A stretch of 64,000 nucleotides of DNA from Gillisia sp. Hel_I_86 (lineage in GTDB: Bacteria; Bacteroidota; Bacteroidia; Flavobacteriales; Flavobacteriaceae): the NCBI RefSeq assembly GCF_007827275.1, contig NZ_VISE01000001.1, positions 2,232,001 to 2,296,000 of the forward strand, written 5' to 3'. The notes under the pieces were generated by a model. That model did not search any database, was not told the origin of the DNA, and saw only the letters and a list, made by a program, of their open reading frames with translations. Numbering within the stretch: position 1 is the stretch's first letter; the number at the start of each line of letters is the position of its first letter. Shown one piece after another: positions 1-64,000 of the stretch. The translations under genes and the position numbers were made by a program.

Positions 1-493
1 GATGCGCTGGGCATCCAGGGATATTTATAACAGGTAAGCCTCCTTTTGAAACGTAGTCGTGACCTAAGAAGCCTCCTTTATTTTTCTTATGAAATTGTAA
101 ACCAGTTGATTCACTAGGGTTTGGCGCTACAGCGGGAATTCCTCCCCAAGTTGCACAATCTCCAATTGCAACTACATAGCCTGCAACCTTTGATAATTCT
201 TTAATCCAATCCATCATTGGTCTATCGGCAAAATAATTCATTGTCCCAGTATTATTAGGACCTTTTATTAAGGAACCTTCATATACCAGAATATCCATTT
301 GAACTTTTCCTGCTAAGATATCTTTTAAAAGATCTTGTACTTGATCTCCAATTTGTAATCCTGTAGTTGGATGCCAAAGAATATTAAGCCCGAAATCTGT
401 AATAAGTTCTACCACAGTTGGTTCTTCAGCGTTCAAAAAGGACATTGTGTTTCCACTACATGCACCTCCTTGTAACCATAAAACGTTTGCCAT
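1..493 (-). CDS. [NiFe] hydrogenase small subunit, 3'-truncated by window edge
   Basis: The reverse strand from an ATG at 493 is open to the window edge (164 codons). It starts MANVLWLQGGACSGNT and later shows GDCATWGG and NIPGCPAH. These are the cysteine motifs that hold the proximal [4Fe-4S] cluster of [NiFe] hydrogenase small subunits, which pass electrons from the Ni-Fe site of the large subunit. There is no Tat signal before the first motif, unlike classic membrane-bound group 1d enzymes. Family knowledge: small subunits without a signal peptide and with this N-terminus resemble groups 1h/1l (high-affinity, atmospheric H2 oxidisers; 1l was described from Bacteroidota). The subgroup call is inference, since the large subunit lies outside. 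About half of the expected protein is visible. Confidence 0.9.
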   Translation of the reverse strand, partial: MANVLWLQGGACSGNTMSFLNAEEPTVVELITDFGLNILWHPTTGLQIGDQVQDLLKDILAGKVQMDILVYEGSLIKGPNNTGTMNYFADRPMMDWIKELSKVAGYVVAIGDCATWGGIPAVAPNPSESTGLQFHKKNKGGFLGHDYVSKGGLPVINIPGCPAH

Positions 494-1550
494 AAAATGT
501 TGGGTTTTGATTAGATTAAGATTCGAAAATAACAAAAATATTTCTATTTTCAAAATTCGAATAATCAATTTGATAAATTAATTGCCAATATTTTATAAAA
601 AAAAATATATAACGGTAATAATTTCAAAAAACTAAATTTTTGGCAATTTATTAGAGAAGTTAGAATAGCTCCAAAAGCCCTAAAAATTAAATATCAGGTA
701 TTTTACACATAAATCGGTAAACTCTGAATAGTTCTATAAAATGGTCGTTTTATGCGACTATAGTAAACGAAAATAGGAGGTAAAGAAACTAAAGTCTCAT
801 TTTCCGTCTTTTTTAGTAGTATTGTTAATTGACCTTTTATGAGACAAAGTATAGTGGTTCTTAACTCTTTAATCAGCACATTCCCCAGCATTTCGCGAAA
901 AGCTACATTCCGGAAAAAGAGCTTCACTACATAAGTCTTGGACACAATCCCCAATTTCAGCTTTCCATTCCGTTAACCCTTCCCGCTACGCTGGAACGGG
1001 ACACTTCATTCCTGAGCCAAAATCGTGAATCAAGTCCGCTTTTCATTGGAAAGTCATCACTTCGATTTTCTTAACAGTATTTTCGGCGCGGTCTTCTTGA
1101 GCCCTTACTCGAAAATCCTTAAAAACCGAACCGCTGCCTTACACATTTTAAGGGGTTTATAATGGATAGAGCCTTCAATGTTTTTCGGGTCGTCGAAAAA
1201 CAGGCACGACATAACCAATTCTAAATTAAACACAGCTGCTTATATCGCTTAACTGCCGGTACGCTCAAACTCAACTGCGTTTAAAAGAATTGCTAATGCC
1301 CTTATGGAACTTGTCAAGACTATACAAGTTTTAGTGAAAAATAAGGTTTCTACTTCCTTGAAATTCCAAGGAATTTACTACGTCGCAAACACACCTGATT
1401 TTATCCCAAAAAGTCTGGACAAAACCCACTCTATCCATTGTGCGGTGCACAGAAGAAAAGAACAAACACCCCTTAAAATTTAATTCAGTTTAAATCAAAT
1501 AGGGGAAATATAAACCAGTCTGTAACAAAGCAGGCACAAATCTTTTTATT
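494..1550. other. Gene-free stretch between hydrogenase and ssb
   Basis: About 1 kb with no ORF I trust. The first 200 bases are very AT-rich and must hold the hydrogenase promoter. The rest is more GC-rich, with several short open frames on both strands that resemble no family I know. Such non-coding tracts are common beside ssb in Bacteroidota conjugative elements; a structured RNA or element control region is possible but not shown. Confidence 0.5.
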
Positions 1551-1895
1551 ATGAGTACTATTAAAAATCACGTACAGTTAATTGGAAACGTTGGACAAGA
1601 GCCAACCATTACGAACCTTGAAAGCGGAAAGAAAGTAGCCCGTTTTTCATTAGCAACAAATGAGTATTACAAGGACAAAGAAGGCAACAAGCAAACGGAC
1701 ACGAATTGGCATACCGTAGTAGCTTGGGGCAAAACTGCCGAAATTGTAGAGAAGTATGTTGTTAAAGGCAAAGAAGTTGGAATATCGGGAAAGCTTAAAA
1801 CCCGAAGTTATACAAATGATGATAACGAACAACGCTATGTTACGGAAGTTGTAGCCGATGAAATTCTATTACTTGGAAGCAAAGACGACAAGTAA
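1551..1895 (+). CDS. ssb: Single-stranded DNA-binding protein, mobile-element type
   Basis: A 114-residue OB-fold protein beginning MSTIKNHVQLIGNVGQEP, with the SSB pattern FSLATNEYYKDKEG, WHTVVAWGKTAE and GKEVGISGKLKTRSY. It coats single-stranded DNA. It is shorter than chromosomal SSBs and lacks the acidic tail ending in DIPF that recruits replication partners, as is usual for SSBs carried by conjugative elements. An intrinsic terminator follows 11 bases after the stop. Together with DUF6876, the mobilisation remnant and the integrase it marks this end of the window as element-derived. Confidence 0.92.
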   Translation: MSTIKNHVQLIGNVGQEPTITNLESGKKVARFSLATNEYYKDKEGNKQTDTNWHTVVAWGKTAEIVEKYVVKGKEVGISGKLKTRSYTNDDNEQRYVTEVVADEILLLGSKDDK

Positions 1896-1905
1896 ATCTT
1901 AAAAT

Positions 1906-1945
1906 GAAAGAGGGCGTAACAGTCGAAAGATGCGCCCTCTTTTTC
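1906..1945 (+). terminator. Intrinsic terminator after ssb
   Basis: Perfect stem AAAGAGGGCG / CGCCCTCTTT with a 16-base loop, followed by a T run. It ends the ssb transcript. Confidence 0.85.
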
Positions 1946-1973
1946 ATTATTCACACTTTAAATAAAATGTACA

Positions 1974-2354
1974 ATGAAAGCACAAGTTAACGAAATTAAG
2001 GAAGGATTGCAACATTTTCACGGAACGGAAATGTTCTATCAAATCCCATTATTAAGAACACGTTTTACAGACGGACTAAAATATCTTGCCAATATAGCAG
2101 ATTGTTTTTGGTTAATCACGGACACTTCCGTAATTGCAAAAAGTCTGATGAGCCGAAGTGAATTTATTACCATTGACTTCAAAAGATTGCCCGAAGAAAA
2201 ACAAGATTATTCTGGTTATGAAGCTGAAATAATTTACAGCGATGGCAATGATAATATTCTAGAAAAACACGGCTATCGGGTTACCGATTTTCCACTTGAT
2301 GAACTGCGGTTGTTTTTTGTAAATGGCACGCTGATGTTGCCAAGCGAATACTAA
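1974..2354 (+). CDS. DUF6876 family protein
   Basis: A 126-residue protein with the family core: a FHGTE motif near residue 15, then TDGLKYLANIADCFWLITD. This family of unknown function is found almost only on Bacteroidota plasmids and conjugative transposons. No signal peptide or membrane segment is visible, so it is probably cytoplasmic. It follows ssb on the same strand but behind a terminator, so it probably has its own promoter. Family recognition is from memory; the function is unknown. Confidence 0.7.
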   Translation: MKAQVNEIKEGLQHFHGTEMFYQIPLLRTRFTDGLKYLANIADCFWLITDTSVIAKSLMSRSEFITIDFKRLPEEKQDYSGYEAEIIYSDGNDNILEKHGYRVTDFPLDELRLFFVNGTLMLPSEY

Positions 2355-2365
2355 ATTTTGAAGCT

Positions 2366-2563
2366 ATGATGTATATTAAATTTCAAGATTTGAGTATGGA
2401 AAAACAAGAGGAACTTTTTCAGGTTTCTAGAGAACACGTCATATATCTTTTTGGAGAATCTATTCAGAAATATGTTGACGAAACTGGAGCAGATTATGAT
2501 AAATTGATAGACGAAGAAATGATTAAAAATCTATACACTTACAACTTCGTTTTTAATATCTAA
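2366..2563 (+). CDS. Small acidic hypothetical protein
   Basis: A 65-residue acidic protein without cysteines, signal or membrane segment. It starts 11 bases after the DUF6876 stop, suggesting co-transcription, and is followed by a terminator hairpin. ATG codons at 2366 and 2369 are adjacent; either may be used. I do not recognise a family. Small genes of this size are usual in this part of Bacteroidota mobile elements. Confidence 0.6.
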   Translation: MMYIKFQDLSMEKQEELFQVSREHVIYLFGESIQKYVDETGADYDKLIDEEMIKNLYTYNFVFNI

Positions 2564-2585
2564 TTTCCTAAAGTTAGTTTTTAAG

Positions 2586-2611
2586 CACCTCTAAAGTTTA
2601 GGGGTGTTTTT
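2586..2611 (+). terminator. Intrinsic terminator
   Basis: Stem CACCTCTAAA / TTTAGGGGTG (one G-T pair) with a very short loop, followed by TTTTT. It closes the DUF6876 transcript. Confidence 0.75.
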
Positions 2612-2799
2612 GTATGCAATTTATATCAAGTCAATAAAAAAACGTATCTTTATATCGCTGGAAATACAGCACACAAATTAAAGTAAGGTTATCCACTTTT
2701 CGACTTTCGCCGATAACCGTACACATCGAAATATAACATATCGGAAAATTATTTTCCTAAAATGGCAATCGGTTTTTTAACCAGATTGGATGGATTTTT

Positions 2800-2871
2800 G
2801 TCACGCTTGCGCGTGACGAAAAGGAATAGCAAGAGGGTAACACGCTACGCGATGTTTCGGATTCCTTTTCG
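2800..2871. repeat. Nested inverted repeats, possible oriT
   Basis: A perfect 7-bp hairpin GTCACGC / GCGTGAC with a 4-base loop (2800-2817) runs straight into the left arm of a second perfect inverted repeat, CGAAAAGGAAT (2817-2827) and ATTCCTTTTCG (2861-2871). The tract lies in a 430-bp gene-free gap just upstream of a mobilisation-protein remnant, where mobilisable Bacteroidota elements usually keep their transfer origin. The oriT role is inference. Confidence 0.4.
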
Positions 2872-2993
2872 TTTTCAAATAGCTGATTACCAGCGATTTG
2901 AATATATTTTAATTTCCTGACAATCAACGATTTGCGACAAACGGGCTTGAAACGCCCATTTTTAGGGAAGATTTTGCGACAAATCGGCGAAAT

Positions 2994-3122
2994 ATGGACA
3001 CTTTTATAGGAATTAGATTCAAAAAGGAAACAGCAAAACGTTTTCAAGAATTTTCAAGAACACACTTTAAATCGCATACAGAAGCGATGGCACCGATGCT
3101 CGATTTTTTCTTCAATTTCTAA
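2994..3122 (+). pseudogene. Truncated BfmA/BtgA-like mobilisation protein
   Basis: An ATG at 2994 opens a 42-codon frame. It begins MDTFIGIRFKKETAKRFQEF, continues through THFKSHTEAM and MLDFFF, and stops at 3120-3122. This matches, from memory, the N-terminal helix-rich segment of BfmA/BtgA-family mobilisation proteins, which continue well past this point in intact copies. The region therefore looks like the surviving N-terminus of a broken gene. It could instead be a short DNA-binding protein in its own right. No relaxase gene follows; the integrase comes next on the other strand. Confidence 0.5.
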
Positions 3123-3383
3123 TAATTGCTTTTCTAGATTTTGAGCGAGTAAATGTAACTTCATGCCATACCTAATTACAGAGTTAGCAACTGTTAATAG
3201 TACGGTCGATATTAGATAAGGTAATTACAAAGAATTATGTTGTTGACGTTCTATAGACAGTTTTTTACTGGAAAACTGCAGAAATTATGCCTTTTTAAAT
3301 TTTTTTCTAATTCTAATTTCTTTAGGTGATAAAAACTGGTTTAGAATACTAGAGCGATATTTCTCTTTATTATAATTTACTTT

Positions 3384-4589
3384 TTAAAAATTAATTACAC
3401 TGTCCAAAGCATCATCAGCATCTTTGTGAATGAAATTTGCTTGATAGCGAATGGTAGTTGTTACAGAAGAATGACGATATAATTTTTGCAGCATCTGAAT
3501 AGGGATTTTATCCCCAGATATATTCCCGAAACTATGTCTTGCGATGTGCATACTGATATTCTTTTTAATTCCCAATTGCTTAGCAGCAATCTTTAATCTT
3601 CTGTTTACATTTCGAGTGATTGATTGTGTTCTTTTTGAAATTTCCTCAGTATTATTAAGGTCTGTATCCCTCAATTGAGGAAACACTAGTCCATTGCTTT
3701 CTGATTCATCCTTATAGTTATTGAATATTTCAGTTGCCTTCTCAGGAACTTTAAGTGAAACCAGTTTACTATTTTTATTCATTCTATAAAGCAGTCTGCC
3801 ATCATTAAAATCCGTCCACTTTAATTGAAGGACATCACCAACCCGAATACCAGCAAAATAAAAACTGATTAGCCAAATATGAATTGCTTTTTGCTGAGCT
3901 TCTGTAATATCTTGAGCATTTTCTAACTTTTGTATTTCATCTGAAGTAAAGCCTATTTTTTGAGATTCAGGAATTCTAATTGTCATTTTGCCTTTACCAA
4001 AAGGATATAGCCCTCTGTCCGTAATAGATTCTGCAATAGCAAGATTATAAATTGTTCTGATTAAAATAAGGTAGTTTACAACCGTTCTAGGGGAAAGCTT
4101 TTTGCTATATATTAAATAGGTTTCAAATTTCTTTAGTAAGACAACATTTAACTTGTTAAAAGGAAGCACGTCCTTATTTAAAAATTCCTTAAACTTTTTT
4201 AAACGGCCAAACTCAGTATCATATTGATGATGTTTATTTCTATTTTTAAGATTATTAAGGTGCATATTTGCAACAACAAAGAAATCAAAGCCCTTGTTTT
4301 CTACTATCTTGTTTCTAATTTCTGCAACTGATTCGTACTCTGGTTTCATCTCAGATTTTAAAACCTTATCATTAGCTTCTGCAACTTTACTGACAATAAA
4401 ATTATTGAGCACCTTTGAGTTTGGATGGGACTTCCGAACGTTACGATTTTTTTCGTCCCAAAATTTTTCATCAATATATTGCCCCGTATTTAGGAAAGAA
4501 CTTTTACGGTCTTTAGTTATCCGTATAGCAATAGGGAACCGTCCAGCTTTATTCTTCTTTTTTCTCAAAACTACTCTTACCGTTGCCAT
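3384..4589 (-). CDS. Tyrosine recombinase / integrase
   Basis: A 401-residue site-specific recombinase. The N-terminal arm-binding domain covers roughly residues 1-90, a SAM-like core-binding domain about 100-200, and the catalytic domain about 215-395. The first catalytic arginine is in AGIRVGDVLQLKW, the H-x-x-R box in HIARHSFGN, and the nucleophilic tyrosine in TTTIRYQAN. Length and layout are normal for Bacteroidota integrases of conjugative elements. Its start lies about 160 bp from a tRNA-Met fragment with tandem arm-like repeats on both sides, so this enzyme very likely made or used that attachment site. It looks intact. Confidence 0.93.
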   Translation of the reverse strand: MATVRVVLRKKKNKAGRFPIAIRITKDRKSSFLNTGQYIDEKFWDEKNRNVRKSHPNSKVLNNFIVSKVAEANDKVLKSEMKPEYESVAEIRNKIVENKGFDFFVVANMHLNNLKNRNKHHQYDTEFGRLKKFKEFLNKDVLPFNKLNVVLLKKFETYLIYSKKLSPRTVVNYLILIRTIYNLAIAESITDRGLYPFGKGKMTIRIPESQKIGFTSDEIQKLENAQDITEAQQKAIHIWLISFYFAGIRVGDVLQLKWTDFNDGRLLYRMNKNSKLVSLKVPEKATEIFNNYKDESESNGLVFPQLRDTDLNNTEEISKRTQSITRNVNRRLKIAAKQLGIKKNISMHIARHSFGNISGDKIPIQMLQKLYRHSSVTTTIRYQANFIHKDADDALDSVINF

Positions 4590-4623
4590 ATTAAAACTAT
4601 TAGATTATAAAGATAATCATTTT

Positions 4624-4645
4624 AGGTACAACATAGGTACAACAT
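4624..4645. repeat. Tandem 11-bp repeat, left integrase arm sites
   Basis: Two perfect head-to-tail copies of AGGTACAACAT, between the integrase start and the tRNA fragment. Close relatives of these repeats appear on the far side of the fragment. They are probably arm-type binding sites for the integrase N-terminal domain. Confidence 0.55.
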
Positions 4646-4750
4646 TTGTTGGTTTTGTTTGATATTATATGTTGACAAATTATATTAAATAGTATATAAA
4701 TAGCTGATTTAGAGTGTTTTTAGGTTAAATTGATAGCATAGTATCAAAAA

Positions 4751-4793
4751 CTCATAACCCGAAGGTCACTGGTTCGAGTCCAGTTCCCGCTAC
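4751..4793 (+). other. 3' fragment of tRNA-Met(CAT): attachment-site core
   Basis: From the anticodon loop CTCATAA onward, the sequence reads as the 3' part of an elongator tRNA-Met. It has the anticodon stem strand, variable loop, a complete T-arm (ACTGG TTCGAGT CCAGT), the acceptor strand TCCCGCT and a discriminator A. The 5' half is absent, with unrelated AT-rich DNA upstream. Such 3' duplicates are left when an integrase recombines at a tRNA gene. The fragment is followed by a terminator like those behind tRNA genes. Confidence 0.85.
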
Positions 4794-4803
4794 TAGCAAA
4801 GAC

Positions 4804-4835
4804 AAGGCTTCACAGAAATGTGGAGCCTTTCTTGT
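4804..4835 (+). terminator. Terminator behind the tRNA-Met fragment
   Basis: Stem AAGGCTTCACA / TGTGGAGCCTT (one G-T pair) with a GAAA loop and a T-rich tail. It has the typical form of a terminator downstream of a tRNA gene and travelled with the att core. Confidence 0.8.
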
Positions 4836-4840
4836 TTTTA

Positions 4841-4862
4841 ATAGGTACAGAATAGGTACAGA
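4841..4862. repeat. Tandem 11-bp repeat, right arm-like sites
   Basis: Two perfect copies of ATAGGTACAGA with the same 11-bp period as the repeats at 4624-4645. They share the AGGTACA core and orientation. Their presence on the chromosome-like side of the att core is unexpected for a single integrated element. Confidence 0.5.
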
Positions 4863-5231
4863 ATAATGTGATTTTAAAGACATCATTCTAATTGATGTTA
4901 AATCATTTTATTTGACCTTAAATTTTATGAATTATTTAATTTTGCCATTAAAAGGATTCTTCTGAAGCGTTGGTATTTCTGTTATAAAATAGTTTAGTAT
5001 GAACTCTTAATGCATTTTTACATACCTCTCAATGGTATTGAATGACTTAAATTCAGAGTTTTCGACTTTGCTATACCAATGTGCCATTTTAATTACTCCA
5101 CAACTTTTGAGATAGGTCCTTTAAAAGTTTACTTATTTGTATTCTTAGCCACACACACACACTCAATCGATCTACTGAGGTAAATTCAAGTATATTTTAA
5201 AATTGAATTAACTCCATCCGAAATTTCCTCT
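4863..5231. other. Gene-free stretch before sulfur module
   Basis: About 370 bp of AT-rich DNA with no convincing ORF, RNA or repeat, apart from a short (AC)n tract near 5150. Confidence 0.5.
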
Positions 5232-5275
5232 GTTACAATTGTTACTGTAGATCCCATTACATAAATCTAATTTTG
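5232..5275 (+). promoter_or_regulatory. GTTAC-N4-GTTAC site plus -7 box
   Basis: The sequence GTTAC-AATT-GTTAC (left half-site one mismatch from GTAAC) occupies 5232-5245. A consensus Bacteroidota -7 box TAATTTTG follows at 5268-5275, 22 bp downstream. Same geometry as six other promoters here; it drives the TauE-rhodanese-methyltransferase operon. Confidence 0.7.
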
Positions 5276-5297
5276 TCTTGAATTTAAAAACTAGTAG

Positions 5298-6113
5298 ATG
5301 GAATTACTTGAGATATTTGGTTATATAAGTGCGATTATAATTGGGATATCACTAGGCTTAATAGGAGGGGGAGGATCTATTCTTGCCGTGCCAGTACTGG
5401 CATATTTATTCTCCATGGGTGAGAGGGTAGCTACGGCTTACTCATTGTTTATAGTTGGAGCTAGTGCCCTAGTAGGTGGTATTCAACAACATTATAAAGG
5501 TTATGTGGACTGGAAAACTGCGATAATTTTCGGGATACCAGCTATAATAGGTGTAACTGTGGTGAGGCATTATGTAGTTCCGGCATTACCGGAAACCTTA
5601 TTTTATATTCAGGACTTTGAATTTACCAGAAGGATGGCCATGTTTGGGTTATTTGCTGTGCTAATGATACCAGCTGCTTTTTCCATGTTACGTAAAAAAA
5701 GTACTGATGGTCAAAACAATTTAGAGAAACAGGTTAAGTATAATTATCCGCTCATTTTGGCTGAAGGTCTCATCGTTGGTGCAATTACTGGAATGATTGG
5801 AGCGGGAGGCGGATTTCTAATCATCCCGGCATTGGTAATTTTGGCTAATATTGAAATGAAAACTGCGGTGGGAACTTCGCTAATTATTATAGCCTTTAAA
5901 TCCTTGTTAGGATTCTTCCTTGGAGACGCATTGACTATGGAGGTTGACTGGACCTTCCTTGGAGTAATTATAAGCCTTTCTTTTATAGGTATTTTCCTAG
6001 GATCCTTTTTAAGTAACTACATTAATGGCGAACGTCTAAAAAAAGGTTTCGGTTACTTTATATTTCTTATGGCCGGATTTATTTTTTACATGGAATTTTT
6101 TGTCAAAAATTAA
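5298..6113 (+). CDS. TauE/SafE family sulfite exporter
   Basis: A 271-residue polytopic membrane protein with the internal duplication of the TauE/SafE (DUF81) family. Glycine-rich helices occur near the N-terminus (SLGLIGGGGSILAVP) and again midway (GMIGAGGGFLIIP). Members export sulfite, sulfoacetate or related anions across the inner membrane. The gene heads an operon with a rhodanese 24 bases downstream and a methyltransferase 15 bases after that, under the shared GTAAC-type promoter. Export of sulfite made by the persulfide dioxygenase at 7174 is the likely job (inference). The ATG at 5298 sits 22 bases after the -7 box. Confidence 0.88.
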   Translation: MELLEIFGYISAIIIGISLGLIGGGGSILAVPVLAYLFSMGERVATAYSLFIVGASALVGGIQQHYKGYVDWKTAIIFGIPAIIGVTVVRHYVVPALPETLFYIQDFEFTRRMAMFGLFAVLMIPAAFSMLRKKSTDGQNNLEKQVKYNYPLILAEGLIVGAITGMIGAGGGFLIIPALVILANIEMKTAVGTSLIIIAFKSLLGFFLGDALTMEVDWTFLGVIISLSFIGIFLGSFLSNYINGERLKKGFGYFIFLMAGFIFYMEFFVKN

Positions 6114-6137
6114 GAAACAATTTAAATTTTAAAGAAA

Positions 6138-6455
6138 ATGGAAAACTTAACTACAAATGATTTTGCGAATAATATCAAAAATGATAAAGATGCTGTTATA
6201 ATTGATGTGCGAACTCCCAAAGAATGGAAAGATGGTGTTATACCTAATGCCAAATTGATCAATCTATTGGAACCAAATGTTTTTCAACAAGAAATCGCAA
6301 AATTAGATACAGATAAAAACTATTATATATACTGCCGTAGTGGAAATCGGAGCGGACAGGCTTGCCAGTTAATGGATTCCAAAGGCTTTAATACCTATAA
6401 CCTTGAAGGAGGTATTTTGCAATGGGATGAAAAACTATCTGAACCGGCCTACTAA
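6138..6455 (+). CDS. Single-domain rhodanese sulfurtransferase
   Basis: A 105-residue cytoplasmic rhodanese domain. It has the DVRTPKEWKDGVIPNA entry motif and the active-site loop YCRSGNRSGQA, whose cysteine carries the persulfide. It moves sulfane sulfur between thiols, for example making glutathione- or bacillithiol-type persulfide for a dioxygenase. It sits between the TauE exporter and a methyltransferase in one operon, and a persulfide dioxygenase with its own rhodanese domains follows downstream. Confidence 0.92.
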   Translation: MENLTTNDFANNIKNDKDAVIIDVRTPKEWKDGVIPNAKLINLLEPNVFQQEIAKLDTDKNYYIYCRSGNRSGQACQLMDSKGFNTYNLEGGILQWDEKLSEPAY

Positions 6456-6470
6456 ATTTATTTATACAAG

Positions 6471-7076
6471 ATGAAAGGTAAATCAAAAGATTTTTGGGAA
6501 GAAAGATATAGTGAACAGGATTATGTGTATGGGGAACATCCAAATGTTTTCTTTCAGAATGAACTGGAAAAGTTAGAGCCTGCATCTATACTTCTTCCTG
6601 CTGATGGGGAAGGTCGAAACTCGGTTTTTGCCGCTAAAAAAGGCTGGCAGGTAACTGCCTTCGATCTTAGTAAGGCCGGGAAGGAAAAAGCAGATAAACT
6701 GGCGAAGAAAAATGAGGTGGAAATAAACTTTGAAGTTACTTCCGCAAAAGAATTTGAGAGCAACAAGAAATTTGAAGCAATCGCACTGATTTATGCTCAT
6801 TTTAATGCTGAAGAAAGGCCTGCTATTCATAAGCGCTTATTACAATTTTTAAAGCCCGGTGGAATTTTGATTTTTGAAGCTTTCTCTAAAAATCAACTGG
6901 ATTATAGTTCAGGTGGGCCTAAAGATGTTAAGATGCTTTTTTCCAACGAAGAAATCAGGAGTGAATTTAAAGGACTCAATATAGAATATTTGGAAGAGCT
7001 AAAAATAGAACAGCAGGAGGGGAAATACCATCAGGGGGAAAGTAGTGTCCTGCAAATGCTGGGAAGGAAGAACTAG
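6471..7076 (+). CDS. Class I SAM-dependent methyltransferase
   Basis: A 201-residue protein with a Rossmann-type methyltransferase fold. Visible parts are an FWEERYSEQDYVYGEHPN lead-in, a motif I region at ILLPADGEGRNSVFAAKKGW, the acidic FDLSKAGKEKA strand end and LKPGGILIFEAF near residue 135. The lead-in and short length recall TehB/thiopurine methyltransferase-like enzymes that methylate tellurite, selenite or small thiols. The substrate cannot be read from sequence; the sulfur operon suggests a thiol or chalcogen compound. Last gene of the TauE operon. Confidence 0.85.
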   Translation: MKGKSKDFWEERYSEQDYVYGEHPNVFFQNELEKLEPASILLPADGEGRNSVFAAKKGWQVTAFDLSKAGKEKADKLAKKNEVEINFEVTSAKEFESNKKFEAIALIYAHFNAEERPAIHKRLLQFLKPGGILIFEAFSKNQLDYSSGGPKDVKMLFSNEEIRSEFKGLNIEYLEELKIEQQEGKYHQGESSVLQMLGRKN

Positions 7077-7095
7077 TGCCGTATGTACTAAGTAA

Positions 7096-7139
7096 GTAAC
7101 AATTGTTACTGTAGGAATCAATAACATTGATCAATTTTA
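7096..7139 (+). promoter_or_regulatory. GTAAC-N4-GTTAC site upstream of persulfide dioxygenase
   Basis: Perfect palindrome GTAAC-AATT-GTTAC at 7096-7109. At the standard 22-bp distance lies only a weak -7 match, CAATTTTA (7132-7139), so this promoter may be more activator-dependent than the others or use a different start. Confidence 0.6.
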
Positions 7140-7173
7140 CAAAAGAAAATAATAAAATATAAAATTAATAATT

Positions 7174-8514
7174 ATGAAGATAAAACAGTTTAAAGATGCT
7201 CCATTATCTCATTTTTCTTACGCTTTGGTAAGTAACGGAGAGATGGCACTTGTAGATCCCAGTAGGAACCCTGTTCCATATTATAAATATGCCGAAGAGG
7301 AAAATGCTAAAATAACAGCAGTTTTTGAAACTCACCCGCATGCAGATTTTGTGAGTGGTCACCTGCAAATAAGCAAGGAAACTGGTGCAACCATTTATAT
7401 TAGTGAAAAAGTAGGGGTGAATTATCCGCATCGAAGTTTTGATGAAGGAGATAGTGTCAAAGTAGGAAATGTAACCATCAAACCTATATTTACCCCAGGC
7501 CATTCCCCAGATAGCTTAACTTTTCATGCTTTTGAAAATGATGAACATGTCTTATTTACTGGGGATACATTATTTATTGGAGATGTAGGCCGTCCAGATT
7601 TAAGGGAAAAGGCAGGGAATATGAAGGCGAAAAGGAAAGAGCTTGCCAAAATGATGTACCATTCTATTCAAAATAAATTTAAAGATCTTCCTAACGACGC
7701 TAAAGTTTATCCAGCCCACGGTGCAGGTTCTTTATGCGGAAAAAATATGAGTGATGCCGATAGCAGTACCTTGGGTAATGAACGTATAGGCAACTGGGCA
7801 TTTAAAGATCAAACTGAAGATGAATTTGTTTCAGAAATCTTAAAGGACCAACCATTTATCCCATCTTATTTTGGTTTTGATGTGGATTTAAACCGTGAAG
7901 GTGCAGATAATATTCAATCTTCCAAGTATAGTATACCACTTAAATTAAATGTGAATAATATTGATAATGAATTGCTTGTAGTAGATACAAGGGATGAGCA
8001 GCTTTTTAAAAAAGACCATCTGCCCAATAGTATTAATATCATGGCACGAGGAGAGAATGATAAATTTGAAACTTGGCTTGGGGCTATTATTGAACCAGAT
8101 GAACAATTTAACTTAGTGCTTGAGGGAATCGATAATTTTGATGAAATTCTTGAAAGGGTCGCTAAAATTGGTTATGAAAAACAATTGAAAGGAATTTTCA
8201 CCTTATCTGAAAAGATTACCAATTCTTCAGAAGCGTTTGATTTACTAAGTTTTGATAAGAACAAAGAGAAATATACGATAATAGACATTCGTAATGCCAG
8301 TGAAGTTTTAGAGGGTAAAATCTTTGAAAATGCCCATAATATTCCACTAAATGAGTTACGAAAAAGGATAGATGAGCTTCCAAAAGATAAGCCCATGGTA
8401 GTGCACTGTGCAGGTGGTTATCGTAGTGCTGCGGGAAGTAGTATTTTAGAAAGCGAAATAGATAAAGTATCCGTTTATGATTTAAGTGAGGATATAAAAA
8501 AGTATAAGTCCTAA
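7174..8514 (+). CDS. Persulfide dioxygenase-rhodanese fusion
   Basis: A 446-residue cytoplasmic protein. The N-terminal metallo-beta-lactamase domain (about residues 1-235) has the ETHE1-like iron site: ETHPHADFVSGH (His54, His56, Asp58), FTPGHSPDS and FTGDTLFIGDVGRPDL. A first rhodanese domain (about 255-345) starts VVDTRDEQLF but has no catalytic cysteine. A second one (about 365-446) keeps the active loop HCAGGYRSA. This order, dioxygenase, dead rhodanese, live rhodanese, matches CstB-type enzymes that oxidise persulfides to sulfite and/or thiosulfate. Its stop overlaps the ATG of the dead MFS gene (TAATG). Confidence 0.93.
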   Translation: MKIKQFKDAPLSHFSYALVSNGEMALVDPSRNPVPYYKYAEEENAKITAVFETHPHADFVSGHLQISKETGATIYISEKVGVNYPHRSFDEGDSVKVGNVTIKPIFTPGHSPDSLTFHAFENDEHVLFTGDTLFIGDVGRPDLREKAGNMKAKRKELAKMMYHSIQNKFKDLPNDAKVYPAHGAGSLCGKNMSDADSSTLGNERIGNWAFKDQTEDEFVSEILKDQPFIPSYFGFDVDLNREGADNIQSSKYSIPLKLNVNNIDNELLVVDTRDEQLFKKDHLPNSINIMARGENDKFETWLGAIIEPDEQFNLVLEGIDNFDEILERVAKIGYEKQLKGIFTLSEKITNSSEAFDLLSFDKNKEKYTIIDIRNASEVLEGKIFENAHNIPLNELRKRIDELPKDKPMVVHCAGGYRSAAGSSILESEIDKVSVYDLSEDIKKYKS

Positions 8515-9730
8515 TGGACGTAAAACCAGTAAGGAAAACTGGAAACAGTTTTCCTTGCTGGTTTTAATAAATGCTTTTGTTGGCGGAATGGTGGGGTTGG
8601 AGAGGAGTATTTTCCCCCAATATGCTAAGGAGAGTTTTAGCATAGAATCCAACATTGCAATTCTTTCATTCATAACGGCCTTTGGTATTACCAAGGCTGT
8701 TACTAATTTATTGGCAGGCAGGTTTGCCAATAGGTTTGGGAGAAAAAGATTGTTGATTGTTGGATGGCTTTTCGCCATTCCCATTCCTTTTATTTTAATG
8801 AACGCGACCAGTTGGAACTGGGTGATCTTTGCCAATGTTATACTGGGCATTAACCAGGGTTTAAGGAGCAGTACGGTGGTAATGAAAATTGATTTGGTAG
8901 GAGTAAAGAATCGTGGTCTGGCTATGGGTCTATAAATGAATTTTCAGGTTACCTCGCAGTAGGCGTAGCGGCATTTCTGTCTGGATACATAGCTAATATC
9001 TATGGTATTGCACCCTATCCATTTTACATTGGTATTGGCATTTCTGTGGAGGGAATAATAATAAGTTATCTTTTCATAAAAGATACCCGAAGTTTTGTAA
9101 CAATAGAGGAATAAGTCAATGATACTTCTTCATTACAACATATATTTCTGGACACTACGTTTAAAAATAAAACTTTAAGTTCGGTTACCCAGGCTGGATT
9201 GGTTGATAATTTAAACGATGGGATGATGATATGGGGATTGTTGCCTGTTATGCTATTAAATATAAATTATGATGCTCGGGAAATTGGTATGATTGCGGCA
9301 GTTTACCCAACAGTATGGGGAACAGGTCAATTGTTCACCGGCAGAATGGCTGATGTTTATTCAAAAAAAGGCTTTACTTTTTTGGGGAATGTTATTGCAG
9401 GGAATTGCTATTTTATTATTTCCCTTTTCAGATAATTTTATTTTCTTAGTTACCATTGCGTTTACATTAGGAATGGGCACAGCCTTAGTTTATCCTACAT
9501 TCTTATCTGTTATCGCCGCGTCAACAAATCCAGTCCAACGCGCAGAAAGTATTGGAGCTTTTTGATTTTGGCGTGATTCGGGTTATGCTATTGGTGCGAG
9601 AATGTCTGGAATAATAGCAGATTCGCTTGGTGTTTCGGCTGTAATTATTATTACCGGGTTTATAACGTTGACTTCAGCTGTAATCATTAAACTGCGAATG
9701 CCTGTTGAAAAGATTTTCGCCAAGGTCTAA
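8514..9730 (+). pseudogene. Degenerate MFS transporter
   Basis: Joined across frames, this is a full-length major facilitator of about 400 residues: NWKQFSLLVLINAFVGGMV, FANRFGRKRLLI, NEFSGYLAVGVAAF, GLVDNLNDGMMIWGLLP and FWRDSGYAIGARMSGI. It is broken by a frameshift between the ATG (8514) and 8540, one near 8935, an in-frame stop at 9112-9114, a shift near 9390 and another stop near 9562. The last open frame ends at 9730. So many separate lesions indicate real decay rather than sequencing error. MFS proteins of this type often sit beside persulfide dioxygenase and YeeE genes. Its loss suggests the substrate is exported or imported by the intact TauE/YeeE proteins. Confidence 0.88.
8526..8565 (+). 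terminator. Long hairpin with T-rich tail after persulfide dioxygenase
   Basis: Arms CCAGTAAGGAAAACTG and CAGTTTTCCTTGCTGG pair over 16 bp with one G-T, around a GAAA loop, then TTTTAAT. It looks like an intrinsic terminator, but it overlaps codons of the MFS pseudogene, so it may be fortuitous or have formed as that gene decayed. Confidence 0.5.
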
Positions 9731-9802
9731 CCTGAAAAAATTGCTATTTTTTCATTTTAAGATACTGATATATTTAAACTTAGATGAGCTCCTATTTGGT
9801 TT

Positions 9803-9846
9803 GTAACAAAGGTTACCGAGATAACACTGACTATTCAATATATTCG
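9803..9846 (+). promoter_or_regulatory. GTAAC-N4-GTTAC site plus -7 box, YeeE operon
   Basis: GTAAC-AAAG-GTTAC at 9803-9816 and TATATTCG (one mismatch to TAnnTTTG) at 9839-9846, again 22 bp apart. It starts the two-gene YeeE operon. Confidence 0.7.
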
Positions 9847-9862
9847 CATAAAATTATATAAA

Positions 9863-10420
9863 ATGGAATGGATTTATGAACCTTGGCCTTGGTATATATC
9901 TGGCCCTCTCATTGCAGTAACTATGTTTGTACTGCTTTATACAGGAAAGCAATTTGGAATGTCATCAAACCTGCGCACCATGTGCAGTATTGGAGGTGCT
10001 GGCAAAGCAGCTGATTTCTTCAAATTTGATTGGAAAAAAGAGCGTTGGAACCTTATGGTCGTACTAGGTACTGTTTTGGGCGGTTTTTTTGCATCAACTT
10101 ATCTATCTAATAACACTGTGGAAATAAATGAGCAAGTAGCCAATAAATTAAGCACTGAATATGGAATAAATAGTGCTGGGGAAGCTTATATGCCTACGGA
10201 AATATTTGCCTTGGAAAATCTTGGTAACCCATTGGTTCTTTTCGTGCTAATCGTAGGAGGTTTCATGGTGGGCTTTGGTGCTCGATATGCTGGTGGGTGT
10301 ACTTCAGGACATGCGATTTCTGGATTGAGCAACCTGCAACTCCCTTCACTAATTGCTGTGATAGGCTTTTTTATTGGTGGACTCATAATGATCCATTTGC
10401 TTTACCCATTAATATTTTAA
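9863..10420 (+). CDS. YeeE/YedE family membrane protein, subunit 1
   Basis: A 185-residue inner-membrane protein with about four to five hydrophobic helices. The signature GARYAGGCTSGHAISGLS (about residues 136-153) has the conserved cysteine of YeeE/YedE (DUF395) proteins. This family includes the thiosulfate channel TsuA, which passes thiosulfate along a chain of cysteines. A second cysteine lies in SNLRTMCSIGG. In Bacteroidota the protein is often split in two; the second half directly abuts this gene. Thiosulfate uptake is the likely role, fitting the sulfur-oxidation genes around it. Confidence 0.9.
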   Translation: MEWIYEPWPWYISGPLIAVTMFVLLYTGKQFGMSSNLRTMCSIGGAGKAADFFKFDWKKERWNLMVVLGTVLGGFFASTYLSNNTVEINEQVANKLSTEYGINSAGEAYMPTEIFALENLGNPLVLFVLIVGGFMVGFGARYAGGCTSGHAISGLSNLQLPSLIAVIGFFIGGLIMIHLLYPLIF

Positions 10421-10837
10421 ATGATGAAATATATTACTTACGTCTTTATCGGTTTCTTTTTTGGAATTATCATGTACAAATCGGAAGCAGCTTCCTGGTT
10501 TAGAATTTACGAGATGTTCGAATTTGGTTCTTTTCATATGTACGGTATAATCGGTTCGGCTCTGCTAATCGGTGTTTTGGGCGTACAAATAATTAAAAGA
10601 AAAAATATAAAAGCCATGGGAGGGCGGGAAATGCAATTAAAACCGAAGGAAATGAGTATCCCGCGTTATTTGATTGGAGGTATTATCTTTGGTTTGGGAT
10701 GGGCTCTTGCCGGTGCTTGTCCAGGACCAATGTATGTACTTGCCGGTTCCGGTTACATTTCGATATTCGTGGTTATCGCTGCCGCTTTATTTGGCACCTT
10801 TGTATATGGTCTATTGAGGCATAAATTGCCGCATTAA
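10421..10837 (+). CDS. YeeE/YedE family membrane protein, subunit 2
   Basis: A 138-residue membrane protein with four helices, starting immediately after the stop of its partner, so the two are translationally coupled. The signature GLGWALAGACPGPMYVLAGSG is the second-half counterpart of the cysteine motif in the first protein. Together they would form one YeeE-type thiosulfate/sulfur permease. Confidence 0.9.
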   Translation: MMKYITYVFIGFFFGIIMYKSEAASWFRIYEMFEFGSFHMYGIIGSALLIGVLGVQIIKRKNIKAMGGREMQLKPKEMSIPRYLIGGIIFGLGWALAGACPGPMYVLAGSGYISIFVVIAAALFGTFVYGLLRHKLPH

Positions 10838-11652
10838 TGTCATTGTAGTGATAGTGGCCCTGAAAGTTTTCTATACTCTTATTTTTTAGACGAGTTAGCT
10901 CCTGAACGAAGTACCAGAGGTTTTGGCAAGTTAAAAAAAACACTACGAAGGGTGAAATGGCCCTCTTTACCGTTGAATATGTTAACACCATTCCGTCATT
11001 GCTGCAAGGCGCAATTAAAATACTGCGTATTGATAACAATGGAAATAAATTACTTCTTTAGTTCTTAGATTGTGGTGTTTGACCTGCGCGGTCAGCATAA
11101 CTTGTTGTCTTAACAGGATGAAAATCGAAATAAAACTATCGCCGAAAAGCATATGGATCTAATCATTTTTCCCATATAAAAGATGGATGAATGGGTTGTC
11201 AAATATAAATTATAGAGAGTATTTATTTTTCAGAGCTAATACCCAACTAAAAGAAATTCTTGATACTATGGACAGCGTTGTCTTTCTTAAAATGGATATG
11301 TATTTTCTTTTATATATAAAAGAAAAAGCTAAAGTGAACCAATATAAAGTATTGCAAGTGACTCATTAGGAAATTGTATAGGACCCTCATATACCCAAGT
11401 TGTTATCTCCAGATTTTAAAAACCTAGAACTGAAAGATAAAATTGTCCTTAATAGAAAAAATATAGTAGTAATAAGTTTATTGTTTGTCTTATCATAATG
11501 TAAAGACGGAGTTTTGTTTATAGGATAAAATATTAATGCTTTAGAGCTTTTGTTCTTAATAGGTAAACTGATTATTCTGGATTATCTTAGTTAGAACGAA
11601 TTATAGTTAATGTTATCTGCGTTCACGGGACTTAAAGACCGAAATACTACCT
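10838..11652. other. Gene-poor stretch, probably eroded DNA
   Basis: About 815 bp in which I find no protein I can defend. A 60-codon + frame at 11187-11369 has no recognisable features. A 36-codon segment near 10945-11060 looks protein-like but ends in all frames. It lies between an intact operon and a run of pseudogenes, so eroded coding DNA is likely. Confidence 0.4.
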
Positions 11653-12287
11653 TCAACCCATATTTTTCTTTAAGTCTAGGCTGCAGTAGATAGTCGTAAG
11701 GGCACCAATAAACAGCGCAAAAATGCTGCAATAAATATGATTGAGTGCCGTTAACAGCGCTAGTAGATTGAACACGAGTACTGGTATGAAGGGTATATAA
11801 GTATGTAGCTTGTGTCTATAGTGATTGCGCTCCGTAGATATAATTTCGTTAGTACTTTGCTTAAAAACAAGATTATAGAGCACCGTACCAATCCCCACCT
11901 ATGGAGAATGAGAAGATTAAGCTCTCAATGTCAAAGTCTGTTTTTCGGCTAAATTAAATAAGGAAGGCGGCATCCAATATTCTGGTACGAACAATGGTTC
12001 TATTAAACCAAAAAGCATAGTGATAAGACTCATTTTGAGCATTTCCTTTCCCATCCCTTTTTTAAAGGTATAAATTATTGTCCTAAGCACTAGAATGATA
12101 AGTGACCATATAAACCAGACGTACTGCATTTGTTTTTTAGTTTGAACATTATAAAAAGCCCAATGAGCCATCCCAGAAGGAAGGTTTGAAATATGCCAAA
12201 TAAAGCTTCTAGTCCAGCTGTAGTTATCACAACCATAAATTCCAAATAAATTAAGGTTCTTATAAGAACAAGGGCAAATCCAAATTT
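11653..12287 (-). pseudogene. Broken polytopic membrane protein (lycopene-cyclase-domain-like)
   Basis: Three reverse-strand frames read as one hydrophobic protein: 12287 to about 12140 (FALVLIRTLIYLEFMVV...), 12171-11917 (ending PLFVPEYWMPPSLFNLAEK) and 11898-11653 (starting MGIGTVLYNLVFKQST). The junctions need frameshifts near 12140 and 11905. The PEYW-PPSLF-GIGTVLYN pattern recalls membrane proteins annotated as lycopene cyclase domain-containing, but I hold that family name loosely. Its 5' end lies inside the sequence duplicated by the IS1634 insertion, and no start codon is left. Confidence 0.5.
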
Positions 12288-12348
12288 TTAATATTTATAC
12301 GGTTGGTAAATGTGATCTTTATATTAATTATCTAACTTTAAATTTTTT
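12216..12348. repeat. 133-bp target duplication, left copy
   Basis: Bases 12216-12348 are repeated without a difference that I can see at 13989-14121, directly abutting both ends of the IS1634-family element. Long, variable target duplications are a known trait of IS1634. Confidence 0.9.
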
Positions 12349-13988
12349 CCTGTCTTCCGCACTTTTTAAAAATCAGCTTGGGATGCATTGATTTTACTGG
12401 AATGAATTTTGAAAATGGGTGTTGCAAGCCTATTTTTGAGGATGTTTTTAAGAAAATTAAAGAATCGTTCTGGTAGTATATCGGTACAAATTATTTCCAA
12501 AGAAAGAGGGAAATACAAGGTTGTTAAGTCTATTGGCAGCAGTAGCAATGAGCAGGAGATCCAAAAACTTGTTTTTCTGGGAAAGCAGGAAATAGAAAGA
12601 CTGGAGGCTCAGGGAAAATTGTTTGTTTCAGAAAATGACATTGTTGTTGAGCAGTTATTTGAAGCTTTGGGCAATGCCAGTATTAAAACCGCGGGCCCGG
12701 AAATTATTTTTGGAAAAATATATGACGGCATCGGTTTTAATGAGATCAATGAAGATCTGTTTCGCCATTTGGTGATTGCCAGATTGGCCTTTCCTTTGAG
12801 CAAATTAAAGACTATTGAATACCTGTACCGGTTTCAAGGTGTAAGGCTGGATATAGATGCTGTATATCGTTTCCTGGACAAGCTCAATGACCGTTTAAAA
12901 ACACAGGTTGAGCAGATTTCTTTTGCACATACTTTAAAAGTTCTTGGAGGTAAGATCAGTATTGTCTTCTATGATATGACCACACTTTATTTTGAGGCCA
13001 GCGATGAGGATGATCTTAGAAAAGCAGGCTTCAGTAAGGATGGGAAGCATCAGAACCCCCAGATCTTTCTTGGTTTGTTGGTGGGGCTTGGAGGCTATGC
13101 TATTAGCTATGATATTTTCGAAGGCAATATTTATGAAGGGCATACTTTGATTCCATTCATAGAAAAAACAACAGCAAAATTTAATTTGGAAAAACCTGTG
13201 ATTGTTGCCGATGCTGGCTTATTGTCAAATTCCAACATCTTGGCCCTTGAAGAAAAAGGTTACCAATATATCATTGGGGCAAGGTTAAAAAACGAACCAG
13301 AAAAAATAAAGAAACAGATACTGGCAAAAAAGCTTATCGATGGCCAGATGATCAAAATACCAAAGGCTGAAAAAACCCGTCTGATTGTTACCTATGCCAA
13401 CAATCGAGCGGCAAAAGATGAGCACAACCGAAAAAGAGGATTGCAGCGCCTGGAAAAGCGGATAAAGTCTGGAAAGCTCACCAAATCCAACATCAACAAT
13501 AAGGGTTACAATAAATATTTAAAAATGCAGGGGGATGTGACCATTGAAATTGATTATGAAAAATTCTGGAAAGACAACGCCTGGGATGGATTGAAAGGCT
13601 ATGTAACCAATACAGAACTATCAGATAAACTCGTAGTCGAAAATTACAAAAATTTATGGCATATTGAAAAGGCCTTCAGAATGTCAAAGACCGATTTACG
13701 AATACGGCCCATTTACCACAGATTACGTCACCGGATCGAAGCCCATATCTGCATCTCATTTACGGCTTACAGTATCTATAAGGAATTGGAAAGGTTGCTG
13801 CACACAGAAAACTCTACTATATCACTAAGAAAAGCAGCAGAACTCACACATAATATATATCAAATAACTTATACCCTTCCTGATTCTAAACACACTAAAT
13901 CAAAGCTCCTGAAAATGGATGATCAGCAGGCAGAATTATATCAAATCATCGAGAAAAATTTCTAGGGTGTTGCAACGCTGAAGACAGG
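12349..13988 (+). mobile_element. IS1634-family insertion sequence, complete
   Basis: A 1,640-bp element whose ends form the imperfect inverted repeat CCTGTCTTC-C/A-GC, with one intact transposase gene and 133-bp direct repeats on both sides. The identical long duplication implies a recent insertion. It landed beside the promoter side of an already broken membrane-protein gene and at the 3' end of a SHOCT gene remnant. Confidence 0.9.
12409..13965 (+). CDS. IS1634-family DDE transposase
   Basis: A 518-residue transposase of the IS1634 group (IS4-like DDE). Probable catalytic acids are in VFYDMTTLYFE, VIVADAGLLSN and HIEKAFRMSKTDLRIRPIYHR. The conserved family start is probably the in-frame ATG at 12442 (MFLRKLKNRSGSISVQII); the upstream ATG adds eleven unconserved residues. 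The frame is intact and the gene fills the element, so it is probably active. Confidence 0.92.
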   Translation: MKMGVASLFLRMFLRKLKNRSGSISVQIISKERGKYKVVKSIGSSSNEQEIQKLVFLGKQEIERLEAQGKLFVSENDIVVEQLFEALGNASIKTAGPEIIFGKIYDGIGFNEINEDLFRHLVIARLAFPLSKLKTIEYLYRFQGVRLDIDAVYRFLDKLNDRLKTQVEQISFAHTLKVLGGKISIVFYDMTTLYFEASDEDDLRKAGFSKDGKHQNPQIFLGLLVGLGGYAISYDIFEGNIYEGHTLIPFIEKTTAKFNLEKPVIVADAGLLSNSNILALEEKGYQYIIGARLKNEPEKIKKQILAKKLIDGQMIKIPKAEKTRLIVTYANNRAAKDEHNRKRGLQRLEKRIKSGKLTKSNINNKGYNKYLKMQGDVTIEIDYEKFWKDNAWDGLKGYVTNTELSDKLVVENYKNLWHIEKAFRMSKTDLRIRPIYHRLRHRIEAHICISFTAYSIYKELERLLHTENSTISLRKAAELTHNIYQITYTLPDSKHTKSKLLKMDDQQAELYQIIEKNF

Positions 13989-14121
13989 AGCTGTAGTTAT
14001 CACAACCATAAATTCCAAATAAATTAAGGTTCTTATAAGAACAAGGGCAAATCCAAATTTTTAATATTTATACGGTTGGTAAATGTGATCTTTATATTAA
14101 TTATCTAACTTTAAATTTTTT
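13989..14121. repeat. 133-bp target duplication, right copy
   Basis: Second copy of 12216-12348. The first differences are immediately outside: the element end on one side and a longer T run on the other. Confidence 0.9.
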
Positions 14122-14304
14122 TTATGGCTTCCTCATAATCTTCTTTGGAGATCTCGCCCTTGGCAAACCGGTTTTTAATGATCTCCAATGAATTCTGTTT
14201 TTTTTGTTTTTTGAAAGGGGATCTTGAAAGGAATCAAGAAAGTCCAGATCAATAAGAAATTCAAATAATCCACCATATAAAGTGCATCCCCAAAAAGTTT
14301 CCAT
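14111..14304 (-). pseudogene. SHOCT-domain membrane protein, frameshifted
   Basis: The reverse strand from about 14200 to 14111 reads NSLEIIKNRFAKGEISKEDY and ends at a TAA at 14113-14111. This is a C-terminal SHOCT motif, as in the intact protein at 49373. The hydrophobic N-terminal part lies in another frame (around 14304-14205). The break falls in a T-rich run near 14200-14212. Intact relatives are about 65-70 residues: a membrane helix, a linker and SHOCT. Confidence 0.55.
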
Positions 14305-14385
14305 CTTATAAATGCATAATATTGATATTTAGTTATTATAATATATTTGTGCGATTGTATATTTCTTGAGACCATTGAGTTGCTT

Positions 14386-14553
14386 TTATAATTTGGTCAC
14401 TGAAAGTGCTTCATTCATCGTGATAAGCGCTGTTCCTTTTGGAGCCGTTAAAATCTCTGCTTTTTCAATCTTGAGATGTTCTTCCGGTATCTTCTTCACC
14501 CTTGCAATACATCCACCACAACTGATGTGTTTTATTTGAAATTTTTGTTTCAT
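14386..14553 (-). CDS. Short heavy-metal-associated (HMA) domain protein
   Basis: A 55-residue protein starting MKQKFQIKHISCGGCIARV. The CxxC pair in the first loop is the soft-metal site of HMA domains (CopZ-like carriers). It ends after ALITMNEALSVTKL, shorter than the usual 65-70 residues, but the ferredoxin-like core is nearly complete. It follows the DUF2933 gene by 10 bases as the last gene of a metal/sulfur cluster. It probably carries Cu(I) or another soft metal in the cytoplasm. Confidence 0.7.
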   Translation of the reverse strand: MKQKFQIKHISCGGCIARVKKIPEEHLKIEKAEILTAPKGTALITMNEALSVTKL

Positions 14554-14563
14554 TGCTTTGTTT

Positions 14564-14797
14564 TTAATGGTGATGAACTATATGCTCTGATTTTGTGTCT
14601 TTTCTGTTGAAGTTTTTTTCTGACAGACCGGGAGTGTATTTGCCGTGTTTCATAGGTATCATTAAGTGGATGGCAAACATTAATATGATAAATATAAAAA
14701 GCTCAGTCCCACATCCAATCCAAATTGAGGGTGCTAAAAAGATGAACAAAAGTGATAGCCCGCAACCTACAACCATCCATGACCAGTGATTTTTCAT
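14564..14797 (-). CDS. Small two-helix membrane protein, DUF2933-like
   Basis: A 77-residue protein with two hydrophobic helices (about residues 7-24 and 29-48) and a polar tail ending in three histidines. It resembles DUF2933 proteins, small membrane proteins found with copper-handling genes. It lies between a Met-rich lipoprotein and an HMA protein on the same strand. A metal-related role is inferred from context; the molecular function is unknown. Confidence 0.65.
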   Translation of the reverse strand: MKNHWSWMVVGCGLSLLFIFLAPSIWIGCGTELFIFIILMFAIHLMIPMKHGKYTPGLSEKNFNRKDTKSEHIVHHH

Positions 14798-14847
14798 TGT
14801 TTTAGTTTTTATGTTGTCATAAATTAACGATGCTCGATCTGTTTCGC

Positions 14848-15249
14848 TTAGGTTCGGCTATCTAGATTGTCCATCTTGTTCATTCCCTTATCGCTCATCA
14901 TCTTCATACTGGATTGCATACAATCTTCACTCATTATCCCTTTTTCCTGTATCATTATCATCATAGGTTCCATCATTTTTTCCTCATTCATCATTTGAGA
15001 CATCATTGAGCGCCTCATTTGTTTGTTGTCCATCATGGTCATTTGCATCCCTTCTCCTTGCATCCTATAACCCATCATTTTTTTATTGCCCTGCATCATT
15101 TGCATTGCAGGTTCGCTGTTTTGAATTTGGCTCATTAACTCGGTCATATAATCCTGATTTTCCATCAATGCTTGGGCATCTGTTTCTTGTTTGCAACTGT
15201 TTAGGCTTAAAAGCCCAATTGCCGATAAAATTATTACTAGTGTTTTTAT
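14848..15249 (-). CDS. Met-rich lipoprotein with apparent ATA start
   Basis: The reading frame contains a lipoprotein signal (IKTLVIILSAIGLLSLNSC), then a mature part with about 26 methionines, often MM or MxxM. Such proteins bind Cu(I) outside the cytoplasm. The first ATG (15168) lies after the lipobox, which cannot be right. In the expected start position is ATA (15249-15247) followed by AAA, as if ATG had become ATA. Either a rare start is used or the gene has lost translation. A longer Met-rich lipoprotein (48801) is intact elsewhere. Confidence 0.6.
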   Translation of the reverse strand: MKTLVIILSAIGLLSLNSCKQETDAQALMENQDYMTELMSQIQNSEPAMQMMQGNKKMMGYRMQGEGMQMTMMDNKQMRRSMMSQMMNEEKMMEPMMIMIQEKGIMSEDCMQSSMKMMSDKGMNKMDNLDSRT

Positions 15250-15347
15250 ACTATTTAATTTAATTATTTTTAATTCTTACGGTATTTCAACCTTTTCCAA
15301 ATGGTTCTTAAAATCCATTACCCAACTGGAAATAAGCATTACTACTT

Positions 15348-16040
15348 TTATAATTGTTGTACTGGAAGACCTAACGTGATCCAGTCGTGCATTCCTCCCC
15401 TGTAGTATAAAATTCTATCAGCTGGATAACCTGCATCCACGAGGTTCTTTATAGCTGTTGATGATTGCGGGCATTGGGGGCCATTGCAAAAAAATATACT
15501 GGGGTTGTTTTCGTCCAATTCATCCATTCTTTCCACCAACTCGTCATAAGGAATATTTTTAGAGCCTGGAATAGTTACTGAACCTGAGGTGCCGGGTTTT
15601 CGAGCATCGATAATGGAATAACCCTTCATGTGGTGCTGATAAACTTCTAACTCACCAATTGTATGCACGGATTGTGCAGCCTTTATCGATTGAATACTGC
15701 CCCATGTTACATCAACTTCCACTAAGCCAGGTTCTGTTCCTATATTTTTGGGAATCATATGGTTCTCCTCTCTTTTAGGGGTTCTGATCTGGGATATATC
15801 CTTAATTCTTGCCTTTAGTTCCTTTATTTTATCTATTTCGGGCATACCAACAGATTCAACTTTTTCATCTACAATTAATAATGGTGAGTGCTTCAATTTA
15901 TATTTTTCAAATATTTCTGGATGATCCTCGAAATAATTTATCCTGTAGGGCAACCAAGCTTCTTGAAATAATTTCTCAAGCGATGGTCTATGAGTACAAG
16001 TTTTGGTTGCTGCTATTATAATTCCCGTAATTTTGATTAT
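15348..16040 (-). CDS. Thioredoxin-like plus rhodanese fusion protein
   Basis: An N-terminal thioredoxin-like segment includes the TKTCTHRPSLEKLFQEA region (one cysteine) and KLKHSPLLIVDEK. A C-terminal rhodanese domain follows from about residue 110: SIIDARKPGTSGSV and the active-site stretch FFCNGPQCPQSSTA. It probably handles sulfane sulfur or thiols in the cytoplasm. The first ATG (15953) is after the thioredoxin-like cysteine. Open frame continues to 16058 without ATG, GTG or TTG; an ATA at 16040-16038 sits where a start is expected. The frame begins just after the stop of the upstream DUF302 gene. Confidence 0.6.
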   Translation of the reverse strand: MIKITGIIIAATKTCTHRPSLEKLFQEAWLPYRINYFEDHPEIFEKYKLKHSPLLIVDEKVESVGMPEIDKIKELKARIKDISQIRTPKREENHMIPKNIGTEPGLVEVDVTWGSIQSIKAAQSVHTIGELEVYQHHMKGYSIIDARKPGTSGSVTIPGSKNIPYDELVERMDELDENNPSIFFCNGPQCPQSSTAIKNLVDAGYPADRILYYRGGMHDWITLGLPVQQL

Positions 16041-16058
16041 TTCATTTCTTAGATTTAA

Positions 16059-16452
16059 TTATAATTTCATGTGAAGTTGTTCGATATTGTCAAGAACCTT
16101 TATCAAGGTGCTCTTCGTGTTTTTTGCCACATCCATTACGTCCTTTTTCATGGAGAACGACCAAGTAGTATAGGGATTTTCTATAGACACTTCTATAACA
16201 GAATTATCTTCCACTTCTTTAATAGTTATATGGCGCGGAAAGAGAATGCTCATTTGAATGTCGCTAGCAATTAATTTTGATGTGGTTTCTGTTTCACATA
16301 CCATTAGAATGAGGTGCCGTGGCATCTTTTCAAAGCTAGAGTCTAGATACTGTTTAACGTCAAATTCGCCAACAAGGTCAAGACCTAGTTTTGCGATGTT
16401 ATTTTTTACGTGTTGTACTGTCTCTTCAAAAGTTATACTGCCAAACCTCCTA
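16059..16452 (-). pseudogene. DUF302 gene interrupted by IS630
   Basis: Downstream of the IS630 element the reverse strand encodes SITFEETVQHVKNNIAKLG, LVGEFDVKQYLDSSFEKMP and a C-terminal part aligning well with the DUF302 protein at 46574 (for example ITIKEVEDNSVIEVSIEN against ITVKEVDQGNIEVSIED). The first few codons (about ASYFT) lie on the other side of the element near 17641-17657. The insertion split the gene at a TA, four to six codons from its start. Even with the element removed there is no clear start codon. Confidence 0.75.
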
Positions 16453-16469
16453 GTGTAATGTCAAATTAA

Positions 16470-17138
16470 TTATGCAACATAATGTTTGGCTAGTTTTTCA
16501 TCGGCATCTTGTTTTGTGAACTTCCAATGTATTTTTTTCTTTGCCGCATTTCGGTTTTCCGTCCAGGAACTTATTTCATTTATCAACTTTTCTGCTTCCC
16601 CGATACGTCTTGCCAGGCATTCGCGGTCCATCATGTTGATCTCGATTTCGGCCATGTTCAACCAGCTCCCATGTTTTGGAGTGTAATAAAAATCTATTTT
16701 GCCCAGGATCCGCTCCGCCCCCCCCTTTGAGAATGTTTCATAAAAAGAGGATGAAAAATGGGTGTTCAAGTCGTCCAATACCAACCGCACCTTTTTCGCC
16801 TTCGGATAATCTTGATCTACCACTTCTTTGATAAAATGGGCGAAATCTGCTTTTTTCCTGGTTTGGGTTACTTTTATATTTCGTTTTCCTGCCAATGCTT
16901 CTACTGCCACAAAAACATTCCTGGTCCCATTGCGTGTATATTCATAATCATGTTTTTCCAAGCTTCTTGGTTTTAAGGGTATGGTATTCCGGATGTCTAT
17001 TATAAGTTGCTTGCTTTTTTCATCCATGCAAACTACTGGGAAACCTTCGTCATAAGCTGTGGCATACAAGTCTAAAAGCTTGTACATCCTTTCCCTGTAC
17101 TGTGGGGTGATGGCGGTAATGCACCACATTTTTCTCAA
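16470..17138 (-). pseudogene. IS630 transposase, C-terminal DDE part
   Basis: 222 residues with the IS630 catalytic domain: the first acid in FPVVCMDEKSKQL, the second in VRLVLDDLNTH and the glutamate in YTPKHGSWLNMAEIEINMM. It continues the HTH part at 17188-17571 through two frame changes (near 17205 and near 17160). Confidence 0.75.
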
Positions 17139-17187
17139 CCAAGGCTTACATTCGTTTTTTTTAACATCAACCGTATTGTTTCACGGG

Positions 17188-17571
17188 TTATTGTTTCCAA
17201 GCCTTCCTTTTCTTCAAGTTATCTTCCATAAGCTCCAGCGTCCACCTTGCCCTTCCCTTTGGGGCATCGCTACAGGCCAGGGCCACTACCTCGGCCTCTT
17301 GGGCCGGGCCGTACTTCTTGGGCTGGCCGCTGCGCGGTTTTTCCCCCAAAGCCGACTGAAGGCCTTCTTTTAAATACTTTTTTTTGGTCCGCCAGATCGT
17401 GGTTCGCCCTACTTCCAGGAAATCCTCGATCTCTGCATCCGTTTTTTCTTTATGGAGCAATAAAAGGATGTTGGCCCGGTCGTACTCCCTTCGGCTCCTT
17501 TTTGCCGAACTTTTAAAATTACGGAGTTGCTCGATCTCCTCACGGCTCAAATTAACTATCGCCTTTTTCAT
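17188..17571 (-). pseudogene. IS630 transposase, N-terminal helix-turn-helix part
   Basis: 127 residues with an IS630-type DNA-binding domain: SREEIEQLRNFKSSAKRSRR, EIEDFLEVGRTTIWRTKKKY and EKPRSGQPKKYG. After NLKKRKAWKQ the frame stops, while another frame continues as EGLETITRETIRLMLKK. A further shift at an A8 run then leads into the DDE part. Programmed frameshifting is known in this family at A runs, but the first junction is not a clear slippery site, so the gene may simply be broken. Confidence 0.7.
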
Positions 17572-17657
17572 CTTGTATGGAATTTACAAGAAAGACAAGC
17601 ATAATTTATTTATGTTGCAAAACTATATTGTTTATACACTAGTAAAATAAGAAGCAA

Positions 17658-17849
17658 CTAATCCTTCAAACCAAGTTTTGCTAAAATAATATCCATTAAA
17701 CACCATTTTGTAATTGAAGACTGTAGCAAATTTGCTCCTACAAATGCCGTAAACCACAACCAGTTTATATTTACGTAAATGGCTAGCGATAAGCTTATAA
17801 GTATAAATGATCCTACAATAGCTCTAAAGACTCTATTTTTGTTTTTCAT
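17658..17849 (-). CDS. DUF2892 (YgaP transmembrane-like) protein
   Basis: A 63-residue protein with two hydrophobic helices. It starts MKNKNRVFRAIVGSFILISL, contains WLWFTAFVGANLLQSS and ends CLMDIILAKLGLKD. This is the DUF2892 pattern, the same small membrane module that is fused to rhodanese in YgaP. Here it is separate, with a thioredoxin-rhodanese fusion two genes downstream, suggesting a membrane-associated sulfur-transfer unit. Confidence 0.8.
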   Translation of the reverse strand: MKNKNRVFRAIVGSFILISLSLAIYVNINWLWFTAFVGANLLQSSITKWCLMDIILAKLGLKD

Positions 17850-18042
17850 GATTATTTATGTTTAATTTGATTTTTTTTATGTTTAATGTAGCTACATGAA
17901 TATGTGACAGCGTTTTTAGTTCGGCATTAAAATCTTTGATTGATTCAATTAACACATCCACATTTTTTTTTGTTAACAAGGCATAAAGCTTCCTGCTATT
18001 CCTCGTACTAATCTATTTATCCTCTTTTTTTATTTTTATGGA

Positions 18043-18366
18043 TTAAATAAATTGCTCGATCCCCACAACAGCAACCCTAACCGGATTATTTGTTGGGAGG
18101 TTCTTATTATATTCTTTAATAAGTTCAAAAACCGGGGCTATAAGTTCCTCTTTTGTAAAAGAAAAGAAGAGCATGGATTCATTGCCAACCCGTTCTCCTG
18201 GAAACCAACTTTGAGCTGCAATAAAGGATCCCGCATTTTTATGGCCGTCTATTTCTGAACTGCTGAAAGCTTCAATTTCGGCATCTTTCAATATTCTTAA
18301 TACATCCTTTTGAAATTCAGCAAGGGCAGTTATAATCAATAATTTCATACTATTTTTGTTTTTCAT
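18043..18366 (-). CDS. PII-like / efflux-associated small protein
   Basis: A 107-residue cytoplasmic protein starting MKNKNSMKLLIITALAEFQK. The alternation of strands and helices, and its place directly after an RND pump gene, resemble PII-superfamily (DUF3240-like) proteins often encoded with metal or multidrug RND systems. The start could also be the ATG of SMKLLIITA (18348). It may sense a metal or nucleotide; function unproven. Confidence 0.55.
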   Translation of the reverse strand: MKNKNSMKLLIITALAEFQKDVLRILKDAEIEAFSSSEIDGHKNAGSFIAAQSWFPGERVGNESMLFFSFTKEELIAPVFELIKEYNKNLPTNNPVRVAVVGIEQFI

Positions 18367-18405
18367 TGAACCTTAAGGGAGTTCTGATTTTTATATGCCA
18401 GAATC

Positions 18406-21400
18406 TTATTTATAGTTTTTCCTTTCGATCATATAATATACAAGTGGCACTACCAGCAACGTAAGTATGGTAGAAACAATGGTTCCTCCCATAAGGGAGA
18501 TTGCAAGCCCTTGGAAAATAGGATCAAAAAGGATCACAAAAGCCCCTATTACCACAGTTCCCGCGGTAAGCAAAATAGGTGTGGTCCTCACAGCTCCGGC
18601 TTCTATTACCGCCTGCTTTAGCGGGATACCATCTTCAAGCCTTAAATTCACGAAATCTATTAATAGTACCGAGTTCCTTACCATGATTCCTGCCAGCGCG
18701 ATCATTCCAATAAAGGAAGTGGCAGTAAAGAATGCCCCCATGATCCAATGGCCCAATACAATCCCCACTAATGATAGTGGAATGGCCACCATCATAACTA
18801 TTGGGGCTTTGAAGTTCTGGAACCAGCCTACAATAAGAATATAGATGATAATGATTACCCCCAGGAAGGCTATTCCCAGATCCCTGAATACTTCAAGGGT
18901 GATTTGCCATTCCCCATCCCATTTTACAGTATAATCGTCTTCATACTGTGGTTGTTCCAGATAAAGTTCGTTCATGCTGTAACCTTTCGGAAGTTCAATT
19001 TCTTTTAATTTGTCTTCCATTCCGAGGATGGCATAAACCGGACTTTCCAGTTCTCCGGCCATATCGGCCATCACATAAACCACGCGTTTCTGGTTTTTAC
19101 GGTAGATGCTTTTATCTAGCGTTTTTTCTTTCACTTCAACCAAATCGCCAACCGAAACCATTTGGCCATTTTGCGAAGTTATTTGTATCTGGGAAATATC
19201 ACTTATGGAAGATTTTTCTTTTTCATCTAGGGCCAATATAATTCCTACTGGTTGGGTAGCATCTTCATCATAAAGAAAGGTGATTGCCCCTTCTCCCAAG
19301 GCACTTTTTAAAGTATATACAATTTGCTGGGGCGCAATTCCATACAACATTGACTTTTCTTTGTCTATTTCAAAATCATACTCGGTTTGATCGGCTTCTA
19401 CCAGCCAGTCCACATCCACCACATCTTGGGTATTGTTTAGGATCGTCTTTACTTCATTGGCGACTTCGATTTGTTTTTCATAATCTGGTCCGTAAATTTC
19501 GGCTACGATGGTAGAGAGCACTGGTGGTCCTGGCGGTACTTCTACAACTTTTACATTGGCGCCATACTTTCCTGCTATTTTTTGAATGTCCGGTCTTAGC
19601 AATTTGGCAATATCATGGCTTTGAGCACTGCGGTCTCCTTTTTTGGTCAAGTTTACCTGGATATCTGCCGTATTACTGGCACCGCGTAAATCGTAATGCC
19701 TAACTAGTCCATTAAAGGTGATCGGCGCCGAAGTACCCACATAACTTTGGTAATTTACAATTTCAGGACGTTGCGAGAGATACTGGCTAATCTCTTTGGT
19801 TACTACCGCTGTTCGTTCCAGGGTAGTGCCTTCGGGCATATCTATAATAATTTGAAATTCATTTTTGTTATCAAAAGGCAGCATTTTTACAGCGACGGTT
19901 TCTGTAAAAAAAAGAGCAATAGAGCCTAGTAAAAGTAAAAAGGTAATCCCTAAAAAGACCCATCGTTTTTTAGGGTTTTCAATCAGTGGCGTTTCAAACT
20001 TAGCGTAAAGCCTGTATATCAAATTGTTTTCCAGAGGCACCTTTTTTACTTCCTCTTGTTTTTGGCCTTTTTTCACCTTTTCGCGTAGAAAGATATATCC
20101 TAGATACGGAGTAATGGTGAGAGCGACAAACAAGGACAAGATCATCGCGATGGAAGCACCAATCGGCATAGGGCTCATATAAGGCCCCATGAGTCCGCTT
20201 ACAAATGCCATAGGCAGTACTGAAGCGATTACAGTTAAGGTGGCCAGAATAGTCGGGTTTCCAACTTCATTAATGGCATAAATAGCAGCTTGTTTAAATG
20301 GGAGGCGTTTCATCTTGAAATGCCTATGCATATTTTCGGCTATAATAATAGAATCATCTACCACAATCCCGGTGACAAATACCAGGGCAAAAAGGGTAAT
20401 CCTATTAAGGGTATAATCCAACATATAGTAACTAAGCAGGGTAAGGGCAAAGGTAATAGGAACCGAGAGGAACACTACCAGGCCGCCCCGCCATCCCATG
20501 GCAAGCATTACCACTAGGGTTACTGCTATAATCGCCCCCAAAAGGTGCATCAGCAGTTCCGATACCTTTTGGGAAGCGGTTTCGCCATAATTTCGGGTAA
20601 CCTCAACATGAACATCATCGGGAATTAAAGAAGTTTTTAAATGTTCTACTTTTTCAAGGATCACATCGGCAATTTTCATGGCATCGGCCCCTTTTCTTTT
20701 AGCTACCGAAATGGTCACTGCGGGGTATTCTGAGGAGTAATCTGCAGCCTGTTCCCCGGCCTGGCCATATCCAAAATTCACATATTCCTTGGATATTTCA
20801 GGTCCATCCACAACCCTGGCAACCTGTTTTAAGTAAACCGGCTGTTTGCCCTGTACCCCTACAATAAGGTTCTCGACATCTTTTGCCGACTTCAGGAAAC
20901 TACCTGTAGTTACAAGGAATTCTGAATCTTGGGAATCAAAACTTCCCGAGGAAAGTTGTTGATTGTTCGCTTTGATTTTTTCGGTAATGCTTAGAAAATC
21001 GACTCCGCTGGAAGCCATTTTATCTTTATCAAGTACCACCCTTACCTGGCGGTCTCTACCACCTATTTTTTGGGTAACGGAAACATCCGGTACTTTTTCA
21101 ATTTCATGAGTGAGTTCATTCGCTATTTGCCTAAGCTGGTAGTCGTTATAGTTCTCACTCCAAAGGGTGAGCCCCAAAACGGGGACATCATCAATGGCCC
21201 TGGTTTTTACAAGGGGCTGCGTAACATTAGGTGGCATTTGATCCATATTTTTCATCAGCTCATTATAAAGCTTCACATACGAACGCTCCATATCTTCGCC
21301 CACATAAAACTGGACAATAACCATCCCCTGTTCCTTCATGGAAGTAGAATACACATATTCTACCCCCTTAATATTTGAAATTATTTTTTCCAGAGGCTTG

Positions 21401-21606
21401 GTAACCCGTGATTCCACCTCAGTAGGGCTGGCTCCCGGGTACCCGACAAATATGTCGGCCATGGGAACGTCTATTTGCGGCTCTTCCTCGCGCGGAATTA
21501 AAAACGAACTATAAACCCCCACTACCATGAACACAATCATGAGGAGTACCGTAAGTTTTGAACTTATAAAACCTTTGGCAATTTTACCTGCTAATCCTTC
21601 TTTCAT
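18406..21606 (-). CDS. RND efflux transporter permease (AcrB-like)
   Basis: About 1,066 residues with the complete RND architecture: a first helix after KGFISSKLTVLLMIVFM, two large periplasmic loops, a helix block around residues 355-550 and another at the C-terminus. The proton-relay motif VTGIVVDDSIIIAEN lies in helix 4. Double aspartates of this form fit the HAE/multidrug type rather than the HME metal type seen at 39552. I take the start at 21606 (MKEGLAGKIAKGF); the frame opens 63 bases further upstream, but those residues look unconserved. It is the pump of the tripartite system with the adaptor at 21815 and the TolC at 22930. Confidence 0.92.
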   Translation of the reverse strand: MKEGLAGKIAKGFISSKLTVLLMIVFMVVGVYSSFLIPREEEPQIDVPMADIFVGYPGASPTEVESRVTKPLEKIISNIKGVEYVYSTSMKEQGMVIVQFYVGEDMERSYVKLYNELMKNMDQMPPNVTQPLVKTRAIDDVPVLGLTLWSENYNDYQLRQIANELTHEIEKVPDVSVTQKIGGRDRQVRVVLDKDKMASSGVDFLSITEKIKANNQQLSSGSFDSQDSEFLVTTGSFLKSAKDVENLIVGVQGKQPVYLKQVARVVDGPEISKEYVNFGYGQAGEQAADYSSEYPAVTISVAKRKGADAMKIADVILEKVEHLKTSLIPDDVHVEVTRNYGETASQKVSELLMHLLGAIIAVTLVVMLAMGWRGGLVVFLSVPITFALTLLSYYMLDYTLNRITLFALVFVTGIVVDDSIIIAENMHRHFKMKRLPFKQAAIYAINEVGNPTILATLTVIASVLPMAFVSGLMGPYMSPMPIGASIAMILSLFVALTITPYLGYIFLREKVKKGQKQEEVKKVPLENNLIYRLYAKFETPLIENPKKRWVFLGITFLLLLGSIALFFTETVAVKMLPFDNKNEFQIIIDMPEGTTLERTAVVTKEISQYLSQRPEIVNYQSYVGTSAPITFNGLVRHYDLRGASNTADIQVNLTKKGDRSAQSHDIAKLLRPDIQKIAGKYGANVKVVEVPPGPPVLSTIVAEIYGPDYEKQIEVANEVKTILNNTQDVVDVDWLVEADQTEYDFEIDKEKSMLYGIAPQQIVYTLKSALGEGAITFLYDEDATQPVGIILALDEKEKSSISDISQIQITSQNGQMVSVGDLVEVKEKTLDKSIYRKNQKRVVYVMADMAGELESPVYAILGMEDKLKEIELPKGYSMNELYLEQPQYEDDYTVKWDGEWQITLEVFRDLGIAFLGVIIIIYILIVGWFQNFKAPIVMMVAIPLSLVGIVLGHWIMGAFFTATSFIGMIALAGIMVRNSVLLIDFVNLRLEDGIPLKQAVIEAGAVRTTPILLTAGTVVIGAFVILFDPIFQGLAISLMGGTIVSTILTLLVVPLVYYMIERKNYK

Positions 21607-21814
21607 CTGTTGGTATTTATTTCTTTTTAAATGGTCAGTTGTAATTCGCCAATTAATATTTGGTCTCAATAGCTATCGAGAGGAATCCAATATTGTCTTG
21701 GCTCATTATCTATATATTTTTAATGCTTTAAATCATGTTTTTCGCGTTTCCCCTTTAGGAGCTGGACTTTTTGAGCTTCATTGCAGCCGGCTTCCTGTCT
21801 AAGGCCAGGTCCCT

Positions 21815-22888
21815 TTACTCTACACTAAGCCTGGCTCCGTTATAAAGCTTTCCTTCGGCACCTGTGATATATTGCTCCTCGGCTTTAAGGCCCGATAATA
21901 CTTCAATATTATCACCGTAACTTCTGCCGGTACGTATCCATCGAAGCACAGCTGTATTTTGAGTGCTCACCGTGTAAATACCTTTTAAATCCCCACGGGT
22001 AATAATGGCCGATTCAGGTATTAATATTGTCTGGGAGGTGTTTGTTTTTTCAATTGGAAACTGTATGCTCACATACATTCCTGAAAGTATATCAGCATTG
22101 GTTTCCTGCAAACTTATTTTTACGGGATACTGTCCACTGGTATTTTTTGCTGAAGTTCCTACCTCACTTACTTTTCCTTCAATAGTTTTATCTATGGATT
22201 TCACAAGCACCTTCACCGAGGTTCCCGGTTGAATTGACGAAATTTCCGATTCTGGAACTGTTGCCCTTACTTCAAAAGCTCCGGGAGCTTCCATTGCCAG
22301 CAGGGGCATTCCCGGGTTGGCCAGAGTACCTTCTTCTGCAAATTTATTGGTAATCACCCCGCTAAAGGGAGCCCTAATGTTCACATAGGCAAACTGGGAT
22401 TCTGTTTCATTTTTCATTTGCCTGGCGGCTTCTAGCCTCGCTTTGGCCATTTCATAATTGGCCGTAACATCATCCAGTTCATTTCTGGAGGCGCTATTTT
22501 CTTCAAATAAAGATTTAAAACGCTCGTAATCTTTTTCGGCATTGTTATATGCTGCGGTAGCTTCGGTGATTTTAGCATTTACCTGCGCCAGCTGTGCCTG
22601 CAAATCGGAATTATTTATAGATATCAATAGCTGGCCTTTTTTAACCTTATCACCAATGTTTACATGAATTTTGTTTATAAAACCCATCATTCGGGTGCTC
22701 AGATTGGCATTGTTTACAGCTTCAATTTTTCCGCTCACGGTTACAAACGGATTGGTGCCCTCAGCGGGCGAACTAAGACTGACTTTAATGGCGGCTTTTT
22801 TATCGGTTGCGGTTTTGTCTTCGTCCCCGCCACAGCTTATTAAAAGTCCAGCGGTTAAAAGAGCAAGGGTGTATAATTTAATTTGCAT
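21815..22888 (-). CDS. RND periplasmic adaptor (membrane fusion protein)
   Basis: A 357-residue lipoprotein (lipobox LLISCGG near residue 19). It has a lipoyl half-motif INKIHVNIGDKVKKGQLL, a coiled-coil hairpin about residues 95-165, the second lipoyl half IRAPFSGVITNKFAEEGT and beta-barrel and membrane-proximal domains to the C-terminus. It bridges the inner-membrane pump (18406) to the TolC channel (22930). The order TolC-adaptor-pump on one strand with short gaps indicates one operon. Confidence 0.93.
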   Translation of the reverse strand: MQIKLYTLALLTAGLLISCGGDEDKTATDKKAAIKVSLSSPAEGTNPFVTVSGKIEAVNNANLSTRMMGFINKIHVNIGDKVKKGQLLISINNSDLQAQLAQVNAKITEATAAYNNAEKDYERFKSLFEENSASRNELDDVTANYEMAKARLEAARQMKNETESQFAYVNIRAPFSGVITNKFAEEGTLANPGMPLLAMEAPGAFEVRATVPESEISSIQPGTSVKVLVKSIDKTIEGKVSEVGTSAKNTSGQYPVKISLQETNADILSGMYVSIQFPIEKTNTSQTILIPESAIITRGDLKGIYTVSTQNTAVLRWIRTGRSYGDNIEVLSGLKAEEQYITGAEGKLYNGARLSVE

Positions 22889-22929
22889 AGTGTCTATATT
22901 AATTCTTTATTTCAATATTTTTTCCGGAC

Positions 22930-24243
22930 TTACCCAGCACTTAAAAAGTCCAAGTACGCCAGCGCATAATTGTATTCATAAACTGTCTGGAAATACTCCA
23001 GTTCTTTTTCTGAATATTGGGTTTCGGCCATCAACAGGTCGGTGGTTTTCTCCAGTCCTTGTTTAAAGCGGTTTGTTAGAATGCGCAGTGATTCTTTAGA
23101 CTGCTCGATGGCGAGACTGGTAAGCCTGAGTTTGTTTTCGGCATCTGTTAAAGCCCGTTTCGCCTTGTTCAGTTCCAACTGACTTTTAGATACATATTGC
23201 TCATATTCAAGCTTTGCCTTTTCATATTCGGCTTTACTTTTATCGGCTTTACCAAAACGTTTTGTTCCCTGTAGGATGTCCCAGCTTAGTGCCATCCCAA
23301 CCAGATAGCCATTGGCATCACCAGTGAATAATTCATCGTCATACAGCTCGTAGCTTCCAAAAGCATTCAGGCGGGGCAAAAAAGCCATTTGATCGGCCTG
23401 GTGCATCTTTTTACGTACTTCGGTAGCCATTTCCATGGCTTTAATATCAGCACGTTCCGCTAGTACTTTTCTAGAGGATGCTTCAGGCAGTGATTCCAGC
23501 TGAAGGGAATCTAAAGGCATCAGTATGACCCCCTGGGGTTCATTCATTAGAAAAGACAGGTAATCTGAAGCATTCTTAACATTACTCTTGGCATATTGCA
23601 ATTGATTGTCAACCTCGGTTACACGCACTTCTACTATTAACACATCAGACCTCTGTAAATATCCTTGCTTCAATCTGTCATTGGCGAGTTTCTTATTGGC
23701 AAGTGTAGCCTCCTTTGCCTTTTCCAGAACAGCTACGGCCTTGTGGGCCAATTGTAACTGCATATAGGATTTTTCAACTTCCAGCATCATATATTCTTCA
23801 GTGCGCTGGGTTCGAAATTCACTGGCTTCCATTTTACTTCTAGCTGCTTTTCGTTGGTAAATGCCGTCCATATTAATTAGGGGTTGTTCTACCGCTATCT
23901 TGGTGGCAAAATTTTCAATTCTGTCGGGATTATTCAGTAAGTCAGGATTAAAATCACTCTGGGAAATAATCTCCTGATTTAATTTGGAACCAAAAGCCAT
24001 CAGCGGATTGTTGGTGGTAAACCCAGTATGGGACAATTTTATATTGGGAAGAAATACCGCATTGGTTTGGCGGTAATCTGCTCTAGCTTCAAAGAATTCC
24101 TGTTCAGATATTTTAAGTTTCTGGTTGTTTTCCTTTACTCTGGAAATAACTTCTTCTTTTGCTATGGTTCTTACTTCCTGGGCCTGAAGCACCAGTCCAA
24201 ATAAAAAAATAGTGATATATAATGGAAGTTTACTAGCTATCAT
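22930..24243 (-). CDS. TolC-family outer-membrane efflux protein
   Basis: 437 residues with a signal peptide ending after GLVLQAQ, and the repeated TolC layout of long helical hairpins. It contains an EVISRVKENNQKLKISEQEF start and the second-half repeat FKQGLEKTTDLLMAETQYSE. It forms the outer-membrane channel for the RND pump. It lies 17 bases downstream of the SQR-like flavoprotein. Confidence 0.92.
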   Translation of the reverse strand: MIASKLPLYITIFLFGLVLQAQEVRTIAKEEVISRVKENNQKLKISEQEFFEARADYRQTNAVFLPNIKLSHTGFTTNNPLMAFGSKLNQEIISQSDFNPDLLNNPDRIENFATKIAVEQPLINMDGIYQRKAARSKMEASEFRTQRTEEYMMLEVEKSYMQLQLAHKAVAVLEKAKEATLANKKLANDRLKQGYLQRSDVLIVEVRVTEVDNQLQYAKSNVKNASDYLSFLMNEPQGVILMPLDSLQLESLPEASSRKVLAERADIKAMEMATEVRKKMHQADQMAFLPRLNAFGSYELYDDELFTGDANGYLVGMALSWDILQGTKRFGKADKSKAEYEKAKLEYEQYVSKSQLELNKAKRALTDAENKLRLTSLAIEQSKESLRILTNRFKQGLEKTTDLLMAETQYSEKELEYFQTVYEYNYALAYLDFLSAG

Positions 24244-24260
24244 AATTTAAAGTGTTTTCT

Positions 24261-25412
24261 CTAGAAATTTTTAAAAATCCAATATTTTTCAGACCACCAT
24301 TTTTTTATATGCCCCCAATGATCTGGTGTTTTTAAATCTACCTTTTCATTGGAAGTGGTATAAAAATGTCCTTTCGCAGGTATTGCTTTTCCCTCCCCAG
24401 ATTCTATAAAATATTCACCTTCGGCATTAAAGGTTTGGTCGGACACCTTATTTCTCATTTTTCGGCCAATATTGTGGGCTACAATTTTAGCCTGACTACG
24501 TGCGAAAACCCCTAATTTTGGTAAGGGAGTTCCAGATTCAAGGGTTAAATCTATGATGTCCCCTATCCCATATACATTGGGATACGCTGTCTCCATGGTG
24601 AGTTCGTCGACCTCAATCCAACCAGATTTTCCTGCCAAATTGCTTTTTCTGATAACACTAGGACTCAGGTGTTCAGGCGTAAAAGCCAATAAATCAAAAC
24701 TGTAGTTCTCAAAGTCGTCAAATTCCAGGGAATTTTTTGTAGCAGCAGTAATTTGATGTGAACTAAAGTATTTAATCCCCTTCTTCATCAGTAAAGATTT
24801 TAACTCACTTGAAGCTTCCTCTCCTGCAAATTCCATAGGTTCTTTTTCGGGTGTATAGATTGAAATCTCGGTTTTATCGCTTAATCCTTTATTAGAGATA
24901 TAATCTTGAATTAACATCGCTGCTTCATACGGAGCGGCCGGGCTTTTATATGGTAGTGAGGAAATTAAAACAGCGATTTTTCCTCCCGTGAATCTTTCTA
25001 GTTCTGCATAAAACCCCTCTGCGCCTTTCAGCTGAAAAAAATTATAACCATATTCATCAAGTTTATATTTGGCTTGCTGTTCCACACCCAGGGAAACTAC
25101 CATATAATCCCCTTTGTATACTTTGTCTTTAACGGTAACTGAAATGTTTTCTGGATCTACTTTCTCAATCTCCCCCTTTACAACCTCGAGTCCGGAGGCC
25201 TCTATATTTTTGGTAGATTTATAAATTTGATCGGGTTTTCTTTTACCCACCATTAACCAGGGTAGAGAGGGAGAAAAAACACTCTGTTCTTCTTTTTCGA
25301 AGACAATAATTTTTAATAAGTGAATATTATCTTCATTACCACTATTTATACTGAGTTCTCTGGCAATTTCTATCCCACCAATACCTGCACCTAATATTAA
25401 AATTGTTTTCAT
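24261..25412 (-). CDS. SQR-like FAD-dependent oxidoreductase lacking cysteines
   Basis: 383 residues with an N-terminal dinucleotide fold ILGAGIGGIEIA, a second nucleotide region and a C-terminal FAD contact YPNVYGIGDIIDL, as in sulfide:quinone oxidoreductases. In SQRs a catalytic cysteine occurs in a PYKCPPAPYE-like motif. Here that motif reads LPYKSPAAPYEAAM, with serine in place of cysteine, and the whole protein has no cysteine. It therefore cannot do the usual persulfide chemistry and may be another quinone or thiol oxidoreductase. It follows the ArsR gene by 2 bases. Confidence 0.8.
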   Translation of the reverse strand: MKTILILGAGIGGIEIARELSINSGNEDNIHLLKIIVFEKEEQSVFSPSLPWLMVGKRKPDQIYKSTKNIEASGLEVVKGEIEKVDPENISVTVKDKVYKGDYMVVSLGVEQQAKYKLDEYGYNFFQLKGAEGFYAELERFTGGKIAVLISSLPYKSPAAPYEAAMLIQDYISNKGLSDKTEISIYTPEKEPMEFAGEEASSELKSLLMKKGIKYFSSHQITAATKNSLEFDDFENYSFDLLAFTPEHLSPSVIRKSNLAGKSGWIEVDELTMETAYPNVYGIGDIIDLTLESGTPLPKLGVFARSQAKIVAHNIGRKMRNKVSDQTFNAEGEYFIESGEGKAIPAKGHFYTTSNEKVDLKTPDHWGHIKKWWSEKYWIFKNF

Positions 25413-25414
25413 TT

Positions 25415-25732
25415 TTATGAGTTTTTTAGTAATTCCTGTTGTTCTTGTATGTTTTGAAATAGGACTTCATGCATCAATTGGCAAGCTTGCCCAACTTTTT
25501 TTGATATGAGGGAATAATACCTACATTGCCCATCCCTTCTAACCTTTAAAACCCCTTTTTCTACCATTATTTTAAGATGTTGGGAAAGGTTCGATTTTAG
25601 GCTGCCAGTGGCTTCTAAAATCTTCGCAAAACATAATTCTTCTTCCCTTAGTAAGTGGATGATCTCCATTCTTATAGGATGCGCCAAGGCTTTACATACA
25701 TCTGCTTGTAATTCAAAAATTCTTTTGTTCAT
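25415..25732 (-). CDS. ArsR-family transcriptional regulator
   Basis: A 105-residue winged helix-turn-helix protein: KALAHPIRMEIIHLLREEEL, then the recognition helix region GSLKSNLSQHLKIMVEKGVL and wing RRDGQCRYYSL. Cysteines at about 13, 34, 70 and 84 could bind a soft metal or form a di- or polysulfide switch as in SqrR/BigR. It is the first gene of the efflux operon and divergent from 26066. It probably represses its own operon. Confidence 0.9.
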   Translation of the reverse strand: MNKRIFELQADVCKALAHPIRMEIIHLLREEELCFAKILEATGSLKSNLSQHLKIMVEKGVLKVRRDGQCRYYSLISKKVGQACQLMHEVLFQNIQEQQELLKNS

Positions 25733-26015
25733 TATAGTAATTGTTTATTAGTTTATAAAACACTAAACAAATTTTGTAAATAGTTGAGATATAAGGCTCG
25801 CAATTTATTTATACAAATGAAGGCTTTGTAATTAAAGTAAAATATGATGAATGTCATATTCGCTAACTATTTTATGGAAGAGTTTAAAAGCCTATTCAAC
25901 TTTATAGGCCTACTCGAAGGAAGATGAATTGAAAAAAGTATTAAAAATCGTCTCTACTTTATATAAAAAACAAAACAAAACAGAAGAATTACAAGTTGGG
26001 CTATGCTTTTTCTTG
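25733..26015. other. Divergent control region, ArsR operon / small secreted protein
   Basis: About 330 bp between the divergent starts at 25732 and 26066, AT-rich and without ORFs. The right end holds the GTAAC palindrome promoter; the left must hold the ArsR promoter and operator, but I see no clear ArsR-type palindrome. Confidence 0.5.
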
Positions 26016-26059
26016 GTAACATTTGTTACAGATGCCTTCATCTATAATAATTATCTTTG
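26016..26059 (+). promoter_or_regulatory. GTAAC-N4-GTTAC site plus -7 box
   Basis: GTAAC-ATTT-GTTAC at 26016-26029 and a consensus box TATCTTTG at 26052-26059, 22 bp apart. The predicted transcript start falls at about the ATG (26066), so the mRNA would be leaderless or nearly so. Confidence 0.75.
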
Positions 26060-26065
26060 AAATCT

Positions 26066-26416
26066 ATGGCACACAAGGCTTATATAGCAATTTTTCTTGT
26101 CTTTATTCTACTGGGCAAGTTTGTTACCTTGGATACCAATATTCTGAATAAGTTGGTAAATTCCGATAAGATAAGCTATGTAAAGAAGTCATGTGATTTG
26201 AAAAACAATAAAAATTCTCTTGATTTTGAATTCACTCAAATTCAGGATGGAATTCAAATTACCTTTCATTCCTTTTGTAATTCGGTGTTTCAAATAGAAT
26301 CACTACCCACTTTTGATCTAAGAATCCCTTCAAACTTTAAACGTAATTTCAAGCCTATTCTAGCTGAAACCAAAACGTTTAATCACAAATTTGTTCCTCC
26401 TCCTAAATTATCCTGA
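26066..26416 (+). CDS. Small secreted protein of unknown function, paralogue of 45661
   Basis: A 116-residue protein with an N-terminal hydrophobic segment (AYIAIFLVFILLGKFVTLDT) and a C-terminus ending in FVPPPKLS. Two cysteines lie in the mature part. It is a clear paralogue of the protein at 45661-46020: the shared signal is YIAI-x5-GK-VT-D and the shared tail PPPK, and both genes begin right at a GTAAC-type promoter. A TTG nine bases upstream extends the frame but is part of the -7 box, so ATG 26066 is the start. I do not recognise a family; it is probably anchored in or exported through the inner membrane. Confidence 0.7.
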   Translation: MAHKAYIAIFLVFILLGKFVTLDTNILNKLVNSDKISYVKKSCDLKNNKNSLDFEFTQIQDGIQITFHSFCNSVFQIESLPTFDLRIPSNFKRNFKPILAETKTFNHKFVPPPKLS

Positions 26417-26578
26417 TTTAACTTAAAGTTCAGTTTTTATTGAACTTTCAATTCTTACTGAGAAGCTGGCTTGTCCTGCTTCCAATCTAATTTTACTTAC
26501 TAATCAGGCGAAATACCTTTCAACTTGCATTTTATAAAACATTGATCGCATGTCCGGTATTTTATTAAATAATTAAAA

Positions 26579-27172
26579 ATGAATAAAAAAACAAAAAATA
26601 ATCTTATAGAATTCGGCATTACAGGAACTATTATCCTCACATTGTTTTTAACAGGATTACATACTGAAGTTTTCGGGTTTGTACAACGAGGCATATTGAA
26701 AACCGGTTTGATGGATCCAGATGTGGAGTCGAAGTCTACAGCGGCAGAACTATCAAAGAACCCTAAGGCAGATTTCAATTTAAGTCTTATCAATTCCAAA
26801 GGGGAGCGTGTGGAAATGGAGGAACTTCGTGGCAAAGTGATCTTCTTTAATATTTGGGCCACTTGGTGCCCTCCTTGTGTGGCAGAAATGCCTGGAATAA
26901 ATAATATGTACAATGATATGAAAGGCGATGATATTGCTTTCATTATGCTTTCTGTAGATAACGATTTTCAAAAAGCAATTGATTTTAATAAAAGAAAAGG
27001 CTATGATTTTGAAGTTTATAAATTGGCAGGTAGCTTACCACCTATGTATGCGTCACAAGCCATCCCAACTACTTATATAATTGATTCCAAGGGAAACTTG
27101 GCCCTAACCCATGAAGGTATGGGAGATTATGATAGCAAAGAATTTAAAGCATTTTTAACTAGTCTCAAATAA
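26579..27172 (+). CDS. TlpA-like membrane-anchored thioredoxin
   Basis: 197 residues: one N-terminal membrane anchor (about 12-30), then a thioredoxin fold with the active site NIWATWCPPCVAEMP (Cys97, Cys100) and the cis-proline region QAIPTTYIIDSKGN. It faces the periplasm and reduces disulfides, as in cytochrome c maturation or metal-site assembly. DsbD, encoded 50 bases downstream, is the expected electron donor. Confidence 0.92.
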   Translation: MNKKTKNNLIEFGITGTIILTLFLTGLHTEVFGFVQRGILKTGLMDPDVESKSTAAELSKNPKADFNLSLINSKGERVEMEELRGKVIFFNIWATWCPPCVAEMPGINNMYNDMKGDDIAFIMLSVDNDFQKAIDFNKRKGYDFEVYKLAGSLPPMYASQAIPTTYIIDSKGNLALTHEGMGDYDSKEFKAFLTSLK

Positions 27173-27222
27173 GCAGCAACTTGTTACGTATCATTTTTTA
27201 ATAATTAGTTAAAAATAGTGTT

Positions 27223-29283
27223 ATGAGATCTAGAAATCTTTATTTACTCTTATTTATAGTTTTTGTCTCCTCGTTTTCAACATTTGGTCAGGTAATACCA
27301 CCGCCTAATTGGGAGGTATCAATAGATATGAAGAACCCAAAGGTAGGAGATACTTTGGTTTTAAGCTTTAAGGCAGAAATACCTGAGGATTGGTATTTAT
27401 ATTCCAGTGATTTTGATCCCGATCTGGGACCAATGATCACTGAAATTAATTTTATTGAAAATTCTGATTTTGAAGTTATTGGGGATCTTATTCCAATAGG
27501 CTCAAAAGAAAAATATGATCCATTATGGGAAGGTAACTACACCTATTTCATTGATAAAGCGGAATTTCAGCAACAAGTAATGGTATTAAAGAACGATCCA
27601 TTTATTGAAGCGGTAGCTATTTATCAAATCTGTTCTGATGTGACGGGACAATGTATTCCTTTTGAGACAGATTTGACATGGAGTAAAGAGGAAGAATTAG
27701 AAGCAGTTCAGAAAGGAGATGTAGATAGCCTTACGAAAGATTTAAAATCCTTTAAAAATGATTTTAAAGTTGAAGAGAAGGAGGAGGGCGGAGCTTTTAT
27801 TTTTACTTTTTTCCTACTTTCCTTTGGTGCTGGGCTGGCAGCTTTACTTACTCCCTGTGTTTTTCCTATGATCCCCATGACGGTAACCTATTTTACCAAA
27901 TCTAGCGGAAGTCGCGCAAATGGCATCAGCCAGGCCTTATTGTATGGGGTTTCGATTATTTTAATTTATACCCTAATAGGAACTGTCTTCTCTTTGTTTT
28001 TTGGAGCAGAATTTGCTAATTTTCTTAGTACCCATTGGCTTCCTAATCTATTTTTCTTTGCAGTTTTCTTGTTATTTGCATTATCATTTTTTGGATTATT
28101 TGAAATTCGATTACCAAACTCTTTTGTAAATAAAATAGATGCGCAATCCAACAAAGGTGGGATCTTGGGAATATTCTTTATGGCATTTACTTTGGTATTG
28201 GTTGGTTTTAGTTGCACTGGTCCAATTGCAGGAACCATCCTTTTACAGGCTGCAAGTGGAGAAACCTTAAAACCATTAGTTGGGATGCTGGGCTTCTCGT
28301 TAGCTTTTGCACTTCCCTTCACATTATTAGCCATCTTTCCGCAGTGGTTGAAATCTTTGCCGAAAAGTGGAAGCTGGCTTAATACCGTTAAAGTGGTGCT
28401 AGGTTTTGTAGAACTGGCATTGGCTCTAAAATTTTTAAGTATAGTAGATCAGGTGTATCATTGGGATTTTCTAGATCGTGATATATACCTAGCACTTTGG
28501 ATCGTGATTTTTTCATTTCTAGGATTTTACTTATTGGGTAAAATTCAATTTCCTCATGAAAAGAAAACGGAGAGTGCTTCAGTAGCTAGGGTCATATCTG
28601 CCATATTGGTTTTTAGTTTTGTGGTCTATTTGATTCCCGGATTGTTTGGAGCTCCTCTAAAGCCATTAGCTGGCTATTTGCCACCTTTGGGAAGCCAGAG
28701 TTTTAATATGCTTTCATCAAGACCTGAAATGCTAAGCTTAAGCGAAAACAATCTCACAGAGTGTGAGGCTCCTAAATATGGTGATTTTTTAGAGCTGCCG
28801 CATAACATCCAGGGATATTTTGATTATGACCAGGCACTGGAATGTGCCCAAAAGCAAAACAAACCCTTATTTATTGACTTTACGGGACACGGGTGTGTGA
28901 ATTGTAGAGAGATGGAAGCTACAGTTTGGAGTGATCCTGAAGTTTTAAAACGCCTCAAAAATGATTATGTGGTTGTGGCACTCTATGTAGATGAAAAAAC
29001 AGAATTACCAGAATCTGAATGGTACATCTCCGATTATGATGGAAAAACAAAGAAGACCATTGGGAAACAGAATTTGGATTTTATGATCCAAAAGTTAAAT
29101 GCCAATGCCCAGCCTTACTATACCTTAGTAGATACTAATGGCTCGTTATTGAGTACACCAAAAGGCTATGATCTAAATGTTAAAAATTTCGTTGAATTTT
29201 TGGATAATGGCACGCAAGAATTCGAAGCAAGACAAGAAAAAAATAGTGCATCTACCGGAATAGTTCAGCAAGAAAATGAATGA
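27223..29283 (+). CDS. dsbD: Thiol:disulfide interchange protein DsbD
   Basis: 686 residues with a signal peptide (ending near FSTFGQ). Next come a periplasmic N-terminal domain (about 22-150), a helix bundle of about eight segments (190-480) with the two redox cysteines in LLTPCVFPMIPM and GFSCTGPIAG, and a C-terminal thioredoxin domain with FIDFTGHGCVNCREME. It carries electrons from cytoplasmic thioredoxin across the inner membrane to periplasmic partners such as the adjacent TlpA-like protein. The architecture is complete. Confidence 0.94.
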   Translation: MRSRNLYLLLFIVFVSSFSTFGQVIPPPNWEVSIDMKNPKVGDTLVLSFKAEIPEDWYLYSSDFDPDLGPMITEINFIENSDFEVIGDLIPIGSKEKYDPLWEGNYTYFIDKAEFQQQVMVLKNDPFIEAVAIYQICSDVTGQCIPFETDLTWSKEEELEAVQKGDVDSLTKDLKSFKNDFKVEEKEEGGAFIFTFFLLSFGAGLAALLTPCVFPMIPMTVTYFTKSSGSRANGISQALLYGVSIILIYTLIGTVFSLFFGAEFANFLSTHWLPNLFFFAVFLLFALSFFGLFEIRLPNSFVNKIDAQSNKGGILGIFFMAFTLVLVGFSCTGPIAGTILLQAASGETLKPLVGMLGFSLAFALPFTLLAIFPQWLKSLPKSGSWLNTVKVVLGFVELALALKFLSIVDQVYHWDFLDRDIYLALWIVIFSFLGFYLLGKIQFPHEKKTESASVARVISAILVFSFVVYLIPGLFGAPLKPLAGYLPPLGSQSFNMLSSRPEMLSLSENNLTECEAPKYGDFLELPHNIQGYFDYDQALECAQKQNKPLFIDFTGHGCVNCREMEATVWSDPEVLKRLKNDYVVVALYVDEKTELPESEWYISDYDGKTKKTIGKQNLDFMIQKLNANAQPYYTLVDTNGSLLSTPKGYDLNVKNFVEFLDNGTQEFEARQEKNSASTGIVQQENE

Positions 29284-29353
29284 AAATCACCGTATATTTA
29301 GTTGCCTAATTATTTAAAAATGTTGATTAAATAGAATGTTCCTAAAAAATTTA

Positions 29354-30305
29354 GGTTATCTTTTAGAAAGTTGTGGAACTATCAATTTCTCATACTTCCT
29401 TTCGATAGAGCTATAGATTTTTATTGCACCGATGTTCTTGGCGACGCACCTTGCAAGTTCCAAGCCCTGTAGGGCGGATTTCTTTATCTTTTCCAGAAAG
29501 ACAAACCAGTTCAAGTAGCCCCAAAGGTACTTGGTCGAAACCCCATAAAACTTCTTGACCCATCTCTCATAGCGGTTGTCTCGGGAATTGACGTGCTGTA
29601 CGTGATAGCACCTGTCCTTTACATGTTGGCGCGACGCCACAAAGGTATGGTGCTCGAGTTCGTTGTCCCTTGCCCATTTGATTATCGAAGGATGGGAATC
29701 GGAATACAGTACGTTGCCCGGTGCGATGAGCCCACCTATCGTGTTCTGGACGCTTTTCGCATCTATCCTGCCGATCTTTGCCACAAGCATGGTCCTCCCG
29801 TCGTTCCTGCCCGAGGCGACCACCACCGAGACCTTGTCGTTGCTCACGCCCCTTTTGGTTTCCCTGTCGCTGGGCCTCTTGTAGGATCCCTTCCAAGGTT
29901 CCGCCGCCCCTTGTCGTTGATGTCTAACTGCTTGTCGTCGCACTCCACCACCAACAACAGGTATTCTTGGAACTTTTCCAGCTTCTTTATGCCGTCAACG
30001 GCAGTACCGGTAAAGTCGTTGAAGGTCTTGTGGCAAGACCTGCACGTGTAGCGCCTGCGCCCCTTGTAGTGCCCGTGACCGTATATGTCCAAGTCTTCGC
30101 AGTGAGGGCAATACACCGGGCGGTCGTTGCCGATGTCCCAGCCCACAAGCCCTAGGTCGGGGACGTTGAGCCCCCGATGGAGAAGCTGCGCCAGCTCGAT
30201 CTTCTCGGCTCGATCCAGATCGTTTAAAATATTGCGTAAATCCATTTGTCGTAAATTTGATCGATGTATAAATAATAAATTTCCACATTATTCTAAAACA
30301 TAACC
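29354..30305 (-). mobile_element. IS1595-family element with defective transposase
   Basis: About 952 bp bounded by imperfect terminal inverted repeats: GGTTATCTTTTAGAA at 29354 and the complement of GGTTATGTTTTAGAA ending at 30305. The transposase inside is broken. GC content is visibly higher than in neighbouring genes, a sign of acquisition. Its right end cuts into a DUF4130-type gene. Confidence 0.8.
29356..30245 (-). pseudogene. IS1595-family transposase, frameshifted and shortened
   Basis: The N-terminal frame (30245-29844) has the zinc ribbon CPHCEDLD...CRSCHKTF and then passes to VVECDDKQLDINDKG. The catalytic part continues in a second frame (29943-29356), with DRETKRGVSNDKVSVVVAS, NVLYSDSHPSIIKWA and HVQHVNSRDNRYERW. 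Besides the frame change near 29890, the stretch expected between the helix FQEYLLLVVE and the first catalytic acid is missing. An internal deletion is likely. Non-functional. Confidence 0.75.
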
Positions 30306-30312
30306 ATTTCAA

Positions 30313-30681
30313 TTAACCAAGGATGAGATCTTTTTTGCTTCTATAGAACCAGATTTTAACGTTTTACCAATTATTTTGAAACATTTTAGAAGCCGATATG
30401 CCGATCAAAAATGGATTATTTATGATTTAAAACGAAATTTTGGATTATTTTATAACTTGCAGGAAACCAGTTATATAAATTTCGATTTTAAATCAAATAA
30501 GCATCTCTATTCCGCAAACACCAGTATTTACTGTATTTCAGAAATAGATTTTCAAAAATTATGGCAAGGATATTTTAGAAGCACCAATATAAAATCCAGA
30601 GAAAACTTGAAATCACACCTTCAACATGTACCCAAAAGATATTGGAAATATTTAACTGAAAAGAGTTCTTGGCAAAATTAA
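30313..30681 (+). pseudogene. C-terminal remnant of a DUF4130/TIGR03915-type protein
   Basis: From the IS1595 edge the forward frame reads DEIFFASIEPDFNVLPIILK, DQKWIIYDLKRNFGLFYNL and ends in HVPKRYWKYLTEKSS. This matches the C-terminal half of the TIGR03915 (DUF4130) family, a putative DNA-metabolism protein paired with a radical-SAM protein. The N-terminal half and the partner gene are absent, so the IS or a rearrangement removed them. Confidence 0.65.
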
Positions 30682-30726
30682 AAAATAGTTTAAATTTGCG
30701 GTTCAACTAATTAAACATATTTTACA

Positions 30727-30948
30727 ATGAAAAAATTATCTTTATTATTATTGGCTGCTGTATTCTCTTTATCAATCTATTCTTGTAGAGAAACAACAGA
30801 AGAAAAAACAGAAGACGCTATAGAAGATGCTGCTGATGACATGGACGACATGGAACATGACGTGGAAGCTGCTGCTGATAACGTTGGAAATGAAGTTAAA
30901 GAAGAAATTGATGGAACTGATGGCGTAAATGGGGATGACGATTTATAG
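30727..30948 (+). CDS. Small acidic lipoprotein A
   Basis: 73 residues: a lipoprotein signal (MKKLSLLLLAAVFSLSIYSC), then a very acidic mature part rich in D, E and A and predicted helical. A paralogue lies at 31200 with the same SIYSC/SVYSC-RETT start. Each has its own terminator. Function unknown; probably periplasmic or outer-membrane anchored. Confidence 0.8.
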   Translation: MKKLSLLLLAAVFSLSIYSCRETTEEKTEDAIEDAADDMDDMEHDVEAAADNVGNEVKEEIDGTDGVNGDDDL

Positions 30949-30972
30949 TCTGTTACATTTATAAATTTTAAA

Positions 30973-31002
30973 AGCCATCTTAATAAAATAAGATGGTTTT
31001 TT
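30973..31002 (+). terminator. Terminator after lipoprotein A
   Basis: Stem CCATCTTA / TAAGATGG with a 6-base loop and a TTTTTT tail. Confidence 0.8.
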
Positions 31003-31025
31003 CAGTTTAATTATTAAATTTTTGC

Positions 31026-31183
31026 TTGTCCGTAAAGTATCCTAAACTGAAAAATGACGTCATTCTGTCCCGACCGATCGGGAGTTTCAGAATCTCATTT
31101 CAATGTAAATCAATGCAATATTGAGACCCTGAAATAAATTCTGGGTGACGAAAGAGCTTTTAGGACAGAAAACGGATATACAT
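31026..31183. repeat. REP-like dispersed repeat, copy 1
   Basis: About 158 bp, mostly identical to 36518-36664. It is bounded by TTGTCC and GGACAGAAAACGGATATACA. The inside is a long imperfect inverted repeat built on GTCATTCTG...TTTCAGAATCTCA and its mirror TTGAGACCCTGAAATAAATTC, with a CCCGACCGATCGGG palindrome at the tip not present in copy 2. Non-coding; a non-autonomous REP/MITE-like element. Confidence 0.75.
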
Positions 31184-31199
31184 TTTAAATTTAAATCTT

Positions 31200-31445
31200 A
31201 TGAAAAAATTATTTTTAATATTGATGGTTGCTGCGATGGCAACATCGGTATATTCTTGTAGGGAAACAACTCAAGAAAAGACTGAGGAGGCTTTGGAATC
31301 TATTGGGGAAGATATAGAAGAAAACACAAAAAAGGCCGCAAATAAAATTGAAGAAGGAGCCGAAAAGGTAGCAAAAGAAATAGATGAAGAGGTTCATAAT
31401 ACAGATGATGTAAACGGCGAAGAAGCCGCAGATGATATGAACTAA
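31200..31445 (+). CDS. Small acidic lipoprotein B
   Basis: 81 residues, paralogue of the lipoprotein at 30727: signal MKKLFLILMVAAMATSVYSC, then RETTQEKTEEALESIGEDIE and an acidic helical tail ending in a DDVNGEEAADDMN segment. The REP-like repeat separates the two copies. Function unknown. Confidence 0.8.
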   Translation: MKKLFLILMVAAMATSVYSCRETTQEKTEEALESIGEDIEENTKKAANKIEEGAEKVAKEIDEEVHNTDDVNGEEAADDMN

Positions 31446-31463
31446 CATCATACTCTTAAAAAT

Positions 31464-31489
31464 AAAAAACCGCCAATTGGCGGTTTTTT
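31464..31489 (+). terminator. Terminator after lipoprotein B
   Basis: AAAAAACCGCC-AATT-GGCGGTTTTTT, a near-perfect hairpin with a T tail. Confidence 0.85.
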
Positions 31490-31561
31490 ATTTTTCTAGT
31501 CAATTTCAAATTGGACTCCTCGCTTTTTTCTACGCAGAACCTAAATTTAATCATTAGAATT

Positions 31562-31670
31562 CCCCGATGGCTCTGCCTCGGAGGTTTTAGAGGAAAGTTT
31601 GAAAACGGATGGTTTTCATAAAATGTTATAACTTTCTTCCGTTGAATACCTCGACGGCTCTGCCTCGAGG
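31562..31670. repeat. Two GGCTCTGCC hairpin repeats
   Basis: Two related short palindromes, CCCCGATGGCTCTGCCTCGG (from 31562) and CCTCGACGGCTCTGCCTCGAGG-type (31649-31670), share the core GGCTCTGCCTCG. The second forms the fused end of a truncated kinase gene. They look like REP-type repeats common in Bacteroidota. Confidence 0.6.
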
Positions 31671-32375
31671 ATTTTTTAATTGTTCTGTTGTTAATGTTTC
31701 TTTGCTAAATGGGTTCATGCAAATAATCCAGGTACCTGTAGATAATAAAATGAATTCCTTATTGGAACTTTCATTATCCTCCAATACAGGAATAATGGAA
31801 GACGAACTATCGTGCAAGCCTTTGCCCACTGCCATTTCTTGCCCGTTAACTATTGATAAAGTTGCATTTTTACCAGGTTGTGGTTCTGGTAATTTAATGT
31901 TTTCTTTACTTAACCAGCTATGGTATTGCATCGTATCAACATCCCAGATTGCGGTGTGCCCCCCAAGCGAAGTGTAATCGGCTGTTACTTTTTTTGAAAA
32001 AAGATAACTTAAATATTGAGGGTAATGTAAGATGGAACCTACTTTGGACCAAAAGTGAGGTTTGCTATGTTTTAGCCAATACATTTGTAAGCCTGAATTT
32101 AACATACCATAAGCAGGTGATGCTGCTTTTCTCGAGAATTCTTCTACACCACCATTTGCTTCATAAAGCGGGTTAAAATCAATCTTCAATGGTTTTAAGT
32201 AGTTGTAAAGCGGTGTAATCATATTTCCTTCTTTATCCAAATAGACCAAAGTAGCACCATGAGTAGAGAAGTTAATAGCATTTATGGTAAATTCATTAAT
32301 CTCTTGAATGGTTTTAATCTCGTTTTTTATCCAGGCTTCAATAGATTCTATATCTAAAATTACTAGACCGATCAA
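31626..32375 (-). pseudogene. FGGY carbohydrate kinase fragment
   Basis: About 250 codons of an FGGY-family sugar kinase: INAINFSTHGATLVYLDKEG, YLSYLFSKKVTADYTSLGGH, AVGKGLHDSSSSIIPVL and the ATP-site region FILLSTGTWI. The N-terminal roughly 50 residues are missing (the frame starts on TTG in mid-domain), and the last residues (NPRGRAVEVFNGRKL) are encoded by the GGCTCTGCC repeat. Intact enzymes are about 450 residues, so this is a dead fragment. Rhamnulokinase-like identity is possible but not certain. Confidence 0.75.
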
Positions 32376-32395
32376 AATCCGAACGTAATTTTAGA

Positions 32396-32934
32396 CCACT
32401 TTTTGTCGGACTTACATGGCCTTCGCATTGGAACGAAGGATTTTCTAATGTTGCCAGCTTCTTTAATAAAACAAATGATGCAGATGAAATAGGAATGATG
32501 TTGGCGAACATATTCTTAAATGGTCACTTACTGAAAAAATGGAGAATAAAACCTCGAACCACAAAACTATTGTTCTTGATCATAGTTTTGGTGCCAAATT
32601 AATGTTGCGTGCTGTTATGGGCGCTAGTATGATGAAAGAGGAATCTCACCCAGTAGATCTTTTAATCAATCTAGAATCAGCATATAGTATTAACCGTAAT
32701 TCCAAAAAAGGGATGGAAGAGACATACGACTATCAAGAGAGGAAAAAATATGCTGATCATATTGCCTTAATATGGAGCGAACACGACAAGGCAGTTACTA
32801 AGGCATTCTATGCTCTTTTTGCTGGAAGTCGGAGAGCCTATAAAAAAGTAACTAAATTAAGAACCAGGAATAATTATAAAAATATTGAAGTAGCAAAAGT
32901 AGAAAATGTTGGTAAAATAAATTTTTTGAGTTAG
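32396..32934 (+). pseudogene. Alpha/beta-hydrolase-like pseudogene
   Basis: The first frame reads FVGLTWPSHWNEGFSNVASF, then MMLANIFLN. After a shift near 32535 the protein continues in the frame TSNHKTIVLDHSFGAKLM, SHPVDLLINLESAYSINR and a basic tail. The nucleophile elbow normally reads GHSFGA; here it is DHSFGA. No start codon is present and the gene abuts the kinase fragment, so both were cut at one rearrangement. Confidence 0.6.
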
Positions 32935-32975
32935 TCATTTAAGTTCTGTAATTTGGTATCAACAAAACGGCTATT

Positions 32976-33874
32976 ATGGAAGATTTTAAAGGGCAGAGTA
33001 TACTAAACTTTATAAAAGAACTGCCAAATGATGATGCTTGCAAGGCATATCTAGCGAAGATAAAGTGGCAGGATGGCTTTACCTGTATGAAATGCGGCCA
33101 TCAAAAAGGTTGTGAAAAGGCTGGCCATAAATATCAGTGCTACGGTTGCCAGCACGTAGAGAGTTCCACTGCAAACACCTTGTTCCACAAGGTCAAGTTC
33201 GGACTGCAAAAGGCTTTCTGCGTTGTCTTTGAAATGAGCACCAGCAGTAAGAGCGTTTCAAGTATCCAGATGGGCAAACGTTTTGATATCCGTCAGGGAA
33301 CAGCCTGGTATTTTATGCAGAAAGTCAGAAAGGCGATGAAGAGCAGTCAAAGATATCCCTTGTCAGAGTTGATCCATGTCGATGAATTTACCGTTGGTGG
33401 AAAAGAAGAGGGAAAACAGGGAAGAAGCTATGATTCCAAGAAGAAAAAAGCTGTTATCGCCGTTGAGCTGAGCGAAAAGCACCAGATTAAAAGAGTCTAT
33501 GTAAAATCCATCGATGATTATTCGGCAAAGTCATTGACCCCGATATTTGAAGAGCACATCAGCAAAAATCGTTACTGACAAATGGAAAGGTCATGAACCT
33601 TTGAAGGCGTTGTACAATATTGAGCAGAAGTTCAGTGACCAAGGCAAGAACTTCAAGGAACTACATATCGTTATAATGCAATTGAAATCTTGGTTGAGGG
33701 CTATTCCGAACCATGTTAGTAAATAAATGGCATATCCCATCCTACTTTGATGAGTTCTGTTTTAGGATAAACCGCTCACAGAGCAAACAAAGTATCTTTC
33801 ACCAAACAATAGAAAGAATGGTGGCCGCTAATCCAACATTTCAAGGAAGTATAAAACAGTCGCTAAACGTATAA
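32976..33874 (+). pseudogene. IS1595-family transposase (second type), broken
   Basis: The start is intact (MEDFKGQSILNFIKELP). A zinc ribbon CMKCGHQKGCE...CYGCQHVE and the first catalytic acid in LIHVDEFTVGGKEEGKQGR follow. The frame breaks at 33578. The rest reads on as VTDKWKGHEPLKALYNIEQK, stops at 33725 and resumes as WHIPSYFDEFCFRINRSQSK to 33874. At least two lesions make it non-functional. It differs from the IS1595-type copy at 29354. Confidence 0.85.
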
Positions 33875-33884
33875 CTCAATAAAT

Positions 33885-34460
33885 TTATTTCCTCGCGTTG
33901 TTTTTCATGCGTTTTGGCTCATACCAGAGCCAAAAACCAGTTACTGAGAACAGAAGGAGTGCCACGCCCATAATGCTGGTATAACTCACTTTTATGATTC
34001 CATTAGGTGTCTTAAAATAATCGTCCAGAATAGAGCCATCGTGAACCTGCTCTACAAAGTCGGCTCGTCGAATTCCTATCTGCAACAAATCTCCGGTGGC
34101 ACCATCCAGTTGAATACTGTTGAGATGCTCTGCAAAAATGAATTTCACAATGCCTTTTTCTTTGCGTATATCTATGCGGTCCAGTTCTAGGGAAAGTGTT
34201 CTCCCTACAGAGTCATGAAGCACTTTAAAGGCTTTCTGCTCTAAATCTGCCAGAGGCAGCCATTCTACCAATTTCGAAGAAGTTCCATTAGTAGTTGCCG
34301 GCAACAACATCCCGCCGCTGTGCTTCTTCCATCCCAATAACACCCCAGATACCGATATAAAAATAAAAAATACGAATAGGAAAATACCCATAATGCGATG
34401 TATTTTTCGCGTATTGCGTAGCAGTTTGGCTTGTTTTTTTCGCGTATTTTTTACTGCCAT
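33885..34460 (-). CDS. PepSY-associated membrane protein
   Basis: 191 residues: a basic N-terminus, a first membrane helix (IHRIMGIFLFVFFIFISVSG), a periplasmic PepSY-like part with DGATGDLLQIGIR and EQVHDGSILDDYFK, and a second helix (ILMGVALLLFSVTGFWLWYEP region). Such proteins often accompany iron, copper or siderophore systems and some act as ferric reductases. Here it lies at the end of the HupE cluster. Conserved histidines in both helices could bind haem. Confidence 0.8.
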   Translation of the reverse strand: MAVKNTRKKQAKLLRNTRKIHRIMGIFLFVFFIFISVSGVLLGWKKHSGGMLLPATTNGTSSKLVEWLPLADLEQKAFKVLHDSVGRTLSLELDRIDIRKEKGIVKFIFAEHLNSIQLDGATGDLLQIGIRRADFVEQVHDGSILDDYFKTPNGIIKVSYTSIMGVALLLFSVTGFWLWYEPKRMKNNARK

Positions 34461-34844
34461 TTCAATTTATTTATATTTGTCGCACGGCTGACTTTATTTA
34501 TATTGTATTTTTCGGGAACTACCAATTGAATACACAAGTAATTACAACCAAATTTAAAACTTTAGCGGAAAACAAACCACCTAAAATAACCACAACCATT
34601 GGGCTTTGAATTTCAAAATCAAGCTCTCTATGCTTATCTACATTTAAAACCTATTTGCTTCAATACGGAAACAATACAAACGAAAACAGTGATTTAGATA
34701 AATTATTTTAAAATCATTACTAATAATATATCTCAATTTCAATGTGGAATCTTTTATGAATCTATATAAACATAATTTGTGCCTACTAAATGGAAGGCTA
34801 TTTCAATTGGATAGAAATTAACCTTCCATTTGCAGGACTTAAAA
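34461..34844. other. Gene-free AT-rich gap
   Basis: About 380 bp between the PepSY gene and the membrane-anchor gene, very AT-rich. I see no ORF, RNA or repeat of note. Confidence 0.5.
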
Positions 34845-35477
34845 TTATAATGCGTACTGCCCTTTTAACCTTAAGTTCACCTCTACATCCTCATCACTGG
34901 TATTTCTAAAAAACCATCCGTGTTTTCCTTCATAAGGAGCAAAAAAAGTACCGACCATATTGTTGGAGTTGGCAATGGTGTAACTTTCAAAGTAAACTTC
35001 CTTCACCTCTTTTTCTTGTTTTACTTCACCGTGAAAATCGAAATAGAGTATCTCCCCATTCGTGGTAGTCCATTCGTATTTCATTTTCCCATGCTTAAGC
35101 ATATTTATTTTAAATTCAATTCCTTTTCCTGCTGGTACAATGACTTTGGTTTCATCTTCCTGCAAACTTAATTGAGTATTTGGAGGAGGATTATCGGCCT
35201 CTTTAGGTCTTTCCACAGTAGGCCCTGAACCTGCTTTTTCTAGCTTGATTATTTGGGTAGAAGGATTTGCGGCAATAACTCCTAAATTATTTGTTTCGGC
35301 TTTTTCGGGAACGTAAAGCTTGCTAAATCCCAACAGTTCTCCAGTACCTGTGGGATCCATTCCAAATTCTGCTGGCAATACTGCTATTACTAATAACAGC
35401 GCACCAACAAGAAGTGAAATTAGTGTCGCTTTTATAATTTTACTTTTTTCCAATACTGGATGCTTCATTTCTGACAT
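34845..35477 (-). CDS. Transmembrane anchor protein, HupE-associated
   Basis: 210 residues: one N-terminal helix (IIKATLISLLVGALLLVIAVLP begins near residue 14), then a proline-rich linker and a beta-rich extracytoplasmic domain with MLKHGKMKYEWTTTNGEILY and GKHGWFFRNTSDEDVEVNL. This family is typically annotated transmembrane anchor protein and is found beside HupE/UreJ genes, as here (11 bases downstream). It probably works with HupE in metal transport, but its role is not established. Confidence 0.75.
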   Translation of the reverse strand: MSEMKHPVLEKSKIIKATLISLLVGALLLVIAVLPAEFGMDPTGTGELLGFSKLYVPEKAETNNLGVIAANPSTQIIKLEKAGSGPTVERPKEADNPPPNTQLSLQEDETKVIVPAGKGIEFKINMLKHGKMKYEWTTTNGEILYFDFHGEVKQEKEVKEVYFESYTIANSNNMVGTFFAPYEGKHGWFFRNTSDEDVEVNLRLKGQYAL

Positions 35478-35488
35478 GGTTATTTTTT

Positions 35489-36178
35489 TTAAGATGTAAA
35501 GTAGCCTGTTAATTGAAAGCCGAGCAGTAAAAACCCAGCGGCCATAAGTGCTGTATTTGTAATTGTTGAAAATTTCATAAAACTAGGTTGTCTTCTCCAT
35601 ACCGTGATAAGTAGCAATACTATCGCTAAGGCAATAAATTGTCCTATTTCTACACCTATATTGAAACCTATTAAATTTGTAAATAGTCCTTCGCGGTCGA
35701 ATTTGAATTCTTGCAATTTACTTGCAAGGCCAAAACCGTGAAATAATCCGAAGATTAAAACTGCTGCCTTCGTATTGGGCTGTTTACCAAAGAACTGCTT
35801 AAATCCGCCCAGATTATCGAATCCTTTGTATACGATAGATAGTGCTATAATTGCATCAATTAAGTATGCATTAATGTTAATATCTGCTAAAACACCTAAA
35901 AGTAAAGTGGTACTGTGACCAATTGTAAAAAAACTAACATATAATAGCACTTCTTTTGGTTTATATAGAAAGAAAATAACCCCTACCAAAAATAATAGGT
36001 GGTCATAACCTGTAATCATATGTTTAGCTCCTATATACAAAAAGGGCCCGAAGGCAACACCATTGTTTCCTAACAAAAAGGTTTGTGTGTTTTCATCGAC
36101 ACCGTGCGCAAATGCGGTAGTGCAAAATGCGCAAACAACAGTTAATACCAGAAAGGATATTATCTTTTTTATTTTCAT
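35489..36178 (-). CDS. HupE/UreJ-family membrane protein
   Basis: 229 residues: a signal-like N-terminus ending at TTAFAHGVDENTQ, then about six helices. It contains the HupE-type motif HMITGYDHLLFLVGV and VLLYVSFFTIGHSTTLLLG and a histidine in LIFGLFHGFGLASKL. HupE/UreJ proteins are considered nickel/cobalt-type permeases. In this neighbourhood of a [NiFe] hydrogenase, nickel uptake is attractive but unproven; copper-linked clusters also carry such proteins. Confidence 0.85.
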   Translation of the reverse strand: MKIKKIISFLVLTVVCAFCTTAFAHGVDENTQTFLLGNNGVAFGPFLYIGAKHMITGYDHLLFLVGVIFFLYKPKEVLLYVSFFTIGHSTTLLLGVLADININAYLIDAIIALSIVYKGFDNLGGFKQFFGKQPNTKAAVLIFGLFHGFGLASKLQEFKFDREGLFTNLIGFNIGVEIGQFIALAIVLLLITVWRRQPSFMKFSTITNTALMAAGFLLLGFQLTGYFTS

Positions 36179-36192
36179 AATAAATTAGATTT

Positions 36193-36224
36193 AATCCCAT
36201 TGCACCTTGAGGCACAATGGGATT
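36193..36224 (-). terminator. Hairpin between small lipoprotein and HupE genes
   Basis: AATCCCATTG / CAATGGGATT, a 10-bp stem around a 12-base loop, just downstream of the lipoprotein stop and upstream of HupE. It may act as a weak terminator or attenuator. Confidence 0.45.
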
Positions 36225-36231
36225 TCAATTA

Positions 36232-36447
36232 TTAATGTGCGTGCCCGTGGGATTTAACCTGCTCTATACTATCCATTTTCATTTTGCGGGCCATTTGGAT
36301 GCTATCCTGCGTACTCATCATTTCCATATTGTTGTCTTTATTAACATTTTCCTGGACATTCGGAGTAGCTTCCTCCTTTTTTGTTTCCTTGCAAGATGCG
36401 AATAGGGTCGTCAATGCAACTGCTGTAATAAAAAATACTCTTTTCAT
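36232..36447 (-). CDS. Small Met/His lipoprotein
   Basis: 71 residues: lipoprotein signal MKRVFFITAVALTTLFASC, a polar EEATPNVQENVNKD stretch, then NMEMMSTQDSIQMARKMKMD and a tail ending SHGHAH. The methionines and the HGHAH end suggest metal binding outside the cytoplasm. Same strand as HupE and the anchor gene, so probably one operon. Confidence 0.75.
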   Translation of the reverse strand: MKRVFFITAVALTTLFASCKETKKEEATPNVQENVNKDNNMEMMSTQDSIQMARKMKMDSIEQVKSHGHAH

Positions 36448-36517
36448 AATTTATTGATTTAGATATTTACTGATTTTAAAATTTTATTTTTACTGCTTTT
36501 TGGGATTCTTGTTTTGA

Positions 36518-36664
36518 TTGTCCATAAAGTATCCTAAACTGAAAAGGGACGTCATTCTGAACTTGTTTCAGAATCTTATTTCAATGTAAATCATTGCAAT
36601 ATTGAGATCCTGAAATAAATTCAGGGTGACGAAAGAACTATTAGGACAAAAACCGGATATACAT
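36518..36664. repeat. REP-like dispersed repeat, copy 2
   Basis: 147-bp counterpart of 31026-31183, with the same ends and internal inverted repeat (GTCATTCTGAACTTGTTTCA and its mirror CTGAAATAAATTCAGGGTGAC). It fills the gap between the lipoprotein and the ferredoxin gene. Confidence 0.75.
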
Positions 36665-36702
36665 ATTCTTGTTTCATGATTTAATTACATTTGAAACTAA
36701 AT

Positions 36703-36954
36703 TTATTTTTTATTTAAAATATACCTCTTAAAAATTGTTCCTAAATCTTTCTCTGAAAACCATATATCGCTTGGATGAAGATGAAGCACAGGAGCCTGTT
36801 GGCATCTATCATTGCAATCCATTTTATCAACTTCAATTTTACCTTTCAAGTTATATTTCTTTATATAGTATTCTAAACGCTTTCCTTTTTTCTTTCGGCA
36901 GTTTGCACCGTTACACTGATAGATGACGGGTTTATTGTTTTTAGAATCTTCCAT
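36703..36954 (-). CDS. (2Fe-2S) ferredoxin-like thioredoxin-fold protein
   Basis: About 83 residues from the ATG at 36954 (MEDSKNNKPVIYQCNGANC); an ATG at 36978 would add eight residues. Four cysteines, in YQCNGANC and DCNDRCQQAPVL, match thioredoxin-like [2Fe-2S] ferredoxins. Electron transfer in the cytoplasm is likely; the partner is unknown. Downstream of the MFS/CusB/CusA genes on the same strand. Confidence 0.8.
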   Translation of the reverse strand: MEDSKNNKPVIYQCNGANCRKKKGKRLEYYIKKYNLKGKIEVDKMDCNDRCQQAPVLHLHPSDIWFSEKDLGTIFKRYILNKK

Positions 36955-37013
36955 AATGCTATTGTTTATAGTGAACACTCAAATTTTTACTGCTACATTT
37001 TTCATAGCAAATA

Positions 37014-38285
37014 TTAATGTATAATTGCCTTCGATTTTATTTGATCTGAATTTCTAATAGTTTCTTTTGGTCTAAGAAACAGAAATACAATCAGCAACAG
37101 CGACAAAGTGATAATTCCTCCATAGAGAAATTCCTTTTCGGGGAAATTGGTTCCCAAAAACCCGGCTATCGGATATGCGAATGCCCACCAAAGATGTGAA
37201 AACGCAAAATGGGAGCCATATACTTTTCCTTGTTCACTATCTGATATATTCTCTCCTATAAGTGTTTCTGAAGGTATTTCTGCAAGACTTTGCCCTAAAC
37301 CTGCAACGATCCAAAATGCAAAGAGCAGGGAAAAATTCAGGTAATTTGCGGCACTAATTGCTAGACCCAATACTAATGCTCCCAATACTAAGGAAACCTG
37401 CCTCGATTTGGATTTATCTATAGCACCAGAAACGAAAGCAGCGACTGTTGCACCAATACCGAAGGCAGCCATAATTAAACCATAATCCTTATCGGTAAGA
37501 TCCAATCCGCTTTTTACAAGAATGATTGTATTCACCAATATAAAAGCTCCGGCCATCGCTGTTACCAGTTCTATGAAAAGCGCAAAACGTATGTATTTGT
37601 TTTGAAACAAAAGTCGAATGCCTTTGGTTACATCTTGCCAAGTTGTAAGTTGTTTTTTCGAAATATCTTCCTTAGGTACATTCAAGAAATCTTTTGGAAG
37701 GGTTAAAAGCAAAATGCCCGCGACAATAAATGTAGCTGCATCAACCAAAAATATTTCGCGAGCACCCAACCAAACTGCAAGGATACCTGCCAATCCTGGC
37801 CCTAAAACTCCCAATAACTGATACGTGGCAGCCGATAGACCAATAGCTTGCCGATATAATTTCTTGTCAACTATCTGTGGAATTATAGACCTATAAGTAG
37901 GACTAAAAAAAGCATTGAAAACATTCATAAGGAATACCAAGACATAAATCTGCCATTCGGCGGTAATGAACGGTAGCAAGGCGACAAGTCCCATCCTAAT
38001 AAAGTGGGTCGTGTACAGAATCTTTTTTCGGTCTATCCGGTCTGCTAGTACACCTGCAAAAGGTGAAAAGATGATAAAGGCGGTTACCCGCAATGTGAGG
38101 GCAGTGGCCAAAATTATCGCAGCCCTTCCTTCCCCAAATTGATAGGCCAATAATGCCAAACCGACCCAAGTGAAGGCATCCCCCAACAGGCTGATGGTCT
38201 GTGCGAGATATACCTTCGCAAACAGCTTATTTTGCAGTGCTTGAAAGGGTTCTATTAATTTGGATATAGCCTTGCCGATTTTTAT
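37014..38285 (-). CDS. MFS transporter with apparent ATA start
   Basis: Twelve-helix major facilitator with the A-motif GVLADRIDRKKI and RPKETIRNSD near the end, similar to EntS-like exporters. The first conventional start is a TTG at 38186, inside helix 1. Sensible MFS sequence (KIGKAISKLIEPFQALQNKL, then FAKVYLAQTISLLGDAFTWV) extends to an ATA at 38285-38283. That codon is followed by AAA and stands 33 bases after the CusB stop. From there the protein has 423 residues, normal for the family. Start uncertain; substrate unknown, perhaps a metal chelate. Confidence 0.75.
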   Translation of the reverse strand: MKIGKAISKLIEPFQALQNKLFAKVYLAQTISLLGDAFTWVGLALLAYQFGEGRAAIILATALTLRVTAFIIFSPFAGVLADRIDRKKILYTTHFIRMGLVALLPFITAEWQIYVLVFLMNVFNAFFSPTYRSIIPQIVDKKLYRQAIGLSAATYQLLGVLGPGLAGILAVWLGAREIFLVDAATFIVAGILLLTLPKDFLNVPKEDISKKQLTTWQDVTKGIRLLFQNKYIRFALFIELVTAMAGAFILVNTIILVKSGLDLTDKDYGLIMAAFGIGATVAAFVSGAIDKSKSRQVSLVLGALVLGLAISAANYLNFSLLFAFWIVAGLGQSLAEIPSETLIGENISDSEQGKVYGSHFAFSHLWWAFAYPIAGFLGTNFPEKEFLYGGIITLSLLLIVFLFLRPKETIRNSDQIKSKAIIH

Positions 38286-38318
38286 CCTGATATCTTAAAA
38301 TTATTTTTCAAATTGGGA

Positions 38319-39518
38319 CTACTCTTCTTCTTCAGAATTTCTCAATGCAGACAAGATGGAATAAGCATTTTTGGTCACAGGCTTAAAACTGTTGACATCA
38401 GCACTTTCAGCAAAAGTTATGGCCGTGTACCCTTCCTGCTCAATTCCTTTTTTAACCTGTTCCAATCTAAATGTATAGCCGCTATCAGAATTTTCGGTTT
38501 GAAAGATTACAAAATCTTTCCCTTCATATTGAACAATAGCTTCAGAAGGGATCGCCATCTGCTTATTTGTACCGCTTTCGATCCAAGCTTTCACGTACAT
38601 TCCCGGTAATAATCCTTTTTTGTCCTCTTTGTTTAAATGGCTGTAAACTGGTGTGATACGATCGCTTCCGGTAGCTTTTCCTATTAAGAAAACCTCGGCG
38701 GTACGGTTGAATTTATTATCATTGGCAAGGGAGAATTTTACGGTTTGGCCTACTTTAATTTTTCCCAGGTCTTTTTCAAAGGCGTTCAATGCCAGATGAA
38801 TATCGTCCAAATTAACTACTTCAAAAAGCACATCTTGTGGGGATACATAATCACCGATGTTTACTTTGCTCGCTTTTACAAAACCTGTAATAGGGGCATA
38901 AAGGTTGGCAGTTCGGGTTATGTTGCCATTTTGGACATTACTTCTACTGATTCCCGCCAGCGCAAGCTGTTGTTCGTATGCCTTAACGCGACCTTGCGTT
39001 ATTTTATAATCTGAGGAAACCTGTTGAAAGGTTTTTGCCGAATTGATATCCTCTTCCCGCAATTGTTTTTGGCGGTTATATTCTTCTTCAAGAAATTGTA
39101 GCCTGCTTAAACTTTCCAAATAATCCTGTTGTATTTGGATAAATTCAGGATTTTCGATCGTAGCCAAGACCTGCCCTTTTTTAATCGCTTCCCCAGGCAG
39201 TCTCCCGGCAGTTTTTAAATAACCTCCTAAAGGTGCAGATACAGAGGCCATACTTTTGGGCTCCACATCAATAACACCGTTGAGTTTAATAATATTGCTA
39301 AGATTTCTCATTTCTATCTGTCCGGTTTCTATTCCGGCAAGATTGTATTGATCCTTTGTAAAAGTGACCTGTTTGGCCCCGTTTGCAGCAGGTTGTTCTT
39401 TTGGCATAGAAGCTTCTGCGGAAGTTTCCGTTTTTTCTGAATCCTTGTTGCCGCACGCTACGATCAATAAGGTTGATAAAATGAGCAACGGGAATTTTGT
39501 ATTGAATTTAATTTTCAT
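38319..39518 (-). CDS. CusB/CzcB-type RND periplasmic adaptor
   Basis: A 399-residue lipoprotein (LLIVACGN). It has a lipoyl domain (GYLKTAGRLPGEAIKKGQVL and LYAPITGFVKASKVNIGDYV), a helical hairpin between, and barrel domains with VAEVFLIGKATGSD-type and GLLPGMYVKAWIE segments. It couples the CusA-like pump to the outer-membrane channel. Immediately downstream (33 bases) of the pump gene. Confidence 0.92.
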   Translation of the reverse strand: MKIKFNTKFPLLILSTLLIVACGNKDSEKTETSAEASMPKEQPAANGAKQVTFTKDQYNLAGIETGQIEMRNLSNIIKLNGVIDVEPKSMASVSAPLGGYLKTAGRLPGEAIKKGQVLATIENPEFIQIQQDYLESLSRLQFLEEEYNRQKQLREEDINSAKTFQQVSSDYKITQGRVKAYEQQLALAGISRSNVQNGNITRTANLYAPITGFVKASKVNIGDYVSPQDVLFEVVNLDDIHLALNAFEKDLGKIKVGQTVKFSLANDNKFNRTAEVFLIGKATGSDRITPVYSHLNKEDKKGLLPGMYVKAWIESGTNKQMAIPSEAIVQYEGKDFVIFQTENSDSGYTFRLEQVKKGIEQEGYTAITFAESADVNSFKPVTKNAYSILSALRNSEEEE

Positions 39519-39551
39519 CTTTTTATATTTTATATAATATCATTAAGATTT

Positions 39552-42500
39552 TTACAAGCCCAATAAGGCTTCTATTACAATGATGGACTGATTATATTGA
39601 TAGAGGGTGTTTAGATATTCTGTCTGGATGGTATTCGCCAAAGTGAGGTTCTGCAAGTACTGTGCATAGGAAACGTTCCCACTTTTAAAGCTCTTTTCCG
39701 AATTGTTGATGATAAGCTCTGCTTGTGGCAGGGCTTCATTTTGATAGTAATTGAGCGTGCCTTGAAGTTTATAGTATTCTTGTAACAAACTTTGTAGTTC
39801 TCCTTGTAATTGGGTTTGGTTCAGCTCAAGTTGGGATTGGGCGATATCCTCTTCGATTTTTGCCGCCTTTATCTTGGAACGATGCCCTCCCGGAAAAATA
39901 GGGATAGCCATGCCTACCTGAAAATAGGAAAACCGATCACCATTATCATATTGAATGTCCTGGCCATTTACAAATTGATCGCCTATAAAGGATTGACTGT
40001 TATAACCGAACATAAGATCGGGTAAAACTTTGTTCCTCTCCACGTTGGTCTCCCGTTTTCTTACGGCCAATTGTTGTTTTAAATAAACGAACGGGGGGCT
40101 TTGTTCCACCGACTGACTTTCAATATCCAAATCGATCTCGTTAGGAACAAGTTCAGTGTCTGTAACACTTATATTATCATTGGTGTTCAATACTACCTGT
40201 AAGCGTTTTTTGGCAATTCTCATATCCGCCTCATTTTGTTGAAGCTTATTTTTTATTTGCATCGATTGTGTGGCCGAGGTCACACTTTCCAGCTTTGTGG
40301 ATTCTCCTGTTTTATAACGCATTGAACTGGATCGGTCAAGATTACTGTATAGACTATCTTGACGCTGCAACAAACGTTCATTCTCCATTAGAAACATATA
40401 CCTCAAATAGGCAGATTTAACATCCGCAATCAGTTCATTTTTCTCTATAATCTTGAGTTGCTCACTGCTATTGACCCTGGCTTTCGCCAACTTGAATTGA
40501 CTGGTGTAAACCGTGGGAAAATTAATTCGCTGAGTAACGCCATATAGGTTGTCTTTCAACGTAGGTGTATTAAATTCGCCTCTTGAATAGGAAAATTCTG
40601 TTCGGGGTATGGTAATCGCGCCATATTTTCCCGTTTTTTCAACATCTATTTCATATTGCGCGATCTTAATGCGGTTATTATTTTGAAGGGCAATTTCAAT
40701 GGCTTGCTCTAAAGTAAGTTTACGCTCCTGCGCTTGATTTGTTTCCTGTGCTTGAAGTTGCGTCGCTGGAAAAAACATACCACCGATTACAATTAAAGTG
40801 GTGGCTATTTTCTTTTTTCTAAAATTGAATTTGACCTTGCCTTCCGTAAAATAAATGTACAGGACGGGTAGAACAATCAGTGTTAGCGCTGTAGCTGTAA
40901 TCAGCCCACCTATTACCACAGTGGCCAGTGGCCGCTGCACCTCTGCACCAGATGATGATGACAATGCCATCGGCAAGAAACCTAAGGCCGCTACCGTGGC
41001 GGTCATCAATACCGGTCTCAACCTCACGCGCGTACCCTTAAGAACACGTTCATAAATATCGGTCACGCCTTCTTTATCAAGCCTGTTGAATTCAGCTACC
41101 AGCACGATACCGTTTAAAACGGCCACACCAAATAATGCAATAAATCCAATCCCAGCCGATATACTGAAGGGAAGGTCTCGTATCAGAAGTGCAAAAACAC
41201 CTCCAATGGCAGATAATGGTATCGCGGTAAAAATGAGCAAACTTTGTTTTATTGAACCGAAGGCAAAATAGAGCAGTATTAGAATAAGCAATAAGGCTAC
41301 TGGTAAAGCGATCATCAATCTTTGATTTGCCTCTTTTAAGTTCTGAAATTGTCCGCCATAGGTTACATAATAGCCAGCCGGCATATCAACATTAGCACCC
41401 ATAATCTGTTTAATATCATCGACTATGCTCTGAACATCCCTTTCACGCACATTAAATCCTATGGTAATACGCCTTTTGGCATTATCACGTTGAATCTGTA
41501 CAGGTCCAGGTTCAAAGGAAACGTTGGCTACCTCACTAAGCGGAATTTGCCTTCCCTCTGGAGTGCTGACATATAAATTCTGTACATCGGTGATATCAGT
41601 TCGGTAGTCCTTATCCAATCGAACCACTAGATCAAAACGGCGTTCTCCTTCATATACAAGTCCAGCAGAAGTACCTGCAAACGCAGTTTCGATAGCATTA
41701 TTTACATCCTCGATATTCATCCCATACTGGGATATCTTATCACGGTCCATTTGAATATTTATCTGCGGTAAACCTGTAATTTCCTCCACATATAAATCTT
41801 CCACACCTTCTACGGATTTTATTTTGCTACCAACATTGCTGGCCAGATCTGAAAGGATGTTAAGGTCTTCTCCGTAAATTTTGAGTACTACATCTTGTTT
41901 GGCGCCGGTCAATAATTCATTGAATCGCATTTGTATAGGCTGCTGGAAACTAAAAGTAGCGTTTGGAATAACCGATAAGGATTCCTGCATTTTCTCTATC
42001 AAACCTTCTCTTCCTTCTGCACTTGTCCAGTCCTCTTTGGGACTCAGGATTACCATCATATCTCCTGCTTCAATAGGCATAGGGTCTGTTGGTATTTCCC
42101 CTGAACCAATCTTGTTGACTACTTGCGTTACTTCATCTGGATATTCATTTAATAATATGGTCTGGGCCTTTTGGGAAACATCGATCATTTGGTCAATAGA
42201 GCTCCCAACGGGCACTCGGGTTTCCACTGCGAAATCCCCTTCGTCCAACTGCGGAATAAACTCACCACCCATATTGGCGAACACTACCAGCGTAATAACG
42301 AATAATCCTATTGCCAATCCAATTACCAAAAGCTTTGCATGAAGGGCGGCTTCTATAATAGGTCTATAAAGACGCTGAAAGAAATCCATCATCTTATCGG
42401 AAAAATTCCTTTTATGCTCCGTCTTACGGCCTAAAGCAAGGGCAGACATCATCGGAACATACGTAAGCGATAAAATCAATGCTCCCAAAATGGCGAAAGA

Positions 42501-43952
42501 AACCGTTTGGGCCATTGGGTGGAACATTTTTCCTGCTACCCCGCTTAAAGCCATAATGGGTAAATACACAATGAGTATAATTATTTGTCCAAATGCTGCG
42601 GAATTCATCATTTTACCAGCAGATCGTTTTACTTCGGTATCCATCTGTTCAGAAGATAATTTTTCAACTCCGGCATACTTCTTTTTACTGGTATGAATCC
42701 CGAACATCACAGATTCAACAATGATTACCGCCCCATCTACGATAAGACCGAAATCTATTGCGCCCAAACTCATCAAGTTTCCCGAGACCCCAAAGAGGTT
42801 CATCATTGATATTGCAAAAAGCATTGAGAGCGGTATAACAGAAGCCACTATCAATCCACCCCTAAAATTTCCCAGAAAGAGAATCAGTACAAATATCACA
42901 ATCAACGCCCCTTCCGTAAGATTGGTAGTCACCGTTCCTATCGCACGATCCACCAATTTTTTCCTATCCAGGTACGGCTCAATGGTCACCCCTTCGGGCA
43001 AGGTTTCCTTAATCTGTTCAATTTTATCTTTTACAGCATTAATAACCGCTGAAGAGTTTGCTCCTTTTAGCATCATTACAATCCCCGTGACCACTTCGCC
43101 TTCTCCATTTCGAGTAGCAGCCCCGTAGCGTACACCGTGACCAAACTGTACTTTGGCAACATCCCTTATTAGTACTGGCGTTCCATTACTTACTTTAACA
43201 ACAATCTTCTCTAGCTCTTGTAAATTATTCACGAGGCCTTCACTACGTATGAAATAGGCATTGGGTCCCTTATCAATATAAGCCCCACCAGTATTTTGAT
43301 TGTTTTTTTCCAGGGCGGTAAAAATCTCCTCGATAGTAACGTTCACACTTTGAAGTTTATCGGGGTCTATCGCAATTTCATATTGCTTAACAAAACCTCC
43401 AAAACCACTGACTTCAGCAACACCAGGCGTTCCCAATAACTGCCGTTTGATAATCCAATCCTGTATAGAGCGCAGCTCCGTTGCATCGTATTGGTCCTCA
43501 TATCCTTCTTTGGGATGAATCACATATTGATATATTTCACCCAGCCCAGTGGTTACGGGTGCCATTTCAGGCTCTCCCACACCCTCAGGTATATTTTTAG
43601 CTGCCAAAGACAAGCGTTCTTGAACTTGCTGTCGTGCCCAATAGAGGTCGGTATCTTCCTCAAATACAATGGTTACAATGGAAAGCCCAAAGCGGGAAAA
43701 AGAACGCATATCCTTTATCCCAGGTATGCTTACCATTGTTTGTTCAACGGGAAATGTTACAAGTTGTTCTACCTCCTGAGCTGCAAGGGTAGGGGAAACG
43801 GTTATGACCATTACCTGATTGTCCGTAATATCGGGTACGGCATCTATGGGCAGTTTTGTTAGGGAATAAACTCCCCAGCCTATAAGGAACAAGGTTAATA
43901 TTCCGACAACAAGTTTGTTGTTGATCGAAAATTGAATGATTTTATCTAACAT
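39552..43952 (-). CDS. CusA/CzcA heavy-metal RND pump fused to a TolC-type channel
   Basis: 1,466 residues. Residues 1 to about 1040 form an HME-type RND pump: a first helix, two periplasmic loops, GNLMSLGAIDFGLIVDGAVI in helix 4 (charged residues of metal pumps) and a second helix block ending near VLPVLYIYFTEGKVKFNF. After a short basic linker and a new hydrophobic stretch ending in QLQAQ (about 1050-1070), the rest (about 1075-1466) is a TolC-like protein: LTLEQAIEIALQNNNRI, MRYKTGESTKLESVTSATQS and KSGNVSYAQYLQNLTLANTI. Inner-membrane pump and outer-membrane channel are thus made as one polypeptide, with what looks like an internal signal peptide. Exports Cu, Ag, Co, Zn or Cd; the metal is not decided by sequence. 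Confidence 0.92.
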   Translation of the reverse strand: MLDKIIQFSINNKLVVGILTLFLIGWGVYSLTKLPIDAVPDITDNQVMVITVSPTLAAQEVEQLVTFPVEQTMVSIPGIKDMRSFSRFGLSIVTIVFEEDTDLYWARQQVQERLSLAAKNIPEGVGEPEMAPVTTGLGEIYQYVIHPKEGYEDQYDATELRSIQDWIIKRQLLGTPGVAEVSGFGGFVKQYEIAIDPDKLQSVNVTIEEIFTALEKNNQNTGGAYIDKGPNAYFIRSEGLVNNLQELEKIVVKVSNGTPVLIRDVAKVQFGHGVRYGAATRNGEGEVVTGIVMMLKGANSSAVINAVKDKIEQIKETLPEGVTIEPYLDRKKLVDRAIGTVTTNLTEGALIVIFVLILFLGNFRGGLIVASVIPLSMLFAISMMNLFGVSGNLMSLGAIDFGLIVDGAVIIVESVMFGIHTSKKKYAGVEKLSSEQMDTEVKRSAGKMMNSAAFGQIIILIVYLPIMALSGVAGKMFHPMAQTVSFAILGALILSLTYVPMMSALALGRKTEHKRNFSDKMMDFFQRLYRPIIEAALHAKLLVIGLAIGLFVITLVVFANMGGEFIPQLDEGDFAVETRVPVGSSIDQMIDVSQKAQTILLNEYPDEVTQVVNKIGSGEIPTDPMPIEAGDMMVILSPKEDWTSAEGREGLIEKMQESLSVIPNATFSFQQPIQMRFNELLTGAKQDVVLKIYGEDLNILSDLASNVGSKIKSVEGVEDLYVEEITGLPQINIQMDRDKISQYGMNIEDVNNAIETAFAGTSAGLVYEGERRFDLVVRLDKDYRTDITDVQNLYVSTPEGRQIPLSEVANVSFEPGPVQIQRDNAKRRITIGFNVRERDVQSIVDDIKQIMGANVDMPAGYYVTYGGQFQNLKEANQRLMIALPVALLLILILLYFAFGSIKQSLLIFTAIPLSAIGGVFALLIRDLPFSISAGIGFIALFGVAVLNGIVLVAEFNRLDKEGVTDIYERVLKGTRVRLRPVLMTATVAALGFLPMALSSSSGAEVQRPLATVVIGGLITATALTLIVLPVLYIYFTEGKVKFNFRKKKIATTLIVIGGMFFPATQLQAQETNQAQERKLTLEQAIEIALQNNNRIKIAQYEIDVEKTGKYGAITIPRTEFSYSRGEFNTPTLKDNLYGVTQRINFPTVYTSQFKLAKARVNSSEQLKIIEKNELIADVKSAYLRYMFLMENERLLQRQDSLYSNLDRSSSMRYKTGESTKLESVTSATQSMQIKNKLQQNEADMRIAKKRLQVVLNTNDNISVTDTELVPNEIDLDIESQSVEQSPPFVYLKQQLAVRKRETNVERNKVLPDLMFGYNSQSFIGDQFVNGQDIQYDNGDRFSYFQVGMAIPIFPGGHRSKIKAAKIEEDIAQSQLELNQTQLQGELQSLLQEYYKLQGTLNYYQNEALPQAELIINNSEKSFKSGNVSYAQYLQNLTLANTIQTEYLNTLYQYNQSIIVIEALLGL

Positions 43953-44151
43953 TATAGTAGAAGAATTTTAAGATGGAAAACGAAAATATGAAACACCAAG
44001 AGCTGACTTCATAGACGTTTTTTAAAAGACTATGGTTTTTAAACTAAAGATAATTAATGGTAGCTATGACAAAAGAATATTGCATAACTAAATCGTGATA
44101 TAAGCAGCATCAAGCTCAAAAATGCTTGAGTGTATATAACACTTTCAGAAA

Positions 44152-44538
44152 TTAACAAGAAGGTGGCCCCCGAAGGGTATGGGAAGGTAATGCCGAAAAA
44201 TATGGAATTATAGGATAATCCCGAAAACGTTGCTTTTCAAAATTCGCGAACCAAATTTCTTGATTGTCAATGTGAACATTTAAAGGCGAGTTTTGAAAAA
44301 TTTTAATTTTTACATCTAGCTTTTTAATGGTGCCCGTTACATACTTTAAACTTCTTTCATTCAAAGAATGCTGAAAGTGCTCAAAAATATGGCCAAGCTC
44401 TAGATGTTCTTGAGCTATTTGTTGAGAACCTATTTCAGAAGCAGTGGAAACGTCTTCAGCATCAATATGAGGCACGATGTCGTGGCCTATCATAATGAAG
44501 GCTGCTGCAAAGAACAGTATATTTCTAAATAGCTTCAA
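44152..44538 (-). CDS. Small exported protein of unknown function
   Basis: 128 residues: an N-terminal signal (MKLFRNILFFAAAFIMIGHD), histidines in the following DIVPHIDAED and LELGHIFEHFQHSL, and a C-terminus HTLRGPPSC. Proteins with this kind of tail are common just upstream of metal RND genes in Bacteroidota and may bind metal in the periplasm. It precedes the CusA-CusC gene on the same strand. Confidence 0.6.
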   Translation of the reverse strand: MKLFRNILFFAAAFIMIGHDIVPHIDAEDVSTASEIGSQQIAQEHLELGHIFEHFQHSLNERSLKYVTGTIKKLDVKIKIFQNSPLNVHIDNQEIWFANFEKQRFRDYPIIPYFSALPSHTLRGPPSC

Positions 44539-44622
44539 TGCAATTGTTTGATAAAGCAGCGAATTTATGAAATTTTTTTACACTTTAGGTAAATTTAAAG
44601 TACGAAAATTTTAACTATTCGC

Positions 44623-44656
44623 AATCCCCTCTGATTTATTAATACACAGGGGGATT
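44623..44656 (-). terminator. Hairpin after the DsrE-like gene
   Basis: AATCCCC-TCTG pairs with CAGGGGGATT with a bulge, about 20 bases after the DsrE stop. Probable terminator separating it from 44538. Confidence 0.45.
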
Positions 44657-44675
44657 ACAAATTAGTTATCTGTTA

Positions 44676-45098
44676 TTAAAGCTCAATACTTAAATATCCT
44701 CTTTTCTGAAGTTGAAAATTATGTAACAAGCCATTGTCCACAACTTCTAACTCATGCGGTAAATCTTCTTTACTAACTTTGAATTTTTTCAAAGATAAAC
44801 CACAAACTACAATTTTTACGTGGGCTTTTTTTGCTTTTGCTATAAAGCTCTTCATCATTTCCTTATCTATAAGGCTTTCAACAGTTTTTCCGCAAATGAT
44901 CGCTTGAAAATCGCCAAAACTTTCTCCATCTTCTTCCGCTAGAGCCTCTGCTGTTAAAATAATAGGCTGAAGTTGAGGGATCTTTTTTGTAAGCACTACA
45001 TAATTATGTGAATGCTGTGCTTGTTTAGTAGTTTGTGCATTTAGAGAATTGGTAAATGTTAGTGCTAGGATAGTTAAACCTAAAATTAGCTTTTTCAT
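44676..45098 (-). CDS. Periplasmic DsrE-family protein
   Basis: 140 residues with a signal peptide (ending TNSLNAQ) and a DsrE-like fold. It has FGDFQAIICGKTVESLID, KIVVCGLSLKKFKVSKEDLP and VVDNGLLHNFQLQKRGYLSI. Two cysteines (in IICGK and VVCGL) sit at positions used for sulfur carriage. DsrE-family proteins bind sulfane sulfur. It is in the operon of the DoxX protein and small secreted protein, under a GTAAC-type promoter. Confidence 0.85.
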   Translation of the reverse strand: MKKLILGLTILALTFTNSLNAQTTKQAQHSHNYVVLTKKIPQLQPIILTAEALAEEDGESFGDFQAIICGKTVESLIDKEMMKSFIAKAKKAHVKIVVCGLSLKKFKVSKEDLPHELEVVDNGLLHNFQLQKRGYLSIEL

Positions 45099-45189
45099 AT
45101 GTATATAATTATTGTTTTTAAATGGTCATATGCAATTCGCATATGTTTATCGGTATTTGTATTTTATTTTCGTTATGCTCATTTCAAAG

Positions 45190-45600
45190 TTATTGTTTTT
45201 GAAATGTTTGAATGTCGTTTAAGATAAAAAATAGCAATCCCCCTAAAATTGCCATATTCTTAAAAAGAGGGCCTAAAGTATGTATTTGTCCAGCCTGCAC
45301 GGTCAAGGTTATTGGAACTAAAACCGCCGCTAGCGCCATTGCCGCCCATTTGGTTTTATAACCAACTAAAAGCAAAAATCCTGCAATCATCATTAAAACT
45401 CCAGAGATGATTATCAAATACTCGGGATTGCCAAAAAAATAGGCAATTCCTTTGAACCTGGCTTGGTCAATTCGGTATATAGTCTTTTCGAGGTTTAGAA
45501 TATGATTAAAACTCGCCACCAAAAATATGCCGCTCAATAAAATACGAAACAGCTGAACCGATCTATAGGAAACTGAAATGGTTGTTTTCATAAGATTCAA
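45190..45600 (-). CDS. DoxX-family membrane protein
   Basis: 136 residues with four helices: LFRILLSGIFLVASFNHILN, EYLIIISGVLMMIAGFLLLV, a third with TKWAAMALAAVLVPITLTVQ and a last one before DIQTFQKQ. It belongs to the DoxX/DoxD superfamily. Some relatives take part in thiosulfate:quinone oxidoreduction or oxidative-stress complexes. Next to DsrE and under the sulfur-type promoter, a role in thiosulfate or thiol oxidation is plausible. Confidence 0.85.
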   Translation of the reverse strand: MNLMKTTISVSYRSVQLFRILLSGIFLVASFNHILNLEKTIYRIDQARFKGIAYFFGNPEYLIIISGVLMMIAGFLLLVGYKTKWAAMALAAVLVPITLTVQAGQIHTLGPLFKNMAILGGLLFFILNDIQTFQKQ

Positions 45601-45660
45601 TAGTTAATGTGAATAAATTTGTCCGGAAAAATCAGATATTTCCAAACCTTTTATCAAGAA

Positions 45661-46020
45661 TTATACTATTGAATATTTTGGAGGCGGATATAATTTTCCG
45701 GGATGTATACTTATAACCAATGGCCTTATATATACATATTTCCTAAAATCCAGGTCCTGGGTTTCAGGAATTTCTTTTCCCACAATAAAATGATAATTAT
45801 TTGAACAGATCCTGGCCAGTTTCAAGATTTGAATTGGAGAGGAGTTTTCAATATTGTGGACCGTTTCCTTCAAATTATTATCTTTCTTTTCACAGAAAGG
45901 ATTAAGCAGGACTACCTGATCAGTTTTAAGCATTAAACCGATTATATCAGAATCTACCGTGACCAGTTTTCCTGAAAAAACCATCAACAGAACTATCGCT
46001 ATATATTGTTTTTCGAACAT
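45661..46020 (-). CDS. Small secreted protein of unknown function, paralogue of 26066
   Basis: 119 residues: N-terminal hydrophobic segment (QYIAIVLLMVFSGKLVTVDS), two cysteines, and a C-terminus SIHPGKLYPPPKYSIV. It is paralogous to 26066-26416 in signal, length and PPPK tail. A TTG at 46032 extends the frame but forms part of the -7 box; ATG 46020 is the real start, about three bases from the predicted transcript start. First gene of the DoxX-DsrE operon. Unknown function; perhaps a periplasmic thiol/metal protein. Confidence 0.72.
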   Translation of the reverse strand: MFEKQYIAIVLLMVFSGKLVTVDSDIIGLMLKTDQVVLLNPFCEKKDNNLKETVHNIENSSPIQILKLARICSNNYHFIVGKEIPETQDLDFRKYVYIRPLVISIHPGKLYPPPKYSIV

Positions 46021-46029
46021 AAAAGTTTT

Positions 46030-46073
46030 CAAATATATATGATTTTACCTCTACTCCATGTAACCATTGTTAC
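46030..46073 (-). promoter_or_regulatory. GTAAC-N4-GTTAC site plus -7 box, leftward
   Basis: GTAAC-CATT-GTTAC at 46060-46073 and, on the reverse strand, TATATTTG at 46037-46030, 22 bp apart. It drives 46020 leftward. Confidence 0.75.
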
Positions 46074-46097
46074 ATAAAGATTATTCATGGAGCTTGT

Positions 46098-46141
46098 GTA
46101 ACAATGGTTACCGAATGTCTATTCAAATAGCCTTATATTTA
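46098..46141 (+). promoter_or_regulatory. GTAAC-N4-GTTAC site plus -7 box, rightward
   Basis: GTAAC-AATG-GTTAC at 46098-46111 and TATATTTA (one mismatch) at 46134-46141, 22 bp apart. The two sites between 46020 and 46170 are 38 bp apart centre to centre, one for each direction. Confidence 0.75.
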
Positions 46142-46169
46142 AAGGCAATAATCAAAAAGAAAGAAGATC

Positions 46170-46556
46170 ATGGAATATTATTTTGCTAAAACGGTAACTG
46201 GAGAATTTGAAGAAGTAATTAAAAAAGTTACACATGAATTGGAGAAGGAAGACTTTGGGATATTAACGGAAATAGATATTTCAGCAACCTTGAAGAAGAA
46301 ATTAGATATCAATTTTAAAAAATATCGAATTTTGGGCGCTTGCAACGCTCCTTATGCGTATAAAGCTTTAAAAGCGGAAGATAAGATAGGCACAATGTTG
46401 CCTTGCAATGTGATTGTCCAAGAATTGGAAAATGGAAAAATCGAAGTCGCAGCAGTAAATCCAATGGCCTCCATGCAAGCGGTAAAAAATAAAGATTTAG
46501 ACAACATCGCCAAGGAGATTGGATATAAATTAGAAAAAGTGGTAAACCAAGTTTAA
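46170..46556 (+). CDS. DUF302 protein
   Basis: 128 residues of a single DUF302 domain: YYFAKTVTGEFEEVIKKVTH, FGILTEIDISATLKKKLD, ILGACNAPYAYKALKAEDK and LPCNVIVQELENGKIEVAAV. Two conserved cysteines, GACN and LPCN, are positioned to bind a thiol or metal. DUF302 proteins are common with sulfur oxidation and copper genes, but the biochemical role is not settled. First gene of the rightward operon ending at the multicopper oxidase or beyond; a second DUF302 copy follows 17 bases on. Confidence 0.9.
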   Translation: MEYYFAKTVTGEFEEVIKKVTHELEKEDFGILTEIDISATLKKKLDINFKKYRILGACNAPYAYKALKAEDKIGTMLPCNVIVQELENGKIEVAAVNPMASMQAVKNKDLDNIAKEIGYKLEKVVNQV

Positions 46557-46573
46557 ACTCTCAATTGTAGAAA

Positions 46574-47044
46574 ATGAAAAGAGAAAATCCTGCCAAAAAA
46601 GAAATCAGTAATCAGAATTATACAGAAAGTCGTAGAACTACCTATTGTATTAGTCAGCGGTACGGTTCCCAGACTTTTTCTGAAATTCTAAAAAATATAA
46701 AAGAAGCATTGACCAAAAGGGATTTTAATGTCCTTTTGGAATTAGCTCTGGATGAATATTTAAAAGAGGATATAGAGGATATGCCACCACATGTCATTCT
46801 ATCCGTATGTAATTCTGGAACCGCAGCCAAAGCACTAGCTGCCGATCTTCAAAGCGGAGTTTTTTTACCCTGCAACATAACAGTAAAAGAAGTAGATCAG
46901 GGGAACATTGAAGTTTCTATTGAGGATACTACTGTTACTTGGGCTTCATCAAATACAGATGAATTAGGCGAACTAGCTAAAAACACTACAGAAACACTTA
47001 AACAAATTTTATCAGAAATTGATCAGCAGAGAATGAAATTGTAA
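46574..47044 (+). CDS. DUF302 protein, second copy
   Basis: 156 residues: a polar extension of about 25 residues, then a DUF302 domain (YGSQTFSEILKNIKEALTKR, VILSVCNSGTAAKALAADL, GVFLPCNITVKEVDQGNIEV). It keeps the two conserved cysteines. It is closer in sequence to the IS-interrupted copy at 16059 than to its neighbour 46170. Fourteen bases separate it from the multicopper oxidase gene. Confidence 0.9.
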   Translation: MKRENPAKKEISNQNYTESRRTTYCISQRYGSQTFSEILKNIKEALTKRDFNVLLELALDEYLKEDIEDMPPHVILSVCNSGTAAKALAADLQSGVFLPCNITVKEVDQGNIEVSIEDTTVTWASSNTDELGELAKNTTETLKQILSEIDQQRMKL

Positions 47045-47057
47045 ACACCAATAAGAT

Positions 47058-48704
47058 ATGAGTATCCAAAAGCATGATAGAAGAAATTTCATAAAACTTG
47101 GATGTGCTGGCGCATCTATACTTATCGCTTGGCCATTATTTCAGTCCTGTGCCAATGAAAATAAAAATAGTGATCCATTACGACTGAATTCCGATTTTAA
47201 ACCCGACCTAGATATTAAACTGACTGCGGTAGAACAGGAAATTTCTATACTTGAAGGAAGAAAAACAATGTGCTGGACTTTTAAAAGTGAATTGATACTA
47301 GGAGACTCCAGCAGTCTTCAGCAAATTCCTGATAGTTATCTGGGTCCCATAATTAAAGTGAACAAAGGCCAAAAAATACGAATACGCTTTCAAAATGAAC
47401 TGCCACAAGAAAGTATTGTGCATTGGCATGGAATGCATGTACCGGAGCAGTACGACGGCCACCCAACAGACATTATATCTAATGGCCAAACTTATGTGTA
47501 CGAATACGAAGTAATGAACCGTGCCGGAACTTATTGGTTTCATCCCCATCCGCATGGTAACACTGGTGAGCAGGTTTATAATGGTCTTGCAGGTTTGCTA
47601 CTAGTTTCAGATAAGGAAGAGGAAAATTTAAACCTCCCCACTGGAGAATTTGATTTTCCGGTGGTAATTCAGGATCGCACTTTAGATGATAATAATCAAC
47701 TGGTTTATCTTGATGGTGGAAGAATGGACAGGATGATGGGGTTTTTAGGTGATAAAATCTTTATAAACGGCAGACCAGAGCAAGAATTATCTCTAAAAGC
47801 AGGATGCAATTATAGGCTTAGGTTCCTTAATGGCTCGAATTCGCGAATTTATAAACTTGCCTGGGATAATGGGGAACCGCTTAAAGTAATTGGAATTGAT
47901 GGCAGTATTTTGGAACAACCCAAAGTAATGCCTTATGTAATGCTGGCTCCCGCAAAAAGAATAGATATATGGCTGGATTTAAAAAATAAAAAGCAAGGTG
48001 ATGAAATTGAATTAAAGAGCCTGGAATTTGAAAGCGGGATGATGGGAGGAATGATGAATGGCGGAATGATGGGTGGAAGCAATACTGGTTTGCCTTTGGG
48101 GTCTGAATACAGTCTTTTTAAAATTAAACTGAACGAAAGTGGGTCGAACGATTTTCTACTTCCTGAAAACCTTGTGCCTTATAATAAATTGAATCCAACC
48201 ACCGCAGTTAACCGAAATAACCCCAGGGAATTTAATTTTTTTATGCAAGGAATGCAATGGACAATCAATGGTAGAACTTGGGAGCCTACTGAAGTAGCTA
48301 AAGAAGAAACAGTAAAATTAGATACCACCGAAATATGGCAGCTTTCCAATAAAGGAGGTAAAATGATGGGTGGTGGCGGTATGATGGGTGACGGCGGGAT
48401 GATGGGACGAGGAAATGAAGGTGGCGGTATGGGGAATATGATGCAGATGCCACACCCAATTCATATACATCAGGTACAATTTAATATTTTGGAATATGAT
48501 ACCTCAGAAATGGATGTCATGGTTTGGAATTCTATCAAGGATGGCTTTATTGATGAAGGCTGGCAGGATACAGTGCTTTTAATGCCGGGAATGAAAATCA
48601 AAATAATAATGCGCTTTTCAAATTTCAAAGGTCTTTTCGTTTACCACTGCCATAATCTTGAACACGAAGATATGGGAATGATGAGAAATTTTAAAATAGA
48701 ATAA
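47058..48704 (+). CDS. Multicopper oxidase, Met-rich (CopA/CueO-like)
   Basis: 548 residues with a Tat-like leader (HDRRNFIKLGCAGASILIAW). The copper ligands are complete: HWHGMHVP, WFHPHPHGNTGEQ, HPIHIHQVQFN and HCHNLEHEDMGMM, the last with the cysteine and axial methionine of the type 1 site. Two Met-Gly-rich inserts (around MGGMMNGGMMGGS and MMGGGGMMGDGGMM) are typical of cuprous oxidases, where they gather Cu(I). It likely oxidises Cu(I) in the periplasm to limit toxicity; other substrates are possible. It lies between DUF302 genes and a Met-rich lipoprotein. Confidence 0.93.
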   Translation: MSIQKHDRRNFIKLGCAGASILIAWPLFQSCANENKNSDPLRLNSDFKPDLDIKLTAVEQEISILEGRKTMCWTFKSELILGDSSSLQQIPDSYLGPIIKVNKGQKIRIRFQNELPQESIVHWHGMHVPEQYDGHPTDIISNGQTYVYEYEVMNRAGTYWFHPHPHGNTGEQVYNGLAGLLLVSDKEEENLNLPTGEFDFPVVIQDRTLDDNNQLVYLDGGRMDRMMGFLGDKIFINGRPEQELSLKAGCNYRLRFLNGSNSRIYKLAWDNGEPLKVIGIDGSILEQPKVMPYVMLAPAKRIDIWLDLKNKKQGDEIELKSLEFESGMMGGMMNGGMMGGSNTGLPLGSEYSLFKIKLNESGSNDFLLPENLVPYNKLNPTTAVNRNNPREFNFFMQGMQWTINGRTWEPTEVAKEETVKLDTTEIWQLSNKGGKMMGGGGMMGDGGMMGRGNEGGGMGNMMQMPHPIHIHQVQFNILEYDTSEMDVMVWNSIKDGFIDEGWQDTVLLMPGMKIKIIMRFSNFKGLFVYHCHNLEHEDMGMMRNFKIE

Positions 48705-48800
48705 CAATAGAGAAAATATTATTTATAAGGGAGACTTTTTCAGAAGGTTCAAAAACCGAAAAGGTCGTTAGACTAATTTTTAAACTAAATACATAATAAA

Positions 48801-49367
48801 ATGAGAACAATTTTAAAAACACTAATGGTTATTGGTATAATTGGTACAGTTGTTAGTTGTAAATCAACTTTTAACGCCTCCGAGACTATGGAACTTCCAA
48901 ACAATCGAGCGGCTGTATATCAGGAAATAATTTCAAATCCAGATCAATTCAGAGAATTTATAGACCTAGCACAGCAAGATAAGGAAGCAAAAAAGATAAT
49001 GATGCATGGCCATATGCAAATGATGGAATCGGGAAAAATGAAAGGGATGATGGAAAATAATCCCGAGATGAAGGAGAAAATGAAATCTCATATGCAAAAA
49101 ATGATGGAGGAAAACCCTGAGATGAAAGAAAAAATGCAATCCATGATGATTGAAAAAATGTTGAAAACTCCTGAAAGCAGAAAAATGCTCATGGACAAAA
49201 TGCATGAAAACCAGGAGATGCAAAAAGAAATGAAAGAAAGGATGATGCAAAAAATGAAAGAAAATCCAGAGATGATGGAAAAAATGATGAACAATCCTGA
49301 AATGAAGGAAAAAATGATGTCCAAGATGAAAGAAAAAAAATCTAATTCAGAAAATCATAAACATTAA
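48801..49367 (+). CDS. Met/Lys/Glu-rich repeat lipoprotein
   Basis: 188 residues: lipoprotein signal (LMVIGIIGTVVSCKS), a short region ANLIGHT in features (NNRAAVYQEIISNPDQFREF), then about 115 residues of imperfect repeats on the theme NPEMKEKM. Methionines fall every three to four residues along predicted helices, giving many MxxM/MxxxM pairs able to bind Cu(I). It follows the multicopper oxidase and probably stores or delivers Cu(I), or buffers it at the membrane. Its antisense frames are long only because of the low complexity. Confidence 0.8.
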   Translation: MRTILKTLMVIGIIGTVVSCKSTFNASETMELPNNRAAVYQEIISNPDQFREFIDLAQQDKEAKKIMMHGHMQMMESGKMKGMMENNPEMKEKMKSHMQKMMEENPEMKEKMQSMMIEKMLKTPESRKMLMDKMHENQEMQKEMKERMMQKMKENPEMMEKMMNNPEMKEKMMSKMKEKKSNSENHKH

Positions 49368-49372
49368 TAATT

Positions 49373-49567
49373 ATGATGATGATATGGTGGTGGATAATAG
49401 GTTTAGGCCTTGTTTCTTTAGTGGTATTCTTTTATACCGGAAAAAACAAAAACAGGCCGGTTGAAAAAAGACATGAAAGCCCTATGAATATATTAAAAGA
49501 AAGGTATGCAAAAGGTGAAATAACCAAAGAGGAATTTGAAAATCAAAAAAAAACTCTTAGTGATTAA
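49373..49567 (+). CDS. SHOCT-domain small membrane protein
   Basis: 64 residues: one helix (MIWWWIIGLGLVSLVVFFYT), a basic linker, and a C-terminal SHOCT motif MNILKERYAKGEITKEEFEN. The SHOCT motif is thought to mediate oligomerisation or protein contacts. It starts 5 bases after the Met-rich lipoprotein stop and is the last gene before a bidirectional terminator. A frameshifted relative lies at 14111-14304. Confidence 0.85.
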   Translation: MMMIWWWIIGLGLVSLVVFFYTGKNKNRPVEKRHESPMNILKERYAKGEITKEEFENQKKTLSD

Positions 49568-49611
49568 TAATAAAGAGGTTTTTTAGAGTTTACAATAATT
49601 TCAGATAACAG

Positions 49612-49640
49612 AAGGCTTAGGAATGACCTAAGCCTTTTTA
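49612..49640. terminator. Bidirectional terminator
   Basis: AAGGCTTAGG-AATGA-CCTAAGCCTT with T-rich tail, between the convergent SHOCT and porin genes. Confidence 0.85.
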
Positions 49641-50984
49641 GAAATTATAGTTCAAAATTAAATCCACATGAAATAAATCTGTTTTATTCAAATAGAAATT
49701 AGGATTATCTGGAAAATCCCCACTAGCAAATTTACCTACGAATAAAAGTTCAGGTTTTAAATTCTTCCATTTTTTGATATCGAAAAACAAATCTAGATTT
49801 ATGTGTGTGTAATCTGGAACGGCATACTTATTAAGAGTAGGGTCTGAAACAGAGGGTTTCCATTGATGCCCAGCACTAAAAATTGTTTTTAAATTAAATT
49901 TTTCTTTTCCAAATGCTAATGTATTAGTATAGTAAAGTACCAGTGCGTGATTATCCCCAGTCCCTTCACTTCGCTCTCTTTTTTGAAAACTGAAAAGAAA
50001 TTCCCTACCCCATTCCCTTGGAAAAACAAACTGACCTTTTTTGGTGATTCGGTTATATGATAATGAAAGAGAAGAGTTGCTCCAATCATAAGCTGCTTTA
50101 ATCCCGATATTATCTGAAGAATTACTCTGAAAATAACTTAAGGAATCAATTGCATTTCCGCCATTATTTATTTTGTTTTGATGCAACCATTCCGCTTCAA
50201 TATTGAAACTTTTTGAAACTTGATATTTAGGTTTTAAATACAGGGTATTAGATACATTATCCGTATAATAATTCCATAACTCTACAGAGGTGTTTTGAGT
50301 AAGATTAAAATTGGCATTGATGATAGCTAAATAATCTGAATCTGTATTTCCTCCATACAAACTTGGAGATCCATCAATATTTCTTCCTTCTCCATAAGTT
50401 CCTATACTCTCCCCGATAGAATAAAACTCTCCTGTGGATCTTGGTGCAATTTGATTAAATATCCCTGCTTGTATTTTGTTTTTTTTGGGGCTGCTATAAG
50501 CATACCAAAGACCTTGAGCCAAGGTTGGGATCATACGACCGTCTTGTGGATTTACTAAAGGAGATTTAATTTTCATTCTACCTAAAGTAAATTCGTGCTG
50601 GGCAGTTTTGTAATTAGCATATAGCTCACCCAAAATAAAAATATATTTGTTATCTAAATTTATTCGATCAAACAAACCTTCCTCATACCGACTCAATTTT
50701 CCAGTTGCCATATCAGGAATGCTAAGATCTTGGATATTTAAATTATTGGAATTATATACCGCTCCTCCAAAGCTTATTTTTTCTTTGAGTGTGAGTTCAT
50801 ATTTAATATGGCCTCCAGTGGCCAAAGCGGTAAAGTCCTTAAGATCCCCTTTATTAAAAGTATTCATATAATAGCTTCTCCATTGTCCGGATAATTTTCC
50901 CTTGGCAGTTGGTTTATCTGATTCTTGAGCGAGACTGAGAAATGGAAATAGTAAAAATAAATAACGTAAGCTGTTAAAATTCAT
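49638..50984 (-). CDS. Outer-membrane porin-like protein
   Basis: 448 residues: signal peptide ending LSLAQ, then alternating strands throughout and a final aromatic strand VDLILNYNF, as in outer-membrane beta-barrels. The N-terminal part (GQWRSYYMNTFNKGDL) resembles OprD/alginate-export-type or Opr family porins of Bacteroidota. Its ATG overlaps the stop of the TsdA-type cytochrome gene by one base, so the two are coupled. A channel for thiosulfate, tetrathionate or related anions is a reasonable guess. Confidence 0.8.
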   Translation of the reverse strand: MNFNSLRYLFLLFPFLSLAQESDKPTAKGKLSGQWRSYYMNTFNKGDLKDFTALATGGHIKYELTLKEKISFGGAVYNSNNLNIQDLSIPDMATGKLSRYEEGLFDRINLDNKYIFILGELYANYKTAQHEFTLGRMKIKSPLVNPQDGRMIPTLAQGLWYAYSSPKKNKIQAGIFNQIAPRSTGEFYSIGESIGTYGEGRNIDGSPSLYGGNTDSDYLAIINANFNLTQNTSVELWNYYTDNVSNTLYLKPKYQVSKSFNIEAEWLHQNKINNGGNAIDSLSYFQSNSSDNIGIKAAYDWSNSSLSLSYNRITKKGQFVFPREWGREFLFSFQKRERSEGTGDNHALVLYYTNTLAFGKEKFNLKTIFSAGHQWKPSVSDPTLNKYAVPDYTHINLDLFFDIKKWKNLKPELLFVGKFASGDFPDNPNFYLNKTDLFHVDLILNYNF

Positions 50985-52015
50985 TATTTAGTTTTAGTGA
51001 TTTGGTATTGCTCTTCATAATATTTAATAATCGGAGGAAAAGGGCCATACTTGTGTTGGCTAGCAGAAAATGAATCCTCCCAAGGGCCATATGGAGTTGA
51101 AACCGGTTTTAATTTTTTATCGGGATAATCACTTTGGGTATTGTTTTTTACCGGTCTATCAAAACTGTTTATATACCCTGCCAAATGATAGGCTTCTTCA
51201 TCGGTTAATTTGGGGTTATCCCAAGTGGCCTCGCCAAATGGCATATTTCCTTTTATAAATTCAGCAGAGGTGATTACCCGGTGCATTCCTGCACCAGTAT
51301 TATAACTGTCTTGACCCCAAAGTGGAGGGTATTGGTACCCTTTGGTAGAATCAGCTAATTTCACTCCCTGCCCATTTTCTCCATGACAAACTGCACATTC
51401 TTTAGAAAATAATGATTTTCCTTTATCTAGATCTACCGCTATATCTGGAAGTTCTATTTTGGCATAACCTTTAAATTCTTTTTCCCGTTCCGGGGGCAGT
51501 CCCTCTCCTAACCATTCCATATAAGCTACTATAGCTTTCATTTCTTTGGAATCTATAGGAAGCTTTTTCCCATTCATACTTCGCTCCATACAACCGTTTA
51601 TTCTTCCTTCTATAGTACCTATACTATTGGAGCGGCCGCTAAATTGAGGAAATCTTTCTGTCACTCCTACCCAAGATGCAGAACCGGCTTGAGTTCCCGC
51701 TTTTAAATGACAATTCATACACGCCAAATTATTACCGGCATAATGCATAGCGGGATCTTTAGCTTGAGGTCCCATATACTTAGGAGACTCTGCAATAAGT
51801 TGGTATCCATACTTCACCTGAGGATCCATAAACCCAAAATCAAGCTCTGCTTCAATATCTTTAGGCTCCCAATCTTCAGCACTTATTTTTTTTTCAATAA
51901 ATAGGTATGGATCTGAATTATATAAATAAAGACCAGAGAAAGTGATAATAGTTAATGCTAAAAGAGAGCTAAATATATAGACGATAGATTTTGCTAGTGA
52001 TTGATAATTATCCAT
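50984..52015 (-). CDS. tsdA: TsdA-type dihaem c cytochrome (thiosulfate dehydrogenase)
   Basis: 343 residues: an N-terminal helix (about 10-32) serving as signal anchor, then two cytochrome c domains with haem motifs CMNCH (99-103) and CAVCH (207-211). The conserved segments HYAGNNLACMNCHLKAGTQA and RINGCMERSMNGKKLP match TsdA. Cys142 is at the place of the cysteine that ligates haem 1 in thiosulfate dehydrogenases. TsdA joins two thiosulfates to tetrathionate, or runs in reverse. The final 50 residues are a tail not seen in the smallest family members. Promoter of the shared GTAAC type. Confidence 0.85.
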   Translation of the reverse strand: MDNYQSLAKSIVYIFSSLLALTIITFSGLYLYNSDPYLFIEKKISAEDWEPKDIEAELDFGFMDPQVKYGYQLIAESPKYMGPQAKDPAMHYAGNNLACMNCHLKAGTQAGSASWVGVTERFPQFSGRSNSIGTIEGRINGCMERSMNGKKLPIDSKEMKAIVAYMEWLGEGLPPEREKEFKGYAKIELPDIAVDLDKGKSLFSKECAVCHGENGQGVKLADSTKGYQYPPLWGQDSYNTGAGMHRVITSAEFIKGNMPFGEATWDNPKLTDEEAYHLAGYINSFDRPVKNNTQSDYPDKKLKPVSTPYGPWEDSFSASQHKYGPFPPIIKYYEEQYQITKTK

Positions 52016-52098
52016 TTAAAAAAATATTATTTCAAAATTTCTTTTAATATTTAGAACAAATGAAAATGATGATTTATTAATATTTAGAGATAAACCAA

Positions 52099-52142
52099 CA
52101 AATCTAAAAATTCAAATCTTTAAATTATGTAACAAATGTTAC
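52099..52142 (-). promoter_or_regulatory. GTAAC-N4-GTTAC site plus -7 box, tsdA
   Basis: GTAAC-AAAT-GTTAC at 52129-52142 and, on the reverse strand, TAGATTTG at 52106-52099, 22 bp apart. It drives tsdA and the porin. The remaining 230 bp to the divergent gene at 52372 show nothing clear. Confidence 0.78.
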
Positions 52143-52371
52143 AGATAAACCTGTGTAAAAATATTAGTATGTAGAATGGTAAAGTTTATTCTAAGTATGT
52201 TTAGTAATCACTATATAAATTCATAAAAGTGACATAGAAAAAACTTCTAACTTCTGGCTGCATCCAATCTTTAGAAGCCTTTTACCTTTTTCAGTTTAAA
52301 AGACTTTCATTAGATTGAAAGAGGCGGAAATTATATAAATAAAAAAAATATTAGAAATCAAAACTACTACT

Positions 52372-53241
52372 GTGGGGCAACTACTTAAGCAAATAGTAAA
52401 ATTATACGATAAGGTAACATCTGTTTGGATTTCTAGCTGGGCTGAACGCTGGGTTAGTAACATTCTTGTACTAAGCTTTATTCTGGGAATTTTTTATTAT
52501 GCAAGTATACAAGTCGGTTGGTTATTGCCTGCTAATGATTTTTTCACTCATCCCTTTTTTGCTATTGAAATATCATTTACATTATTGTTGATATTTGAGT
52601 TGTTCAGTTTAATATTCTCATTACCTCGTTCTGTAGCCAGATCAAACAGCAAACAATATGAGGTCCTTTCTCTAATTTTTTTAAGGTCTGGATTTAAAGA
52701 ATTTAGCCACATAGACAATCTTTCAGACTGGTCAATTAACTCAGAACCTGTAATACATATGTTTGCCTATGGAGCAGGAGGTTTAGTTATTTATGCCCTT
52801 ACAAATATTACATATTCGTTCCAAAAACACACAAAAATAACCGTTAACAAGGCTGAGCAACTTTCATTTATTGCTGTAAAAAAATTATTGGCGCTAATTC
52901 TTCTGTTAAGTTTCTTTATTATTGGCATATCAGATACAGTTCATTTTATAAAAACAGGTACTTATAGTCAATCATTTGAATCATTTTATACCATACTTAT
53001 TTTTTGTGATATTTTAATAGTACTCATTGCACTAAGATATTCTACCGCTTATAATGTTATTTTTAGATACTCGGCATTCGTTCTGGCTACTATTTTTATA
53101 CGCAGCTCCTTTAGCTTGGATGTATTAGAAAGCATTGCTGTGGGTGTTTCGGGAGCTGTTTTTGTATTATTGCTCACATTAGGTTATAACTATTTTTCAA
53201 AAGAATCTCTAGACTATAAAAATAACAAGCTGTCCAAATGA
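52372..53241 (+). CDS. Polytopic membrane protein of unknown function
   Basis: 289 residues starting on GTG at 52372 (MGQLLKQIVKLYDKVTSVWI). About seven hydrophobic helices, with a cytoplasmic-type polar stretch near 80-110 (SVARSNSKQYEVLSLIFLR). I do not recognise the family. The even helix spacing suggests a small transporter or sensor anchor. Divergent from tsdA. Confidence 0.75.
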   Translation: MGQLLKQIVKLYDKVTSVWISSWAERWVSNILVLSFILGIFYYASIQVGWLLPANDFFTHPFFAIEISFTLLLIFELFSLIFSLPRSVARSNSKQYEVLSLIFLRSGFKEFSHIDNLSDWSINSEPVIHMFAYGAGGLVIYALTNITYSFQKHTKITVNKAEQLSFIAVKKLLALILLLSFFIIGISDTVHFIKTGTYSQSFESFYTILIFCDILIVLIALRYSTAYNVIFRYSAFVLATIFIRSSFSLDVLESIAVGVSGAVFVLLLTLGYNYFSKESLDYKNNKLSK

Positions 53242-53819
53242 AAAAATATTAAAAATTAACGTAGGTTTTGGGGATAATCGGAAATAGGCAAATGATAGTG
53301 GTTGAAATTTAGGTGAAATTTCTACGCCTTTAATAATATTTTTACACCAACCTAATAATAAATCACAAATACTTACTTGATGACCCAAATAATCAAACCA
53401 ACATTGTTTTGTTATATAGATTCTCGTTATGAAAGTTATACATAAATGAAATACTCGATCATTAAATTCGTGTTTGGCTATTATTGATCCTCCATTGTAA
53501 TAGGCTCACCCGACTATTAGAAGGATGCCATCATTTCACAAGACTACGGGAAAGTTTTTTGTTTGGGGAGAATCCAAGGATATCTTTTCCTTCATTTCCA
53601 TTGAATTTTATTTGAGAGTTTAAATTGATCTCAATACCATTAAAACCTGAAGCCCTGAAAAAAGAAGATAGACTAATAACACCCTTATGCAGCAAGCTAC
53701 TCACCTACATATCACCTACTATTTGGGTTCTTCAGGAGAAGTTGTTTTAAGACTATTGAAAAGTTAGAATATGAAAACACTTTGGTTACTAAGTAGGGTG
53801 CTATAGAAGTTTTACAATG
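53242..53819. other. Gene-free gap between membrane protein and TauE gene
   Basis: About 580 bp with no ORF, RNA or repeat I can support. It may hold eroded coding sequence, but no protein family could be read from it. Confidence 0.5.
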
Positions 53820-54599
53820 CTACAATAAAGCTAAGCCATTCACCAGAAGAACCCTAAATCCTACAATAAATACTAATAGGGCAGTTAATTGTTTTAAACG
53901 CTGAGGCGAAAGGTTTTTCAAACTCATTCGAACCCCTAATTGTCCACCTATAAATACAGATAGGCCTAAGAGTAGCGCTGCCCAAATAGGAGTATCAAAT
54001 GTCCCAGCAAGCACAAGTCCACTTAAACCCGACATTGAGTTTGCCAGAATAAAAAAACTAGCCAGAGCAGCAATTTTAACAGATGTTCCCCATTTTAAAT
54101 GATGTAGGATAGGAGCTAAAAAAATACCACCACCTATCCCCACAAGTCCCGAAATGAGGCCAATAATTGCCCCGAGTATGTAATTAAAGCTAGGAGGATA
54201 GGCGGTCGTGGTTTCAATATTAAATTTTGAAAGACGTTTTGTCTGCCATACGAGAAAGACAGCGGCAGTTATTAAAACAAGTCCTAGCAAAACAAAAAAT
54301 GCCCGCTCACTCAATTTAAAGGAAGCCCCGATAAATGCCATTGGCACACTTGTAATTATAAACGGTAAAAATGACGAGATTTTGAAATGCCCTTTTTTAA
54401 TAAACCAATAAGTACTGCCGCCTACCACTATAATATTGCAAACTAATGCCAGGGATCTCATGGTGTAAAAGGAAACTGCAACCAATGCTAGAATCGCCAG
54501 ATAACTGGAGCCGCCTCCAAAACCTACCGAAGAATACACCGATGCTATTACAAAAAAAAGGATACATAAAAGAAGTATGCTTGTCACACTTAAAGCCAT
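53820..54599 (-). CDS. TauE/SafE family exporter, second type
   Basis: 259 residues with the duplicated TauE/SafE pattern: VYSSVGFGGGSSYLAILALV in the first half and GLISGLVGIGGGIFLAPIL in the second, about eight helices. It is more distant from the copy at 5298 than the two halves are from their families' norms. It stands just downstream of the cox operon, on the same strand but 360 bp away. TauE genes often accompany XdhC/CoxF-containing clusters. Substrate unknown; sulfite, sulfide-derived or another anion. Confidence 0.85.
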   Translation of the reverse strand: MALSVTSILLLCILFFVIASVYSSVGFGGGSSYLAILALVAVSFYTMRSLALVCNIIVVGGSTYWFIKKGHFKISSFLPFIITSVPMAFIGASFKLSERAFFVLLGLVLITAAVFLVWQTKRLSKFNIETTTAYPPSFNYILGAIIGLISGLVGIGGGIFLAPILHHLKWGTSVKIAALASFFILANSMSGLSGLVLAGTFDTPIWAALLLGLSVFIGGQLGVRMSLKNLSPQRLKQLTALLVFIVGFRVLLVNGLALL

Positions 54600-54672
54600 A
54601 GGGTTTGTAGGTAATAATTAGGGTATTCTTGGATGATTTTGTTGTATTTGAGTGAATATAACGAAAATATTG

Positions 54673-54795
54673 ATCCCGGTAGAAAAAGCCATATTCTTAG
54701 TTGTTGAAAACGTCCAGTGCACTTCTAAAACTGAGAAAGTTTCTTAAGAAAAAGCACGAGGATATGTGTTAGCTCAAGATATTATTGCCCATTAA
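54673..54795 (+). pseudogene. N-terminal remnant of moeA
   Basis: A forward frame reads IPVEKAIFLVVENVQCTSKT, EKVS, a stop, then EKARGYVLAQDIIAH and a stop. This matches the N-terminus of MoeA (molybdopterin molybdenumtransferase), where the same block is followed by a proline-rich segment. Only about 40 codons survive, with an internal stop, on the strand opposite to cox. It shows that a molybdenum-cofactor gene once adjoined the CO dehydrogenase operon here. Confidence 0.65.
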
Positions 54796-54960
54796 AAAGT
54801 TATATTTATATATCAAATTAATTTTGTGAGTAATGTATGAACTAAAGTAAATTATACTATTCAGTTTTAATTTATCTCTTGTTATATAAAAAAGAAATAA
54901 ATAGGAAAAAAGACAATTAGAAGGTTTAAAGAAAGATGTTGAAAAACTATGTACAAAAGA

Positions 54961-55974
54961 TTATTCTTTAAGCATATACTTCTCAGGGTTCTTATCGAAA
55001 CTAACTTTACATCCATCACAACAGAAATACACTTTTTCACCCTTATAATCTACAATATATTTTGGATTTTTCTTCGAGATAGGTACACCACACACGGGAT
55101 TGATATAATAGTCTTCTGAAAATTTATCAGCTTCAGAATTTGACGAAGGCGCTGTTTCTTCTTTAGTAATAACTGTCTTATCAAATCCTTCGGAAGCATT
55201 TCCGCTCCTAAAATCATCTATTATCTGTGCCAAAATGCTGATAGCGACTTCACTGGCAAGTTTGGCATTTATATCTAGTCCTACCGGGCTATGTAATTGT
55301 GCAACCCTTTCCTCACTAATACCATTTTTGCTTAAGTACATTTTAATATCATCCGCTTTTTTTGCACTCGCTACAAAGCCTACATATCTGCTATTTGTTT
55401 CTAAAGCTTTTTTTGCGGAAAGCTCATCATCTTCTCCTTGTGTAGCTACAATAACATAAACATTAGAGAGCTGTTTTATGCTTTCAAAATTAACTTCGTT
55501 TATTATTTCATTTGCTGTAGGAAACATAAATGTATCACAATCTGCCGCCATAACTTTCACTCTAAAATCGGCAGCGCTAGCAACAACAGCCAATTTACGA
55601 GCGATATTAGATTTTCCAATAATAATTAATTCTGGTTGTGCAACTACTGGTTCTATAAGTACTTCTACAGTACCACGACTTTGACAGGACATAACGTATT
55701 CTTTAAAATGTTCGGTTTCTCTGGTTCCTCCTTCTGGTGAAATGCGTACTCTTTTATAGCGCTTGCTTTTTATAACATCTATAGCTTCTTTAATAATGAT
55801 ACCTCTCACACATCCACCACCTATCCAACCTATAAGTTCTCCGTTTTCAAGAATAATGGCTTTATCTCCCACTTTTCCGGAACTTGGAGCAATACGGTCT
55901 ATTACTTGAGCTATGGCAAAATTTGATCCTTTTGCTAAGTGCTCTTCTATTATTATCGCTAATTCGTTAAACAT
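54961..55974 (-). CDS. coxF: CoxF: XdhC/CoxI-family protein with C-terminal YHS domain
   Basis: 337 residues. N-terminal XdhC_CoxI domain (ILENGELIGWIGGGCVRGII with its conserved cysteine), then a Rossmann-type domain (ELIIIGKSNIARKLAVVASA, HSPVGLDINAKLASEVAISI), and a C-terminal YHS domain (PVCGVPISKKNPKY and VYFCCDGCKVSFDKNP). XdhC-type proteins insert or sulfurate molybdenum cofactor in the target enzyme. CoxF is needed for assembly of the Cu-S-Mo site in CO oxidisers. The YHS tail could bring copper or another metal. Its start overlaps the coxE end by 8 bases. Confidence 0.85.
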   Translation of the reverse strand: MFNELAIIIEEHLAKGSNFAIAQVIDRIAPSSGKVGDKAIILENGELIGWIGGGCVRGIIIKEAIDVIKSKRYKRVRISPEGGTRETEHFKEYVMSCQSRGTVEVLIEPVVAQPELIIIGKSNIARKLAVVASAADFRVKVMAADCDTFMFPTANEIINEVNFESIKQLSNVYVIVATQGEDDELSAKKALETNSRYVGFVASAKKADDIKMYLSKNGISEERVAQLHSPVGLDINAKLASEVAISILAQIIDDFRSGNASEGFDKTVITKEETAPSSNSEADKFSEDYYINPVCGVPISKKNPKYIVDYKGEKVYFCCDGCKVSFDKNPEKYMLKE

Positions 55975-57100
55975 CCATTAATAGTTTTTCTAGTTTTAGA
56001 AGGCTATCTAAATTGTGTGCTGACTCAAACGCATCTAAATGCGGCATTACACTTACCATTCCTTTTTGAATAGGTTGGTAATCTTTCATGCCTTTCAGAG
56101 GATTTAGCCATACCAATGTTTTACATTTCCTTCTTATAGTTCTCACCGCTTCTTTAAGCACTGTAACACTTCCTGTTTCGAGTCCGTCGCTCAGGATGAC
56201 TACAATATGCTTTTGGCTTAAAAATTTGTTTCCGTAAACGGAGATAAATTTGGTTAGTGATTCTCCGATTTTTGTTCCACTAGACCAGGAATTCACATTC
56301 TTACCAATATGTTTTATTGTTTCTTGCTCACTATTTTCACGTAAAAGCGGTGTAATATGTGTTAAGTCTGTACTAAAGGTAAAAAATTCTAAACTTTTAA
56401 AGTACTTTTTTAAAACCATAATATAACGTAACAGGTAATAACTATAAGTATCCATAGAGCCACTGACATCAAGTATAAACACGATTTTCCGTTTTTCTTT
56501 CCGTTTTTTCTTGTAGGCAAGATCTAAAAGTAAGCCTCCTTTACCTAGACCGTTCCTTATAGTTCTACGGATATCAACGCTACCTTTGTTTGAATTTTCG
56601 AGCCGTCGTTTAAAACGCATACTCATTTGGTGAAAGAGTTCTTCAGCTAATTCTTCAAGATGTTTTTTATCCTCAATATCTACTTTAGAAAAATCAGTCA
56701 TCCGAAGGCGAATACTTTCGTTTGCGCCTTTGGTCTGTTTCGCTTCTATTTCCTTTTCCTTTTTTGGAACATTGAATTTGGCTCCTAAAAAAATTACCGT
56801 TGAAGTTTCCGGCTCTTTTTTGATTGGTTGAATTTTCTTTTTACGTTCTTCTAATTTCTCTTCGTAATAGCGACTCCAAAAACGATCAAACATTTCATCA
56901 AATCGATCAAAATGCTCTTTGCGTTTGCAATAAATAGCTTTTAAGCTGTATTGAAATAGTTTACGATCCAGTACATAACCACGTTCAGCTATGGCAAATG
57001 CATCTCTTGTTTCTTGTGGGCCCAGAACAAACTGACGCTCTCGACAATACATAGTAAAATCGATAAGGCGTTCTTTAAAAGTTTTGTCTACTGCTAGCAT
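55967..57100 (-). CDS. coxE: CoxE: von Willebrand A domain protein
   Basis: 377 residues. The VWA_CoxE domain in the second half has the metal-ion site FILDVSGSMDTYSYYLLRYI and VVILSDGLETGS; the N-terminal half is helical and basic, ending with the RRLENSNKGSVDIRRTIR segment. CoxE works with the AAA+ protein CoxD in maturing the CO dehydrogenase active site. The coxD stop lies 4 bases upstream. Confidence 0.9.
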   Translation of the reverse strand: MLAVDKTFKERLIDFTMYCRERQFVLGPQETRDAFAIAERGYVLDRKLFQYSLKAIYCKRKEHFDRFDEMFDRFWSRYYEEKLEERKKKIQPIKKEPETSTVIFLGAKFNVPKKEKEIEAKQTKGANESIRLRMTDFSKVDIEDKKHLEELAEELFHQMSMRFKRRLENSNKGSVDIRRTIRNGLGKGGLLLDLAYKKKRKEKRKIVFILDVSGSMDTYSYYLLRYIMVLKKYFKSLEFFTFSTDLTHITPLLRENSEQETIKHIGKNVNSWSSGTKIGESLTKFISVYGNKFLSQKHIVVILSDGLETGSVTVLKEAVRTIRRKCKTLVWLNPLKGMKDYQPIQKGMVSVMPHLDAFESAHNLDSLLKLEKLLMDV

Positions 57101-57104
57101 TAAA

Positions 57105-57977
57105 TTAATCTATTGGGTACAAAAATTCCTGCACACTCTTATTTCGCACAAATTCCACGTCATCTTTGTGTTTAAGTACACTACCAATAGTATTGTGTAC
57201 AATTTCATCAGTAATGTTATCTACATTCAAAAGAAGCAGTGTTTTGGCCCAATCTAAGGATTCTGCAATCCCAGGAGGTTTATTTAAACTTGATTTACGA
57301 AGGTTGTGAATAAATGTCACTACCTGCGTAGCTAGTACCTCATCAATATTAGGGAGTTTTTTAGTGATAATATCGATCTCTTTAGCTTTTGAGGGGAAAT
57401 CCACCCAATGATACAGACAGCGTCTTCTTAAAGCATCGCTTAGCTCTCTTGTTCGATTCGAAGTTAAAATGACTAAAGGTTTTGAAGTAGCCCTAATTGT
57501 ACCTAACTCAGGAATACTAATTTGAAAGTCAGATAAAAGCTCTAACAAATAAGCTTCAAATTCTTCATCAGCACGATCTATTTCATCTATCAATAATACT
57601 ACAGGCTTCTCCGCTCTTATCGATTGCAAAAGTGGTCTTTGAAGCACATAATCCATTCCGAAAATTTGGTTTTCCAAAGCTATCTTATCCTTTTCTGATT
57701 CAAAGAGTTTTATATGAAGCAATTGTTTTTGATAGTTCCACTCGTAAATAGTAGTGCTAACATCTAAACCTTCATAGCATTGTAAACGAATAAGCTTAGT
57801 GCCTAAATGTTTAGCTAAAGTTTTGGCCAACATGGTTTTACCTACTCCGGGGTTGCCTTCTAAAAGCAAAGGCTTTTCCAAATTCTTTAGTAAAAAAACG
57901 GAAGTTGCCAATTCTTCGTTTAGGATGTAGTCATGCTCATAAAAATCTTTTATAAGTGCTTTGATTTCCTTATTCAA
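57105..57977 (-). CDS. coxD: CoxD: MoxR-type AAA+ ATPase
   Basis: 290 residues. Walker A GNPGVGKT (41-48), Walker B VVLLIDEIDRAD (about 120), sensor region VILTSNRTRELSDALRRRC. It is the membrane-linked chaperone ATPase that, with CoxE and CoxF, is needed for installing sulfur and copper at the molybdenum centre. Length and motifs are complete. Confidence 0.92.
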   Translation of the reverse strand: MNKEIKALIKDFYEHDYILNEELATSVFLLKNLEKPLLLEGNPGVGKTMLAKTLAKHLGTKLIRLQCYEGLDVSTTIYEWNYQKQLLHIKLFESEKDKIALENQIFGMDYVLQRPLLQSIRAEKPVVLLIDEIDRADEEFEAYLLELLSDFQISIPELGTIRATSKPLVILTSNRTRELSDALRRRCLYHWVDFPSKAKEIDIITKKLPNIDEVLATQVVTFIHNLRKSSLNKPPGIAESLDWAKTLLLLNVDNITDEIVHNTIGSVLKHKDDVEFVRNKSVQEFLYPID

Positions 57978-58045
57978 TGGCTTTAAATTTTTATAGCTAT
58001 GCCAGAAAACAGCATAGTATCTTGATTACAGTTTGTGATGTTAAT

Positions 58046-58519
58046 TTATGATGCAGCAGTTTCTGCGGCTGCTAATTTCTTCGAGAAATTAGAAACAAAT
58101 TGTTTGAATAATTGCTCGGAAACCGTATCTACAAGTCTAGACCCAAATTGAGCTATTTTACCATTGATGGTAATATCCATAATAGCATCCAATTTTACAC
58201 CACCAGCATCCAACTCAGTAATAGTTATACTCATTTTCATTTCAGCATTTCCTTTACCTTTAGAATCAACACCATTACCTGACAGGATAATTTTTTTGTT
58301 TTCGACATCTATCTCGTTATAAAAAATATCTGCATCATACTCGACACCCATAGGACCAAATTTCATACCTACTTTTCCTTTATAATGATTATCATCTACT
58401 TTTTCATCTATGGAAACACCAGGTACACAGTCCATTATTTTTTCTGGGTCAATTAAGTGACTCCAGACCAGCTCAGTGCTTTGAGGCACTTCGAAAGATT
58501 TTGTTAAATTTGTTTTCAT
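58046..58519 (-). CDS. coxG: CoxG: SRPBCC-family protein
   Basis: 157 residues of a START/SRPBCC fold: MKTNLTKSFEVPQSTELVWS, IMDCVPGVSIDEKVDDNHYK and GSRLVDTVSEQLFKQFVSNF. CoxG proteins anchor CO dehydrogenase to the membrane and have been linked to quinone transfer in recent work on related enzymes. It lies between coxL and coxD, a common Form I layout. Confidence 0.92.
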   Translation of the reverse strand: MKTNLTKSFEVPQSTELVWSHLIDPEKIMDCVPGVSIDEKVDDNHYKGKVGMKFGPMGVEYDADIFYNEIDVENKKIILSGNGVDSKGKGNAEMKMSITITELDAGGVKLDAIMDITINGKIAQFGSRLVDTVSEQLFKQFVSNFSKKLAAAETAAS

Positions 58520-58634
58520 TAAAAATCAATTTTATTTTTTCCTTTTAAAGGGAGATTCATTTAATATATACGTTAAACGATTTTACTCCTTTAACGTACA
58601 TTTTTACTTAGCCTTTAATCTTATAATCTAATAG

Positions 58635-60998
58635 CTATTTTTTTTTGTGAGCTTGAATTGCCTCCCAAACTTTTGCTGGGGTAATTGGTATGTCCAAATG
58701 CTTAATACCCAGAGGTGCCAATGCATCAATAATAGCATTTGCAATTGCTGGTGGTGCACCCACCGTTGGTGATTCTGCGACACCTTTTGCACCTAATGGG
58801 TGATGAGGTGATGGCGTAATAGTATGGCCAGTTTCCCAATGTGGAGATTCTACCGCTGTTGGCACTAAATAATCCATAAATGTACCATTAAGTACATTTC
58901 CTTCATCGTCATATACGATACCTTCATACATTGCCGGTGCAATTCCTTGAGTTAATCCACCATGGACCTGACCTTCTACAATCATCGGGTTAATTATATT
59001 TCCACAATCATCAATGGCCACAAAACGTTTTACATCTATAGCACCAGTTTCCTCTTCTACTTCAACAACACAGATATATGCGCCGTTCGGAAAAGTTAAA
59101 TTTGGTGGATCATAGTAATGTGTTGCTTCAAAACCCGGTTCCATTCCCGGTGGAAAGTTCGTATAAGCAGCAAAAGCTACATCTTGAATTGTTTTAGATT
59201 TTTCAGGAGCACCTTTAACAAAATACTTCCCTACTTCCCATTCAATATCCTCCTCGCTTACTTCTAATAGATAGGCTGCGATTTTCTTACCCTTGGCCTT
59301 TAATTTACGTGCTGCCATAGCTGCTGCGGCACCTGCGGTTGGAGTACTTCTACTTGCATAAGTACCTAATCCGTAAGGAGCCGTATCGGTATCACCCTCC
59401 TCAACTTCAATATCGGTATAGGGGATCCCTAATTCTTCTGCGAGTATCTGCGCATAGGTCGTTTCGTGTCCCTGGCCTTGCGACTTGGTTCCGAAACGTG
59501 CTAATGCTTTTCCGGTAGGATGTACTCGTATTTCGGCACTATCGAACATCGCAATACCTAAAATATCAAAGTCTTTGGATGGTCCTGCGCCTACTACTTC
59601 TGTAAAGGTGCAAATTCCGATGCCCATCAATTTTCCCTGGGCACGTTTTTCGGCTTGCTCTTTTTTATACTTATCATACCCAATCATATCCATCGCCTTT
59701 TCAAGCGTGGCTTTGTAATCGCCACTATCGTAACTCCAGCCTAAAGGAGAGGCATAAGGAAATTGTTCTTTCTTGATAAAGTTTTCAAAACGCAATTGAG
59801 CAGGATCTTTACCAATTTCAGCAGCCAGTTTATCTACCATACGTTCTATGGCATGTACCGCTTCGGTTACACGAAATGAGCATCTGTATGCTACACCTCC
59901 TGGTGCTTTATTTGTATAGACTGCATCTAATTCTGCAAATGCATGCTCGTAATCATACGAGCCTGTACAGATTGAAAACATGCCTGTTGGATATTTTGAA
60001 GGGTTTGCTGAAGAATCGGTATATCCATGATCTGCTAAAGTAGAAACTTTAAAAACTTGAATTTTTCCATCTTTGGTAGCCGCTAATTCGCAATCCATAT
60101 GATAATCACGTGCAAAACCATTTACTAAATTTTCAGATCTGTCTTCAATCCATTTTACAGGTTTTCCAATTAAAAAACTAGCTGCAATTGCCACTACATA
60201 CGATGGGTACATTGGAACTTTTCCTCCAAATCCTCCGCCAATATCTGGAGCGATAATTCGGATTTTCTCTTCAGATAAGCCTATGTGTCCTGCAACTAAA
60301 GCAATAATAGTTCTAATTGCATGTGGTGCTTGAGTAGTTAAATAGACTTTTAATTTCTCTGTATCTTTATCATAAGAAGCCACACAACCACAGGTTTCAA
60401 TAGAAGCCACATGTATTCTTGGTAAATAGATGCGTTCTTTAACAACAACATCTGCTTTTGCAATAACTTCATCGGTTTTCTCTCTATCTCCTTTTTCCCA
60501 ATGATAGATTTGATTATCTTTTTGACCTTCTTTGTCAGGGCGCAGCAAAGGAGCACCTTCATCTAAGGCTTTATATGGATCTACTAGTGCTTTCATTGGC
60601 TCGTAATCAACTTCAACAGCTTCTGCTCCATCAACCGCAATATATCTATCGGTTGCAATCACGGCACATACTTCTTGTGATTGGTGCATTATAGTATCTG
60701 TTGGCAATACCATTTGGGTATCTGATAATAAAGTAGGCATCCAATGTAAATTGTATTCTGCCAAATCATAGCCGGTTATTACAGCCAATACTCCGGGAAT
60801 AGCCAGAGCTTTTTCCTTATTAATATTTTTAATCTTAGCATAAGCGTATGGGCTACGTACCATAACCATTGTTAGTTGCCCTGGTAATTTTACATCGTCA
60901 ACATAAGTGCCTTTGCCGTGTAAAAATCGTGCATCTTCTTTTCGTTTTACAGAGTGACCCATTCCGCCTACCTCTGGTGATGTTTTACATTTAAACAT
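58635..60998 (-). CDS. coxL: CoxL: form I CO dehydrogenase large subunit
   Basis: 787 residues. The active-site loop reads GGVAYRCSFRVTEAVHA, giving AYRCSFR at 370-376 with the copper-bound Cys373. This sequence separates form I (true, Cu-S-Mo) CO dehydrogenases from form II and other xanthine-oxidase relatives. Other cofactor contacts are IGGGFGGKVPMY (about 253-264), GTKSQGQGHETTYAQILAEE, YGLGTYASRSTPTAGAAAAM and the catalytic glutamate in LGAKGVAESPTVGAPPAI. It oxidises CO with water to CO2, passing electrons through CoxS and CoxM to quinone. Complete length. The organism would need MCD cofactor, for which mocA is next door. Confidence 0.97.
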   Translation of the reverse strand: MFKCKTSPEVGGMGHSVKRKEDARFLHGKGTYVDDVKLPGQLTMVMVRSPYAYAKIKNINKEKALAIPGVLAVITGYDLAEYNLHWMPTLLSDTQMVLPTDTIMHQSQEVCAVIATDRYIAVDGAEAVEVDYEPMKALVDPYKALDEGAPLLRPDKEGQKDNQIYHWEKGDREKTDEVIAKADVVVKERIYLPRIHVASIETCGCVASYDKDTEKLKVYLTTQAPHAIRTIIALVAGHIGLSEEKIRIIAPDIGGGFGGKVPMYPSYVVAIAASFLIGKPVKWIEDRSENLVNGFARDYHMDCELAATKDGKIQVFKVSTLADHGYTDSSANPSKYPTGMFSICTGSYDYEHAFAELDAVYTNKAPGGVAYRCSFRVTEAVHAIERMVDKLAAEIGKDPAQLRFENFIKKEQFPYASPLGWSYDSGDYKATLEKAMDMIGYDKYKKEQAEKRAQGKLMGIGICTFTEVVGAGPSKDFDILGIAMFDSAEIRVHPTGKALARFGTKSQGQGHETTYAQILAEELGIPYTDIEVEEGDTDTAPYGLGTYASRSTPTAGAAAAMAARKLKAKGKKIAAYLLEVSEEDIEWEVGKYFVKGAPEKSKTIQDVAFAAYTNFPPGMEPGFEATHYYDPPNLTFPNGAYICVVEVEEETGAIDVKRFVAIDDCGNIINPMIVEGQVHGGLTQGIAPAMYEGIVYDDEGNVLNGTFMDYLVPTAVESPHWETGHTITPSPHHPLGAKGVAESPTVGAPPAIANAIIDALAPLGIKHLDIPITPAKVWEAIQAHKKK

Positions 60999-61017
60999 AT
61001 TTTTTTATTTTAAGAGG

Positions 61018-61503
61018 TTAGACTGATTGAGATTCTTTCTGCATTTCTTTAGCCGCTTGTTGTACCGCTTTTACAATATTATTGTATCCTGTACATCTGC
61101 ACAGGTTTCCTGATATACCCCAGCGAATTTCTTCTTCAGTAGGATTAGGGTTGTTCTTTAATAAATCTATAGAACGGATAACCATTCCTGGAGTACAAAA
61201 TCCGCAATGTAAACCATGTTGATCATGAAAGGCCTGTTGCATGGGGTGATTTGTACCATCTGGTGAGATACCTTCTATAGTAGTTATTTCTGCACCATCT
61301 GCTCGGACCGCCAAATAAGTACAAGATTTAATTGAATGGCCATTCAACATAATTGTACAAGCACCGCAGTTGGAAGTATCACAACCGATATGCGTTCCTG
61401 TTAAATCTAAATTTTCTCTTATAAAATGGACAAGGAGTAAGCGCGAATCAACTTCTGCTGTTACGCTTTCTCCATTTATAGTCATAGTTATTGTATGTTT
61501 CAT
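61018..61503 (-). CDS. coxS: CoxS: CO dehydrogenase small [2Fe-2S] subunit
   Basis: 161 residues with both clusters: the ferredoxin-like one in [14 protein letters not shown] (Cys41, 46, 49, and 61 in KSC), and the helical one in CGFCTPGM (Cys100, 103) and LCRCTGY (Cys135, 137). It carries electrons from the Mo-Cu site to FAD. 13 bases downstream of coxM. Confidence 0.96.
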
Positions 61504-61516
61504 GTTTTTAACTTTT

Positions 61517-62386
61517 TTAGTGATTTGCTCTTTCTAGTGCTAAGCGAAGCATGCGTTGCGTGATCGTATTTACTATAGATCTCTTATAGGCTTCAGAGCC
61601 TCTTAAATCGGAGGTTGGCTCAGAATCTTCGCTTGCTATTGCGCCTACTTGAACAATCAAATCTTCAGTTATTTTTTTTCCTCTCAATATGTCTTCACCT
61701 CTATCTAAGCGCATTGGTACAGCACTTACATTGGTGAGTCCGATACCTATTTCCTGGCAAATACCACTATCATCTAGTTCAACATGCACAGCAACTCCTG
61801 CTGTTGCATAATCACCTACTTTTCGTTCTACTTTATGGTAGGCGCCACCACTTCGGTTTTTGGCTTTTGGTACTTGAATTTCGATTAAAATATCTGAAGG
61901 CTCTAAAGCGGTCATATAAAACCCGTGGAAGAATTCATCAATAGGAATTGATCTTTGGCCATTTAAACCTTCTGCAATAATTGTAGCCCGCATAGCTAAC
62001 ATTAACGCAGGTTGATCATTTGCAGCATCACCGTGGGCAATATTACCACCAATAGTACCGACATTTCGAACAGAAGGATCGGCTGTTAGCTTAATGGCAT
62101 CTGAAAAGATCGCATATTTTTGTTTGATTAACGGAGAGTATTCCATTTCCGATTGTGTTGTTAGAGCTCCTAATTTCAGGAAATCACCTTCTTCTTTAAT
62201 ATAAGATAGGCCATCAATTTTACTGATGTCGATAATGTGTTCTGGAGAAGCGAATCGAAGTTTCATCATGGGAAGCAAACTATGCCCGCCAGACATATAC
62301 TTTGCTTCTTCCCCATGGGTTTGAGACAAAGCAATGGCATCTTTAATAGATGTTGCTTTGTGATACGAGAAATTAGAAGGTATCAT
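61517..62386 (-). CDS. coxM: CoxM: CO dehydrogenase FAD subunit
   Basis: 289 residues of the FAD-binding medium subunit: [20 protein letters not shown], the FAD loops [15 protein letters not shown] and [16 protein letters not shown], and the substrate-side [18 protein letters not shown]. It takes electrons from CoxS and reduces the quinone pool. First gene of the coxMSL set; the 150-bp upstream gap to mocA is AT-rich and probably has a promoter, though the upstream genes share its strand. Confidence 0.96.
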
Positions 62387-62537
62387 ATAAATAAATGAAT
62401 TAAAAGGTTATAAATTATATATATACCTAACAATCTAGTGAAAAAAAAGCATATCTGTATTTTTTACCACTAAAAAGTTAGTAATTCTAAAACAATTTTC
62501 CTTAAAATTTATTATTTGATAGTTTAGATGATGTCTA

Positions 62538-63140
62538 TCACTGGTGCTTCCTGTAGTTATTGTAATCTTTTGGAGTATCGATGTCCTTAATTGCGTTATC
62601 TGTTTTCAGTGTTATTTTATGTAACTTTTCTATGTTTTTACTAATCAAAGATTTAGCTCCTTCCATATATTCTAAATTTAGAAGATCCTCTTTAAAATGC
62701 GAACTAAAAAATACCGGGTTTGCCGGAGTTTCATTAAAAAACGGTCTTACAATGATAGGATCTCCGTTATATACAGATTCAATTTTTAAAAGAATTTGAT
62801 TGTATTCTTCTGTAGAAATAAATGGAAGATCTCCTAAGCAAATTAAATAACCTTTAGTGTTTTTTGAGGCTTCTTGAACACCGCGCTGTATCGATGTAGT
62901 CATTCCCAATGCATAGTCTTTATTGTGAATAATTTTGACAGTAGTATTATTAGCTAGTAAATTTTCAATTCGCTCTTTATAATGACCCGTTATCACAATA
63001 GTTTCTTCAATAGAAGTTCCCGATAGTTGCCATAAGACTTCTTCAATAATGGTATGTGATTTAAAAGGCAAGTCTAATTTAAATTTTTTCATCCTAGAAG
63101 ACAAACCTGCCGCAAGCACAATTGCTGTAATATTTTTCAT
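62538..63140 (-). CDS. mocA: MocA-like molybdenum cofactor cytidylyltransferase
   Basis: 200 residues with the nucleotidyltransferase signature ITAIVLAAGLSSRMKKFKLD and LICLGDLPFISTEEYNQILL. MocA attaches CMP to molybdenum cofactor, making the MCD form used by CO dehydrogenase. Its position one gene upstream of coxM fits this job better than guanylylation. Confidence 0.88.
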   Translation of the reverse strand: MKNITAIVLAAGLSSRMKKFKLDLPFKSHTIIEEVLWQLSGTSIEETIVITGHYKERIENLLANNTTVKIIHNKDYALGMTTSIQRGVQEASKNTKGYLICLGDLPFISTEEYNQILLKIESVYNGDPIIVRPFFNETPANPVFFSSHFKEDLLNLEYMEGAKSLISKNIEKLHKITLKTDNAIKDIDTPKDYNNYRKHQ

Positions 63141-63145
63141 AGTAT

Positions 63146-64000
63146 TTATGAAATTGTTTTAGAAAGCAATTCTAATACCTTATCACGTTCTTTAGATGTA
63201 TTAGCATTAAGTAAGACATCTTCATTCTCGAGTTTAACGATTTCAACATCACTATTAATAAGCACTTTTCGAGGACAAGAGTAGCCTAATGATAAATAGT
63301 GTAATAGGACAGCATAGGCTCGAGGTTCCCAGATAGTAATGAGAGGCTCGGGAAAATCGGTTTCTGAATTATAAAAACAAGTTGCCACTTTAGAAGGATT
63401 ACGCTTACTTACTAATGCCTCTAAAGTCTCTTTATTTAGTAGTGGAATATCACAAGCTATTGAAAACCAGGCCGAATCAGGGTTTTTCTGAAAAGCAGAC
63501 AAGAGTCCTCCGTAAGCTCCTAAACCTAAAAAAGAATCGGTTATCGCATCTGGAAATAAAGATGCCTGATCTGGTCTACACGATACAAACACATCCTCAC
63601 AAAATGGAGACAATATCTCTTGTAGGTAGGTATGTTGTGATACACCGTGATATTTCATAAAAACTTTATCGACTCCCATACGTGTGCTTTTTCCTCCACC
63701 TAAAATTAATCCTTGAATCTTTGGGATCCGGTTTTCTACAAGTTTTTTCACAAAGCCACTTATTATTTTTTCATCTGTCAGTAAGAAAACAGGCAGTTCT
63801 GCATATTTTGGGATCAACTCTTTAATATATTCAGGAATTTCTTTGTCTTCGTGATCAGTTCTTACAAGAGCAATTACATTCGTTAATGCTTCTTTTCTTT
63901 TAATAAGAGAGGCTTCTTTTTTTTTATCTATCATCACTATTTGATGATTCGCCTTCTCGTGGTTTCCATTAACCAAAATAAGCTGTGAGGAATTAAAAAA
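63146..64000 (-). CDS. mobA: MobA-type NTP transferase with MobB-like N-terminal part, 5' end outside window
   Basis: The reverse frame is open to the window edge, so this is a partial gene. Its visible N-terminal part (SQLILVNGNHEKANHQIVMI, then KYAELPVFLLTDE) resembles a MobB/GTP-binding remnant. The nucleotidyltransferase domain begins at LILGGGKSTRMGVDKVF and has FSIACDIPLLNKETLEALVS. MobA attaches GMP to molybdenum cofactor. With MocA adjacent, it could also be the alternative cytidylyltransferase. A TTG at 63976 is a poor start, since the frame continues upstream with sensible sequence. Confidence 0.82.
   Translation of the reverse strand, partial: FFNSSQLILVNGNHEKANHQIVMIDKKKEASLIKRKEALTNVIALVRTDHEDKEIPEYIKELIPKYAELPVFLLTDEKIISGFVKKLVENRIPKIQGLILGGGKSTRMGVDKVFMKYHGVSQHTYLQEILSPFCEDVFVSCRPDQASLFPDAITDSFLGLGAYGGLLSAFQKNPDSAWFSIACDIPLLNKETLEALVSKRNPSKVATCFYNSETDFPEPLITIWEPRAYAVLLHYLSLGYSCPRKVLINSDVEIVKLENEDVLLNANTSKERDKVLELLSKTIS

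Follow-up and report, generated by a model that had tools for sequence, protein, structure and literature searches.

Spaced palindromes before sulfur genes in Gillisia sp. Hel_I_86 and a candidate Crp/Fnr-type activator

The 64,000-nucleotide stretch of the Gillisia sp. Hel_I_86 genome that we analyzed (the window) contains several gene sets for the handling of sulfur compounds, and a palindrome, GTAAC-N4-GTTAC, recurs in front of them. This raises the question of what binds the palindrome and to what effect.

Palindromes, boxes and the genes that they precede

The first-pass annotation had placed seven palindromes in the window, each followed at a fixed 22 bp by a −7 box (TAnnTTTG, described as weak for one of the seven). 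All seven are present at those positions, six of them as exact copies, and the spacing holds for six of the seven when the box is allowed at most one mismatch. On the forward strand, GTTACAATTGTTAC (5232 to 5245), which has the one mismatch in its first half (GTTAC), and the exact box TAATTTTG (5268 to 5275) precede forward-strand genes for a TauE/SafE-type exporter (5298 to 6113; PF01925, E 1.1e-40), a rhodanese (6138 to 6455; PF00581, E 5.3e-19) and a TPMT/TehB-like methyltransferase (6471 to 7076; PF13649, E 1.4e-11). The exact palindrome GTAACAATTGTTAC (7096 to 7109, forward) has the weak box CAATTTTA (7132 to 7139), correctly singled out by the annotation and carrying two mismatches, and lies before a forward-strand gene (7174 to 8514) for a metallo-β-lactamase-rhodanese protein, named as a persulfide-dioxygenase type from its domain make-up (PF00753, PF00581). 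Next comes GTAACAAAGGTTAC (9803 to 9816, forward, exact), with a one-mismatch box, TATATTCG (9839 to 9846), before a YeeE/YedE-type sulfur transport pair on the same strand (9863 to 10420 and 10421 to 10837; PF04143, PF20398).

The exact forward-strand palindrome GTAACATTTGTTAC at 26016 to 26029 and its exact box TATCTTTG (26052 to 26059) are followed by the gene for a small protein (26066 to 26416, forward) whose ATG lies 7 nt beyond the final box base, and then, on the same strand, by genes for a ResA/TlpA-like thioredoxin (26579 to 27172) and DsbD (27223 to 29283). Two exact copies of GTAACAATGGTTAC lie close together and face opposite ways. The reverse-strand copy (46060 to 46073; exact box TATATTTG, 46037 to 46030) precedes reverse-strand genes for a second small protein (45661 to 46020), which by eye resembles the first, and for DoxX (45190 to 45600; PF07681) and DsrE (44676 to 45098; PF02635). 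Neither small protein had a Pfam or PHROG match. The forward copy (46098 to 46111; one-mismatch box TATATTTA, 46134 to 46141) precedes forward-strand genes for two DUF302 proteins and a multicopper oxidase (46170 to 48704; PF03625 twice, PF07732/PF07731/PF00394). Finally, GTAACATTTGTTAC recurs as an exact reverse-strand palindrome at 52129 to 52142, with the exact box TAGATTTG (52106 to 52099), before reverse-strand genes for a SoxA/TsdA-type diheme cytochrome c (50984 to 52015; PF21342, PF00034) and an OprD-type porin (49638 to 50984; PF03573).

The repetition of palindrome plus box in the window is real. In 200 first-order Markov sequences built on the window, exact palindromes averaged 0.035 per 64 kb (maximum, 1), and palindrome plus box did not occur. 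Of the 15 exact palindromes in the 4.2-Mb genome, 6 fall in the window, where an even spread would give 0.23 (p 5e-8). Five of the 15 lack a box (four inside open reading frames and one intergenic, at 4099149); nine of the other 10 have TAnnTT at exactly 22 bp, the exception being the one at 7096. A whole-genome scan, a check named beforehand, found the spaced motif to be rare, with 10 matches to the exact palindrome, 22 bp and TAnnTT (five in the window) versus none to the reversed pattern. Looser searches of the whole genome gave no signal over the reversed control, whether for the palindrome alone with one mismatch (132 versus 266 per strand), for GTWACN4GTWAC (25 versus 50) or for the palindrome-plus-box composite with three mismatches (110/98 versus 258/239), and were left unused because chance matches swamped them.

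Sulfur and thiol genes form the majority downstream of sites distant from the candidate regulator described below, and some served genes are of metal or general stress type, among them an efflux operon at 3837830 and the DUF302-multicopper oxidase set. Judged by their families, the served genes would deal with sulfide, persulfide and thiosulfate, and some are for metals or efflux.

A Crp/Fnr gene whose presence tracks the sites

The annotation saw no regulator candidate in the window. A decayed crp/fnr copy does lie there, at about 10954 to 11480 on the forward strand, recognizable from piecemeal matches with internal stops and frame changes, but the likely candidate gene is indeed elsewhere. 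It encodes 210 amino acids (genome positions 2808476 to 2809108), and its stop codon is 14 bp upstream of another palindrome site, which precedes a TauE-rhodanese-methyltransferase set resembling that of the window. A paralogue near the contig end (4235775 to 4236389) is 60% identical and has the same recognition helix. The candidate is a member of the Crp/Fnr superfamily, with a cNMP-binding domain (PF00027, E 2.9e-10) and a Crp-type HTH (PF13545, E 1.1e-8), both above cut-off; a structure model, made from the 90% identical protein of locus L060, has the fold of CRP-family structures (Foldseek; best match 4ev0, TM 0.76).

Most orthologue loci carry the same site. The exact palindrome occurs 126 times in 64 of 80 such loci, where 59 permuted half-site controls gave a mean of 0.85 copies (maximum, 6) and spacers of 0 to 11 bp other than 4 gave only 0 to 2 palindromes each. 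None of the 126 sites falls within a reading frame of at least 120 amino acids, and two lie within opposite-strand frames of 85 and 98 amino acids. TAnnTTT lies exactly 22 bp away, on one side or both, at 97 sites; it is at 21 bp in 7, at 20 bp alone in 1 and absent in 21. Among the 16 loci without an exact site, 5 have a composite with one or two mismatches within about 100 bp of the regulator stop codon, 4 have a mismatched composite only elsewhere in the locus and 7 (L086, L124, L131, L133 to L135 and L137) have none with up to two mismatches. In a contrast set of 20 loci of paralogues at 31 to 47% identity, two (L178 and L179) have one exact site each.

The annotation had also suggested looking for a Crp/Fnr gene conserved alongside the sites, and such a gene was found. 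With a close orthologue defined as E ≤ 1e-60, a cut-off picked after the results were visible, and 100 genomes tallied by hand, composite sites occur in 67 of 76 genomes with a close orthologue (231 sites) and in 3 of 24 without one (3 sites); the reversed composite gave 14 across the same 100 genomes. The orthologues of the nine remaining genomes are only 50 to 54% identical, and their loci hold composites with one or two mismatches (seven) or an exact palindrome without a spaced box (two). In a scan across the phylum, composite sites turned up in 31 of 198 genomes. The family contributes 12 of these (from 19 genomes scanned) and the rest of the phylum 19 (from 179), of which 16 have just one site.

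We also compared the residue at the place of CRP E181 with the third base of the half-site, leaving that base unconstrained in the search. Position 181 is Val in 140 of 143 orthologues (Thr in 2, Ile in 1). For proteins with Val (103 sites in 144 proteins), the third base is A/T at 88 sites and G/C at none; for proteins with Glu (12 sites in 16 proteins), it is G/C at 8, A/C at 4 and A/T at none, and three further Glu proteins, counted apart, all have G/C sites. One recognition-helix residue therefore covaries with one base of the site, Val with A:T and Glu with G:C. The correlation rests on few events, because mapping the Val/Glu label onto the tree takes about three changes, and the Fisher tests applied to it ignore the kinship of the proteins.

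Proposed class II activation and its rivals

The site is centered 29.5 bp upstream of the start of the box, the geometry of class II Crp/Fnr-dependent promoters. The idea of an activator site at a fixed distance stands, but its center, put at about 43 bp upstream of the start by the annotation, is likelier to be near −41.5, a value that follows only on the assumption that the box starts at −12. TTG is scarce at possible −33 positions (1 to 4 of 114 at start distances of 18 to 22, distances 23 to 26 being blocked by the palindrome itself), and with no −33 TTG seen, the promoters would be weak unaided. The sites, their spacing, the served genes, the regulator gene beside such sites, the co-occurrence and the correlation of helix and site can all be read from sequence, and the tests favor the proposed activator of Crp/Fnr type, acting at class II distance on a sulfur regulon. 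The palindromes are very likely docking sites of such an activator, encoded outside the window and driving sulfide and thiosulfate handling, and we hold with good confidence that the 210-amino-acid protein is this regulator and acts as a class II activator. A dimer of it would occupy the palindromes, as its 60% identical paralogue probably does too; bound with its center near −41.5, it would touch RNA polymerase at promoters where the −7 box is present and a −33 TTG is not evident. It would turn on the TauE exporter, rhodaneses, persulfide dioxygenase, YeeE importers, DsrE/DoxX and ResA/DsbD, as well as the TsdA-type cytochrome, SoxB-like and sulfite-dehydrogenase-like proteins and the efflux operon.

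The consensus, which the annotation could not assign to a known one, is in fact that of HcpR2, a Crp/Fnr regulator of hcp in Bacteroides, Clostridium and Thermotogales with the identical published consensus GTAACnnnnGTTAC (PMC1274295). The regulator could on this ground be HcpR2 itself, with the sulfur genes a side branch of its regulon; the superfamily is shared, the L060 model resembles Porphyromonas gingivalis HcpR (9day, TM 0.64) and Glu181 of CRP is replaced in both. HcpR2, however, has Pro where the Gillisia-type regulator has Val, a profile search of the PDB matched 52 sequences, none of them named HcpR, and a search for hcp (PF03063) in 100 family genomes, this one included, gave no match (81 of the 100 have a completeness of 90% or more and a contamination of 5% or less), whereas 5 of 14 control genomes were positive, Bacteroides among them. 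Since hcp was not found in any of the 100 and residue 181 differs, we reject membership in HcpR2 as highly improbable. Binding by some other, unlinked protein, with the Crp/Fnr gene as just one target, might be suspected from sites that precede crp itself in some genomes (7 of 103 served open reading frames have a Crp-type HTH), yet it is a most unlikely reading given that helix residue and base covary and that the sites track the regulator gene. The sites might instead be operators from which a Crp/Fnr repressor leaves on a signal, in the manner of SqrR, BigR and CstR in other bacteria, whose repression of sulfur genes is lifted by sulfide or sulfane sulfur (PMC8148161, PMC9918477). Repression is improbable, as the distance is single, fixed and of the activating kind, the sites lie upstream of the box and do not overlap it, and the −33 TTG is not seen.

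Other known systems share features with this one. FNR sites are 14 bp long with two 5-bp halves, the same layout as GTAAC-N4-GTTAC, and FNR/CRP half-sites read TTGAT or TGTGA, versus GTAAC in Gillisia. The candidate has the domain make-up, fold and class II spacing of Escherichia coli FNR and CRP but scores 56 bits against the CRP equivalog cut-off of 266 and lacks the four-cysteine cluster motif of FNR. NtcA is a 2-oxoglutarate-responsive cyanobacterial activator that serves nitrogen genes (PMC3898017); its GTAN8TAC site lies near −41.5 and is accompanied by a TAN3T box. The Gillisia palindrome is a special case of GTAN8TAC, probably likewise in a class II position near −41.5, and NtcA has Val at the aligned helix place (profile-matched PDB sequences), but the candidate scores 49.5 bits against the NtcA cut-off of 244.95. 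SqrR/BigR, CstR and FisR belong to other protein families; they resemble the candidate in controlling sulfide- and persulfide-oxidizing genes and in cysteine sensing, both of which are proposals for the Gillisia regulator. SqrR, BigR and CstR are repressors and FisR is an activator (PMC9918477, PMC8148161). We found no description of a Crp/Fnr sulfide regulator in Bacteroidota in the open-licence PMC literature. The docking pattern is already known from HcpR2; the sulfur switch itself, which may sense sulfur through cysteines, appears to be undescribed.

A possible sulfur signal

Three cysteines are conserved in the orthologues: Cys77 in 143 of 143, Cys83 in 134 and Cys84 in 137 (the L147 and L159 orthologues have Cys77 alone). 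By eye, the stretch matching the CRP phosphate cassette reads GDTCAMTLSCC, a region where the model is uncertain; it is least certain at residues 80 to 84 (pLDDT under 50), which leaves the geometry of the cysteines, and with it any disulfide or polysulfide, unreadable. Reactive sulfur, as persulfide or polysulfide, might act on Cys77 together with Cys83 or Cys84, in the region that corresponds to the cAMP-binding stretch of CRP. We regard this as the likeliest signal, at somewhat under an even chance. The same activator and sites could instead answer to nitric oxide, to oxygen or the redox state, or to a metal, for instance copper or zinc, bound by the three cysteines. Clustered cysteines can bind metals, and the served genes include multicopper oxidase, HMA, copper-binding and efflux genes; most served genes of known family nevertheless have sulfide, persulfide, thiosulfate or thiols as their substrates, and a four-cysteine cluster of the FNR type is unlikely because only three cysteines are conserved. 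A non-sulfur signal is thus a serious but less favored possibility.

Many Flavobacteriaceae have sulfur-oxidation genes, and we found no description of their control in the open-licence PMC literature. Now that a regulator can be proposed, its site is sharply defined and its likely genes are listed, that control is testable at once, and regulon predictions can be made across the family. The paired change of helix residue and base suggests a simple recognition code for a whole clade. Tentatively, we suggest that a Crp/Fnr-family activator that no longer senses cAMP, and responds to persulfide or polysulfide through Cys77 and Cys83/84 where the ligand once bound, may be the master switch for the handling of sulfide and thiosulfate in most Flavobacteriaceae. 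It would belong to a wider clade whose proteins change their target through single substitutions in the helix (GTAAC, GTGAC, perhaps GTATC). This would place a possible Crp/Fnr sulfur sensor beside the types already known.

Spaced palindromes in the window and the genome

The seven palindromes related to GTAAC-N4-GTTAC were found at the positions claimed for them in the window, namely, 5232, 7096, 9803, 26016, 46060 (minus strand), 46098, and 52129 (minus strand); six are exact, and the one at 5232 carries a single mismatch. The sequences lying 22 bp past them in the claimed direction are TAATTTTG, CAATTTTA, TATATTCG, TATCTTTG, TATATTTG, TATATTTA, and TAGATTTG, and, as stated in the first-pass annotation, six of the seven have the −7 box TAnnTTTG at this distance, either exact or one base off. 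From 200 simulated first-order Markov sequences, 0.035 exact palindromes were expected per window, and the composite of palindrome, 22-bp spacer, and box did not arise in any of the 200 trials.

The association also held when the whole genome (one contig of 4,245,106 bases) was scanned for the palindrome followed at 22 bp by TAnnTT, which gave 10 matches, against none for a reversed-pattern control. These matches represent nine palindromes, five in the window and those at 2307772, 2809123, 2813794, and 3837830. The genome contains 15 exact palindromes, 6 of them in the window; four boxless ones fall within open reading frames (ORFs), and another boxless one, at 4099149, is intergenic. Because one-mismatch palindromes were rarer than the reversed control in the genome scan, only the exact palindrome with its box is informative. 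The palindrome at 2307772 (L016:11772) is a single one with a box at 22 bp on both sides, lying between sulfite-dehydrogenase-like and SoxB-like genes, both of which fall below the NCBIfam equivalog cutoffs, and it may be one site serving two divergent promoters.

A 14-bp palindrome and a 22-bp spacer place the center of the site 29.5 bp ahead of the box. The fixed spacing in the earlier claim stands, but its center at about 43 bp upstream becomes −41.5 if the box is at −12; −41.5 is the class II place given for NtcA in PMC3898017. Among 114 composites, a TTG beginning 18 to 22 bp ahead of the box occurred one to four times per distance, and at 23 to 26 bp the space is already taken up by the palindrome. 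The fixed upstream position, together with a promoter that has no visible −33 element, points to the predicted regulator being an activator.

A candidate regulator and its conservation with the sites

A search of the genome for Crp-type helix-turn-helix (HTH) domains marked six places. The two located at the ends of the contig represent a single stretch counted twice, since C1:1-8869 and C1:4236211-4245106 (the first 8,869 and last 8,896 bases) aligned at 99.6% with no mismatches and 14 gaps; the single contig is likely an unclosed circle. The site of one crp paralogue is thereby seen twice, its spacer differing by a one-base indel. The candidate regulator gene, encoding a Crp-type HTH protein (2808476-2809108), stops 14 bp ahead of palindrome 2809123, which is followed by TauE, rhodanese, and methyltransferase genes, a set also present in the window. 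Downstream of palindrome 2813794 are a fatty-acid-hydroxylase-like gene and one for a persulfide-dioxygenase-rhodanese protein, and behind a paralogue of the regulator (4235775-4236389, 60% identity) come a site that has one mismatch but an exact box and a further persulfide-dioxygenase-rhodanese gene. The annotation had found no candidate regulator in the window; the intact candidate does lie outside it, but a decayed third copy with stops and frame changes lies inside, at about 10954-11480, preceded by the YeeE pair. Relatives L143 to L159 have an intact orthologue with a YeeE-looking gene after it. The genome contains two sets of the TauE-rhodanese-methyltransferase and persulfide-dioxygenase genes (window 5298-8514 and L017:6188-13100), one having the intact regulator and the other adjoining the decayed one.

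Among the best 80 of 83 relatives from a scan of named genomes, the exact palindrome was present in 64 loci, with 126 occurrences in total; 59 permuted half-sites gave a mean of 0.85 and a maximum of 6 in the same 80 loci, and spacers of 0 to 11 other than 4 gave 0 to 2 palindromes. None of the 126 falls in a frame of at least 120 amino acids, and two are inside shorter frames on the opposite strand, of 85 and 98 amino acids. TAnnTTT lies at exactly 22 bp on at least one side of 97 of the 126 palindromes and at 21 bp in 7; 58 of the 80 loci contain a composite.

The annotation had proposed looking for a Crp/Fnr gene conserved with these sites. In a sample of 100 family genomes, with an orthologue cutoff of E ≤ 1e-60, set after the list had been viewed, 67 of the 76 orthologue-bearing genomes had composites (231 sites), compared with 3 of the 24 genomes without an orthologue at this cutoff, at one site each (Fisher p 1e-11, ignoring relatedness). 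Reversed-control composites numbered 14 across the same 100 genomes. The orthologues in the nine genomes without a composite all have 50 to 54% identity, and near them we found one- or two-mismatch composites (seven loci) or an exact palindrome without a spaced box (two loci). Of the 20 loci with paralogues of 31 to 47% identity, 2 carried an exact site.

Recognition helix and relation to known regulators

For 163 distinct proteins, we set the residue at position 183, which corresponds to CRP E181/FNR E209, against base 3 of the half-site closest to the gene, allowing any nucleotide there. The residue is Val in 144 proteins, Glu in 16, Thr in 2, and Ile in 1. The 103 Val proteins with a site had A/T (88), A/C (7), G/T (6), T/T (1), or A/G (1), and never G/C, whereas the 12 Glu proteins with a site had G/C (8) or A/C (4), and never A/T. 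Three further Glu-type proteins outside this set (L229, L230, and L232) all have G/C sites. Since the tree needs only about three changes of the Val/Glu label, the correlation is supporting evidence from few independent events. Glu-type paralogues in L167, L170, L172 to L174, and L223 to L233 are followed by GTGAC-N4-GTCAC with the 22-bp spacing kept; in L167, L170, and L172 to L174, the ORF after the site encodes a small protein that begins with a KKNMGS- or KNMGS-like sequence. By eye, GTATC-N4-GATAC lies just past the crp stop in L176 and L234 (TTRVV helix), perhaps a further specificity change.

A like correlation at positions 180 and 181 is published for HcpR, DNR, and NnrR (PMC1274295). 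NtcA, like the Val-type regulator, has Val at the aligned helix place, and GTAAC-N4-GTTAC is a special case of its site, GTAN8TAC (PMC3898017). The consensus had been described as not assignable to a known one, which did not hold up: HcpR2 has the same consensus (PMC1274295). The candidate was not taken for HcpR2 itself, as hcp was found in 0 of the 100 family genomes searched and residue 181 differs, and the protein matched no NCBIfam equivalog at cutoff. In searches of the open-licence literature, we found no publication describing Crp/Fnr control of sulfur genes in Bacteroidota.

Genes served and a possible signal

The predicted targets in the window are TauE, rhodanese, methyltransferase, a persulfide-dioxygenase type, and the YeeE pair; a small protein ahead of ResA-like and DsbD; a second small protein ahead of DoxX and DsrE; two DUF302 proteins and a multicopper oxidase; and a TsdA/SoxA-type cytochrome together with an OprD porin. 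Elsewhere in the genome, they are SoxB-like, sulfite-dehydrogenase-like, DsrE, and outer-membrane efflux genes. The two small proteins (26066-26416, plus strand, 116 amino acids; 46020-45661, minus strand, 119 amino acids) match no Pfam or PHROG family; they look alike by eye, and a third occurs in L186. The distance from the end of the −7 box to their ATG is 7 to 10 nt, and their mRNAs may therefore be leaderless.

The 103 ORFs near the regulator, from 114 composites, included TauE (32), rhodanese (25), metallo-beta-lactamase (18), Crp (7), and DUF983 (6), with others fewer. Since sampling only near the regulator could bias the gene list, we also took the first 40 places among the matches listed that have no orthologue within 20 kb on their contig, a separation that holds per contig only in fragmented assemblies (e.g., G037). 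These places account for 42 composites, of which 34 could be assigned an ORF by our rule and 8 could not; two genes appear twice, leaving 32 distinct ones. Pfam matches for the 34 ORFs were rhodanese (9), metallo-beta-lactamase (5, one gene twice), Thioredoxin_9 (4), outer-membrane efflux (3), DsrE (2), and cytochrome c (2), with single matches to cytochrome bd, molybdopterin oxidoreductase, cytochrome c peroxidase, peptidase M28, Tll0287-like, DUF302, copper-binding, sulfur transport, pyridine-nucleotide oxidoreductase, HMA, methyltransferase, and others.

The only conserved cysteines of the regulator are Cys77 (143 of 143 orthologues), Cys83 (134), and Cys84 (137), and in 141 of the 143, Cys77 is accompanied by Cys83, Cys84, or both. 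Cys77 is also present in all 16 Glu-type proteins, which have Cys83 in no case and Cys84 in two, and in all four other paralogues. By eye, we take these cysteines to occupy the position of the CRP cAMP phosphate cassette. In an AlphaFold2 model of L060, a protein with 90% identity (mean pLDDT 81.6, pTM 0.57), the pLDDT dropped below 50 at residues 80 to 84, too low to inform on the cysteines. A persulfidated Crp-like protein has been reported in A. baumannii (PMC7315123).

Site spacing, the adjoining regulator gene, co-occurrence, and targets agree with the annotated reading of a sulfur regulon under a predicted Crp/Fnr activator. Its likeliest signal, to which we give a little less than an even chance, would be thiol chemistry with reactive sulfur, because the regulon is aimed at persulfide.
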